A stretch of 44,921 nt of DNA from Bacteroidales bacterium Phil12 (GTDB taxonomy: Bacteria > Bacteroidota > Bacteroidia > Bacteroidales > P3): contig NWBO01000087.1 of the NCBI GenBank assembly GCA_002633275.1, positions 1-44,921 of the forward strand, given 5' to 3'. Below, piece after piece: positions 1 through 44,921 of this stretch. The notes beneath the pieces are model-generated. The model was not told the DNA's origin and ran no database searches. It worked only from the letters and a program-made list of their open reading frames with translations. The translations under genes and the position numbers were made by a program. The first letter of the stretch is position 1; each line of letters begins with the position of its first letter.

Positions 1-67
1 TTCTTTTGTTAAAACACTCTAATCTATCTCTACAAGAAACCTGTCTGAACATTAGAATTAGATTTAT

Positions 68-118
68 TTAAGAGACATATTTGCGAGAGTGTATCCTATA
101 AAGAAATATGTCTCTTAA
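68..118. other. Perfect 15-bp inverted repeat (hairpin)
   Basis: Bases 68-82 (TTAAGAGACATATTT) are exactly complementary to 104-118, with a 21-nt loop. There is no T-run directly after either arm. It could be a transcription terminator for a gene left of the window, a processing hairpin, or a remnant of a small mobile element. No coding sequence is visible in 1-280. Confidence 0.55.
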
Positions 119-184
119 TGAGGCTGAATTTATTTACATAATTCAAATTAAACCTGTCTTCAATAAATTAATTATAAATACCAC

Positions 185-258
185 TTTACTGATGTTTAAC
201 ACTAATTTATTAGTGTTGGACACTAATTTGCTGATGTGAGACACTAATTTTTTAATAA
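185..258. repeat. 21-bp repeat array 1
   Basis: About three and a half units of the degenerate 21-bp intergenic repeat lie downstream of sbcC. The centre (AACACTAAT, tt, ATTAGTGTT) is a perfect palindrome with a 2-nt spacer. Later units use the variant words GTGTTGGACAC and ATGTGAGACAC. Confidence 0.8.
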
Positions 259-280
259 CACTTCAAAATAAAACTACTTG

Positions 281-3271
281 TTATCTTCTTATAATTTCCA
301 CTTGTGAAACCGTCGGATTTTTACGTTTAACTTGAATTTGAGCCGATATTCTTTCTTTCAAATCTGCAACATGGGAAATAATTCCCACCTTTGAAAAACG
401 TTTTTCTCCATTGATGCCACCTATCTGATGCAGTTTTTCCAAAGTCTCCATAACCACGTTCAAGTATTCCCCGCTTAACGTTCCGAAACCTTCATCGATA
501 AACAGAATATCACAAAAAGCATTATTGCTGCTCATCTTTGCCAAACCCAATGCCAACGACAACGAAACGATAAAACTCTCCCCTCCCGAAAGATTAGCCG
601 AAGAAGAGGTCAAACCACCCTCAAATTTATCCTTTATAAATATGCTTAAAGTGTCAGGCTGCGAACAAAGTTCAAAACGGTCTGAAAATCTATTGAGATA
701 ATAATTCGATTTATTCAACAAGTCGTCCAAGATAAAACTTTGAGCAATCTTGCGGAATTTATTACCGTCTGCCGAACCAAAATCCTTTGACAATTGAGCC
801 CATTTCAGTTCTTCTTGCTCCAAAATATCTTTTTCTTTGAGTTTGGTTTGATACAAGGCTATGTTTTTCTCGTTTTCTTTGAGTTTTGTCTGATTTGCGC
901 CATTTGAGAATTGAATTTGCTTTATCGTTTCTTGTATTTCAGAGATTTTTTGCTGCAAAAACTCTTTATTTTCGCATTTCTCAAACTGTAAATCCATATT
1001 TTGCAAATCATTTATCTGTCGATTGATTTGTTCAATAGCACCTTTGATTTGCAAGACCTCACTTTGCTTTTCTTCGTGCATCTTTTGAATGGCTGCTATC
1101 GTGGTTTGGGAATAATTTTTCAATTGTTCAACGTCCTCAATGGTAATATTGGGATTTTCTTGTTTGAAATCGTTAATATCTTTATCGCAATGTTTGATAT
1201 TTGCTCTTAAATTCTCGATATTTGCTTTCCAAGTAGCGTATTTTTCTTTGAAATCCGAAAACTTAATAATCAAATCGCTGACTTGCTCGGGCTCTATGTT
1301 TTCGTTTTCCCATTTATCGACACTTTCGTCTAAGGAGTGGCGGAAATTCAAACACTGGCTTATCAATTTTTGTAAGTCTTCCTTTTCGTGTTTTACTTGT
1401 AAAAGTTTGTTTTTATCACTTTCCAATCTCGCTATATCATTACTTAAAGTATTGGCAAGCGTCTGTGTTTTATCGATAAGTTCTATTTGCGTTTCTATTT
1501 CAAGTTTTTTGTTTTCTATTGCAATAGATATGTTCTCCAATGAAGCAATACCGAGTTTTTCTTGATAAGACTTTACCTTTAATATATAAGCGTCGTAATT
1601 CTTTTGTTGATTTGTTTTATCATCTTGAAATTGCAACAAATTTTTCTTTAACTGCGAAATCAAAGCATCTGCTTTGACTTTTTTGTGATTATTATCTTGC
1701 AATTGCTTTTGAGCGTTGTTCATTTCAGTATGTAACGGCTCTACAATTTTTGCAAAATCCTCATCATTGATTATCTCTTTTATTTTCTGACCGCATAACG
1801 GACAAGCATCGCCTACCGAAAGTTTCATACGGGTTTGCTTAGCCCAATTATCCAATGAACTTGCTATTTTATCGTATTTACTCTTGCTTTCGTTGAATGC
1901 TTCTTCGTACTTTTTGGCAAGAGTATTGATTTGCTCCAAATCAGTTTCAGATTTTTTTATCTGCGAGAGAGTTTCGTTTATCTGTGTTTGAGTATTTTTT
2001 ATTTGCGATTGGATATTATTCAAAAGACTGATATTTTTATCCAATAATGAAAGGCTATCTTTGTCATCATTATGTTTTTTACGCTTTTCATTCAAAGAGT
2101 TTATATCTATTGAGCAATATTCTTTTTGCTTAGCATTTATTTGATTTTGTTTATCATTTATTTCTTTGTCTATATCTGCGTACGATTGGTTAAGAGTATC
2201 CAAACGATTTTTATCATATTTGAGTCCGGCAATTATTAAAAAGAATTTTTTCTTGTATGACACTGCTTGATTGGTTTGAGCAATAAGTGAAGCGTTATAT
2301 TCACTTTTAAGTTTTATAATATTTCTTAAAGCGACGGTTTTATTCCATAGTTCGATAGTTTGATTTTCCTGTTTATACTGCTCACTATCCAAATAATTTT
2401 GTGCTTGTTGTAATTTGTCTTGATTAATTGTTTTTTGCTTGGAAAGATTATCCAAATTAATCAAATAATCTATCTTTTTTTTCAAAGCATCTTCCTCTTG
2501 CCTTTTTTGTTTCAACTCGGTATCGAATTGAGCAATGGCGGTTTCTATTTGTTGCTTTTCTTCACCCGATAGTAGCGTAACGGAATTTAATTCAATATTT
2601 TTGTCGTTAAGAAGTCTTTCTTTTTCAGAGTGAATTCTAAAAATATTCCTGCCGATAGTAGCATAAAGCTCGGTTTGAGTAAGTTTTTCCAAGATTTCAC
2701 TTTTCTCTTTTTCATCACTCTTCAAAAATTTTGTAAATTCCCCTTGCGAAAGCATACAAGTACGACAGAATTGCTCAAAAGTCATACCAACACATTTGGA
2801 TATTTCTTCCTTTATTTCGTTATCTTTCTTGAAATACGTGTTATCGGTTTTGCAAGAGAGTTCCCATTCAATTTTTTGAATTTTGCCGTCATTCCTGTTA
2901 TGGGCTTTTCTTACTTCCCATTTGGCGACATATTCTTTGTTTTGGCTATCAACAAACTCCAATTCGCTATAACCATCGGTTGAATTTCGCCTTAATAACA
3001 ATCTTGCATCATTTGCAGATATGGTTTGGGTATTATTGTCGGAGTTTTTAAGTGTTGTAAAACCTGTAATATTCCCTTGTATATTGGCACTCATTCGTGG
3101 AGTTGTCTTGTACAAAGCCAAACATATTGCGTCCAATATAGTTGTTTTGCCACTGCCTGTATCCCCAGTTATAAGGAATAATGGTTCGCTTTTCAAAACT
3201 TCACTCTGAAAATCAATCTTAGCATATTCTATCGATGCTATATTATGTATTGTTAATGTTTTCAATATCAT
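281..3271 (-). CDS. sbcC: Exonuclease subunit SbcC (Rad50-like SMC ATPase)
   Basis: ATPase subunit of the SbcCD (Mre11-Rad50-like) nuclease, which opens hairpins and processes protein-blocked DNA ends. At about 996 aa it has the family's usual size and order: Walker A GDTGSGKTT near residues 36-44, a long coiled coil broken by the zinc-hook motif CPLCG near residue 490, a second coiled coil, the ABC signature LSGGES near 890 and Walker B with FIDEGFGTL near 925. The upstream TTG at 3277 is possible. I prefer the ATG at 3271 because it is preceded at 7-nt spacing by GGAGG, a strong Shine-Dalgarno sequence, and starts 2 nt after the sbcD stop. The two genes are clearly translated together. Confidence 0.95.
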   Translation of the reverse strand: MILKTLTIHNIASIEYAKIDFQSEVLKSEPLFLITGDTGSGKTTILDAICLALYKTTPRMSANIQGNITGFTTLKNSDNNTQTISANDARLLLRRNSTDGYSELEFVDSQNKEYVAKWEVRKAHNRNDGKIQKIEWELSCKTDNTYFKKDNEIKEEISKCVGMTFEQFCRTCMLSQGEFTKFLKSDEKEKSEILEKLTQTELYATIGRNIFRIHSEKERLLNDKNIELNSVTLLSGEEKQQIETAIAQFDTELKQKRQEEDALKKKIDYLINLDNLSKQKTINQDKLQQAQNYLDSEQYKQENQTIELWNKTVALRNIIKLKSEYNASLIAQTNQAVSYKKKFFLIIAGLKYDKNRLDTLNQSYADIDKEINDKQNQINAKQKEYCSIDINSLNEKRKKHNDDKDSLSLLDKNISLLNNIQSQIKNTQTQINETLSQIKKSETDLEQINTLAKKYEEAFNESKSKYDKIASSLDNWAKQTRMKLSVGDACPLCGQKIKEIINDEDFAKIVEPLHTEMNNAQKQLQDNNHKKVKADALISQLKKNLLQFQDDKTNQQKNYDAYILKVKSYQEKLGIASLENISIAIENKKLEIETQIELIDKTQTLANTLSNDIARLESDKNKLLQVKHEKEDLQKLISQCLNFRHSLDESVDKWENENIEPEQVSDLIIKFSDFKEKYATWKANIENLRANIKHCDKDINDFKQENPNITIEDVEQLKNYSQTTIAAIQKMHEEKQSEVLQIKGAIEQINRQINDLQNMDLQFEKCENKEFLQQKISEIQETIKQIQFSNGANQTKLKENEKNIALYQTKLKEKDILEQEELKWAQLSKDFGSADGNKFRKIAQSFILDDLLNKSNYYLNRFSDRFELCSQPDTLSIFIKDKFEGGLTSSSANLSGGESFIVSLSLALGLAKMSSNNAFCDILFIDEGFGTLSGEYLNVVMETLEKLHQIGGINGEKRFSKVGIISHVADLKERISAQIQVKRKNPTVSQVEIIRR

Positions 3272-3273
3272 CT

Positions 3274-4443
3274 TCAATCCTCCGTTACCTGATAATTCAT
3301 TGCATAATCAATCATCTGCTTGAACTCATCGCACAAAACCACTCCTTTCTTTTCCATATAATCCGTTGCTATATCAACAGGTGCCATTTGCTTTAATTCC
3401 TCAACGGTTATTATTTCCTTTTCCTTTGAAGTATTGTTTTGCTGCTCTCTTTCGATATTAAAAGTACAGAAATACGCTCCTACGCTATTACATAACTCTA
3501 TTGCCTGTTCTTTGCTATTGACGGGAAGATAATCTTTAACCTTAACATTAAAACGAATAAAGCAATCCTTCAACTCATCTTTATGATTATTTACGTAGTT
3601 AAAGACATCATCAAAAGGAATACTTTGTTTGGGTACGGTTTTAAGCGGCATATAGTCTTTTATTTCAATAGGAGTGATTTTTGTTCGCTCTTCGTCTATC
3701 TCTACCAACGAAACGCTATGCGGATAATCTTCATTAAAAGAAACACTGATGGGCGAGCCGCAATATCTGGCCTTGTTGTTGGAATTTTTCAAGGTCTGCG
3801 GAAAATGAATATGCCCCAACGCAATGTACGAATAAGTTTCGCCCAATTTTTCCAACGGATAAAACTCCATATCTTGCACATGAACGCTTTTACTTCTTAA
3901 CTCGCTGTTGGTAACAGCCAAATGACAGGAAAGAATTACGGGTAAATTGTTTCGATTTATTTGTTTGATATAACCTTCCAAGCCTTCAAACATATTATCG
4001 GCATAACGCGAATAAAAATGAGGGACTGCCGCAACATAGCCTTTGAGTTCGTTACCGTTTTTTATCTCAATAATATGTTTTGAATAATCTACGTTTTCGT
4101 TTTGCTTTTCGATATTTCCCACAACAAAGACATTAAAACATGACCAAAGACTGCTGCTTATCTCCAATTTGCTCGGAGAATCGTGATTACCCGCCGTTAC
4201 AACTATAACCATATTGGGACAAGATTGATGAATGGTAAGCATAGCATCGGTATAAACCTTTTGTATCGTTGAAGAGGGCGAAGATAAATTATAAACATCG
4301 CCGCTCAAAATCATACAGTCGGGTTTATGTTCAAAGACAATATCCGCCAATTGTTTTAAGAAATTCTTTTCGCTTTCTATTCTATCATAACCATAAAGCA
4401 CATTACCCAAATGCCAGTCTGAGGTATGGAGGATTTTCAACAT
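3274..4443 (-). CDS. sbcD: Exonuclease subunit SbcD (Mre11-like)
   Basis: Calcineurin-like metallophosphoesterase that forms the nuclease of the SbcCD complex; cleavage depends on Mn2+. The 389-aa protein carries the metal-binding motifs in order: DWHLGN (9-14), GDVYN (48-52), GNHD (85-88) and GHIH (about 208-211). The C-terminal cap domain is present and the length is normal for the family. It is the first gene of the sbcD-sbcC operon. A Bacteroidota-type -7 box lies at 4490-4497. No anomalies were seen. Confidence 0.95.
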   Translation of the reverse strand: MLKILHTSDWHLGNVLYGYDRIESEKNFLKQLADIVFEHKPDCMILSGDVYNLSSPSSTIQKVYTDAMLTIHQSCPNMVIVVTAGNHDSPSKLEISSSLWSCFNVFVVGNIEKQNENVDYSKHIIEIKNGNELKGYVAAVPHFYSRYADNMFEGLEGYIKQINRNNLPVILSCHLAVTNSELRSKSVHVQDMEFYPLEKLGETYSYIALGHIHFPQTLKNSNNKARYCGSPISVSFNEDYPHSVSLVEIDEERTKITPIEIKDYMPLKTVPKQSIPFDDVFNYVNNHKDELKDCFIRFNVKVKDYLPVNSKEQAIELCNSVGAYFCTFNIEREQQNNTSKEKEIITVEELKQMAPVDIATDYMEKKGVVLCDEFKQMIDYAMNYQVTED

Positions 4444-4489
4444 TGTATTATTAGTATTTTTGGATTTAACAAAACAATTTTTTGAGTTA

Positions 4490-4497
4490 CAAAATTA
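4490..4497 (-). promoter_or_regulatory. Promoter -7 box for sbcDC
   Basis: On the minus strand this reads TAATTTTG, a match to the Bacteroidota sigma-ABfr -7 consensus TAnnTTTG, about 47 nt upstream of the sbcD ATG. It is half of a divergent promoter region shared with the gene at 4610. Confidence 0.55.
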
Positions 4498-4560
4498 TGT
4501 TTTTTTTGTCTTTTTATTAAGTTTTTTTATAAAATAATTTGCCGATACAATAATTATTTG

Positions 4561-4568
4561 TAATTTTG
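4561..4568 (+). promoter_or_regulatory. Promoter -7 box for the OMP-rsmE operon
   Basis: TAATTTTG matches TAnnTTTG, with a TTTG-like -33 element near 4539. It lies 42 nt upstream of the ATG at 4610. Confidence 0.6.
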
Positions 4569-4609
4569 AAGTCTGAAAAATAGTATAAAAACGTAATATC
4601 ACAGACACG

Positions 4610-5416
4610 ATGAAAAAGATATTTTTTATGGCAATGGTTTCGTGCGTTGCGCTATCTGCAAGTTTAACTTCTCTTGCATCGGGGGATTGGAGAAAAGGTA
4701 TTTGGAACAGAGATGTATCTGAAAATTTACTAAGTCTAAACATCGAAGCACTTCCTATAATAACAGAAGCATTCAAGAATACAACGCCTTGGGCAGGTGG
4801 CTTTAACCTTGGCTACGAATATAAGATGCGTCCAAGTATCATTCACAACAAAATATCTTTTGGCTTAGGTGGTCATATAGGTGTTAGCCGCTATTTCGGA
4901 AAAAGTATCAGCACTCCTGTTTATGGTCATAACTTGGATCAGGTTTGGGACCACTATAAATCATATACCGAAATTCCCATTATGCTTGATGCAAACGTTT
5001 ATTGGAACTTCAAAAGAAGTAATCTGTTTATAGGCGTAAGTGCAGGTATCAACCTTATGCTTGGACAAAGAGATGCTTCCCTTGAAATGATTGATACAAT
5101 CAATACAAAAGACTTTGAAGACGCTTACAAACTTACTCATAACAAGGAAGTAGATATGATTTCCATTCAAAAAGATGCAAACAACGTTGCATTGAATCAT
5201 ATCTTACTAACATTCAGAGGTATGATTGGTTATACGTATGAACTTTCCCAAGATTGGAGTTTAAGAGTTAAAGCCGGCGTTGAATATCAAGGCAAATACT
5301 CTGATGAATTTAAGGGCTACCATATAGATTCCGACTATATAGACCGATACCACAACGAAGATTCTCCTTCAATGCTTAATCCGTTCTTCTCAATCGGAAT
5401 TGTTTATTCTCTATAA
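4610..5416 (+). CDS. Putative outer-membrane beta-barrel protein
   Basis: A 268-aa protein with a clear signal peptide: a KK start, a hydrophobic stretch to about residue 20, then a likely cut near ASG. The mature part alternates short aromatic and glycine-rich strands (for example GFNLGYEYKM and SFGLGGHIGVSRYFG) and ends in FFSIGIVYSL, typical of an outer-membrane barrel of the porin/OmpA-barrel class. I do not recognise a specific family or substrate. It is the first gene of a likely operon with rsmE, 6 nt downstream, and has its own promoter. Confidence 0.7.
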   Translation: MKKIFFMAMVSCVALSASLTSLASGDWRKGIWNRDVSENLLSLNIEALPIITEAFKNTTPWAGGFNLGYEYKMRPSIIHNKISFGLGGHIGVSRYFGKSISTPVYGHNLDQVWDHYKSYTEIPIMLDANVYWNFKRSNLFIGVSAGINLMLGQRDASLEMIDTINTKDFEDAYKLTHNKEVDMISIQKDANNVALNHILLTFRGMIGYTYELSQDWSLRVKAGVEYQGKYSDEFKGYHIDSDYIDRYHNEDSPSMLNPFFSIGIVYSL

Positions 5417-5422
5417 AGAAAT

Positions 5423-6127
5423 ATGCAGTTATTTTTTATTCCTCAATACAACAAAGAAGATATAATAACGCTTGACAAAGAAGAGTCGGCACATATTTCA
5501 AAGGTTTTGAGACTTCAAGAAGGTGAAAAGATTTCCCTTACCGACGGCAAGGGAAATCTTTTTACGTCTGTCATATTGGAATCCACTCCGAAAAGATGCA
5601 CTGTCAAAATCACGGATATTGAAGAAAACTACCAAAAACGTGATTTCAAAATACATCTTGCCATAGCCCCGACAAAAAATATCAACCGCATCGAATGGTT
5701 GTTGGAAAAAATTGTTGAGATTGGCATTGACGAAATAACACCATTATTAACCGAACACAGCGAAAGAAAAAACATCAATATAGAACGCTTGGATAAAATA
5801 ATAGTGTCTGCAATGAAGCAATCTATAAAATGTTTCAAGCCGAAGTTGAATGATTTGACCAAATTCTCCACCTTGTTAAACAACCTTAAAGACGAGAAAA
5901 AATACCTTTGTTGTTGCAGCGACGAAGAGAAAATCTTAATAAAAAACGATTATAAGCCAAACGAAGATGTTGTTATATTCATCGGTTCCGAAGGCGACTT
6001 TTCTCCAACCGAAATTACGCAAGCAAAACAAAAAGGTTGCAAACTTATCACTTTGGGAGAACAACGTCTTAGAACAGAAACGGCAGGTCTTTACGCTGTA
6101 AGCACTATACATTTTCTTAATCAATGA
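5423..6127 (+). CDS. rsmE: 16S rRNA (uracil1498-N3)-methyltransferase
   Basis: SPOUT-class methyltransferase that uses S-adenosylmethionine to methylate U1498 of 16S rRNA. The 234-aa protein has the N-terminal PUA-like RNA-binding part (SAHISKVLRLQEG, residues 22-35) and the C-terminal knotted SAM site with GSEGDFS (188-194) and LGEQRLRTETA (211-221). Length and motifs are ordinary. Its stop overlaps the next start by 4 nt (ATGA), so it is translated with the DUF4159 gene. Confidence 0.95.
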   Translation: MQLFFIPQYNKEDIITLDKEESAHISKVLRLQEGEKISLTDGKGNLFTSVILESTPKRCTVKITDIEENYQKRDFKIHLAIAPTKNINRIEWLLEKIVEIGIDEITPLLTEHSERKNINIERLDKIIVSAMKQSIKCFKPKLNDLTKFSTLLNNLKDEKKYLCCCSDEEKILIKNDYKPNEDVVIFIGSEGDFSPTEITQAKQKGCKLITLGEQRLRTETAGLYAVSTIHFLNQ

Positions 6128-6777
6128 AAAGAATTTCCGCATTTTTAATAATAGCAACCTCGTTATTAACATCAGTTTTTGCACAAACTTCCACCATTGC
6201 ATTGCTTAAATATAATGGCGGCGGTGATTGGTACGCCAACCCAACATCATTAACAAACTTAATAAGTTTTTGCAATAAGGAATTAAAAACCAACCTATCC
6301 GAAAACTACGCAACCGTTGAAGTCGGTTCAAGTGAATTATTCCTCTACCCTTTTGTACATCTGACCGGACACGGCAATGTTGTCTTTTCCGAGAGCGAAG
6401 CAAAAAATCTTCGCACATATCTTTTGGGTGGCGGTTTTCTACATATCGATGACAATTATGGGTTGGATAAATTCATAAGACGAGAAATGAAAAAAGTCTT
6501 TCCTGAATTGGATTTTGTGGAAATACCATTCTCTCACCCGATATATCATCAAAAGTTTGATTTTCCTAATGGGCTGCCAAAAATTCACGAACACGACAAC
6601 AAAAATCCGCAAGGTTTTGGTTTGTTTTGGGAAGGTCGTTTGATATGTTTTTATTCTTACGAAACGGATTTGGGCGATGGCTGGGAGGACACCTCTGTGC
6701 ATAACGACACTGAGGAACGCCATTTGAAGGCACTGCAAATGGGTGCTAATCTTATCCAATTTGTTTTCATCCAATAA
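6124..6777 (+). CDS. DUF4159 domain protein, exported
   Basis: A 217-aa protein with a signal peptide ending near FAQ (residue 21), followed by a DUF4159 domain. Recognisable pieces are KYNGGGDWYANPTS, FVHLTGHGNVVF, the glycine-rich GGGFLHIDDNYG and FSHPIYH. DUF4159 proteins are glutamine-amidotransferase-like in fold and occur in Bacteroidota envelope operons. The biochemical role is not established and I do not assign one. It is coupled to rsmE by ATGA overlap and is probably the last gene of the operon, because a 21-bp repeat array and a convergent gene follow. Confidence 0.8.
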   Translation: MKRISAFLIIATSLLTSVFAQTSTIALLKYNGGGDWYANPTSLTNLISFCNKELKTNLSENYATVEVGSSELFLYPFVHLTGHGNVVFSESEAKNLRTYLLGGGFLHIDDNYGLDKFIRREMKKVFPELDFVEIPFSHPIYHQKFDFPNGLPKIHEHDNKNPQGFGLFWEGRLICFYSYETDLGDGWEDTSVHNDTEERHLKALQMGANLIQFVFIQ

Positions 6778-6834
6778 AACAAACGTTAGAAAGGAATATA
6801 ATAAAATCAGATTGATATTTCACATCGATATATT

Positions 6835-6920
6835 GGTATGTAATATCAGCAAATTAGTGTTTAACATCAGTAAAATAATATTAAACATTGGTAAATTAGT
6901 GTTTAACATTATTTTTTTGT
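6835..6920. repeat. 21-bp repeat array 2
   Basis: Four in-phase 21-bp units between the convergent DUF4159 and aroK genes, alternating GTGTTTAACATCAG and ATATTAAACATTGG types. The last unit runs into a seven-T tract (6912-6918), which could end rightward transcription. Confidence 0.85.
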
Positions 6921-6967
6921 TATCACTGACTGCAAAAACCTTTGCAATATGATAAATATTGAAAACT

Positions 6968-7492
6968 CTATGGGATAAAATTTTTAATCTTTTGTGCTAT
7001 TTCATCGGGAGAAACGGAAAGAGAAGTAATGATTATATCGGATTGATTATAGAAAACCTCACGCTCTTTTAACTTTTCGGTAATATATTGCTTTATTTCC
7101 TCATCGCTTTTGCCCTCCAAAAGAGGACGACTACGCTTGGAATTGGCATAACGTGAATAAATACTTGCAGGATTTAACGATAAATATATGGAAACGGAGT
7201 TGTCTTTGATTTTTTTCATATTGTCGAAAAAACAAGGAGTGCCTCCACCACAAGCGATAACCACATTGTCTTTTTGCAAAACACAATCCAACATCTGTTG
7301 TTCCATATTCCTGAACACGTTTTCGCCAAAAGTTTTGAAAATATCGACAACGGTATAATGATACTTATTTTCTATTTCGGTATCAAGGTCAATAAAATCG
7401 TAATCCAATATCCTTGCAAGTTTTCTTCCGACAGTGCTTTTACCACAATACATAAAGCCGGTCAGGACTATGCGTTTATTTTTATCTTGCAT
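6968..7492 (-). CDS. aroK: Shikimate kinase
   Basis: Phosphorylates shikimate with ATP in the fifth step of the chorismate pathway. The 174-aa protein has the P-loop GFMYCGKST (12-20), the shikimate-binding DLD (35-37), FRNME around 60, GGG (82-84) and the lid motif RPLLEG (122-127). Length is standard. The start overlaps the end of tsaD by 11 nt, so it is probably translated from the tsaD message. Confidence 0.95.
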   Translation of the reverse strand: MQDKNKRIVLTGFMYCGKSTVGRKLARILDYDFIDLDTEIENKYHYTVVDIFKTFGENVFRNMEQQMLDCVLQKDNVVIACGGGTPCFFDNMKKIKDNSVSIYLSLNPASIYSRYANSKRSRPLLEGKSDEEIKQYITEKLKEREVFYNQSDIIITSLSVSPDEIAQKIKNFIP

Positions 7493-8489
7493 AAGCCGGT
7501 AAATCCAATGTTGCGAAATCGTTGTTTTTCAATTTGAACATACCTGCCGAAGCAACCATAGCAGCGTTGTCGGTGGTGTATGTGAATTTAGGAATAAAGA
7601 CTTTGCAATTATATTTCTTGCCAAGTGCAACAAATCTTTCCCTCAAAAGACTGTTTGCCGACACCCCTCCTGCTATTGCAATGATGTTAAGTTTCGTTTT
7701 CTTCAAAGCCTTTTCGTATTTATCCAAAAGAGAATCCACAACAGCCTTTTGAACCGAAGCGGCAATGTCGTTCATATTGTCTTTAATGTAAGAAGAATTT
7801 TCTTTCAATTTATCCCTCAACGTATATAATATGCTTGTTTTAAGACCGGAGAAACTATAATCGTAATCGGGTATATGAGCCTTTGCAAATTCAAGAGTAG
7901 GTTTTCCTTCTTTTGCCAAACGGTCGATGATTGGACCTCCCGGATAACCGAGGTCAAGTATTTTGGCAGCCTTATCAATGGTCTCTCCCGCCGCATCGTC
8001 AATGGTTTTGCCAAGAACTTGCATATCGTTAAAGGAATTAACTTGGATTATCTGGGTATTACCACCCGAAACCAAAAGACAAAGATATGGAAAATCGGGA
8101 ACTGCTTGCGATATATCGTCTTTAACAAAATGTGCCAACACATGTGCTTCCAAATGATTGACATCAATTATCGGAATATTCAAACTAAGAGCCAAACTCT
8201 TGGCGAAACTAACTCCGACAAGCAAACTACCCAACAATCCCGGCCCACGTGTAAAGGCAATAGCCGATAGTTCGTTCTTTGTTATGTTTGCATTTTTCAG
8301 CGCCACATCGACAACAGGCACAATATTTTGTTGATGAGCCCTTGAAGCCAATTCAGGAACCACTCCCCCGTATTGTTTATGTACATTTTGAGATGCCGTA
8401 ACATTGCTTAAACAAACAAAATCCTCGTCTAAGACGGCAGCAGAAGTATCATCGCATGATGATTCGATAGCCAAAATATATTGTTTCAT
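7482..8489 (-). CDS. tsaD: tRNA N6-threonylcarbamoyladenosine transferase TsaD
   Basis: Universal enzyme that transfers threonylcarbamoyl to A37 of ANN-decoding tRNAs, acting with TsaB and TsaE. The 335-aa protein starts AIESSCDDTSAAV and has the conserved GGVVPELASRAH and the metal-ligand motif HLEAH (H112, H116), then the kinase-like ASKHA nucleotide site with SGGNTQ, DDAAGE, YPGGP and GGVSANS. Complete and normal length. It is transcribed divergently from the phosphatase gene at 8596. Confidence 0.96.
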   Translation of the reverse strand: MKQYILAIESSCDDTSAAVLDEDFVCLSNVTASQNVHKQYGGVVPELASRAHQQNIVPVVDVALKNANITKNELSAIAFTRGPGLLGSLLVGVSFAKSLALSLNIPIIDVNHLEAHVLAHFVKDDISQAVPDFPYLCLLVSGGNTQIIQVNSFNDMQVLGKTIDDAAGETIDKAAKILDLGYPGGPIIDRLAKEGKPTLEFAKAHIPDYDYSFSGLKTSILYTLRDKLKENSSYIKDNMNDIAASVQKAVVDSLLDKYEKALKKTKLNIIAIAGGVSANSLLRERFVALGKKYNCKVFIPKFTYTTDNAAMVASAGMFKLKNNDFATLDLPAYAR

Positions 8490-8512
8490 CGCAGTTTTTC
8501 CACAAATTTTTG

Positions 8513-8520
8513 CAAAGGTA
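8513..8520 (-). promoter_or_regulatory. Promoter -7 box for tsaD-aroK
   Basis: Minus-strand TACCTTTG matches TAnnTTTG, 24 nt upstream of the tsaD ATG. Confidence 0.6.
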
Positions 8521-8565
8521 CGTAAATTTACACTCCCAAAAGTATAAAAAGTTAAATTTTCGTAC

Positions 8566-8573
8566 TAATTTTG
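8566..8573 (+). promoter_or_regulatory. Promoter -7 box for the alkaline phosphatase
   Basis: TAATTTTG matches TAnnTTTG, 23 nt upstream of the ATG at 8596. It lies back to back with the tsaD promoter in a 106-nt divergent region. Confidence 0.6.
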
Positions 8574-8595
8574 CATTTCAAATACATATAAAACA

Positions 8596-9651
8596 ATGAA
8601 AAATTTAAGAAAACTAATTCTTGCAATTGCATTACTTACAATTACAAGTCTTAACGCACAACAAGCAAAGAACATTATTTTACTTATCGGCGACGGCACA
8701 GGTCTGACGCAATTGTATTCGGCTTACGAAGCAAACGACAGAAACCTTAATATATATTCCATGCCACACACTGCTTTATCCATAACCAATTGCAGCGATA
8801 AACGTGTTACGGATTCAGGTGCCGGTGGAACGGCGATAGCCTGCGGTCAAAAGACATACTACTCCGCAATAGGCGTTGATAAAGACACTATGCCGATACC
8901 TTCGATGCTTGAACTATTTAAGGATATGGGCAAAAAAACAGGTATTATTGTTTCGTGCAATCTTAATCACGCAACTCCCGCTTCATTTGTCGCTCATGTA
9001 AAAAACAGAGATTTGTATGAAGATATTGCAACGTTTTACTTGAATGGTAAATGTGATATTTTCTTGGGTGGTGGCAAAGACAACTTTGATAACCGCAAAG
9101 ACAAAAGAAACCTTATCAAGGAATTGCAAAGTAAAGGCTACGAAATAGTTTATAACGAAAAAGAAGTCTTGAATGCAAAAACAAATCGTATTGCAGGATT
9201 CTTTGCACCTGGTCATCTACCAAAAGCAAAAGAACGTCAAACCATTATGCCGACTTGTTTGAAAACAACGATAGATAAATTCCAAAACAATAAGGATGGT
9301 TTCTTTATCATGTTGGAAGGTTCTCAAATCGATATGAAAGCACATGACAATAAATTTTCCGATATGATTGAAGAAGTAAATGACTTTGACGAGTGTGTGA
9401 GAATTGCTCTTGATTTTGCAAGAAAAGACAAAAACACTCTTGTCGTTGTAACTGCCGACCACGAAACAGGTGGATTGACACTGCCTGCCACCGGAAAAGA
9501 TATGGATACTTGTGCTTGGAGTACGACAGGCCATACCGCTGCTCCTATTATCATATACGCCGAAGGTCCGGGTGCAGAAAACTTTCATGGTGTTATGCAA
9601 AACAACGAACAATTCCATTACATAATAAAAGCCGCCACAAAGAATGACTAA
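8596..9651 (+). CDS. Alkaline phosphatase
   Basis: Secreted phosphomonoesterase of the PhoA superfamily (PF00245) that releases phosphate from organic esters in the periplasm. The 351-aa protein has a signal peptide ending near NAQ (residue 22). The metal site GDGTG starts at 32-33, the nucleophile motif TDSGAGGTA puts the serine at about 74, and LEGSQID, TADHETGG and the late HTAAP supply the remaining metal ligands. All catalytic residues I expect are present. It is shorter than E. coli PhoA, with few insertions. The stop overlaps the following phosphodiesterase start by 8 nt. Confidence 0.9.
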   Translation: MKNLRKLILAIALLTITSLNAQQAKNIILLIGDGTGLTQLYSAYEANDRNLNIYSMPHTALSITNCSDKRVTDSGAGGTAIACGQKTYYSAIGVDKDTMPIPSMLELFKDMGKKTGIIVSCNLNHATPASFVAHVKNRDLYEDIATFYLNGKCDIFLGGGKDNFDNRKDKRNLIKELQSKGYEIVYNEKEVLNAKTNRIAGFFAPGHLPKAKERQTIMPTCLKTTIDKFQNNKDGFFIMLEGSQIDMKAHDNKFSDMIEEVNDFDECVRIALDFARKDKNTLVVVTADHETGGLTLPATGKDMDTCAWSTTGHTAAPIIIYAEGPGAENFHGVMQNNEQFHYIIKAATKND

Positions 9652-10144
9652 GGTTGGTGTAATGAGCGATTCGCACGGTATAGTGCCAAAACAGATATAT
9701 TCTTTTTTCAAAGACGTTGATGTTATCCTGCACGCAGGAGATATTGGCAGCATTGAGGTTATACAAGAACTTAGAAATTTCAAACGTACCGTTGCCGTTT
9801 ATGGTAATTGCGATTCCAAATATATGGACAACGAAATAAAAGGATTATTGAAAATAGATATAGAACAAGTCAAAATCCTTATGACTCATATCGGCGGTTA
9901 CCCGAAGCATTACGAAAAAAGTATTGTACCTATATTCAAAGAAGAGAAACCTAATATCTTCGTTTGCGGGCATAGTCATATTTTAAGAGTTATGTACGAC
10001 AAGGATTACAATTTTCTTTTAATCAATCCCGGTGCTTGCGGCAGGCAAGGTTTTCATCAAGTCGGGACATTGGTGCGTTTTGTTATAGACCAAAGTGAAA
10101 TAAAAGATTTGGACGTAATGGATTTTGACAAATTCGGACAATAA
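9644..10144 (+). CDS. YfcE/MJ0936-family metallophosphoesterase
   Basis: A small (166 aa) cytoplasmic calcineurin-like phosphodiesterase. Motifs are DSH (9-11), GDIGS (32-36), GNCD (about 55-58), the histidine of MTHIGG and GHSH near the C-terminus. Family members hydrolyse phosphodiester model substrates in vitro; the natural substrate is generally unknown. The start lies inside the last codons of the alkaline phosphatase gene (8-nt overlap), so the two are probably translated together even though one product is exported and the other is not. Confidence 0.88.
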   Translation: MTKVGVMSDSHGIVPKQIYSFFKDVDVILHAGDIGSIEVIQELRNFKRTVAVYGNCDSKYMDNEIKGLLKIDIEQVKILMTHIGGYPKHYEKSIVPIFKEEKPNIFVCGHSHILRVMYDKDYNFLLINPGACGRQGFHQVGTLVRFVIDQSEIKDLDVMDFDKFGQ

Positions 10145-10171
10145 AACAAGTGTTTCAAACGTAATAAGGTT

Positions 10172-11062
10172 ATGACAAAACGAATTTTTATTATACTATT
10201 TACTCTTATCGCTGTTTTTTCTTCTCACGCCCAAAGACGTTTTTGGGAATTTGGTGGAATGCTGGGTGCAAGCAATTACGTGGGAGATATAAACAGTATG
10301 TTTTATAAAGGTAATGATGCAAAGGAGTGGAATCAATTTGAAAGTTCTTTTGATTTTTACAACTCACACTTCTTAGGCGGATTGGTCGCACGATATAACT
10401 ACAATCCAAGGTGGTCAATAAGATTTGGTTTAATGTTTTCCAAAATAAGCGGAGATGACAAGAATTTTGACAATGATAGAAACCTAAGTTTTTATTCCAA
10501 TATCCAAGAATTTTCTTCAACAGTCGAGTTTAATTTCTTGGATTACCGAACAGGTTCGTTACATCACAGAATTACCCCATATATATTTGCCGGAATAGGA
10601 TTATTCCATTTCAATCCGAAGACTACAATCAAGGACTACAATAGCAACGAAATGCTGACAATAAAACTTCATGATATGCACACCGAAGGACAAACTTTTT
10701 ACAATGATAAAGGCAATTATTCTTTGTGGCAAGTCAGTATTCCTTTTGGATTAGGAGCAAAATTCTCGTTAAACAAATATGTTTGCATAGGTATTGAATG
10801 GGGATTTAGAAAGACTTTTACCGATTACATCGACGATATTAGTTCGCAGTATGTCGGACGCCGTCAAATGATTAACAATGTAAATGAAAACGCTGCCAAT
10901 GTTGCTGACCGTACCCACGAATTGGAGGGCAAAGAAAACATTTATCACAAAGAAGGCGAGATGCGTGGCAATCCCACAACCGATGATTGGTACAATTTCT
11001 TCGGAGTTACTATAACTTCCCGCATATCCAACGGCAACAAAAAGTGCTTAAAAGGACAATAA
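10172..11062 (+). CDS. DUF6089-type outer-membrane protein
   Basis: A 296-aa exported protein. The signal peptide ends near SHAQ (residue 20) and is followed by FWEFGGMLGASNYVGDIN, a start typical of DUF6089 beta-barrels of Bacteroidota. Repeated amphipathic strands (LGGLVARYNYNPRWSIRFG, TPYIFAGIGLFHFNP) support an outer-membrane barrel. Function unknown. It lies 27 nt after the phosphodiesterase and is followed by a strong terminator-like hairpin in repeat array 3. Confidence 0.75.
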   Translation: MTKRIFIILFTLIAVFSSHAQRRFWEFGGMLGASNYVGDINSMFYKGNDAKEWNQFESSFDFYNSHFLGGLVARYNYNPRWSIRFGLMFSKISGDDKNFDNDRNLSFYSNIQEFSSTVEFNFLDYRTGSLHHRITPYIFAGIGLFHFNPKTTIKDYNSNEMLTIKLHDMHTEGQTFYNDKGNYSLWQVSIPFGLGAKFSLNKYVCIGIEWGFRKTFTDYIDDISSQYVGRRQMINNVNENAANVADRTHELEGKENIYHKEGEMRGNPTTDDWYNFFGVTITSRISNGNKKCLKGQ

Positions 11063-11139
11063 CTTGAACAAAACTATTTCCAAAACACGGTCAATTTAAG
11101 AGAAAACATAGCAAAATAATTTTTTAATACTTTTCATAA

Positions 11140-11206
11140 AATTAGTGTTAAACATCAGCAAAATAGTGTTAAACATCAGCCGACGGATGTTTAACACTAT
11201 TTTTTT
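11140..11206. repeat. 21-bp repeat array 3
   Basis: Two tandem units (GTGTTAAACATCAG type) and one inverted unit. The inversion creates the terminator hairpin described separately. Confidence 0.85.
11161..11206 (+). terminator. Rho-independent terminator made from 21-bp repeat units
   Basis: Bases 11163-11177 are perfectly complementary to 11186-11200 (core AGTGTTAAACATC / GATGTTTAACACT), with an 8-nt loop and a T-run from 11200 to 11206. The stem can be extended outward by further A-T pairs. It is about 100 nt downstream of the DUF6089 stop. Confidence 0.75.
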
Positions 11207-11317
11207 CTTTACTCGTACTGAAAAATTCTTTTAAGCAAAACATAAAATCATAGCAATTGAAAACATACGTATTTCACTTTTCGCAACGATAACTTATCAT
11301 CTTTTATAAAAAATTAG

Positions 11318-11325
11318 TACCTTTG
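11318..11325 (+). promoter_or_regulatory. Promoter -7 box for the TerB/J-protein operon
   Basis: TACCTTTG matches TAnnTTTG, 27 nt before the ATG at 11352. Confidence 0.6.
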
Positions 11326-11351
11326 CAGCGAGAAAATATATTATCAATTAT

Positions 11352-12116
11352 ATGAGGGGTAATTGGAAATTTACAGGAGCATTCTTAGGCTTTATTTTTT
11401 CGGGATTTAGACTGTTCGGTCTTATATTGGGCTTTGTTATCGGTATGTTTATCGACTCTGCTAATGCAACAAGCACTCAGACAAATGCCAAAAAGAGAAC
11501 ATATTTCATAGACAATCTTTTGACTTTATTCGCTTTTGTTATGAAAGCCGATGGCAGAGTTACCAAAATGGAAGTTAATTTTGTCAGAGACTTTCTTACC
11601 AAAAATTTCGGCATTGAAGAATCCAACAGAAAGATGTTGGATTTAAGGGATTTGTTGAAAGACGATTCTCTTGACTTACGTGCAACTTGCAACAACATTA
11701 ATTTCTATCTTAACTACTCACAAAAACTTGAACTTCTGCATTTCTTGTTTCAGATTTCGTCTATTGACGCTCAAATTTCCAAACCTGAACTTAATGTAAT
11801 CCACAATATCGCTTCGCTTTTGCATATATCGGCTTGGGACTTCGGTACTATTCAGGCTATGTACTTTAACAGTAATTATTCCAACACCGAAAATCAAACT
11901 TCTTCCTATGATTTGGACAACGCTTACACTATTCTGCAAGTGGATAAGAATACAACAAACGACGAAATCAAGAAATCTTATCGTAAATTGGTTGTAAAAT
12001 ATCACCCCGATAAGGTTGCTTCTTTGGGAGAGGACATTCAAAAACAGGCGAACATCAAATTTCAAAAAATCAACGCTGCTTACGAACTTATTAAAAAGGA
12101 AAGGAATTTTAGTTAA
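11352..12116 (+). CDS. DjlA-like membrane co-chaperone (TerB plus J domain)
   Basis: A 254-aa protein with the DjlA layout: an N-terminal membrane segment rich in glycine (FLGFIFSGFRLFGLILGFVI, about residues 12-31), a TerB-like helical domain (about 50-165, with MKADGRVTKMEVNFV), and a C-terminal J domain (about 187-250) containing the HPD tripeptide in KYHPDKV. J domains stimulate DnaK ATPase, so this probably recruits DnaK to the inner membrane. The client is unknown. The stop shares one base with the start of the next gene (TAATG). Confidence 0.85.
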   Translation: MRGNWKFTGAFLGFIFSGFRLFGLILGFVIGMFIDSANATSTQTNAKKRTYFIDNLLTLFAFVMKADGRVTKMEVNFVRDFLTKNFGIEESNRKMLDLRDLLKDDSLDLRATCNNINFYLNYSQKLELLHFLFQISSIDAQISKPELNVIHNIASLLHISAWDFGTIQAMYFNSNYSNTENQTSSYDLDNAYTILQVDKNTTNDEIKKSYRKLVVKYHPDKVASLGEDIQKQANIKFQKINAAYELIKKERNFS

Positions 12117-14215
12117 TGTTTACAGAATATTCTTTGTGGCTTTTACCATTGCTTTTGGTGGTATCTGTCGGGTTTGGTTGGTTTGTGTATTTCTTTAAGG
12201 GCAAAAACAAATCGCAGTCATACTCCGACAGACAAAGAAATATTCTTTTCGCTTTGCGTTCAGTGGGTATCTTTTTAATTTTGTTCCTATTGATTTCACC
12301 GGTTAAACGTACAAAAACAAAGACGATAGAAAAGCCTACCATAATTTTGCTTCAAGATAATTCTTCTTCACTATCGGCAACGAAATCTTCTCAAACCTAC
12401 AAAACCGAATATCTTGACGACTTACAGAAACTTTCAAAAAATCTCTCAAAAGATTATAACGTTGTCAAATTAACATTCGGTAGCGACACCAAACAACTAA
12501 GCGATGACGCAAAATGGCAAGACAGCGTAAAATTCAATGATTTTGCAACCGATATTTCAAAGTCTATGGAATTTATTAGCGAGAATTTTTCTTCGGAAAA
12601 CCTTTCTGCCATAGTACTTGCCACTGACGGCATAGCCAATCAAGGCAATAATTTTTTGAATTATTCCGACAAATTTTCGTGTCCTATATACACCGTTGCA
12701 ATGGGCGATACAACGATTAGAAAAGATATATCCATTTCGGATATTCAATATAACAAAATAGCGTTCATCGATACCGATTACCCGATTGAAGTAACCATTA
12801 AAGCCGATAGAGCAATTAACGAACGCTCTTCACTGTTTATGGTCAAAGACGGCAAGACCACTCCGATAAAATCTTTCGCTATCGACAACAATGACTATTC
12901 TATTACCGCCGAATTAAAGACCGCAAGTAAGAAAGCAGGTATAGAAAAAATAAGTTTTTATGTCCAAGAAGTCAATGGCGAACAAAACAAGATAAACAAT
13001 AAAGAAGATATTTTCATTGAAGTATTGGACGCAAAGAAAAAAGTATTGATTTTGGCAAATGCTCCACACCCCGATATTTCTGCAATAAAAACGGCGTTAA
13101 ACTCCAACCAAAATTATTCGGTAGATGTGTCCATTAATGGCAATAATGCAAAAAATCCTGCCGATTATGATTTGGTTGTTTTACATTCCCTACCCGACAA
13201 TTCTTCTTCGTTCAACACCATAAAATCTTTACAAGACAAGAGCGTAAGTTTATTGTTTATCTTAGGACAATCAACAAATATCAAATTGTTCAATGCTTTG
13301 AATACTGGTATAACAGTCAATGCTTTATCGTCTTCGACCAACAATGTTTTGGCTGCATACAATCCTGCGTTTTCTTTATTCAACGTAACGGAAGATATAA
13401 CCGATATTTTGAAGAATATGCCACCATTGGTTTGCCTGACTGCAAAATACAAGACCAATGCAAATATCCAAACGCTGTTATTTCAAAAGATTGGCTCAAT
13501 TGCTACAACCTACCCTCTTATTGCTTTCAACAACGAAGGAGTTTCAAAGAAAGCCTTTATAATGGGAGAAAACATTTGGAAATGGAGACTGCAAAATTAT
13601 CTTTTATCAAACACTTCTTCTCAGATTGATGAAATAATAACCAAGACAGCACAACTTGTTTCCAACAAAACAGACAAAAATCGTTTTCGCATCGAACATA
13701 AAAACGTTTATCTGCAAAAAGAAAGTGTTGTTTTCACTGCTCAGTTTTATAATGAGAGTTTTGAATTAATCAATACGCCCGAAATAACTCTCAATATCCA
13801 TTCTCAAAACACCGATGCCTCATATACTTTTGGCAAAAACAAAAATGCCTATTATCTTAACTTGGGTTCTTTGCCTGTCGGCGAATATACTTTTAGTGCA
13901 AAGACATCATACAATAATAAAGAGTACAAACAAAACGGCAGATTTGCGGTTTCGGCAAACAATATGGAACTTTCAAATCTTGTTGCCGACCATTCCGCAC
14001 TTTATACATTGTCTTCAAAAACCAATGCTAAGATGATACCAAGCGAAAAAGTCAAACAATTGGAAGAGATAATAAAACAAAACGATAATATCAAGCCGAT
14101 AATTCACGTAAATATGCAAAACAAAAAGTTTATATCGCTTTGGTGGTATTGGTGCTTGATAATATTGTTTTTAGGTGGCGAATGGTTTTTAAGAAAATAC
14201 TGGGGAAAGATATGA
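12116..14215 (+). CDS. Membrane protein with von Willebrand A domain
   Basis: A 699-aa protein. Two N-terminal membrane segments (about 6-27 and 43-61) are followed by a vWA domain with an intact MIDAS start DNSSS (81-85, the DxSxS pattern) and the ATDGIANQG loop near 170. A large region that probably folds as beta-sandwiches follows (for example YPIEVTIKADRA), then a C-terminal membrane segment (about 676-693, LWWYWCLIILFLGG). Similar membrane-anchored vWA proteins of Bacteroidota act in the envelope, but no specific function is established. It overlaps the J-protein gene by 1 nt and the tRNA nucleotidyltransferase gene by 4 nt. Confidence 0.75.
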   Translation: MFTEYSLWLLPLLLVVSVGFGWFVYFFKGKNKSQSYSDRQRNILFALRSVGIFLILFLLISPVKRTKTKTIEKPTIILLQDNSSSLSATKSSQTYKTEYLDDLQKLSKNLSKDYNVVKLTFGSDTKQLSDDAKWQDSVKFNDFATDISKSMEFISENFSSENLSAIVLATDGIANQGNNFLNYSDKFSCPIYTVAMGDTTIRKDISISDIQYNKIAFIDTDYPIEVTIKADRAINERSSLFMVKDGKTTPIKSFAIDNNDYSITAELKTASKKAGIEKISFYVQEVNGEQNKINNKEDIFIEVLDAKKKVLILANAPHPDISAIKTALNSNQNYSVDVSINGNNAKNPADYDLVVLHSLPDNSSSFNTIKSLQDKSVSLLFILGQSTNIKLFNALNTGITVNALSSSTNNVLAAYNPAFSLFNVTEDITDILKNMPPLVCLTAKYKTNANIQTLLFQKIGSIATTYPLIAFNNEGVSKKAFIMGENIWKWRLQNYLLSNTSSQIDEIITKTAQLVSNKTDKNRFRIEHKNVYLQKESVVFTAQFYNESFELINTPEITLNIHSQNTDASYTFGKNKNAYYLNLGSLPVGEYTFSAKTSYNNKEYKQNGRFAVSANNMELSNLVADHSALYTLSSKTNAKMIPSEKVKQLEEIIKQNDNIKPIIHVNMQNKKFISLWWYWCLIILFLGGEWFLRKYWGKI

Positions 14216-15642
14216 ATTTGAAAGATAAAATAGATATTGATATATTCAAACTTATAGGTAATGTTGCCGATTCTATGAATTTGGAAACCTATATTGTGGG
14301 TGGCTATGTCAGAGATTTGATTATGCACCGCCCGAGTACCGATATTGATATTGTTACCATAGGCAGTGGCATCGAACTGACAAAAGCCGTTGCCAAAATA
14401 ATTCCGCACAAGACAAAAGTATCCGTTTTCAAGAATTTCGGAACGGCGATGATACATTATACTTTTGATAACAAGGATTGGCAAATCGAATTCGTAGGGG
14501 CAAGAAAAGAATCTTATAGACAAAACAGCCGCAAACCAATTGTCGAAAACGGTACGTTGGAAGACGACCAAAATCGCAGAGATTTTACCATAAATGCAAT
14601 GGCAATATCGTTGAATGGTGAGACTTTCGGAGAATTAACCGACCCTTTCGACGGGTTGTTGGACATAAAACGACATATTATTCGCACTCCGTTAGACCCC
14701 GATATTACTTTTTCGGACGATCCTTTGAGAATGATGCGCTGTATAAGGTTCGCAACTCAGTTGGACTTTTCAATAATGCCGGAAACTTTTGATGCCATTG
14801 AAAGAAACAAAGACCGCATAAAAATAATTTCACAGGAAAGAATAACGGAGGAACTAAACAAAATAATGCTTTCAAAAATCCCGTCTATGGGGTGGAAACT
14901 TTTGGACAGATGTGGGCTGTTGGCGATAATCTTTCCCGAATTGGTCGCGTTGAAAGGCGTTGAAAGTGTGGGAGAACGCTCACATAAAGACAATTTCAAA
15001 CATACTATGGAAGTGTTGGATAATGTCAGCAAAAGTTCATCATACCTTTGGTTGCGTTGGGCTGCACTTCTGCACGATATAGCAAAACCTGTATGCAAAA
15101 GGTTTGACGGCAAAGTAGGATTTTCATTTCACGGACACGAAGTCAAAGGTGCGAGAATGGCAGAAAAGATTTTCCGTAAGATGAAACTGCCGATGAATGA
15201 GCCTATGCGTTATGTACAAAAACTGATACAACTGCATTTGCGTCCTATTTCACTTGTTGAAGACGAAGTAACGGATTCGGCAGTACGCAGACTATTGTTT
15301 GAGGCTGGCAATAATATAGAGGATTTGATGTTGCTTTGTCATAGCGACATAACATCGAAAAATATGTTTAAGAAAGCAAAATACATCGAAAACCTACACC
15401 TTGTCGAACATAAAATGGTGGAGATTGAGGAAAAAGACCGTATCCGTAATTTCAAAGTGCCTGTAAGCGGTGAAGAAATAATGGAGATTTACGGTTTGGA
15501 ACCTTGCAAAACCGTTGGAATATTGAAAGACAAGATAAAAGACTCCATTTTGGACGGTGTGATACCTAACAACAAAGACGCCGCACTGCAATTGCTTGAC
15601 AAGGAAGCACAGGCTATTGGTTTAATTGCAAAAAACAAATAA
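14212..15642 (+). CDS. CCA tRNA nucleotidyltransferase with HD domain
   Basis: A class II nucleotidyltransferase that adds or repairs the CCA end of tRNA; poly(A) polymerase is the related alternative. The start at 14212 (ATGA overlap with the vWA gene) gives 476 aa, with GGYVRD (30-35) and the catalytic DID (44-46), then the RRDFTINAMA and head/neck motifs (DPDITFSDDPLRMMRCIRF). An HD phosphohydrolase domain begins near residue 260 (HTMEVLDNV, LLHDIAKP). An upstream in-frame start at 14140 lies deep inside the preceding gene and is unlikely. Confidence 0.88.
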   Translation: MNLKDKIDIDIFKLIGNVADSMNLETYIVGGYVRDLIMHRPSTDIDIVTIGSGIELTKAVAKIIPHKTKVSVFKNFGTAMIHYTFDNKDWQIEFVGARKESYRQNSRKPIVENGTLEDDQNRRDFTINAMAISLNGETFGELTDPFDGLLDIKRHIIRTPLDPDITFSDDPLRMMRCIRFATQLDFSIMPETFDAIERNKDRIKIISQERITEELNKIMLSKIPSMGWKLLDRCGLLAIIFPELVALKGVESVGERSHKDNFKHTMEVLDNVSKSSSYLWLRWAALLHDIAKPVCKRFDGKVGFSFHGHEVKGARMAEKIFRKMKLPMNEPMRYVQKLIQLHLRPISLVEDEVTDSAVRRLLFEAGNNIEDLMLLCHSDITSKNMFKKAKYIENLHLVEHKMVEIEEKDRIRNFKVPVSGEEIMEIYGLEPCKTVGILKDKIKDSILDGVIPNNKDAALQLLDKEAQAIGLIAKNK

Positions 15643-15645
15643 ATG

Positions 15646-15771
15646 ATATTTGACACCGATAAAATAATGTTTAACATTAGCAAATTAGTATTAAACATTA
15701 ATAAATTAGTGTTAAACACCGGTAAAATAATATTAAACACCGGTAAAACGGTGTGAGTGATTAATAAAAGT
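15646..15771. repeat. 21-bp repeat array 4 (longest, six exact-length units)
   Basis: Six contiguous units of exactly 21 bp, starting at 15646, 15667, 15688, 15709, 15730 and 15751. Five are of the NTRTTWRACAYY type; the last switches to the GTGTGAGTGATT type. It lies between the tRNA nucleotidyltransferase stop and miaA. Confidence 0.92.
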
Positions 15772-15802
15772 GATAGTGATAAAAATTTGAAAATCTTTGA
15801 TA

Positions 15803-16690
15803 ATGCGAAAAAAGTTATACATAGTAATCGGACCTACCGCTTGTGGCAAGACTTCTTTTGCCATTGAGTTGGCACGGCATCTGAAAACCGAGATAGTTTC
15901 AGCCGATTCGCGTCAGATTTTCAAGGAAATGAATATAGGTGTCGCCCGTCCCGAAGATTTTGAATTGCAAGCAATAAAGCATCACCTTATCGCCACTTGG
16001 TCTGTTGAAGAAAACTACAATGTTGCACGCTATGAAAAAGAAGCCTTGACGGTTATTAACAATCTTTTTAGTAAATACGACAATGTAGTTCTCTGTGGTG
16101 GCAGCGGAATGTATGTCAATGCTGTTGTCAATGGCATAGACGATATTCCCGATACCCCGCCCGAAATCCGCAATCGACTTCAAGAAGAACTCCGTACCAA
16201 CGGCTTAAACGTTTTGTTGAACGAACTTAAAGCCAAAGACGAGAAATATTTTTCCGTTGTGGATACCCAAAATCCAAGGCGAGTACTTCGTGCTTTGGAA
16301 GTAATACGCCTGACAGGGAAACCGTTCTCCGATTTTCGCACAAATACAGCGGTGCAACGTGATTTCGATATTAAAATAATAGGATTGGAACGCAAGCGAG
16401 AGGAACTTATCCAAAGAATAAACACTCGCGTGGATATAATGATAGATAAAGGATTGGTCGATGAAGCTCGCAGTCTTGTCAAATTCCAATCGCTTAATGC
16501 TTTATCCACTGTCGGATACAGGGAATTGTTTGACTTCTTTGACGGCAAAACAACCCTAAGCGAGGCTGTGGAATTAATAAAAATCCACACTCGTCAATAC
16601 GCCAAAAGACAAATAACTTGGTTTAGAAAAACGCCTAACGTACATTGGTACAACATATCTTCACAACAAATAGATTTATCGCAATTATGA
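15803..16690 (+). CDS. miaA: tRNA dimethylallyltransferase
   Basis: Transfers dimethylallyl from DMAPP to A37 of tRNAs that read UNN codons. The protein has the P-loop GPTACGKT (10-17), DSRQIF (35-40), the GGSGMYVNAV stretch and the C-terminal tRNA-binding motifs (GYRELFDFFDG, RQYAKRQITWFRK). The ATG at 15803 gives 295 aa. A TTG two codons upstream is possible but less likely. The stop overlaps the next start (ATGA). Confidence 0.95.
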   Translation: MRKKLYIVIGPTACGKTSFAIELARHLKTEIVSADSRQIFKEMNIGVARPEDFELQAIKHHLIATWSVEENYNVARYEKEALTVINNLFSKYDNVVLCGGSGMYVNAVVNGIDDIPDTPPEIRNRLQEELRTNGLNVLLNELKAKDEKYFSVVDTQNPRRVLRALEVIRLTGKPFSDFRTNTAVQRDFDIKIIGLERKREELIQRINTRVDIMIDKGLVDEARSLVKFQSLNALSTVGYRELFDFFDGKTTLSEAVELIKIHTRQYAKRQITWFRKTPNVHWYNISSQQIDLSQL

Positions 16691-17871
16691 CACATTTTAA
16701 TCTGAAAACATATTGTTTAATACTCTTTTTGTCAATTGCTTTTGCAGATTTGTTTTCGCAAAACATAAGTTTTGACAACGACAGCAACTTAATTTTCAAT
16801 CCTTCTTTTGAGCAACACTCCGCCTGTCCGCAAAAGATAGAACCCTACGGCATAATGGATGAAGTGGATGCGTGGTGGCAACCGTCTCATGGCTCTTCGG
16901 ATTACTACAACAACTGCGGCGGAAAACAATGCAAAGTTCCCAAAAACAAACTCGGCATACAGATGCCGCGAACCGGTGGCTCAATGGTCGGAATTTATTG
17001 TTCTTTGACGGATTACAGGGAATATATACAAACGGAACTTAAAGAATCGTTAAAGAAAGGCGAGACTTACAAACTGTCTTTCTATGTCTCTTTAAGCGAA
17101 TACTCCAAAGGGGCTGTGGCAACGATAGGCGGTCTTTTTACATCTTACCGCATTGAGGACACAACACGTCAAATGCTTATAAACACCGAGACAAAAGTAC
17201 TTGCATCTGGCATACGTCAAAACGTATCCACATTCTACAAACCGCAAGTGGTCAATGATTTTTCCAATCCTTTATTCGACACCGAACAGTGGATGCGCAT
17301 CGAAGGGACATTCGTCGCCAAAGGAGGCGAACGCTTTCTGACTATTGGCAATTTCTACCCTGAGGAGCAGAGCAATCACATCGACCCGGGCAATACCACA
17401 AACATTCTTCCGGGTGCATATTATTATATTGAAGATGTAGAGTTGTATTGTCTTACTTGCAATGAGAAAAAAGATTTTGTCGAGCAGGAAGTCGTGGCTA
17501 AACAGGACACTGTCGAATATACCATCGGAAAGACTATGGTGTTGGAGGATATTTTCTTTGATTTTGATAAGAGTGTTTTGCTTCCGCAGTCATACGTTGC
17601 ATTATTGAATTTAACCAAACTTCTGAAAGACAGACCGAGTATGCGTATCGAGTTATCGGGACATACCGATAACAAGGGCAAAGATTCTTATAACGCCAAA
17701 TTGTCTCAATCACGCGCCAAAGCCGTCTATGATTACCTGATAAATCAAGGTATAGACAAAAAACGATTGAAATACAACGGTTACGGTTCCAAGCGTCCTA
17801 TTGCCGACAACAAAACCGAAGAAGGCCGAGCCAAAAACCGAAGAGTTGAATTTACCATAATCGGAATGTAA
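16687..17871 (+). CDS. OmpA-family outer-membrane protein
   Basis: A 394-aa envelope protein. It has a signal peptide (to about FSQ, residue 25), then a domain of about 230 aa that begins LIFNPSFEQHSACP and resembles a jelly-roll carbohydrate-binding module, and a C-terminal OmpA peptidoglycan-binding domain (about 280-392). The latter has FFDFDKSVLLPQS, LSGHTDNKGKDSYN, LSQSRAKAVYDYL and GYGSKRPI, including the Asp and Arg that bind diaminopimelate in this family. The start at 16687 overlaps the miaA stop; an upstream TTG would place a non-signal extension first. It probably links the outer membrane to the wall. Confidence 0.88.
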   Translation: MTHFNLKTYCLILFLSIAFADLFSQNISFDNDSNLIFNPSFEQHSACPQKIEPYGIMDEVDAWWQPSHGSSDYYNNCGGKQCKVPKNKLGIQMPRTGGSMVGIYCSLTDYREYIQTELKESLKKGETYKLSFYVSLSEYSKGAVATIGGLFTSYRIEDTTRQMLINTETKVLASGIRQNVSTFYKPQVVNDFSNPLFDTEQWMRIEGTFVAKGGERFLTIGNFYPEEQSNHIDPGNTTNILPGAYYYIEDVELYCLTCNEKKDFVEQEVVAKQDTVEYTIGKTMVLEDIFFDFDKSVLLPQSYVALLNLTKLLKDRPSMRIELSGHTDNKGKDSYNAKLSQSRAKAVYDYLINQGIDKKRLKYNGYGSKRPIADNKTEEGRAKNRRVEFTIIGM

Positions 17872-17976
17872 TTCAGCAGATAAACAGACAAATAAGAATA
17901 TCATCTATTTTTTTCAAATGTTAAAAACATTAAGTAGATTTTCTTCATAAACTTCTGCGTATATCATAAAAATTAG

Positions 17977-17984
17977 TACTTTTG
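17977..17984 (+). promoter_or_regulatory. Orphan promoter -7 box
   Basis: TACTTTTG matches TAnnTTTG. It is followed by an ATG at 18013, but that reading frame has only 29 codons and runs into the MITE-like element. No full gene lies downstream on this strand. Confidence 0.5.
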
Positions 17985-18045
17985 CAACCGTAAAAAACTC
18001 CAACAAACGATAATGAAAACACACAAAGGTAGTATAACATTATTT

Positions 18046-18256
18046 AATGTGAGTTCGACGAATTTAATTATTGGAAATAAAATGAATTATACATATTTAT
18101 AAAAAATGTTAGAATAATTCTTCAAGTGTTTGCAGCATTTGAACAAAATATAAAAAATATTAATCACACAAATGTCATAGAAATAGGCTATATAAAAGGT
18201 GTTATAAGTTTTAAATACTCTAATAATCTTTCAATTAATTTCGTCAAACTCACGTT
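18046..18256 (+). mobile_element. MITE-like element, copy A (211 bp)
   Basis: The ends are inverted repeats of about 24 bp: AATGTGAGTTCGACGAATTT at the left and the complement of AACGTGAGTTTGACGAAATT at the right. The flanks carry a matching ATTT (18042-18045 and 18257-18260), a possible target duplication. The interior is AT-rich with no useful reading frame. The whole element aligns end to end with the reverse complement of 44648-44855, so it is a dispersed repeat and not a local hairpin. The absence of a transposase suggests a non-autonomous element; the mobilising family is not known to me. Confidence 0.75.
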
Positions 18257-18324
18257 ATTTCATGCAATTCTTCTTTAATTAATCCCCACCGATCTTCCAC
18301 TGATAAAACAATCGAAATTACAAT

Positions 18325-18368
18325 AAAAAACTGTATCGCCAATACATAAAGAAATATTGACGATACGG
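18325..18368 (-). terminator. Terminator of the gmhA-gmhB-MORN operon
   Basis: 18331-18344 pairs with 18355-18368 (core CTGTATCG / CGATACGG plus CAATA / TATTG, one mismatch), and on the minus strand the stem is followed by six Ts (18330-18325). It lies 27 nt after the stop at 18395. Confidence 0.8.
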
Positions 18369-18394
18369 TTATCGTTTAGGAAACTATCTAATTA

Positions 18395-19417
18395 TTATTT
18401 TTCAAAGTCGGTTCTAAACATGGATTCAATAACGCCTTTGGCGTCTTTATCTGCTATTATTTTATAACCGAAATCTATCTTGGTTTTTACACTTCCGTCC
18501 TCATTAAAACCTTCAATAACAGATGTGTTCAAATACAATTCGCTTTTCTCGTTAATACGCACAAAATCATTAACAGACAATAATTTTACTATTCCGCCTA
18601 TACTGTTAAAGACATTGTATCTGTCGCCATTAGAAAGCACTATCTGAGTTTGTTTTCCCGCTTGACGAACCAATAAAATGTCTTTTTGCGGAATCTCCTT
18701 CACTCCTTGTTGCAAGTTAAAGCGAATGGCATCGCCCAAAAACTTATCATCTTTATAAAACAACTTCTGGACACATGTTCCTTGCATATCATAAACTTCC
18801 CAAGTGCCTTGTTTGTTACCTTTTTCATAGCGACCCTTGATTTTCAATGTGCCGTCGGAATAATATTCCATATAATCGCCGTCCAAAACATTGTTATTAT
18901 AAAAAGTTTTGTAATACCCTTCCTCGTAAAGTGAGCAGAAATATTCGCCTTGTTTAACACCATGTTTGTATGTTGTGGCTTCGATAACATCTTTACCGCT
19001 CGTCTCCCATTTTTTCTCAATGCCGTCTTTTACATTGTTGATATAATTTTCTTCGCTAATCTTCTTACCCTTTTCGGTGTAATATTCCCAAAGTCCTTCT
19101 TTATTCTTATCAACGTAATTGCCCTTTGCCTTTACACTGCCATTGGGATAAATAAATTGAGAATAAACCTTACGACCTTTATCGGTGTAATAGTTTTTCA
19201 GTTCAATCTTACCATTTCTGTCATAATAATAAAAAGTATCCACAGGATAGTCGTCCTTGAACTGCCCCTTATAAACGATGCGATTATTCTTATCTTTCTT
19301 TATCCATTCGCCTTGTTTCTTACCGTTTTTATCCGTTTGGTTTTGTGCATTCACTGTTGCTATCGAAGTGCATAATGCAACTCCCAAAACCAAACCTGTT
19401 TTCAAAATATTATTCAT
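18395..19417 (-). CDS. Exported MORN-like (YwqK-type) repeat protein
   Basis: A 340-aa protein with a signal peptide (to about NAQ, residue 25), followed by many repeats of the form YxxNGxxxxxGxYxxxxKxGxWxxY (for example GQFKDDYPVDTFYYYDRNGK and KGRYEKGNKQGTWEVYD). These are MORN-like repeats often annotated as the YwqK family; the label toxin-antitoxin protein attached to that family is weakly founded. The repeats run to about residue 215, then a separate C-terminal domain. It starts 10 nt after gmhB, so it is probably cotranscribed. Function unknown. Confidence 0.75.
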   Translation of the reverse strand: MNNILKTGLVLGVALCTSIATVNAQNQTDKNGKKQGEWIKKDKNNRIVYKGQFKDDYPVDTFYYYDRNGKIELKNYYTDKGRKVYSQFIYPNGSVKAKGNYVDKNKEGLWEYYTEKGKKISEENYINNVKDGIEKKWETSGKDVIEATTYKHGVKQGEYFCSLYEEGYYKTFYNNNVLDGDYMEYYSDGTLKIKGRYEKGNKQGTWEVYDMQGTCVQKLFYKDDKFLGDAIRFNLQQGVKEIPQKDILLVRQAGKQTQIVLSNGDRYNVFNSIGGIVKLLSVNDFVRINEKSELYLNTSVIEGFNEDGSVKTKIDFGYKIIADKDAKGVIESMFRTDFEK

Positions 19418-19426
19418 ATATATAAA

Positions 19427-19993
19427 TTATTTATTGTTATCTTTCAAAAAATTCGCAAAGTCAATCAGACTATCAAAACTATAATCTATCAAATCCCTAT
19501 CAATTTCCTCTTCCGTCTTGTTATCAATAAAAACGGTAGTCATACCGCAACGTTTTCCAAACAGCATATCACCCATTGCATCTCCCACCATTATGCTATT
19601 GGAAAATACTATCTCGGGATAATCTTTTGCAGCCTTGAAAGCCATTCCTACATTAGGCTTACGGTCCGGTGAAGACACGGTTTTCAAATCAGGACAATGA
19701 TAAATCTTATCTATTCTTCCATCCTCAGAGTGTATTTCCTGCAACATCTTTTCACTCAAAAGAGAAAAATCCTCTTCACTCATCAATCCCTTACCTATCC
19801 CTTGTTGATTGGTTACAACAAAGATATGAGCGAACACTGAATTAAAAATCCTCAATGCTTCTTTAACGCCACCGATAAACTCAAATTCTTCGTAAGAAAG
19901 TATATATCCGCCAATCTTACGTACATTGATAACCCCGTCTCTATCCAAGAACAAAGACGTTTGAGCATTTATCGTTATATTATCGGTTTTCAT
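19427..19993 (-). CDS. gmhB: HAD-IIIA phosphatase, GmhB-like
   Basis: Predicted D-glycero-D-manno-heptose 1,7-bisphosphate 7-phosphatase, acting after GmhA in ADP-heptose synthesis for lipopolysaccharide. The 188-aa protein has the HAD motifs LDRDGVIN (nucleophile Asp), VVTNQQGIGKG, RKPNVGM and VGDAMGDMLFG. The loop that binds zinc in E. coli GmhB (Cys/His, Cys/Cys) is reduced to a single Cys (YHCPDLKTVSSPDRKP), so substrate preference may differ. The start at 19993 overlaps gmhA by 14 nt; a longer in-frame start at 20038 lies within gmhA. Confidence 0.75.
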   Translation of the reverse strand: MKTDNITINAQTSLFLDRDGVINVRKIGGYILSYEEFEFIGGVKEALRIFNSVFAHIFVVTNQQGIGKGLMSEEDFSLLSEKMLQEIHSEDGRIDKIYHCPDLKTVSSPDRKPNVGMAFKAAKDYPEIVFSNSIMVGDAMGDMLFGKRCGMTTVFIDNKTEEEIDRDLIDYSFDSLIDFANFLKDNNK

Positions 19994-20567
19994 TGCCAAA
20001 CAATGCTTGTTCAACTTTTTCACAAATGATATGGCCAATCATAATATGCGATTCCTGTATTCGTGGCGTGTCACAAGAAGGCACATTAAGCAAAATATCA
20101 GCCAAGTCTTTCATTTTACCACCGCTTTTACCTGTCAGAGCAATGTTTATCATACCCAATTCTTTTGCTTTTTGCATCGCCTTGCAAATATTCTCGCTAT
20201 TGCCCGAAGTGGATATACCCACCAAAACATCGCCTGCCTTTCCCGTCGCCTCAACCATACGCTCAAAAATCTTATCGTATGAATAATCGTTTGCAACTGC
20301 TGTCAAATAAGATGTATTGACATGCAAGGCTTCGGCAGATAGTGGAGGTCTGTCGAAATAAAAACGTCCCGACAATTCGGCTGCTAAATGCTGTGCATCG
20401 GCTGCCGAACCACCATTGCCGCAAAATAATACTTTGCCTTTCTTGTTATAAGCCTCAACTATCACTTCAATACTTTTGTTTATCCTTTGAATAAAATCCT
20501 CACTTTTAAGTATATCTTGTTTGACAAGTATGGACTGCTCAATAATTTTCTGTATTGTCATAATCAT
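19980..20567 (-). CDS. gmhA: Phosphoheptose isomerase
   Basis: Converts sedoheptulose 7-phosphate to D-glycero-D-manno-heptose 7-phosphate, the first step of heptose synthesis. The 195-aa SIS-fold protein has FCGNGGSAADAQHLAAEL (about 48-65, including the catalytic Glu), GISTSGNSENI, the sugar-phosphate site DTPRIQESH and the late catalytic His (MIGHIICE). Normal length. It heads the operon gmhA-gmhB-MORN. Two ATGs (20567 and 20561) are equally possible starts. Confidence 0.92.
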   Translation of the reverse strand: MIMTIQKIIEQSILVKQDILKSEDFIQRINKSIEVIVEAYNKKGKVLFCGNGGSAADAQHLAAELSGRFYFDRPPLSAEALHVNTSYLTAVANDYSYDKIFERMVEATGKAGDVLVGISTSGNSENICKAMQKAKELGMINIALTGKSGGKMKDLADILLNVPSCDTPRIQESHIMIGHIICEKVEQALFGNENR

Positions 20568-20623
20568 TAGATTTTTAATTTTCTTACTATATATTCATAG
20601 CAAAAACCTTTTTCGTTAAATCG

Positions 20624-20631
20624 CAAAAATA
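20624..20631 (-). promoter_or_regulatory. Promoter -7 box for gmhA
   Basis: Minus-strand TATTTTTG matches TAnnTTTG, 57 nt before the gmhA start. Confidence 0.45.
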
Positions 20632-20644
20632 ATTAAAGTAATCG

Positions 20645-20748
20645 TTTTACTGATGTTTAACACTATTTTGCTAATGTTTAATATTATTTTTCTAATGTTT
20701 AATACTAATTTTGTGGTATCACATCAAAATTTTGCGGTATCAACACAT
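20645..20748. repeat. 21-bp repeat array 5
   Basis: Five in-phase units between the glycosyltransferase stop and gmhA. The first three use TGATGTTTAACAC, TAATGTTTAATAT and TAATGTTTAATAC. The last two have diverged to TGTGGTATCACATC and TGCGGTATCAAC while keeping the 21-bp phase. Confidence 0.85.
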
Positions 20749-20762
20749 GTTAATTTTTTTGC

Positions 20763-21719
20763 TTAAAAATTCTTTTCCTTTTCTATAACGTATGAATTTC
20801 TTGTAGGCGAATTTCTTCCGATTAGTTCTGCCAAAAATCCCGTAAGGAACAACTGAACACCTATCGCAATAGACACCAAAGAAATATAGAAATACGTTGT
20901 ATCGGCAATTCTTCTCATCGGTATGCCGTTACATATAGCAATTATCTTTTGTATTCCAAGAACAATGGCAGCCAAAATACCGATAAAAAACATTATCGAA
21001 CCAACAGCCCCGAAGAAGTGCATAGGTTTTTTTGAGAACTTGGAAACGAACATAATACTTATCAAGTCCAAATAACCATTGATAAATCTATTCATTCCGA
21101 ACTTCGATGTACCATGAGCGCGTTTGCGGTGCTTGACAACCTTTTCGCCAATATTGGAAAAACCTGCCCATTTGGCAATAACAGGAATATAACGGTGCAT
21201 CTCGCCATAGACTTCAATGGATTTAACAACGTCTTTTTTATATGCTTTCAACCCGCAATTGAAATCATGTAACTTTATGCCGGACATCATTCTCGTTGTA
21301 GCGTTAAATAACTTACTCGGAATGTTTTTGGCTAACTTGCTATCGTAACGTATCTTCTTCCAACCCGATACCAAATCGAAACCATCGTCTTTAATCATCT
21401 TGTACAGTTCAGGTATTTCGTCGGGAGAATCTTGTAAATCCGCATCCATAGTTATGACAACGTCTCCACTGCAATGTTCAAAACCTACATTCAATGCAGC
21501 ACTCTTGCCGTAGTTTCGTCTGAATTTTATTCCTTTTATATTAGGATTTGCCTCAATCAAACGTTCTATCTCATCAAACGAACCATCTTTGCTTCCGTCA
21601 TCAACCATAATGATTTCATAAGTAAATTTGTTTTCGTCCATAACCTTCTTTATCCAATCGGTTAGTTCTCTTACGGACTCAACTTCATTCAACAAAGGCA
21701 CTATAACAGATATATCCAT
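20763..21719 (-). CDS. Family 2 glycosyltransferase (DPM1/GtrB-like)
   Basis: Predicted to move a sugar from a nucleotide donor to undecaprenyl phosphate or another lipid at the inner membrane. The 318-aa protein has the GT-A domain (SVIVPLLNEVES, VDDGSKDGS, MDADLQDSPDEIPEL, VSGWKKIRYD) and the acceptor-site motif FNCGLKAY. Two C-terminal membrane segments follow (about 233-258 and 277-300), as in GtrB/ArnC relatives. I start at the ATG at 21719; the track-length TTG two codons earlier is less likely. A DUF4199 pair lies upstream, a frequent Bacteroidota arrangement. Confidence 0.88.
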   Translation of the reverse strand: MDISVIVPLLNEVESVRELTDWIKKVMDENKFTYEIIMVDDGSKDGSFDEIERLIEANPNIKGIKFRRNYGKSAALNVGFEHCSGDVVITMDADLQDSPDEIPELYKMIKDDGFDLVSGWKKIRYDSKLAKNIPSKLFNATTRMMSGIKLHDFNCGLKAYKKDVVKSIEVYGEMHRYIPVIAKWAGFSNIGEKVVKHRKRAHGTSKFGMNRFINGYLDLISIMFVSKFSKKPMHFFGAVGSIMFFIGILAAIVLGIQKIIAICNGIPMRRIADTTYFYISLVSIAIGVQLFLTGFLAELIGRNSPTRNSYVIEKEKNF

Positions 21720-21805
21720 ATTCAATTATGTGTTTTTTTCTTTTATTTCTCTTCTCTACTTTTCAAAATCCCAATTTCTTGGATTTTTCAGTGTTTTCGT
21801 TAAAT

Positions 21806-21870
21806 CAGTGTTAAACATTAGCAAATTAATCTCTCACATTATTTTTCCAATCATTAACACTAATAAAACG
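21806..21870. repeat. 21-bp repeat array 6
   Basis: Three in-phase units with mixed words: GTGTTAAACATTAG, ATCTCTCACATTAT and ATCATTAACACTAA. The end abuts the DUF4199 stop at 21876. Confidence 0.85.
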
Positions 21871-21875
21871 TTTGC

Positions 21876-22415
21876 TTATTGTTTTTCTTTTATTCGTGGT
21901 TGGGAATCCTCGTTTTTCAACAAAATTCCAATTACAAAAGCCCACAAGATAGCCATTATTATATTGTAAATAACAGATTGAAACGCTATAACACTCGGGC
22001 GTGTCATCTGTGCAAAATCTTCGGGTGTGTATTGTTGATATTCCTCAATCTCTCTTAAATTGTTAGCACAACGCAGACTCATCTCACTATCAATATTTGC
22101 GGCATATATATACATAAAAACGCCGAATAGCACAGCTGCCACGCAACCTGAATAAAATCCCACAAGCCAACTCTCCTTGAAAGTTATTTTCTTATTCTCC
22201 AAACTCGAACGATAATGGAATACACAGCAAGCCATAAGTACCAACATCGCAATATTATCCCAAATGGTCATTGGCGAAGATGGTTTGTATATCATCAAAT
22301 ACCTAAGCAATAACGACAGTATCATTATCGCTCCTATCACAAGACCATATCGCAAAGACATTCTATGATAATTGCCGTGCATAACAGACTCGTATCTTCT
22401 TATTAATTTTCTCAT
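21876..22415 (-). CDS. DUF4199 membrane protein (second)
   Basis: A 179-aa integral membrane protein with four predicted helices (about 24-43, 52-68, 85-105 and 145-167), the layout of DUF4199. Family function is unknown; members often lie beside family 2 glycosyltransferases in this phylum, as here. It overlaps the preceding DUF4199 gene by 4 nt (ATGA). The two proteins are only loosely similar, consistent with an old duplication. Confidence 0.75.
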   Translation of the reverse strand: MRKLIRRYESVMHGNYHRMSLRYGLVIGAIMILSLLLRYLMIYKPSSPMTIWDNIAMLVLMACCVFHYRSSLENKKITFKESWLVGFYSGCVAAVLFGVFMYIYAANIDSEMSLRCANNLREIEEYQQYTPEDFAQMTRPSVIAFQSVIYNIIMAILWAFVIGILLKNEDSQPRIKEKQ

Positions 22416-22966
22416 TTTCGTATATAAAGTTTTTGATTAAACGATATAAAAGCACAAAGAAGTAAGGAATAAAACATAGTATTAAAGACAAAAGACAAAT
22501 AAGTTGCAAACACAAAACTCGCTTTGAAGACAGAATATGTCTGAGGTGTCATATTGGCAGAATAATCAACCTGAAAACTCTCTTGCATCAGTTTGAACAC
22601 TTCGCTCATATAGGTTTGGAAGAACAAAGGATCTAATTTTATTATCTTCAAAGCAAAATACAAAGCATAAAACGCTGCAATGATTATCGAAGCATAGAAA
22701 CATATTTTAATCATTTTAGAGAATTTCAACGTCAAAACATTATTCTCTCTTCTGTACTTGGTTATCATTACTCCAATCAAAGCAATCTCTATCAAAAAAT
22801 ATATATCGGCAAAATAGGCAAACCTTTCAAATTTAGTATAGAAACCTATCAGATAATACAATAATGTTATAAATCCGATTATACTTCCCCAACGAAAAGC
22901 AAATTGAAAAGGCGTTTTCGTTTCGTTTGTTTGTTGCGTTATGTTTTGTTGTGTTGTTTCTTCCAT
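22412..22966 (-). CDS. DUF4199 membrane protein (first)
   Basis: A 184-aa protein with four predicted membrane helices (about 26-43, 50-68, 87-107 and 150-175) and a polar, Gln/Thr-rich N-terminus. The overall pattern matches DUF4199, although sequence similarity within the family is weak. First gene of the unit DUF4199-DUF4199-glycosyltransferase. Role unknown; an accessory part in lipid-linked sugar handling is an inference from context only. Confidence 0.7.
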   Translation of the reverse strand: MEETTQQNITQQTNETKTPFQFAFRWGSIIGFITLLYYLIGFYTKFERFAYFADIYFLIEIALIGVMITKYRRENNVLTLKFSKMIKICFYASIIIAAFYALYFALKIIKLDPLFFQTYMSEVFKLMQESFQVDYSANMTPQTYSVFKASFVFATYLSFVFNTMFYSLLLCAFISFNQKLYIRK

Positions 22967-23006
22967 TACTTATTTACTTCCTACAATATCAATAAATGTT
23001 TTTTTT

Positions 23007-23090
23007 AATCACTCACATTATTTTTTTAATCACTCACACCAGCAAAGTAATCACTCACATTAATAAATTAGTTATTGACACTATTTTTCA
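23007..23090. repeat. 21-bp repeat array 7
   Basis: Four in-phase units, dominated by the AATCACTCACA word (three copies), the last being AGTTATTGACACTA. It fills nearly all the space between DUF4199 and the stop of the DUF4838 gene. Confidence 0.9.
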
Positions 23091-23094
23091 AAAA

Positions 23095-25350
23095 TTACTT
23101 CACAATGATTTCATCTAAGAATACCCAAGAATTTTTGGTATAACAATAATGCCAAGAAGGCAATGTTTTGGTTCCTGTAACCACAAACTTTATATATCTG
23201 AAATCATCGTCAGCCTCGTATTTATATTCCTTTATCATCGGAGCGTTTTTATTGTAGCCGTCGCCCTCTATCGTTCCCAAAGAAGTGAATTTTTTGTTGT
23301 CTTTGCTTACCAAACATTCTATACTTATAGGATGCAAAATCCATGAAGCAGGTTTGCTTAAAGAAGAAATGGAAATCTCTTTGTGTTTTACCACTTGTTC
23401 CAAATCGACAGAGATAGAAAAATCATAGCCCCACCAACCAATCCAAAGCATTTTATAATCATCAGAACCGATAACCCCGTCGGTCAAGGTTGATAACTTA
23501 CCATTGGAATAAGATTCGGAAGGAGCAATATCGGAACTGACATTCTTATGAAAAGCAAGGTTATTAACCACATCACTATTAATCATACGTTTTGTTGCAT
23601 TGTAATAAGCATCGGGAGTTAAGCCTTTTTCACTCAAATCGGCAACATCGGCAAACTTGCAGGTATTATAGAACTTCTCCAACTTATCCTGCATATTTTT
23701 TTTAACCTGCCAATTGCCGTTAATCTGCTCAAACCAACCGTCTTGTCCATACATATCAGTTTTTGCTATCTCCATAATAGCAAAATCTATCGGCATACGA
23801 GCCACTTGAACCCTTGCCAAATAAGTGTTGTCATCTCTGACTTTGTGTTCGGCAATATTAAACATATGTTCCCAACGCAAAAGATTTTCTTTTGTAAACA
23901 AATCGTCTTTGTATTTAACAGGAGAGCCATAAATATCCAAAACAACTTTACCTTTCAAGTCATAGGCTTTTTGTTCAATATCGTCAATGTACGATTTAAT
24001 GATACTACCTGCCTCGTTGCCGTAATAATTCATACAAAAATCGTTTATAATGCTGTCTGCATTGATATTTGGATTCCAAAGCAACTTACTAATCAAATAA
24101 TTCTTCAACACCGAAAACTCATGTCCGTTATCAAGGTTGCCTTGTTGGAAGTGCTGAAAAGCATTATTGCGAACAAAAAATTGGATATTGGGTTGCAAAA
24201 CATGAAGATTAGGAAACGGTGATACATAATAATCAAAATCCACCACGTAATCCCAAAGAAATATGTTTTTTGTAATCTTACCCCATTGGGTCATATCGTA
24301 AGCAAAACTGCCTTCGCTTTTGCCTTGCTCCTCTATCGTCTTGTTTCTGTCTGCTTCAATGGAACAAAGCATAATTTGGACATTGTTTTCAACAGTCATA
24401 CCTTCGGGACATTTTCGTGAGAAACGATAAGCCAAAGTAGAGATTGTTTTATCGGGAAAAGCCTTTGCTATTTTATTAACGAAATATATCACAGGAGCGG
24501 CATCCGAATGGTATTCATCGATAAGTCTTTGACAATTTTCGCAATGACATACCACATCATTGTCTTCTTGCGAAACGCTCCAAACTTGCTTATCGGGTTG
24601 GATAAGCATTGCCGTTGCAAGATTTTCTTTTACAATATCGAAAACCTGTTCATTTGTCCAACACACCTGTTCCCTGCTTCGGTCGTTATTGACTAACGCA
24701 AAATATTCGGGATTGGTATCGAAATATTTTTGAGGAGAACAAAGTTTTAGGATTGTATGCACGAAATAACCGTTAGCGAACATATCTTCGGTAGTTTGTG
24801 CTTTCAACCAATGTTTCAATGCAATGTCTCTTCTGTTTAGTTGTCCGTGAATATTTCTAAAAGAATTTGGCGTTGTGTATGTATATGATGAAAAATTCGT
24901 CAGCGTCAAATTGGAATCCGTTGGATAATACTCGCAATCCGAAGCATATTTCCTTACTCCAAGATGATTTTCCACGAAATCTATTACCGAATACAATGTA
25001 TATTCATCATCTTTACAATTAAAGTAAAGTGAGTTCTTTTTCCTTTCTACACTTATCGTGTTGGGTTTATCGCAAACAACACAATTGCAGTCGGTATTGC
25101 CGATATGTATTTCTTCTTTGTGTGATTTTCTACATTTATTCACGATTGGGACCTTTGCTCCACTTATTTTGTATATGGACTCCTGCATAAGTTGAGCAGC
25201 AAGCATCTCGTTTTCGGAAGGTTTCTTGGGTACAATAATATGATATTTTGTTGTGCCTTGTCTTGATATTACCATATCTGTACTGTTTTTTGTCGTCGAA
25301 CAACCAAAAAACAAAACGACTAATGATAAGATGATAATAATTTTTCTCAT
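23095..25350 (-). CDS. DUF4838 lipoprotein with discoidin-like domain
   Basis: A 751-aa surface or periplasmic lipoprotein: lipobox FFGCS (Cys17). An N-terminal alpha-glucuronidase-type domain (about 40-125) is followed by the DUF4838 core (about 170-480, with SVSQEDNDVVCHCENC and a conserved-looking WDYVVDFDYY). The C-terminus (about 600-751, starting NLAFHKNVSSD) looks like an F5/8 type C carbohydrate-binding domain. DUF4838 proteins resemble family 20/67-like glycosidases, so it may act on a plant or host glycan; the substrate cannot be read from the sequence. Own promoter at 25371-25378. Confidence 0.82.
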   Translation of the reverse strand: MRKIIIILSLVVLFFGCSTTKNSTDMVISRQGTTKYHIIVPKKPSENEMLAAQLMQESIYKISGAKVPIVNKCRKSHKEEIHIGNTDCNCVVCDKPNTISVERKKNSLYFNCKDDEYTLYSVIDFVENHLGVRKYASDCEYYPTDSNLTLTNFSSYTYTTPNSFRNIHGQLNRRDIALKHWLKAQTTEDMFANGYFVHTILKLCSPQKYFDTNPEYFALVNNDRSREQVCWTNEQVFDIVKENLATAMLIQPDKQVWSVSQEDNDVVCHCENCQRLIDEYHSDAAPVIYFVNKIAKAFPDKTISTLAYRFSRKCPEGMTVENNVQIMLCSIEADRNKTIEEQGKSEGSFAYDMTQWGKITKNIFLWDYVVDFDYYVSPFPNLHVLQPNIQFFVRNNAFQHFQQGNLDNGHEFSVLKNYLISKLLWNPNINADSIINDFCMNYYGNEAGSIIKSYIDDIEQKAYDLKGKVVLDIYGSPVKYKDDLFTKENLLRWEHMFNIAEHKVRDDNTYLARVQVARMPIDFAIMEIAKTDMYGQDGWFEQINGNWQVKKNMQDKLEKFYNTCKFADVADLSEKGLTPDAYYNATKRMINSDVVNNLAFHKNVSSDIAPSESYSNGKLSTLTDGVIGSDDYKMLWIGWWGYDFSISVDLEQVVKHKEISISSLSKPASWILHPISIECLVSKDNKKFTSLGTIEGDGYNKNAPMIKEYKYEADDDFRYIKFVVTGTKTLPSWHYCYTKNSWVFLDEIIVK

Positions 25351-25370
25351 AATGATTTTTATTTGAAGTG

Positions 25371-25378
25371 CAAAGATA
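25371..25378 (-). promoter_or_regulatory. Promoter -7 box for the DUF4838 gene
   Basis: Minus-strand TATCTTTG matches TAnnTTTG, 21 nt upstream of the ATG. It lies in the 55-nt gap after hydE. Confidence 0.6.
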
Positions 25379-25405
25379 CAAAATTTTCAATATAAATCCG
25401 TAACA

Positions 25406-26497
25406 TTATTGTTTAATTTGCCTTTTAGTGAAAGCCAGGCTATCTCCCCACTCATCATAAAGCACACTGTGGTTAATGCTACTCATTCTTTTATCAAGGC
25501 TGTTGCTACACCACTCGCCGCTATCTTTAACAGTATCTTTATCAGGATAAATCAAGTATTCTTTTCTACTTTGCTTCGGCGAAATATTAGGCATTATTAC
25601 ATTCGCTCCGCTAAGGATGGCTTTTTCTCTTCCAAACTCATCAATGGTTTGATTGGCAGTTGCACTCACCATATTTATTTCAGGCATCATCAACCGTAAA
25701 ACCGCAATCATCTTCATAGTCATAGCCATTCGTTTCTCGTTTGGCGGAATAATGTCTTTGAATTTATATAACGGGGTATCGGGGTGAGGTATGAAAGGTC
25801 CCATACCTACCATTGCTATTTCTTTTCGTTTGAAATACAATAAATCTTCCGCTAAATCTTCCACAGTCTGAAAAGGCAACCCAATCATCACACCCGTCCC
25901 AGTCTGATAACCTATATTCAACAATGCATCTATACAATCTTTTCTTATTTGGAACGAATGCGACAAATTTCTCGGGTGAATTTTGTAAAACAATTCCTCA
26001 TTTGTCGTTTCTATTCTCAGTAAATACCTATGCGCCCCGGCCAAAAACCAACGCTTATATGTGTATTCACTTTGCTCGCCAAGCGAAAGAGTTATGCCAA
26101 GTTTATTATCAGAAATCTCTTTAATCTTTTTAATTAAATATTCTATCTTTTCAATAAAATTTTCATCTTGTCTTTCGCCACTTTGCAAGGCAATAGAACC
26201 ATAATGCAGTTTTATAGCAATTTTTGCACAATCCAAAACCTCTTCTTCGCTTAATTCATAACGATTGACAACCAAATTATCTTTCCTTAATCCGCAATAC
26301 AAACAATTTTTCCTACATTTGTTGGAATACTCTATCAAACCACGCAAATGAACATTGTTATCCAAATATTTTAATTTGACTTCCAAAGCCTTATCCAACA
26401 ATTTCTGCATATCCTCTCCCTCTAATGAAAGCAGATATAAGAGTTCTTGTTTAGTAAAATTTTGTTTGGTTAATATTTCGTTTAATTCCAATTCCAC
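25406..26497 (-). CDS. hydE: [FeFe] hydrogenase H-cluster maturase HydE
   Basis: Radical SAM enzyme that, with HydG and HydF, builds the diiron subcluster of [FeFe] hydrogenase. The 363-aa protein has CRKNCLYCGLR (61-71, the CxxxCxxC cluster motif), SGERQDE, a GITLSLGEQ stretch, RIETTNEELF and GTGVMIGLPFQT, which together favour HydE over BioB or PylB. The start is GTG: an in-frame TAA lies 3 nt before it, and a TATATTTG -7 box lies about 30 nt upstream. No hydF, hydG or hydrogenase gene is nearby. It implies an anaerobic, hydrogen-metabolising cell. Confidence 0.88.
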   Translation of the reverse strand: MELELNEILTKQNFTKQELLYLLSLEGEDMQKLLDKALEVKLKYLDNNVHLRGLIEYSNKCRKNCLYCGLRKDNLVVNRYELSEEEVLDCAKIAIKLHYGSIALQSGERQDENFIEKIEYLIKKIKEISDNKLGITLSLGEQSEYTYKRWFLAGAHRYLLRIETTNEELFYKIHPRNLSHSFQIRKDCIDALLNIGYQTGTGVMIGLPFQTVEDLAEDLLYFKRKEIAMVGMGPFIPHPDTPLYKFKDIIPPNEKRMAMTMKMIAVLRLMMPEINMVSATANQTIDEFGREKAILSGANVIMPNISPKQSRKEYLIYPDKDTVKDSGEWCSNSLDKRMSSINHSVLYDEWGDSLAFTKRQIKQ

Positions 26498-26526
26498 CTC
26501 TTATGAATTTAGATTACAAAATTACG

Positions 26527-26534
26527 CAAATATA
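26527..26534 (-). promoter_or_regulatory. Promoter -7 box for hydE
   Basis: Minus-strand TATATTTG matches TAnnTTTG, 30 nt upstream of the GTG start. Confidence 0.5.
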
Positions 26535-26567
26535 GCTGTATTATGTAAAAAAAACTAAAAAAATATT

Positions 26568-26595
26568 GTCAATTCAAAAAATTGTTGTACTTTTG
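26568..26595 (+). promoter_or_regulatory. Promoter of the SRP RNA gene
   Basis: TTG at 26568 (-33) and TACTTTTG at 26588-26595 (-7) have the spacing of Bacteroidota promoters. The RNA begins about 6 nt after the -7 box. Confidence 0.7.
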
Positions 26596-26600
26596 CATTC

Positions 26601-26703
26601 GGGTAAGTCTTGTACGACCAGCTCCCTTTGAACTCCCCCAGGTCTTGACCGAAGCAAGGGTAAAAAGGTTGTAGCGGTGCGATATAAGTAGCTTACCTTT
26701 TTT
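26601..26703 (+). ncRNA. ffs: Signal recognition particle RNA, small bacterial type
   Basis: RNA scaffold of the SRP, which with Ffh brings membrane-protein ribosomes to FtsY. The ends pair (GGTAAG at 26602-26607 with CTTACC at 26692-26697), followed by a six-T terminator. The apical region (CCCCCAGGTC, TTGACC, GAAGCAAGGG, 26635-26660) is the conserved domain IV with the Ffh-binding loop, in the form seen in Bacteroidota. The paired part is about 97 nt. It is the only plus-strand gene in a long block of minus-strand genes. Confidence 0.92.
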
Positions 26704-26832
26704 GTTTTATATACGTTTCCCACTTTTTCAGTTTCATTATTCTTTTTTTGTAAAACACAGTAAAATCTCATCATTTTACGATATAATTTTACCCATATTT
26801 CACAACAAAAAACGATAAATCCAATCAAAAAA

Positions 26833-26898
26833 TTAGTGTTTAACACTAATTTTTGAACCATTAACACTAAATTTTTAATTAATGATACTATTTTTTGC
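26833..26898. repeat. 21-bp repeat array 8
   Basis: Three in-phase units: AGTGTTTAACACTAAT (itself a palindrome), AACCATTAACACTAA and AATTAATGATACTA. It lies just after the stop side of the NtrC-like gene. Confidence 0.85.
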
Positions 26899-26920
26899 CA
26901 ACACTTATAATCAATAAAGA

Positions 26921-28087
26921 TTATAGATAGTGTTGGACATCGGATAGGGTGATTGTCGAATCGCAGAGTATGGTTAAGCGTTCAACGATATTTTTCAATT
27001 GACGAATATTACCCGTGTAATCGAAAGATTGCAAAAACTTTATAGCAGACTTTTCCATAGTCATTTTATCGGTATGACTTTCTACGGCAATTTGTTCCAA
27101 AAAGTAGTCTATAAGTAGCGGAATATCCTCTCGCCTATCATTCAAATCAGGTACTTTTATCTCAATAACGTTTATCCTATGATACAAGTCCTCACGAAAA
27201 CGATTGTTTGCTATCTCGTCTCGCAAATTTTTATTAGTGGCTGAGATAATCCTCACATCAACTTGTATTTCTTTCTCGCTGCCAACAGGTAAAATCTTCT
27301 TCTCTTGTATCGCCTGCAAGACCTTACTCTGCGTATTCAAGGACATATCCCCTATTTCGTCCAAAAACAAAGTTCCCGTATCAGCCAATTGAAACTTACC
27401 TTTTTGTTTGGAAATTGCTGTGGTAAAAGAACCTTTCTCGTGTCCGAATAGTTCGCTTTCGATTAACTCGTTTGGAATTGCAGCGCAGTTGAGTTCTACA
27501 AATGGATTCTTATTTCTCAAAGATTTTTCAAACAGCATCTTTGCCACAAGTTCCTTACCCGTACCGTTACCTCCCGTTATCAAAACCTTTGCATCGGTCG
27601 GAGCAACCTTATCTATCATCGCTATCATTTGTTTTATGGCATCGCTCTGTCCGATTATCGTTGTTTGAGATGCGGATGTAAGAGATTTTTTCGTTCGTTG
27701 GGGACGACTCTGTGGCGGTATGTGGTTAGGATTTTTGTTTATGCTGGCTTTGGTTACGGACAATATCTTGTTTAAGTCCAAAGGCTTCTCAATATAATCT
27801 ACCGCACCCTTTTTCAAACACTCAACAGCCGTCTCAATGGTGCCATGTCCCGAAATCATTATAACAGGTGCAGATGACAATTCAGCCTTTTTACTCAAAA
27901 ACTCTATACCGTCCATTTGCGGCATCTTTATATCGCAGAATATCAAATCAACTATCTGCTTATCAAGTTTATTCAAGGCATCTTGTCCGTCAGTTGCCTC
28001 AAAAACCGTATAATCTTCCAACTCCAAAATATCTTTCAAGGCTCGGCGTATCGCCCTTTCATCGTCTATAATTAGTATGCTGTACAT
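26921..28087 (-). CDS. NtrC-type response regulator without DNA-binding domain
   Basis: A 388-aa protein with a receiver domain (phosphoacceptor Asp52 in FCDIKMPQMDG, Lys101) and a sigma-54-type AAA+ domain (Walker A GGNGTGKE, 172-179; Walker B LFLDEIGD, about 240-247). Two features are abnormal. The sigma-54 contact loop reads GSFTTA (219-224) in place of GAFTGA, and the protein stops at DVQHYL after the helical subdomain, so the usual Fis-type helix-turn-helix is absent. It may regulate from solution, act on another factor, or have lost sigma-54 contact. No partner kinase gene is adjacent. Confidence 0.85.
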   Translation of the reverse strand: MYSILIIDDERAIRRALKDILELEDYTVFEATDGQDALNKLDKQIVDLIFCDIKMPQMDGIEFLSKKAELSSAPVIMISGHGTIETAVECLKKGAVDYIEKPLDLNKILSVTKASINKNPNHIPPQSRPQRTKKSLTSASQTTIIGQSDAIKQMIAMIDKVAPTDAKVLITGGNGTGKELVAKMLFEKSLRNKNPFVELNCAAIPNELIESELFGHEKGSFTTAISKQKGKFQLADTGTLFLDEIGDMSLNTQSKVLQAIQEKKILPVGSEKEIQVDVRIISATNKNLRDEIANNRFREDLYHRINVIEIKVPDLNDRREDIPLLIDYFLEQIAVESHTDKMTMEKSAIKFLQSFDYTGNIRQLKNIVERLTILCDSTITLSDVQHYL

Positions 28088-28153
28088 AGTAAATAAGGTT
28101 TTTCAATAAAATGTTTCAAAATCTCTCTGCAAAAAACAAAACACAAGCAAACA

Positions 28154-29338
28154 TCAAATGTTTAACTTATTGTAAGCGATAAACCAGCGGTTGGGCAACT
28201 CGCCCTTACCCGCTGCAACATAATCGGAGTAAAGACAAGGCACAATATAATGACGAATGTATTTTTGTTTAACAAGATTGGTGCAAGGTACTTGAATCCA
28301 CCAACGGTCGGTCTTCTTGGATTTGTAAAAAACCACTTCGTTTTCCATATTATTCAAAAGGACGCTGAACTTTAAGTAATTATCATCGTTTTCTCTTGGA
28401 AAATCGTTCTTTCTCCATAAGACACCGTCAATGAAATAATAGATAGCGTGAGCAATAATCTGAGAGGTTCTGCCTGCAAAATCATTCAAAACATTGTTAC
28501 CGAAAAATCCGATAGAAGTCAATTTGTCGCTCATACCTGCGTAATTGACGAGTTTGCAGAGTTCTTCTCCGTAAAAGCCATGTGGCGATATGCTGCTCGG
28601 TGCATCGGAAGCCCTCACGCAACTCATATCCACCATAACCATATCCGCATCACGCACCAATGGTTCGCAACGCTCCAAATTATTATGTATCTGTCCAAGT
28701 CTAAGACGTTCAAAACGCAAATCATCTAACAAGCCCAAAGCTTTGGAATCCACAAAATAGGTTTGATAGCCTGCAAGTGTATAATCAAACAAATAATTCG
28801 GCTCGCTGCAAAGTATTTCATGTAAGAAATTAACATCAGTTGTAGGGTCGTCATCGCTTATTAAATCAAACTTTGAATCCAAAGAAAAGATGTTGATTAT
28901 TTGAGATAAATTCACATAACCCTTATACATTCCTATCGCAATATCATTGCTACCGCCGACAACAATGGGAATGATGCCGCGTTGCAACAAAAAAGCACAA
29001 ACTTCGCCAAGTGCGAAATAAGTATCGCTGACTTGGTTGCCAAGTTTCAAGTTACCGAGGTCAATCATCTTGATATAGGCTTCTTGCGGCATAAGTGAAT
29101 AAAAATACTTTCTAACTGCGTCAGGATTATAGCAACAACCTTGATTATCCGACGATGCTCTGTCTTCTTTAACGCCAATATAAGCCATACGGACTTGGTC
29201 GTCAATAGTTATTGGCTCAGCGTTCTTTTCGTTTATCACAAGTCTATCACCCCAACGCTCAAAACCCTCGTTCCTTGTAAATTCTATCTCTTCAAGAGAG
29301 ACAGGTTCAAAATATTCAAACAATTCCTCTGTATTCAT
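28154..29338 (-). CDS. Arginase-fold (ureohydrolase) protein with degenerate metal site
   Basis: A 394-aa protein related to formimidoylglutamase/arginase (PF00491). The family positions are recognisable but altered: GGDH is GGSND (128-132), DAHxD is DSKFD (154-158) and the DxDxxDPxxAP motif is VDMSCVRASDAP (236-247). At least two Mn2+ ligands are therefore missing and catalysis of the usual type is unlikely. The C-terminus (about 315-394) is an extra domain. ATG at 29338 is preferred to the TTG two codons earlier. It lies 55 nt after murA and may be cotranscribed. Role unknown. Confidence 0.75.
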   Translation of the reverse strand: MNTEELFEYFEPVSLEEIEFTRNEGFERWGDRLVINEKNAEPITIDDQVRMAYIGVKEDRASSDNQGCCYNPDAVRKYFYSLMPQEAYIKMIDLGNLKLGNQVSDTYFALGEVCAFLLQRGIIPIVVGGSNDIAIGMYKGYVNLSQIINIFSLDSKFDLISDDDPTTDVNFLHEILCSEPNYLFDYTLAGYQTYFVDSKALGLLDDLRFERLRLGQIHNNLERCEPLVRDADMVMVDMSCVRASDAPSSISPHGFYGEELCKLVNYAGMSDKLTSIGFFGNNVLNDFAGRTSQIIAHAIYYFIDGVLWRKNDFPRENDDNYLKFSVLLNNMENEVVFYKSKKTDRWWIQVPCTNLVKQKYIRHYIVPCLYSDYVAAGKGELPNRWFIAYNKLNI

Positions 29339-29392
29339 GGTCAAACAAGTAATTATGTTTATTTATCTCTTATAATCTGTAATCTAAAAATC

Positions 29393-30700
29393 CTAATTTA
29401 TTCGTTCAATATCCGCCCCAATAGCGTTCAAACGCTCGTCAATACGCTGGTAACCTCTATCTATCTGCTCAATATTGTCAATAACGCTTATTCCGTCTGC
29501 ACTCATAGCGGCGATAAGTAAGGCAACACCCGCACGAATATCGGGGGACGACATACGAATGCCTCGAAGTTTGTGTTTTCTTTCGTTGCCAATGACTGTG
29601 GCACGGTGAGGGTCGCAAAGAATTATCTGAGCACCCATATCTATTAACTTATCCACGAAAAACAAACGACTCTCAAACATTTTCTGATGTATCAATACCG
29701 AACCTCTTGCCTGCGTTGCAACAACCAATGCTATGGATATTAAATCGGGAGTAAATCCCGGCCAAGGTGCATCTGAAATAGTCATCATCGAGCCGTCAAT
29801 AAAACGTTCTATTTCATAAATCTCTTGTCCCGGAACAAGAATATCATCATTCGCATGTACAATCTTAATACCCAAACGTGAGAATACTTCGGGTATCATT
29901 CCCAATTCCTTATAATGAACATTACGCATAAGTATCTCGCTTTGCGTCATTGCAGCAAGACCGATAAAAGAACCTATCTCAATCATATCGGGCAAAAGAG
30001 TATGCTCGCAACCTCCAAGTTTTTCAACGCCGTAAATAGTCAGAAGATTGCTACCAACACCTTGAATTTTAGCCCCCATAGAGTTCAACATATTACATAA
30101 TTGCAATATATACGGCTCACACGCTGCGTTGAATATGGTAGTTACACCTTGTGCCAAGACTGATGCCATAATGATGTTGGCTGTACCCGTTATACTCGCT
30201 TCGTCCAAAAGCATATAAGCTCCTGTCAAATTTTCGGCATCGATTGAATACAAACGATTTTTCTCATCATACTCGAATTTGGCACCTAAATTCAAGAAAC
30301 CCTTGAAGTGAGTATCCAAACGTCTTCGACCAATCTTGTCTCCGCCGGGCATAGGGATACCCGCCTTGTGAAATCTGCCAAGCAAAGATCCTACAAGCAT
30401 CACACTGCCACGTAGTGATGTCGCCATTTTCTTATACTTGTCCGAATAGATTACATCTAAATCAATGCTATCGGCTTGAAAAGAAAATCTTCCACCACCG
30501 AAACGCTCAACCTTGCAGCCGATAAGTTCCAACAAATCTATTAAATTATTTACATCTCGTATATTCGGAACATTGTTTATCGTAACCTTTTCGCTTGTTA
30601 ATAGCACAGCACAGATTACTTGCAGAGCCTCATTCTTTGCACCCTGAATTTCAATCTCTCCTTTGAGTTTTCTGCCACCTATTATTCGGAAAGAACTCAT
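29393..30700 (-). CDS. murA: UDP-N-acetylglucosamine 1-carboxyvinyltransferase MurA
   Basis: First committed step of peptidoglycan synthesis: transfer of enolpyruvate from PEP to UDP-GlcNAc. The 435-aa protein starts with the family signature (GAKNEALQVICA, 20-31) and has normal length. The catalytic loop reads PGGDKIG, so residue 121 is Asp where E. coli has Cys115. This natural variant is known from other MurA enzymes and gives intrinsic fosfomycin resistance. It overlaps the DUF4290 gene by ATGA, an association common in Bacteroidota. Confidence 0.95.
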   Translation of the reverse strand: MSSFRIIGGRKLKGEIEIQGAKNEALQVICAVLLTSEKVTINNVPNIRDVNNLIDLLELIGCKVERFGGGRFSFQADSIDLDVIYSDKYKKMATSLRGSVMLVGSLLGRFHKAGIPMPGGDKIGRRRLDTHFKGFLNLGAKFEYDEKNRLYSIDAENLTGAYMLLDEASITGTANIIMASVLAQGVTTIFNAACEPYILQLCNMLNSMGAKIQGVGSNLLTIYGVEKLGGCEHTLLPDMIEIGSFIGLAAMTQSEILMRNVHYKELGMIPEVFSRLGIKIVHANDDILVPGQEIYEIERFIDGSMMTISDAPWPGFTPDLISIALVVATQARGSVLIHQKMFESRLFFVDKLIDMGAQIILCDPHRATVIGNERKHKLRGIRMSSPDIRAGVALLIAAMSADGISVIDNIEQIDRGYQRIDERLNAIGADIERIN

Positions 30701-31320
30701 TTTTTCTTGTTGTTATTGTTTTTATTTGTCTTTTTCTTGGACGAATTGTTCTGATTATTCGGCTTTTTATACAAAATATCTTTGGTCGTCCTGAATTGAA
30801 AATCCTTTGATACCTTCAACTTACCCTCAGACAAAATATCCAAATGTTTTAATATGACGTCATCATCGCAAGTATTGATATTCCATTGCAAGTGAGACTT
30901 CTTCAATTCGTGAGCAATCCTATCGATAAGTATCTGCTTTTCCGCAGTATCGGGCATAGCGGCAAGTTTCTTTATCATAGTCTCGTTGAATTTGCCATAA
31001 GTGCGCATACGGATTCGGTTATCACTGTAATGCAACGATTGAGGCTTAAAATTTTTCTCTTCTCTGATTGGCTTGGAGTAAGGAGAATCAACATCCAACT
31101 TATAATCGGAAATGATAAACAAATGATCCCACAACTTATGTTGATAATTAGGAGAATCTTTACCATTAGGATTAACGTTGCCCATAGCAATGATAATGGA
31201 TTTTGCATAAGCATTACGCTTTTCCCTGTCCTCAATAGTTAAACAATGTTCCACCATTTTCTGAACATTTCTTCCATATTCGGGTATGATAAGATTATCC
31301 CTCTGTGTGTTATATTCCAT
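30697..31320 (-). CDS. DUF4290 protein
   Basis: A 207-aa cytoplasmic protein, DUF4290, confined to Bacteroidota and usually next to murA, as here (4-nt overlap). It starts MEYNTQRDNLIIPEYGRNVQ, a conserved beginning, is mostly helical and charged, and ends in a low-complexity Lys/Asn tail (SSKKKTNKNNNNKKK) that could bind RNA or DNA. No enzymatic motif is visible. Function unknown; a role tied to cell-wall synthesis is inferred from gene order only. Confidence 0.82.
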   Translation of the reverse strand: MEYNTQRDNLIIPEYGRNVQKMVEHCLTIEDREKRNAYAKSIIIAMGNVNPNGKDSPNYQHKLWDHLFIISDYKLDVDSPYSKPIREEKNFKPQSLHYSDNRIRMRTYGKFNETMIKKLAAMPDTAEKQILIDRIAHELKKSHLQWNINTCDDDVILKHLDILSEGKLKVSKDFQFRTTKDILYKKPNNQNNSSKKKTNKNNNNKKK

Positions 31321-31416
31321 ATTTATTGTTTTTTATCTTAATCAAAAACCTCTATCGGTTCGTTTCTTTTCTTTTGTTTTTAATATCGTTTTATTTTTAT
31401 CACTTATCGTTTTATC

Positions 31417-31479
31417 AGTGTGAGAGACTAATAAATTAGTTACTCACACTATTTCACTAATCACTCACACTAATTTTTC
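31417..31479. repeat. 21-bp repeat array 9
   Basis: Three in-phase units with the words AGTGTGAGAGACTAAT, AGTTACTCACACTATT and AATCACTCACACTAAT, in the 234-nt gap between the UvrD stop and DUF4290. Nothing else is visible in that gap. Confidence 0.85.
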
Positions 31480-31554
31480 GACTTCACAACCTGCTATATT
31501 TTTATTTATATATCACGTTTTTTCTTCTATAAATAAAGAATTTGTTATATGTTT

Positions 31555-33882
31555 TTATCGTTTAACCATAAGTTTTGCAAATTTGAGCATCAATGTCTTT
31601 TCGTCCGCAATACCCTCGAATTTCACTTTTGCTCGCAAATCGCCGTCCTCTTCATACAATCTTATTATCTCTCCTACTCCGAATTTGGTGTGGCTTACCA
31701 TCTGACCCTCTTGCAAAGCATCTATATCGGCAAGAACCCAATCGCTGTCGAAATGTTTCTTCTTTATATTCAACGCAGGACGATTTTGTGTCAGGGTATT
31801 ATGTCTCAAAGAAGAGATAGGCTTTTTGCGTTTAAGGGTTTCACTCAAAGGTCTTTCGTTTCCAAAATAAGAATAATCGTCTTCGACTTCCGTTATAGCG
31901 TTTGCTTGCTCTATATACTTGGATTCTATTTCCTTTACAAAACGACTGGTCTCTCCGAAAAGGGTTTGTCCATTTTTGAAACGAACATTGGCAGAAGTCA
32001 GCAAAAGATGTCTTTTTGCCCTCGTTATCGCAACATAAAACAATCTTCTTTCCTCTTCTATGCTGTCGGGAGACGCAAAATTTGTCGCAGAAGGAAATAA
32101 ATTTTCCTCCATACCACCAACAAAAACAACATCGAACTCCAAACCTTTTGAGGCATGAACCGTCATCAACTTGACCACATCATCGCTACCCTGCTCATCA
32201 GTATCCGTTGAAGTCATTAGGGTTATTTGTTGCAAAAATACATCTAAGGTTTTGTTTTTTATTGATATTTCTTCGCCCGTCAAAGCATCAATAAGATTTT
32301 CTTCATCAGTCTCAACAAAAGATTGCATTGAAGAAATGAACTCATCTATATTGTCTATTCTGTCTTTATCTCTTTCGTCTCTTAACAGCCGTAAATCATT
32401 TACAATACCCGAACGAGCCAATATATCACTGCCCAATGTGTAAGCATCTTCCTGCAATCGCATTGAAAACGCCAAAATCATCGTACAGAAATTGTTTAAT
32501 GAGGTAACGGCTTTCGGGGTTATTTTGTACGGATTGTCTGTTTGGATTTGCAACGCCGCCTTAAATAAAGAGCAATGCAAATCATTGCTTGCCAACTTCA
32601 ATCTATCCAAAGATGTCTTGCCTATACCTCTTGCAGGATAGTTGATTATTCTTTCAAAAGCCTCATCATCATCGTTATTAACAACCAAACGCAAATAAGC
32701 GATGCAGTTTTTGATTTCTTCGCGAGAGTAAAAAGATGTTCCTCCATATATTATATATGGTATATTCTTCAAACGCAAACAATCTTCAAAGGCACGAGAC
32801 TGCGAATTTGTCCTATACAAAATCGCCATATCCTTATAATCCGAACCTTTGGACTTAAAATATTCTATTCTTTGGGCAATAAATCGTGCTTCTTCCCTAT
32901 CCGAAGGCAGCATTGAGTAAAGAATTTTATCGCCTTTGGGATTGTTTGTGAATAATGTCTTGGGAATTTGATTTTCGTTGTATGCAATTACGCTGTTCGC
33001 CGCACCGATAATATTTGCAGAGGAACGATAATTTTCTTCCAACTTATAGACATTGGCATCAGGGTAATTATTTTGAAAGGTAAGTATATTCTCAATTGTA
33101 GCACCTCTAAATGAATAAATACTTTGAGCATCGTCCCCGACAACACATATATTTTTGTAATAATCTGCCAACTTCTTTACGATAAGATATTGCGAAAAAT
33201 TGGTATCTTGATATTCATCGACAAGGATATATTGAAATCTTCTCTGATATTTCTGTAAAACATCGGGGCAATCTCTTAACAATACATTCATATTAAAAAG
33301 TATATCGTCAAAGTCCATTGCCATTGCTTGGCGAAGTCTTCTCTGATAAATTGCATATATCTTATATGTCAAAGGTATTCGCCCCACTTCGTCTTCATAT
33401 ATATAGGATGCGTTTTTCTCGTATGCCTGCGGCGAAAACAAAGCACATTTGGCTTTGGATATTCTACTAAGAATCCTATCTTTGCGATAATCCTTATCGT
33501 TGAGTTGCATCTCTTTGATGATTGTACCAATAAGTTTTTTGGAATCATCATCATCGTATATCGTATAGTTACTTGTATAACCTATTCTATATCCCTCTAT
33601 TCTTAATATTCGAGAAAAAATACTGTGGAATGTACCCATTAAAATGGATTTAGCCTTAACACCTACCAAATCGGCAATTCTCTCCTGCATTTCCTTTGCC
33701 GCTTTATTGGTAAAAGTCAAAGCCATTATGGAATAAGGTGAAACGCCTGTCTCTATCAGATGCGCTATTCTGTAAGTCAGTGTTCGTGTCTTGCCACTGC
33801 CCGCTCCCGCAATTATCAATATAGGTCCGTTTTCCTGTGCAGCCGCCTGCCTTTGTATATCGTTTAATCCGTCAAGTAACAT
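31555..33882 (-). CDS. uvrD: UvrD/PcrA-type DNA helicase
   Basis: Superfamily 1A 3'-5' helicase for nucleotide excision and mismatch repair and clearing stalled forks. The 775-aa protein has motif Q/I (GLNDIQRQA, AGAGSGKT at 25-32), Ia (TFTNKAA), II (VDEYQDTNF), III (VVGDDAQSIYSFRGA), IV (LEENYRSS), V (VMTVHASKGLEFDVVFV) and VI (YVAITRAKR), plus the short C-terminal Tudor-like part (HTKFGVGEIIRLYEEDGD) found in PcrA/UvrD. Normal length. It starts 51 nt after the CPBP protease stop, so probably shares its transcript. Confidence 0.94.
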   Translation of the reverse strand: MLLDGLNDIQRQAAAQENGPILIIAGAGSGKTRTLTYRIAHLIETGVSPYSIMALTFTNKAAKEMQERIADLVGVKAKSILMGTFHSIFSRILRIEGYRIGYTSNYTIYDDDDSKKLIGTIIKEMQLNDKDYRKDRILSRISKAKCALFSPQAYEKNASYIYEDEVGRIPLTYKIYAIYQRRLRQAMAMDFDDILFNMNVLLRDCPDVLQKYQRRFQYILVDEYQDTNFSQYLIVKKLADYYKNICVVGDDAQSIYSFRGATIENILTFQNNYPDANVYKLEENYRSSANIIGAANSVIAYNENQIPKTLFTNNPKGDKILYSMLPSDREEARFIAQRIEYFKSKGSDYKDMAILYRTNSQSRAFEDCLRLKNIPYIIYGGTSFYSREEIKNCIAYLRLVVNNDDDEAFERIINYPARGIGKTSLDRLKLASNDLHCSLFKAALQIQTDNPYKITPKAVTSLNNFCTMILAFSMRLQEDAYTLGSDILARSGIVNDLRLLRDERDKDRIDNIDEFISSMQSFVETDEENLIDALTGEEISIKNKTLDVFLQQITLMTSTDTDEQGSDDVVKLMTVHASKGLEFDVVFVGGMEENLFPSATNFASPDSIEEERRLFYVAITRAKRHLLLTSANVRFKNGQTLFGETSRFVKEIESKYIEQANAITEVEDDYSYFGNERPLSETLKRKKPISSLRHNTLTQNRPALNIKKKHFDSDWVLADIDALQEGQMVSHTKFGVGEIIRLYEEDGDLRAKVKFEGIADEKTLMLKFAKLMVKR

Positions 33883-33932
33883 CAGTTCTACAAAATATTT
33901 TTTCTAAATTCTATGAATAAAACAACCTATCT

Positions 33933-34733
33933 TTAATTTTCTAATTCCTTAAAATTATTTCGTATGCTTCTTTTGTTTTTCTTTTCGTTTAACACCACAA
34001 AAACAATTATAAACAACGCCGAAATGATTACTATATACAATGGAAAATCTTCAATATCCCCGAGCATAATGCCTTTAACCTCGCACCAAAGAAGCGTTGC
34101 CGCAATGGCATTATTAAGAAAATGAAACACCATGGATGTCCATAATTTTCCGCTGTATTGATATAATATTCCAAGTAATAATCCCATTACAAAACGAGCT
34201 ATAAAGTTCGGCAAATCTGCATGTACTGCCGAAAATATTGCAGAAACAATAATCAGAGAAGCAAGTACGCTTTTAGTCTTTCGTATAAACAAATTCTGCA
34301 AAAGTCCTCTAAAAAACAATTCTTCACACAACGCAGGCAACAATGCAATAACAAACATAAGTTTTGTTAATCCCCAGCCCGTCAAATCCGTTACCATAAG
34401 TTTCATCTCTTCATCTTGCGTTTCAACGGATATTGTCGATATTAGCGGCAATGAAAACAACAAAACCAATATTGCCGACAAAAGCCACTTAAATGAAAAC
34501 TTAGAGACCAATACGTTTTTCAAAAAATTCTTTTCTTCAAACAAAAGAACATACAGCCAAGCCGTAACGCCAAACATAGCAATCGTTCCAAAAGCCGCTC
34601 CAATCAAAGCACTAACCCCCAATAACATCATCACGGCAACAACAAGAACCGAAACGATGCTCATAAAAACAAAAATCGCACATAAAATAAGGGCTTTTTT
34701 CCACGAAGGCGTGCCGGCACTAAACTTTTTCAT
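33933..34733 (-). CDS. CPBP-family intramembrane metalloprotease
   Basis: A 266-aa protein with about seven hydrophobic helices and the CAAX/CPBP (ABI) motifs: EELFFR (137-142), then FxxxH-type motifs (IFSAVHA and MVFHFLNNAIA). Family members cleave membrane-embedded proteins or act in prenyl-protein processing and immunity functions. No substrate can be named here. The C-terminus is a short basic tail. It is first gene before uvrD, with a promoter box at 34873-34880. Confidence 0.85.
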   Translation of the reverse strand: MKKFSAGTPSWKKALILCAIFVFMSIVSVLVVAVMMLLGVSALIGAAFGTIAMFGVTAWLYVLLFEEKNFLKNVLVSKFSFKWLLSAILVLLFSLPLISTISVETQDEEMKLMVTDLTGWGLTKLMFVIALLPALCEELFFRGLLQNLFIRKTKSVLASLIIVSAIFSAVHADLPNFIARFVMGLLLGILYQYSGKLWTSMVFHFLNNAIAATLLWCEVKGIMLGDIEDFPLYIVIISALFIIVFVVLNEKKNKRSIRNNFKELEN

Positions 34734-34872
34734 AATATTTTTAACTCTAAATACTGTTGTTTATACTCACGGATTATCATCAACATCTAAGCGCATTCTT
34801 ACCGAAATATCAAACACATAAGCAAAAACACAATTCGGCAAATTCACTGCACTTTCCTTTTCGTTAATGCTG
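34734..34872 (-). other. Long 5' leader of the CPBP protease gene
   Basis: About 140 nt separate the probable promoter from the ATG. An open frame runs through it (ending at 34767) but lacks a good ATG start until the last ten codons (MRLDVDDNP). No riboswitch class is recognisable. Confidence 0.3.
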
Positions 34873-34880
34873 CAAAAGTA
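34873..34880 (-). promoter_or_regulatory. Promoter -7 box for the CPBP-uvrD operon
   Basis: Minus-strand TACTTTTG followed by GC, matching TAnnTTTG. The nearest downstream start is 34733. Confidence 0.5.
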
Positions 34881-35096
34881 AAACATTTTTTCATAATCCG
34901 AACCGATTGACATAGTTTTCTTGAAATTATTTTCAATGAAAAGAATTATAGGTAGCGATAACATTATTTTTTATCGCTTCACACAAGAAGATTATTCAAC
35001 AATCAGTAGTTTATTTTCTTTGATTTTCAATATATCGAGACAAGAAAATTTTTTATTTATACAAAGCGAAAAATTTTTATGAGAAAACAAAAAATC

Positions 35097-35181
35097 AGTG
35101 TTTAACATCAGTAAAATAATATTAAACACTAATAAAATAATATTAAACATCAGTAAAGCTATTACAAATACCAATAAAATA
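35097..35181. repeat. 21-bp repeat array 10
   Basis: Four in-phase units (GTGTTTAACATCAG, ATATTAAACACTAA, ATATTAAACATCAG and a diverged ATTACAAATACCAA) in the 540-nt gap 34734-35273. That gap also holds the leader at 34734-34880 and a terminator at 35201-35236. Confidence 0.88.
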
Positions 35182-35200
35182 CAATAACATTTAACAACTC

Positions 35201-35236
35201 AAAAAAGACGTTGAACGAGATTTTCGTCCAACGTCT
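35201..35236 (-). terminator. Terminator after the DUF2795 gene
   Basis: AGACGTTG (35206-35213) pairs with CAACGTCT (35229-35236), with further ACGA/TCGT pairing inside. On the minus strand six Ts follow (35206-35201). It lies 38 nt after the stop at 35274. Confidence 0.85.
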
Positions 35237-35273
35237 GAAAATTCTTCACGTAAATTTTTTACCTCACAAATCT

Positions 35274-35495
35274 CTAATACTCTTCGTCGTTAAAGAAGAA
35301 ATCGTCCTTTGTCGGATAGTCAGGCCAAATATCCTCTATCGAATCATAGACATCACCTTCGTCTTCTATTTCCGATAAATTCTCAACGACCTCCATAGGT
35401 GCGCCCGAACGCTGTGCGTAATCTATCAACTCTTCTTTTGTTGCCGGCCAAGGCGCATCCTCCAAATGTGATGCAAGTTCTAATGTCCAATACAT
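35274..35495 (-). CDS. DUF2795 small acidic protein
   Basis: A 73-aa protein of the DUF2795 family, common in Bacteroidota. It starts MYWTLELASHLEDAPWPATKEELIDYAQRSG after its Met, cut short here to note only the conserved core: EDAPWPATKEEL and APMEVVENL. The C-terminus is strongly acidic (many Asp/Glu). No catalytic motif. It is probably the last gene of the mrp-nifU-pduO run, since a strong terminator follows. Function unknown. Confidence 0.8.
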   Translation of the reverse strand: MYWTLELASHLEDAPWPATKEELIDYAQRSGAPMEVVENLSEIEDEGDVYDSIEDIWPDYPTKDDFFFNDEEY

Positions 35496-35594
35496 ACTTT
35501 CAAATATTTTTATTTTTTATCTACAATTCAAAATCATTGCTTAGCAAACGCAAATATTTTTTGTTTAGTATATCCCGACATCAATTATATGCAA

Positions 35595-36137
35595 TCAATT
35601 TGCATTAAAGTATCTTTCATTAACATTTTTTTCCTTCATAATCCAACGTGAAAGCGTAAATAAGTAATCACTTAAACGATTGATGTATTGAAGTATAATA
35701 GGATTTTGAGGATATGTGTCATTGCATTTGACAAGCAATCTTTCGCACCTGCGTGTTTGTGTTGTTGCAACATTTAATATCGTTGCCGTTTGAGACCCCG
35801 AAGGAATAATGAAACGTGTCAGGGGTGTCAAGTCTTTTGTTTTCTCGTCAATCTTTCGTTCCAAATACTTAACATCGACATCAGAGATTTTCGTCAATCT
35901 TTCCAACAATTGAGCATCTTCACACGCCACCATACTTTCTATAACAAACAATTTGTTTTGGATAACCAATATTTCGGCGGCACAATCAAGCCCTCTAAGG
36001 AATGTTGATGTAAAACCCAACAAACCCACCAAATGGTCTATCTCTCCATAGGTCTCAACCCTTATATCATATTTCTTTACTCGTGTTCCTCCAACCAAAG
36101 ATGTTGTTCCGTCATCGCCTGTTTTCGTGTAAATCAT
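35595..36137 (-). CDS. PduO-type corrinoid adenosyltransferase
   Basis: Transfers adenosyl from ATP to cob(I)alamin to make coenzyme B12. The 180-aa all-helical protein starts with YTKTGDDGTTSLVGG (the nucleotide-binding start of the PduO class) and has FIIPSGSQTATILNVATTQTRRCERLL and the late NRLSDYLFTLSRW helix. The usual VDELNS stretch is changed to EIDHLVGLLG, so the Asn there is absent. It lies 103 nt after the NifU-like gene, on the same strand. Confidence 0.88.
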   Translation of the reverse strand: MIYTKTGDDGTTSLVGGTRVKKYDIRVETYGEIDHLVGLLGFTSTFLRGLDCAAEILVIQNKLFVIESMVACEDAQLLERLTKISDVDVKYLERKIDEKTKDLTPLTRFIIPSGSQTATILNVATTQTRRCERLLVKCNDTYPQNPIILQYINRLSDYLFTLSRWIMKEKNVNERYFNAN

Positions 36138-36240
36138 AACAATTATCTTTATTTATTAAATTTCCAACAATTCTTACTCTACCGAACTTTTTTGTGTTCG
36201 GCTCAAAGTAAATACTCCTAAAACAACATCATCATCTTTA

Positions 36241-36498
36241 CTATTCAATAGGGTGAATATTTTCCACCGCTTTAATCTCGGGAATAGCGTCCTGTATCGC
36301 CAATTCCACATTTTGTTTCAATGTCATCATAGCATAAGGACAAGAACCGCAATGGCCTTGTAGCTCAACATTGACAACATTGTCCTCTGTCAAAGAAACA
36401 AATGCTATATCCCCTCCGTCTTGTTGTAAATAAGGACGAATTTGCTCAATAGCATTTCTAACCTTTGCTTCCAATATTTTTCTTTCTTGTGATTCCAT
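36241..36498 (-). CDS. NifU C-terminal-domain Fe-S scaffold
   Basis: An 85-aa protein consisting only of the NifU-C (Nfu) domain, which carries [4Fe-4S] clusters to target proteins. It has RPYLQQDGGDI (21-31) and the cluster-binding CGSC (Cys50, Cys53). It lies downstream of the Fe-S-loading ATPase Mrp, which makes a role in cluster delivery likely. The 155-nt gap between them holds a long inverted repeat. Confidence 0.9.
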   Translation of the reverse strand: MESQERKILEAKVRNAIEQIRPYLQQDGGDIAFVSLTEDNVVNVELQGHCGSCPYAMMTLKQNVELAIQDAIPEIKAVENIHPIE

Positions 36499-36554
36499 TC
36501 TTTTTTATTCTATCAAAATATTTCTTATTTCCACTTTCAAAAAAACAAACTACC

Positions 36555-36640
36555 CTATATGTGCGACCTCAAAGCCTTATAGTACGTCTTTTTGCATCAA
36601 AAACTCAACGAACAAAGACTTTTCAAGCCGCACATATAGT
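36555..36640. other. Inverted-repeat element between mrp and the nifU-like gene
   Basis: CTATATGTGCG (36555-36565) is exactly complementary to CGCACATATAG (36630-36640), with 64 nt between. An inner pairing GTCTTT (36586-36591) / AAAGAC (36615-36620) is possible. On the minus strand a T-rich stretch follows the outer stem. It may be a terminator, a processing site or a small repeat element. Confidence 0.5.
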
Positions 36641-36653
36641 AAAAATTTGTTTT

Positions 36654-37481
36654 TTATTCTTTTGACTTTTCTATAACGTTATCTGCCAATTCCATAAAGG
36701 CTTTCGCTTCAATGGAATCAAACTGCATAGCAACCGGATTACCATTGTCGTTACCCTCAGACACTTCTTCGCTGATTGGAATCTGGCCAAGAAAATCAAC
36801 ATTCAACTCTTCCGCCAATTTCTTTCCGCCATCCTTTCCAAAAATATAGTATTTATTGTTTGGAAGTTCCTTTGGCGTAAAATAAGCCATATTTTCCACC
36901 AAACCGAATACAGGTATCTTTGCATTTTCATCCTTAAACATATTTACCGCTCTTCTAACATCGGCAATAGCCAATTGTTGCGGTGTGCAGACAAATATAC
37001 TTCCTTTCGGGTGGAATGTTTGGATAAGAGTCAATTGTATATCGCCCGTTCCGGGAGGCATATCCAAAACAAGGAAATCCAATTCCCCCCAATAAGTCTC
37101 ACTAAGCATTTGAATCAAAGCATTGGACGCCATCGGACCACGCCACATCAATGGAGAATTTTTATCAACCATAAATCCGATACTCATCATCTTTATGCCG
37201 TATTTCTCAATCGGCAGCATAAGTTCCTGTCCCTCGACATCAGCAACCATAACTTCTGCGTTCTCAACATTGAACAGCGTAGGAATGCTTGGTCCATAAA
37301 CATCGGCATCTGCCAAACCTACTTTATATCCTTTTTTAGCCAAAGACAACGCGAGATTGGCACTTACCGTGCTTTTACCCACTCCGCCTTTACCACTACC
37401 TACTGCTATCAAACACTTTATTTTCTGCATCGAAGCATCTATCTTCTTTTGCTTTTCTTCTCTTTCCTTAAAAGGGTTCAT
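36654..37481 (-). CDS. apbC: Mrp/NBP35-family Fe-S carrier ATPase
   Basis: P-loop ATPase that loads and transfers Fe-S clusters. The 275-aa protein has the deviant Walker A GKGGVGKS (30-37), DADVYGPSIP (about 58-67), MPPGTGD and ENMAYFTPKELPNNKYYIFG. Two differences from longer family members are visible: there is no N-terminal MIP18/DUF59 domain, and there is no CxxC pair (only two isolated cysteines). It heads a minus-strand run with the Nfu protein downstream. Confidence 0.88.
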   Translation of the reverse strand: MNPFKEREEKQKKIDASMQKIKCLIAVGSGKGGVGKSTVSANLALSLAKKGYKVGLADADVYGPSIPTLFNVENAEVMVADVEGQELMLPIEKYGIKMMSIGFMVDKNSPLMWRGPMASNALIQMLSETYWGELDFLVLDMPPGTGDIQLTLIQTFHPKGSIFVCTPQQLAIADVRRAVNMFKDENAKIPVFGLVENMAYFTPKELPNNKYYIFGKDGGKKLAEELNVDFLGQIPISEEVSEGNDNGNPVAMQFDSIEAKAFMELADNVIEKSKE

Positions 37482-37566
37482 ATCTTAATTATTTTTTAAC
37501 AATCCAAACTGCGATATTTCTTGAAACAAAAACACTTCTCGCCCCAAGATATCTATTTTCGGCGTG

Positions 37567-37574
37567 CAAAGTTC
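37567..37574 (-). promoter_or_regulatory. Possible promoter -7 box for mrp
   Basis: Minus-strand GAACTTTG differs from TAnnTTTG at one position, with a TTTTG-like -33 element about 20 bp upstream (near 37594). Confidence 0.35.
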
Positions 37575-37661
37575 CGATATTTTTTTCATTTAGCAAAATT
37601 TTACATAATATATTACGACTGTCATCTCAACATATAATGAGTTTAACATAAGCCGCAAAAC

Positions 37662-37767
37662 TAATACCACTTATTACCAAATTAGTATTTAACACTAATA
37701 AATTAATGTTTAACATCAGTAAAATAGTATTAAATATCAGTAAAATTATATGAGATACTAATTTTTG
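37662..37767. repeat. 21-bp repeat array 11
   Basis: Five in-phase units in the 483-nt divergent region between mrp and the lipoprotein gene: ATACCACTTATTACC (diverged), GTATTTAACACTAA, ATGTTTAACATCAG, GTATTAAATATCAG and ATATGAGATACTAA. The rest of the region holds a promoter at each end. Confidence 0.88.
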
Positions 37768-37862
37768 AATATCATAACGCAGGATTTTTTGTGATTTATG
37801 CAAATTTCGTTACCAAATATCAAAAAAATCATTAGTTGGTACAATATTATATAAATTTATTG

Positions 37863-37870
37863 TAAATTTG
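37863..37870 (+). promoter_or_regulatory. Promoter -7 box for the lipoprotein-porP-porE operon
   Basis: TAAATTTG followed by C matches TAnnTTTG; a TTGG lies about 20 bp upstream. The leader to the ATG is about 95 nt. Confidence 0.55.
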
Positions 37871-37964
37871 CAATTGAAAAAAATTTTTTTTCGCCTTAAA
37901 TGATTTTATTAATTAAAAAACAAAAATAGTTTTGCGGAATTGCGAAATCGTATAAGTAAATAGT

Positions 37965-38663
37965 ATGAAAAAAATAGTTTTATCTATAATCGTTGCGGTA
38001 TGCTCACTTACAATTTTTTCTTGTAAGTCATTGGAGGAATCCACATTTCATTCGGACAATCAAAATCCTATTTTACTGCCACGTTTAACATGCTGGATTG
38101 ACCAGCCTTCATTTGAAAATGTTTATGGAGCCAACTCTTGGGCAGAAAAATCTTCAAACGATTTGCAGCACCCATACGGCAGCACCGAGACTCCTTACGG
38201 CAAGGGCGTGTATGAAATAAACGAAAAAACGCAGTTATACACTGCCGAAAAGAGAATACAAGACGCTTGTCAGATTTTTGTATATGATGTAAATGAAAAT
38301 ATATGCGACCCTTCAACACGCAGAGCCGGCAATATTGTTTTACGTGCCGGAAGCATTTATTGCAAGAACAATTATAAATGGTCGTGGCTTAGCGGTTTTA
38401 CTCTTGGTATCTTCAACGCTATGGGTATGCCTATGTGTTCCAACACCACAGAATTGGAAGTGATTGTTGAGATATATGATTTAAGAAATAATCTTGTTGC
38501 ACAATTCAATGAAAGAGGTTACGCCAAATATCCCATGGCAGCATATCATGGTTACTACGAGTTTCAGAGAAAAGCCGGCGATATGGCGTTGCAAGACGGC
38601 TTAATCAAAATCAAAGAATTGATTAACCGCGATTATGATATGATTATGTCCAAATTAAGGTAA
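37965..38663 (+). CDS. Hypothetical lipoprotein
   Basis: A 232-aa lipoprotein with lipobox TIFSCKS (Cys20). I recognise no domain. The mature part is rich in Trp, Tyr and Cys (LTCWIDQPSFENVYG, RLAG-free middle, CKNNYKWSWLSGFTLGIFNAMGMP), with six or so cysteines that could form disulphides, and a mixed alpha/beta C-terminus. It ends 10 nt before a PorP/SprF gene, so it could be an outer-membrane partner of that system; this is inference from position only. Confidence 0.65.
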   Translation: MKKIVLSIIVAVCSLTIFSCKSLEESTFHSDNQNPILLPRLTCWIDQPSFENVYGANSWAEKSSNDLQHPYGSTETPYGKGVYEINEKTQLYTAEKRIQDACQIFVYDVNENICDPSTRRAGNIVLRAGSIYCKNNYKWSWLSGFTLGIFNAMGMPMCSNTTELEVIVEIYDLRNNLVAQFNERGYAKYPMAAYHGYYEFQRKAGDMALQDGLIKIKELINRDYDMIMSKLR

Positions 38664-38673
38664 GAAATATGAT

Positions 38674-39675
38674 GTGGAACCAATAAAAAAGAAAATAATA
38701 TTCGTGATAATGTTTGTGCTTACTTTGGGGGTGCAGGCTCAGGATATACATTTTTCTTCTGTTGGTTTCAATCCTATGTTTTACAATCCGGCGATGACAG
38801 GTTTTATGAATAGCAAATTCAGAGTATCCACAATTTACCGAAATCAATGGCAAACGGTTTCGAGAGGTTACAACACTTTTTTTGCTTCATTCGAGGCTCA
38901 GCCCTATACATCGTTGGACAATTCTTTTGGTATAGGTTGCGGAATAGGATTTACAAGCGATGTGGCAGGAAGCCTGTCTTTTGGAGAGAAAGATATTGCC
39001 GTTTCGGTATCTTCATTCTTTGCTTTGGACAGAGATAACAAAAATTATATTTCAATAGGTGTTCAAGGTTGCTCAAAAGGTTGGGGAATGAATTTATCCA
39101 ATGCCGAATTTAATAATCAAGGCAATTACGATGACAATATCACTTACGAGAGTTTGAATACATACGATTTTTCTTTGGGCATTTCATTTCAATCTGCCAA
39201 AGACGAAAATCATTTATTCAGCACCTCTGTTGCTTTGTTTCATATCAATACTCCGCAACTTTCGAGGTTTGAAAACGGCGATGTTTATTTACACCGACGT
39301 TTGTTTTCGACTATATCTTACACTTTTCCGTTAAAAAACGAACGTCTGCTCTTTAATCCGCAAATTTTTTACCAACATCAACATAATTTCAACGAAATCC
39401 TTTTTGGTGGCGACTTATTAATAAAACTTAAAGACGCAATTTTCACAACAGAGATATTGACAATAGGAATGTATGTAAGAAACCTTGAATCCGTTGTCAT
39501 TACTCCGAAATTCAAATACAATAATTTTATGGCAGGTGTGGCTTACGATGTCAATCTTTCCAAACTCAGCAAAGTTTCCAAGACCTATGGGGCTTTTGAA
39601 TTTTGGCTTTCGTATGCTTTCAACCCGATATATCAACGACAAAAACAAACAAAAATACCATGTCCAATATTTTGA
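38674..39675 (+). CDS. PorP/SprF-family type IX secretion membrane protein
   Basis: A 333-aa outer-membrane barrel of the PorP/SprF family, which in the type IX secretion system sits at the cell surface and anchors or presents secreted proteins. It has a signal peptide ending near VQAQ, then the family start DIHFSSVGFNPMFYNPAMTG and RNQWQTV. The start is GTG at 38674, supported by the PIKKK basic segment needed for the signal peptide; the next ATG (38710) would lose it. The gene overlaps the PorE-like gene by 16 nt. Confidence 0.88.
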   Translation: MEPIKKKIIFVIMFVLTLGVQAQDIHFSSVGFNPMFYNPAMTGFMNSKFRVSTIYRNQWQTVSRGYNTFFASFEAQPYTSLDNSFGIGCGIGFTSDVAGSLSFGEKDIAVSVSSFFALDRDNKNYISIGVQGCSKGWGMNLSNAEFNNQGNYDDNITYESLNTYDFSLGISFQSAKDENHLFSTSVALFHINTPQLSRFENGDVYLHRRLFSTISYTFPLKNERLLFNPQIFYQHQHNFNEILFGGDLLIKLKDAIFTTEILTIGMYVRNLESVVITPKFKYNNFMAGVAYDVNLSKLSKVSKTYGAFEFWLSYAFNPIYQRQKQTKIPCPIF

Positions 39676-41645
39676 AAAAAACTCTTATTATAGTTATGGT
39701 TTGCATATTTGCCACTCCTATGACAAATACAGCATTCGCTCAGGAGAAATATGCCAAAGAATACGAGAAACAAGGAGACAAAGCCTTTGCAAGTGGAGCC
39801 TACACTCAGGCATTGGAATACTACACATTGGGTAGGAAATTTCTAAAACAGAATATTAACCTTATGTACAAATGTGGAGAAACCTGTCTTAAAATGAATG
39901 ACTACGACAAGGCGGAGTATTGGTATCAAAAAGTTTTGATTGAATCCGAAGACCAAAACATTAACCAGAAATATCCGCTACTTTATCTGCATTTGGCTCA
40001 AAGTGCAATAAGTAACGGCAATATTATTCAGGCTCAAAGTTTTCTTAACACCTGTCTTTTGGATTGTAATGATATTGAGATAAGGAAACAATGCAAAAAA
40101 GAATTGGAGAAAATCGATTGGATTGTTGCTAACAGCGAGATACAGAATTTTAACATCACAAATTTGGGTAAGAATATCAACAGCGAGACCTCCGAACTCA
40201 ATACTTTTGTTCTACGCGATAGTATCTTGGTATTTACAAAACCCACTTACAAAACCAAAACCACTAAAAAGCAAACTTATTACACCGATATTTACAATCA
40301 AATCCATTTTTCATATATTGACGAATATTATTACACACCTGCAAATCTTTTGAATTGGGGCGACATTAATAAAAAGAAAACAGATGTGTCGGATTTGTTT
40401 TTAGATACCGTTACATACACAGCATATTTCACTTACACAAAGACTAAAAACAATCAAAAGATTTCACAAATCTACTACTCCACACTAAACAAAAAAACAA
40501 ACAAATGGTCAAAACCGCAAATCTTTAAGCCATTGGAGGACGACAAACACTCTTATACTCACCCTGTCATTGCATGGAGCAACAATGAATGTATTATGTA
40601 TTTTGCTTCCGACAGAAATGGTGGTTATGGTAATATGGATATTTGGTACATCGATATGCAAGACCAAAACGCAACGCCTATCAACTGCGGTTCTACTATC
40701 AACACAATAGGTAACGAGATTACTCCTTTTTATTATGGTAATGACGGCGAGTTGTATTTCGCCTCCGACACTCATCATGGCTTTGGTGGTTTTGATATTT
40801 TCCGAAGTGAAGGTAGCAAACAACGTTGGCATCAAGTGGAGAACCTTCTGAAACCTATCAACTCCTCTGCTAACGATATGTATCCGTTTATTGTGGATTC
40901 AGATGAGGAAGGTTATTTTACTTCCAACAGAGTTTCGGAAAACAATATCGACAACAAAACCTGCTGCAACGACCTTTATCGTTTCAACAGCAAATTACCG
41001 CTAACTCCAACGATGAATACTATCGTTGAAAAGCAAACCGAAGGCTTTAATCCCGCTTATGACTTACCTATTGAGTTGTATTTTCATAACGACAGCCCCG
41101 ATGCCGGTAGCGAGCTAACGACTACCAATCTTTCTTACAAAGACTGCTATGATATGTACCGTTCTTTATCGAACCAATACAAAGTTAATCGTACCAAAGG
41201 CTTAGATGACTCCACCGCTAACGAAAAATTAGCAGAGATTGACGATTTTATGAATAACAAATTGACTAAAAACTACGACAAACTCAATTCTGCGTTGGAT
41301 TATATGATTGACCACCTGCAAAAAGGCGAAAAACTGACAATTCAAATCAGAGGTTATTGTTCTGCATTGTATGAAACGGATTACAATTTCAAACTTGCTG
41401 AAAGACGTATCGTAAGTTTTGAAAACTATATGCGTTCATACAAAAACGGAGTGCTTAAACATTATATGGAGACACAAGCAGAGGACGGCAAAAAGTTACT
41501 TGAAATAGAGCATTTGTCCATTGGAAAATTGGAATCCACTTCTCCGAACCCTACAACATTGGAAGAAAAACGCCGAAGCATATATCTGCCGGAGGCTATG
41601 AACGAAAGACGTATTGAAGTTAAGGTTATACAAATCAGACATTAG
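39660..41645 (+). CDS. PorE-like TPR/PD40/OmpA protein
   Basis: A 661-aa periplasmic or outer-membrane protein with the layout of PorE: signal peptide (to about AFAQ, residue 28), TPR repeats (about 30-130, with GDKAFASGAYTQALEYY and KAEYWYQKVL), a PD40/WD40-like propeller (about 190-440, with MYFASDRNGGYGNMDIWY and LYFASDTHHGFGGFDIF) and a C-terminal OmpA-like region (about 480-661). In that region the peptidoglycan-binding motif is degenerate: IRGYCSALYETDYN replaces GHTDNxG. The start at 39660 is preferred since it gives a signal peptide. Pairing with PorP is typical of this secretion system. Confidence 0.85.
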   Translation: MSNILKKTLIIVMVCIFATPMTNTAFAQEKYAKEYEKQGDKAFASGAYTQALEYYTLGRKFLKQNINLMYKCGETCLKMNDYDKAEYWYQKVLIESEDQNINQKYPLLYLHLAQSAISNGNIIQAQSFLNTCLLDCNDIEIRKQCKKELEKIDWIVANSEIQNFNITNLGKNINSETSELNTFVLRDSILVFTKPTYKTKTTKKQTYYTDIYNQIHFSYIDEYYYTPANLLNWGDINKKKTDVSDLFLDTVTYTAYFTYTKTKNNQKISQIYYSTLNKKTNKWSKPQIFKPLEDDKHSYTHPVIAWSNNECIMYFASDRNGGYGNMDIWYIDMQDQNATPINCGSTINTIGNEITPFYYGNDGELYFASDTHHGFGGFDIFRSEGSKQRWHQVENLLKPINSSANDMYPFIVDSDEEGYFTSNRVSENNIDNKTCCNDLYRFNSKLPLTPTMNTIVEKQTEGFNPAYDLPIELYFHNDSPDAGSELTTTNLSYKDCYDMYRSLSNQYKVNRTKGLDDSTANEKLAEIDDFMNNKLTKNYDKLNSALDYMIDHLQKGEKLTIQIRGYCSALYETDYNFKLAERRIVSFENYMRSYKNGVLKHYMETQAEDGKKLLEIEHLSIGKLESTSPNPTTLEEKRRSIYLPEAMNERRIEVKVIQIRH

Positions 41646-41666
41646 CAATAAATATGTATAAATATC

Positions 41667-41697
41667 AAGGTGCAGTGATAATTCATTGCACTTTTTG
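41667..41697 (+). terminator. Terminator after the PorE-like gene
   Basis: GTGCAGTGA (41670-41678) pairs with TCATTGCAC (41683-41691) with one G-T pair, followed by TTTTTG. Confidence 0.8.
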
Positions 41698-41720
41698 TTT
41701 ATCAAATGAAAAGAGAAAAT

Positions 41721-41787
41721 CAGTGTTAATGATTAGCAAATTAATGTGAGTGATTAATAAATTAGTGTGAGTGATTAATAAATTAGT
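41721..41787. repeat. 21-bp repeat array 12
   Basis: Three in-phase units ending 5 nt before the ATG of the lipoprotein at 41792: GTGTTAATGATTAG, ATGTGAGTGATTAA and GTGTGAGTGATTAA. The last two are almost identical. Confidence 0.88.
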
Positions 41788-41791
41788 TGCA

Positions 41792-42640
41792 ATGAATAAA
41801 AAATTTATATTAATAATCATATCCGCCGTTGTGCTTCTTGTCAGTTGCAAACGAGAAGAGGAAAACGATTTATCACATTCCAACTTAAAAGGCTGTGTCA
41901 AATCCATTCGCGAAATATCTTACCAAGCCTCGGGCAATCAAGATACGATTATCAAAGGCGATATTGTTATGGGCAGCGATGTTTCAAATCTTTATGCCGA
42001 GTATAATGAGCAAGGCAATCAAAAGTTTGTGATAAATTACGACAATAACGGCAATCAGTTGGATAAATGGGTGTTTAAGTACAGTGCAAAAGGCGAACAG
42101 CTTGGCGGCAATTATTATCACGCCGACAATACTCTTTTGGATTCCACTTATTATGTCAAAGACGTCAAGGGTAGAATTATCGAGTACTACCATTTATTTG
42201 CCGACGGCAATTTGCGTTACAAAACATTTTATACATACGACAACAAAGGCAACATATCGGAAGAAAAAACCTTCGACCAAACGAACACTCTTTACAGCAC
42301 AACGAAATACACTTACAAGAAAAATAAAGTCATAAAGGATGAAAATTTTGACGGTAGCAATCAACTGAAATATTTCAGCACATACGCATACGACAAAAAC
42401 AGCAATCTTATTCAACAAATTATCTATAACGCCGACAAATCCATAAACACATCGGGCAATTACGCTTATAACGAACATAACGATATTATCCGTCAAATTA
42501 CTAAGTTATCAAACGAAGAGGATATGACTTACACCTACACTTACAAGTACGACCATCACAACAATTGGACTGAAAAAATCACTTTTATCAACAACGTTCC
42601 TGCCTTTATCACCACCCGACAAATAGAATATTTTCAATAA
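41792..42640 (+). CDS. Lipoprotein with YD-like repeats
   Basis: A 282-aa lipoprotein (lipobox LLVSCKR, Cys19) whose mature part is made of about ten short repeats of the form YDNxGNxxxxxxxxxxNxLxxxxxY (for example TYDNKGNISEEKTF and AYDKNSNLIQQIIY). The pattern resembles RHS/YD repeats, though no toxin or polymorphic C-terminus is attached. The ATG at 41792 gives a proper signal sequence; an upstream in-frame ATG at 41771 lies inside repeat array 12. It follows a terminator and so is probably a separate transcription unit. Confidence 0.72.
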   Translation: MNKKFILIIISAVVLLVSCKREEENDLSHSNLKGCVKSIREISYQASGNQDTIIKGDIVMGSDVSNLYAEYNEQGNQKFVINYDNNGNQLDKWVFKYSAKGEQLGGNYYHADNTLLDSTYYVKDVKGRIIEYYHLFADGNLRYKTFYTYDNKGNISEEKTFDQTNTLYSTTKYTYKKNKVIKDENFDGSNQLKYFSTYAYDKNSNLIQQIIYNADKSINTSGNYAYNEHNDIIRQITKLSNEEDMTYTYTYKYDHHNNWTEKITFINNVPAFITTRQIEYFQ

Positions 42641-42666
42641 AAAAGCATCAATACAATGTATAAAAA

Positions 42667-42731
42667 TAGTGTTAAACACTAATAAAATAATGTTTAACAC
42701 TATTTTGCTAATCATTAACATTAAATTTTTG
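42667..42731. repeat. 21-bp repeat array 13
   Basis: Three in-phase units. The first two are inverted relative to each other in their cores, so AGTGTTAAAC (42668-42677) can pair with GTTTAACACT (42691-42700), followed by ATTTTG. This is a possible weak terminator after the lipoprotein gene. Confidence 0.88.
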
Positions 42732-42825
42732 AATATACGTATTATTCTTCCATCTTGTCGGAAAAATCAGATTTTGCAAAGCACAATTTAATAAAATCAT
42801 TTTCTGTCATTAAAAATAATATTTG

Positions 42826-42833
42826 TAACTTTG
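42826..42833 (+). promoter_or_regulatory. Promoter -7 box for mltG
   Basis: TAACTTTG followed by C matches TAnnTTTG, with ATTTG-type sequence before it. Its position (33 nt before the ATG at 42866) rules against the longer reading frame that starts at 42755. Confidence 0.6.
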
Positions 42834-42865
42834 CAAAACATAATTCTAAAACATTTTGCCAAGAT

Positions 42866-43909
42866 ATGAACACTACTTTGAGTAACATAGTTTCAAAAAT
42901 AAAACAAAATAAATCGCTGAAATTTGGTCTTGTTGTTTTGTGTACATTGCTGATTGTTTTTGTCGGCTTTACCATTTATCTGACAAGTTCAAAGACTGAA
43001 AACACTGCCCCTATCGAAGTTTTTATTTATCCTAACGAAAATATAGAAAACGTAAAACAAAAACTTATAAGTCAAAATATTATAAGCAAATCCAACACTT
43101 CTTTCTCAACTTTTACAAAAGCGTTGAAATATGATAAAAACATTAAATCGGGGCGTTACGTCATAAAACCCCAAACTTCTGTTTTTACTTTGGTTAGGCA
43201 TCTTAGGTCGGGCTTGCAAACACCTGTGAAATTGGTCATACTTAACGCAAGAACGACAAAAGATTTTAGCGAAAAAGTTACCCAAGACCTTATGATAACT
43301 CCCGAAGATATGATGCAAGAAATACGCCGTCAAGGATATAAACACGATAATGAGGTGTTTGAATACATAATACCGAATACTTACGAGGTGTTTTGGAATA
43401 TTTCTGCCGAAAGTTTGTTGAACAAATTAAAGAAAGAAGACGATAAATTTTGGGAAAACAACAAAGAAAAGTTGAAAATGAGTGGTATGAGCAAGAAAGA
43501 TATTGTTATCTTGGCGTCTATTGTTAGCGAAGAAACCAATAAAAAGGACGAAATGCAAAGAATTGCCGGTGTTTATATCAATCGATTAAACAAAAATATG
43601 CTATTGCAGGCTGATCCTACGGTAAAATTTGCTGTTGGCGACTTTTCGTTAAAACGTATCACCGGAAAACATCTTCAAACTGCTTCCGAATTTAATACCT
43701 ACAAGAACTTGGGGCTTCCTCCCGCACCTATATGCCTTCCGAACATTGATGCGTTGAAAGCCGTGCTGAGATACGAAAAGCATGACTATATTTTCTTTTG
43801 TGCTAAGGAAGATTTCTCGGGTTATCACAACTTTGCAAAAACGGCAGAGCAACACCGAATAAACGCTATAAAGTATCGCAAAGCATTAAATGAAAGAGGT
43901 ATTCATTAA
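42866..43909 (+). CDS. mltG: Endolytic murein transglycosylase MltG
   Basis: Cleaves nascent glycan strands in the inner membrane and so sets glycan length. The 347-aa protein has one N-terminal membrane segment (about 20-40), a LysM-like region (VFIYPNENIENVKQKL) and the YceG catalytic domain with LASIVSEETN (catalytic Glu near 220), RIAGVYINRL, LQADPTV and the late FSGYHNFAKTAEQHR. I start at 42866 because the promoter lies inside the longer frame. Confidence 0.92.
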   Translation: MNTTLSNIVSKIKQNKSLKFGLVVLCTLLIVFVGFTIYLTSSKTENTAPIEVFIYPNENIENVKQKLISQNIISKSNTSFSTFTKALKYDKNIKSGRYVIKPQTSVFTLVRHLRSGLQTPVKLVILNARTTKDFSEKVTQDLMITPEDMMQEIRRQGYKHDNEVFEYIIPNTYEVFWNISAESLLNKLKKEDDKFWENNKEKLKMSGMSKKDIVILASIVSEETNKKDEMQRIAGVYINRLNKNMLLQADPTVKFAVGDFSLKRITGKHLQTASEFNTYKNLGLPPAPICLPNIDALKAVLRYEKHDYIFFCAKEDFSGYHNFAKTAEQHRINAIKYRKALNERGIH

Positions 43910-43940
43910 TATATATATATGAGATTTGTATTTGCAGCAA

Positions 43941-43958
43941 ACGTTATTTGTATAACGT
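43941..43958. promoter_or_regulatory. Palindrome upstream of the META-domain gene
   Basis: ACGTTAT, a 4-nt spacer, ATAACGT: a perfect 7+7 palindrome, about 65 nt before the ATG at 44022. It may be an operator or a short terminator hairpin for mltG. A near-consensus -7 box (TAATTTTTG, one base too long) lies at 43976-43984. Confidence 0.35.
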
Positions 43959-44021
43959 AAAAAAACGATTTGGAATAATTTTTGCAATAGAAGTTTAACG
44001 TAACATATAATTTTATTTATT

Positions 44022-44444
44022 ATGAAAAAAATATTTTTAATAGCATTAGCAATGGTTTTAGGCTCTTCGGCTTTTGCACAGAACGATACAATCACGAATG
44101 AAGATGCCATATACGACCAAGTTTGGGTTTTGTATCGAATGAATAACAAGAAAGTAAATTACAAAGAGAATGACGAAAAAATAACACTCGTCATAACAAG
44201 AGAAAACGAATATGCAGGTGGTTCAAGTGGCTGCAACCGATATTTTGCTCAGGCTGTTATAAAACGAAATCACCTTCTGTTCCGCTCTATGGGCTCAACT
44301 CGGATGGCATGTCCCGAAGACAAAGAGGAATTGGAGAGAACATATCTTACGGCAATAGATTACGTAGATTCTTACAAAATTATTGACGAAGACCTTTACC
44401 TTTACAAAAACGACCGTGCTATATTGGTGTTTAGAAAAGAGTAA
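44022..44444 (+). CDS. Exported META-domain (HslJ-like) protein
   Basis: A 140-aa protein with a signal peptide ending near FAQ (residue 20) and one META domain: VWVLYRMNNKKV, the motif SSGCNRYFA and STRMACPEDKEEL. META domains occur in HslJ, a heat-shock-linked periplasmic or lipoprotein factor; the function is uncertain. No lipobox cysteine is visible, so it is probably soluble in the periplasm. It stands alone between mltG and a repeat array. Confidence 0.82.
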   Translation: MKKIFLIALAMVLGSSAFAQNDTITNEDAIYDQVWVLYRMNNKKVNYKENDEKITLVITRENEYAGGSSGCNRYFAQAVIKRNHLLFRSMGSTRMACPEDKEELERTYLTAIDYVDSYKIIDEDLYLYKNDRAILVFRKE

Positions 44445-44515
44445 TAAAAAAAAGTTTTACGATTTAAGAAAAAAGCAAAATCAATATTCTTAAATTGCGT
44501 TTGTGGTAAAATTAA

Positions 44516-44580
44516 ATTAGTATTAATAACTAAGAAAATAATCATTAACATTATTTAATTAGTTAGGGACACTAATAGAT
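44516..44580. repeat. 21-bp repeat array 14
   Basis: Three in-phase but more diverged units: AGTATTAATAACTAA, AATCATTAACATTAT and AGTTAGGGACACTAA. It lies about 70 nt downstream of the META-domain gene. Apart from this and the element below, 44445-44921 shows nothing I can support. Confidence 0.75.
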
Positions 44581-44647
44581 TGTTTCATTATTTGATACAT
44601 CGCAAAACGTATAAACAAATGTAGATACACGATAAGAAAACGTAAAT

Positions 44648-44855
44648 AACGTGAGTTCAACGAAATTAATCAAAAGATTATCAGAATATTAAATATTTAA
44701 ACACCCATAATATTAATGATGTCTATGAATTTGTATAATTAATGTCTCCTACGTTTTGTTCAGATGCTAAAAAAACTTAAAGAATTATCCTCACATTAAG
44801 GGTAAAGATTTATAATTCACTTATTCCCAATAATTAAATTCGTCAAACTCACGTT
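44648..44855 (-). mobile_element. MITE-like element, copy B (208 bp)
   Basis: Ends are AACGTGAGTTCAACGAAATT at the left and the complement of AACGTGAGTTTGACGAATTT at the right. Read on the minus strand it aligns along its full length with copy A at 18046-18256; shared interior blocks include CTATGA, ATTTGT and TTTTGTTCA. I estimate roughly 70-80% identity by eye. A 3-nt AAT flanks both sides, too short to be sure of a target duplication. No coding capacity. Confidence 0.72.
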
Positions 44856-44921
44856 AATATAAAGGATAGGGAATTTAAGATAGAGAGCTGAAAAAACAAA
44901 AATCAGCAGTTAATCGTTTGA

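Follow-up and report, generated by a model that had tools for sequence, protein, structure and literature searches.

The analysed stretch of DNA, referred to below as the window, covers positions 1 to 44,921 of contig NWBO01000087.1 of Bacteroidales bacterium Phil12 and holds 14 arrays of a short degenerate repeat, none of them assigned to a strand. A small SRP match in Rfam supports the taxonomic placement at the level of Bacteroidales only. All 14 arrays listed in the initial annotation proved to be real, each being a chain of two to six cores set in exact 21-bp steps. Four cores (170..245) lie 3' of an SbcC-like ORF on the minus strand (281–3277, assigned from Pfam matches), five (6814..6910) occupy a convergent gap and three (11144..11198) a tandem gap, 81 bp past a stop codon. 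The longest array, with six cores (15645..15762), follows immediately 3' of a poly(A)-polymerase-like gene, and its orthologue in the sister species G005 is 42 bp shorter. Three cores each were found at 20652..20706, at 31417..31471 within the 240-bp gap 3' of uvrD, at 35097..35151, at 37684..37738 in a divergent gap and at 42668..42722, and two cores at 26835..26868. The arrays at 21807..21861 (three cores of mixed types), 23007..23082 (four cores, three of the AATCACTCACA type), 41722..41776 (three cores, two of the GTGTGAGTGATT type) and 44519..44573 (three diverged cores) complete the set. Other 21-bp rows in the window (2124–2176, 4456–4494 and 26120–26169) fell by eye outside the core motif.

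The unit had been described as two halves, one variable and one AT-rich. It is better represented as a dyad-symmetric core of 13 bp, RRTGTTWAACAYY, together with an AT spacer of 8 bp; GTGTGAGTGATT and AATCACTCACA are variants of this one core. The dyad score was maximal at the core centre in the genome of the window (G000, 0.78) and in the congeners G001 (0.59) and G007 (0.53), whose own cores are unrelated to it in sequence. Only the 8-bp spacer of a common, not unique, pattern separates the cores, in agreement with the earlier exclusion of CRISPR. The whole G000 genome contained 386 core matches and the reversed control none.

The spacing was strikingly exact. In G000 the core-to-core distance of 21 bp was counted 222 times, and distances of 18–20 and 22–24 bp three times combined. 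Lags were also compared by counting clusters of 30-base windows in which 22 or more bases matched. Within the window, over lags 5–49, 13 clusters appeared at lag 21, eight at lag 42 and a single one elsewhere (lag 6). In a 445-kb sample, composed of the window and 20 stretches of 20 kb, lag 21 led with 64 clusters, ahead of lag 42 with 32, lag 69 with 11 and lag 23 with seven. The merged rows at lag 69 all lay within predicted genes (8/8), and the lag-23 clusters of G000 represent a separate intergenic 23-bp family. With other unit lengths nearly absent for the window motif, the earlier proposal of selection on spacing is supported. The sample contained 241 cores at a score of at least 9, compared with 45 in the reversed sequence. 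When the cores were counted separately by partner, 168 had one at 21 or 42 bp (control, 0) and 65 were alone (control, 45), hence the excess of cores resides almost wholly in arrays. The sample held 74 arrays, which extrapolates to about 500 per genome; the density noted for the window (14 in 45 kb) is real but exceeds that of the sample.

The intergenic location claimed for the arrays was borne out, against the alternative of a pattern no commoner there than AT-rich composition predicts, as 60 of 64 array centres fell outside predicted genes though 79% of the DNA is predicted to be coding. The same count, together with the stop codons seen by eye in many units, led us to reject a coding heptapeptide repeat (21 bp being seven codons). 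In G000 the arrays mostly lie between transcription units. They were present in none of 91 tandem gaps shorter than 60 bp; for gaps of 120–300 bp, 19 of the 62 tandem ones had an array and none of the 15 divergent ones did. A promoter-like TAnnTTTG motif occurred 40 times after an array (control 15; 14.2 kb) and 10 times before it (control 5; 9.3 kb), and was no commoner in array gaps than in long array-free gaps (0.43 vs. 0.40).

One alternative is a function at the RNA level, the 3' ends of genes being marked by hairpins in tandem or by intrinsic terminators that work in both directions. Of 38 cases in tandem gaps, 27 had the array nearer the upstream stop codon. Arrays folded better than shuffled sequences (mean z of −3.8 over both strands of the 74 arrays, 148 in all, and −0.5 for flanks), and the central 6–8 pair of the G000 core was complementary more often than expected (0.627 vs. 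0.490). However, the outer core pairs of G000 did not covary (0.644 vs. 0.657 expected and 0.462 vs. 0.482 expected); apart from the 6–8 pair, covariation was absent or negative in G000, G005, G001 and G007, and in the last two the centre gave strongly negative values. Wobble pairs enjoyed no preference over A–C mismatches on the sense strand (67 vs. 72), the T-run was weaker on the sense side (14 vs. 27 of 44 tandem arrays), and divergent gaps hold 13 of the 74 arrays. An RNA hairpin or an intrinsic terminator, the latter a sense hairpin with a U-run, is thus disfavoured for G000 despite the folding energy, and we regard the RNA-level explanation as improbable. A long mirrored hairpin was also rejected, because the two flanks of an array resembled each other no more than flanks taken from separate arrays.

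The arrays might alternatively be neutral minisatellites generated by replication slippage. The sister species differ in unit number by whole units, the only array indels between G000 and G005 being +21 and −42 bp, and in G024, where 21-bp arrays are homogeneous and locus-specific, slippage would fit. In contrast, adjacent units resembled each other hardly more than units drawn at random from that genome (z of 1.9 in G000, 0.7 in G005, 0.9 in G001 and −2.7 in G007), and one word is common genome-wide, which implies that it is kept by something acting across the whole genome. Units one and three of G000 arrays showed a likeness slightly above chance (z of 1.9 direct and 2.55 reversed). The near-independence of units, combined with the lack of covariation between core halves other than at the central pair, argues against slippage as well as against RNA hairpins and terminators. 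For the window family slippage is further disfavoured by the spacing counts, and we consider it very unlikely.

Comparison with congeners showed that the spacing outlasts the sequence. The G000 core word is nearly private to G000 and the sister species, with 0–3 matches in each of twelve other congeners. Several sampled congeners possess 21- or 22-bp arrays unrelated in sequence to it, and words derived from three congeners were each abundant in one genome and rare or absent elsewhere. The 21-bp spacing was counted 88 times in G001, 180 in G007 and 120 in G005, against 0–2 for each other distance between 15 and 29 bp. In G013 an A/T-rich matrix gave smeared spacings of 19–25 bp with a peak at 22, and CATATG spacings were sharp. 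Some genomes, G024 among them, carry several families. Between G000 and G005 the core is constrained: positions 3, 5 and 11 were changed in 1, 0 and 1 of 64 cores, and positions 12 and 13 solely by T↔C exchanges (8 and 6). The flanks of arrays decay in phase.

An explanation based on DNA shape alone assumes that phased AT/GC patches confer a strong intrinsic curvature, which HU-like proteins would recognise irrespective of any particular word. In a wedge-based model, the predicted bend exceeded that of shuffled sequences in G000 (94 vs. 40 degrees), G013 (79 vs. 43) and G001 (63 vs. 41), and G000 has 23 HU-like matches. Curvature may be a by-product, since bends add up in phase with any repeat of 21-bp period; moreover, the words look more specific than a role of shape alone would require, and the G007 arrays were not curved in the model used (41 vs. 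45 degrees), so that curvature fails as an invariant of all arrays. Shape as the sole determinant seems to us unlikely. HU was also rejected as the array factor, given that HU-type gene numbers do not track the arrays across genomes (23 in G000, three in array-rich G007); no candidate factor was found.

The explanation we favour, if tentatively and at somewhat less than even chances, is that the arrays are cooperative two-turn-phased sites for a putative sequence-specific protein whose specificity drifts. Several sites at about two-turn spacing were found, as in phased multi-site operators or iterons. An array would present usually three or four dyad-symmetric sites on one helix face, and the putative protein would require several neighbouring sites, i.e., bind cooperatively, to which the near-control level of lone cores points indirectly. 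Its role might be that of a nucleoid or boundary protein, which would mark or insulate transcription units instead of regulating single genes. As its specificity drifted between species the sites would follow, giving each species its own word within a common architecture. The sites with their spacing and dyad symmetry, the constraint on them, their placement, their specificity to a species and the near-independence of units are observations; the protein, its cooperativity, its role and the co-evolution are inferences. Counting against this explanation are the failure to find a factor, the HU gene numbers, the promoter-like motif being no commoner in array gaps, the slight likeness of units one and three, the smeared spacings in G013 and the gaps of other congeners that mostly lack an array.

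The main rival is a modular non-autonomous MITE-like element, in which variable numbers of 21–22-bp inner units lie between inverted outer units, a transposase acts in trans, a different family is amplified in each species and the spacing reflects a need of the transposition complex. A 32-bp two-unit word matched 109 times in G013 (up to three mismatches) and never in 13 congeners; seven G013 copies, chosen by one unit-specific variant, all keep the same four-unit order, and one pair of G000 arrays shares 56 identical bases between unrelated flanks. The 109 copies and the 56-base pair look like copying and count against the binding-site explanation; the several families per genome, seen in the G024 arrays and the 23-bp family of G000, also fit a strict two-turn rule less well. 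In symmetrised profiles of a second family of G001 and G013, mirrored outer units extended to about 95 bp from the centre. The gap after uvrD measures 240 bp in G000 and 16–35 bp without an array in seven congeners (about 33 bp in one of them, G004, whose match ended early there), and in G001 uvrD is followed by an array written in that genome's own word. The gap after the poly(A) polymerase gene is 166 bp in G000 and 9–36 bp in three of four congeners, the fourth, G008, having a 791-bp gap with arrays of its own. Judging from a small number of gene pairs, the corresponding gap in other congeners mostly lacked an array. On the other hand, the 20 of 74 G000 arrays situated in stretches aligned with G005 were all aligned there too, although this comparison could overlook an array that breaks the alignment. 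Likeness among the units of one array hardly exceeds that of random ones, and diverged G000 units keep phase. Two transposase families were searched for in the genus: the REP-associated Y1 transposase (PF01797) was found in 0 of 14 congeners including G000, and a DDE (rve) transposase in none of the 14 genomes above the cut-off (three weaker matches in G003). We judge the mobile-element origin possible but doubtful.

Porphyromonas gingivalis belongs to the Bacteroidales. Its BrickBuilt MITE is built of a 23-nt unit, has 19 copies in ATCC 33277, and carries a leader and a tail flanking the units, with inverted ends (PMC4596501). It resembles our arrays in being intergenic, with short tandem units in variable number and no spacers; here, by contrast, the unit has 21 bp and a degenerate dyad core, 74 arrays occur in 445 kb and the word is replaced between species. 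BOX elements of pneumococcus are modular dispersed repeats with a variable number of inner units; their modules are longer and, unlike the arrays here, not phased dyads. Iteron and partition-site arrays of plasmids consist of a few phased repeats about two helical turns apart, bound cooperatively by protein, yet they sit at one origin or centromere, whereas the present arrays are dispersed between genes. REP/BIME sequences with RAYT transposases are likewise high-copy extragenic palindromes, mostly downstream of genes and in some cases species-specific (PMC3733652). The arrays differ by the absence of Y1_Tnp (present in three of the nine genomes searched from elsewhere in the family, outside the genus), of outer-pair covariation and of a 20–40 nt hairpin palindrome, the dyad notwithstanding, and by a strict 21-bp phase; REP/RAYT was accordingly rejected. 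TAACTGA heptamer repeats, abundant short intergenic direct repeats reported also for five Bacteroidetes, consist of a single fixed heptamer, which in the main genome usually sits immediately upstream of start codons (PMC4679880). The survey 'Satellites in the prokaryote world' concerns prokaryotic tandem repeats as well; under definitions that differ from ours, it reports that few species exceed four satellites per Mb and that transposed families of non-coding satellites are rare (PMC6749651). The literature searched holds no description of such arrays, consistent with the initial annotation, which knew no fitting family.

Extended to one Bacteroidales family, the binding-site explanation would imply, as a rather speculative possibility, a chromosome-wide nucleoprotein system of hundreds of two-turn-phased dyad operators to which a cooperative protein binds at the borders of transcription units, its recognition word rewritten wholesale between species and its geometry kept. 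Exact spacing kept while the sequence is replaced amounts to a natural experiment on the requirements of a DNA element. If the sites are read by a protein, hundreds of them changed together, which bears on the evolution of global DNA-binding specificities; if the arrays are mobile, they form a dense class of bacterial repeats with strict phasing. In both cases, spacing alone suffices for finding arrays of this kind, with no need of their sequence.

All 14 of the places at which the initial annotation had listed arrays of a degenerate 21-bp repeat in the window (contig C87 of G000, the Phil12 genome of 2.96 Mb in 174 contigs) were found with the core matrix to hold a 21-bp array, and the period was confirmed by Tandem Repeats Finder, by lag correlation and by inspection of the sequence itself. 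With at most two mismatches allowed, the core pattern matched 386 times across G000 and not once in the reversed control. A sample of 445 kb, comprising the window and 20 further stretches (about 15% of G000), contained 74 arrays of at least two units, most often of three (43) or four (17), less often of two (11), five (1) or six (2); in 9 of the 74 a weak unit between good ones was bridged. A Bacteroidales small SRP RNA also lies in the window at 26594-26702 (Rfam RF04183, 101.8 bits).

The G000 unit combines a dyad core of 13 bp, approximately RRTGTTWAACAYY, with an AT spacer of 8 bp. Core positions 3 and 11 are almost invariably T and A; at positions 2 and 12 the two purines or the two pyrimidines occur about equally often. 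AATCAC and GTGTGAG represent additional half-site types of this core. Neighbouring cores were 21 bp apart in 222 cases, compared with 1, 0, 2, 0, 0 and 0 at distances of 18, 19, 20, 22, 23 and 24 bp, and the units flanking the arrays decay outward with the phase unchanged. The strongest couplings linked adjacent positions 4-5 and 9-10, positions 6-8 (TA, CC or GG) and the spacer centre; outer complementary partners were not among them. G000 also carries a separate family of 23-bp arrays of about three units (L089 10390, L090 19333, L091 19825, L094 2878, L096 7871, L107 11319 and L108 12936), with their own palindrome at most loci, e.g., AAAAGTCCCGACTTTT, and an outer word close to ATCAATGCGGACTACT common to three of them.

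With genes predicted by a home-made caller, 38 arrays fell in gaps between tandem genes, 13 between divergent and 11 between convergent genes; a further 8 overlapped a predicted gene and 4 lay at stretch ends. These gap classes are approximate because the caller overlooked some genes. None of the 91 tandem gaps shorter than 60 bp in the sample held an array. Among gaps of 120-300 bp, one was present in 19 of the 62 tandem and 5 of the 12 convergent gaps and in none of the 15 divergent gaps; divergent gaps above 300 bp were occupied in 11 of 19. Tandem-gap arrays lay at median distances of 62 bp past the stop and 142 bp ahead of the next start. The motif TAnnTTTG, which we take to be promoter-like, was mostly placed between the array and the following gene, and was not commoner in array gaps than in other long gaps of G000 (0.43 vs. 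0.40). Arrays were also seen within predicted ORFs at L100 5271, L103 15508 and L093 5910; by eye, the first two appeared open in one frame.

In the sister species G005 (protein identity of 97 and 98% in two genes), DNA identity to the window was 95-96% in five of six aligned stretches and 87% in one. Twenty of the 74 arrays fell within aligned stretches and were aligned there, though arrays disrupting the alignment may have escaped notice. Cores had 0.070 substitutions per site and spacers 0.129, compared with 0.064 for the remaining intergenic DNA. Array indels were +21 and -42 only, with about 3.7 expected over 1189 array sites at the rate of other intergenic DNA, where 30 of 37 indels measured 1 bp, six 2-4 bp and one 43 bp.

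Among 13 congeners the G000 core word was common to G005 only (387 matches), the other 12 giving 0-3 matches (controls 0-2). Congeners nevertheless carry lag-21 or lag-22 arrays, part of them not of the main word: 180 kb of G001 yielded 30 clusters with a lag of 21 and 12 with a lag of 22, 159 kb of G007 yielded 20 with a lag of 21, and 140 kb of G013 yielded 20 with a lag of 22. The G001 word matched 144 times in its own genome, 18 in G000, 21 in G005 and 0-6 in other congeners; the G007 word matched 286 times at home and 0-3 elsewhere. In G013, all 21 successive CATATG spacings of up to 60 bp were 22 bp, and a 32-bp two-unit CATATG word (for example at L187 5529 and 6362) had 109 near-identical copies, with none in the 13 other congeners, perhaps a recent burst. 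The copying of this word speaks for a serious rival explanation, namely that the arrays are a mobile modular element, as do one pair of G000 arrays with 56 identical bases and G000 gene gaps larger than those of congeners at two places.

A second, mirror-symmetric element of about 190 bp was seen in three species: G001 (L179, L194, L199, L200, L202, L203), G013 (L127, L187, L209, L211-L213) and G008 (L122 2739 and 6209). Its centre has three A-run/T-run units with a spacing of about 22 bp, and on either side of them lie inverted GC-rich units that keep roughly this spacing. HU-family matches numbered 23 in G000, 13 in G005 and between 2 and 9 in each of the remaining 12 congeners.

Other genera of the family, sampled at 3-76 kb each (G022 read as N), gave a mixed picture, with clear 21-22-bp arrays in G024 and few or none in several. 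The G024 arrays (L214 12356, L215 15720, L216 2144 and 8931, L162 10865) are homogeneous, of 21 or 22 bp and up to about 10 units, with a unit sequence private to each locus. Tandem Repeats Finder detected no intergenic 21- or 22-bp arrays in 20 kb from each of five genomes of other families; the lag scan gave one lag-22 cluster, in G041. Tandem repeats of heptamer-like AGTTATG/AGTTAGG or AGTTGA in L168 (G036) and L118 2289 (G003) recall published TAACTGA repeats.

Dispersed repeats and phased binding arrays are each already known as kinds. REP/RAYT elements, CRISPR, intrinsic terminators and curvature each failed a tested feature. No description of such arrays was found in the open-licence literature, where most subscription journals are missing; the nearest relative in kind found was BrickBuilt (PMC4596501), which differs from the G000 arrays in unit, copy number and degeneracy.

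In four genomes, a unit resembled its neighbour scarcely more than it resembled units drawn at random from that genome (z 1.9, 0.7, 0.9 and -2.7); local duplication is therefore not what mainly maintains the word. Lone cores were only marginally more numerous than in a reversed control, and no hairpin covariation was detected in the outer core pairs; the central core pair was anti-complementary in G001 and G007. Because of the adjacent-unit, lone-core and hairpin-covariation results, we favour the reading that the arrays would be clustered binding sites for a putative cooperative, sequence-specific protein. The signs of copying described above speak against this reading; a mobile element whose copies were afterwards retained as binding sites would account for them as well as for the results that favour it.
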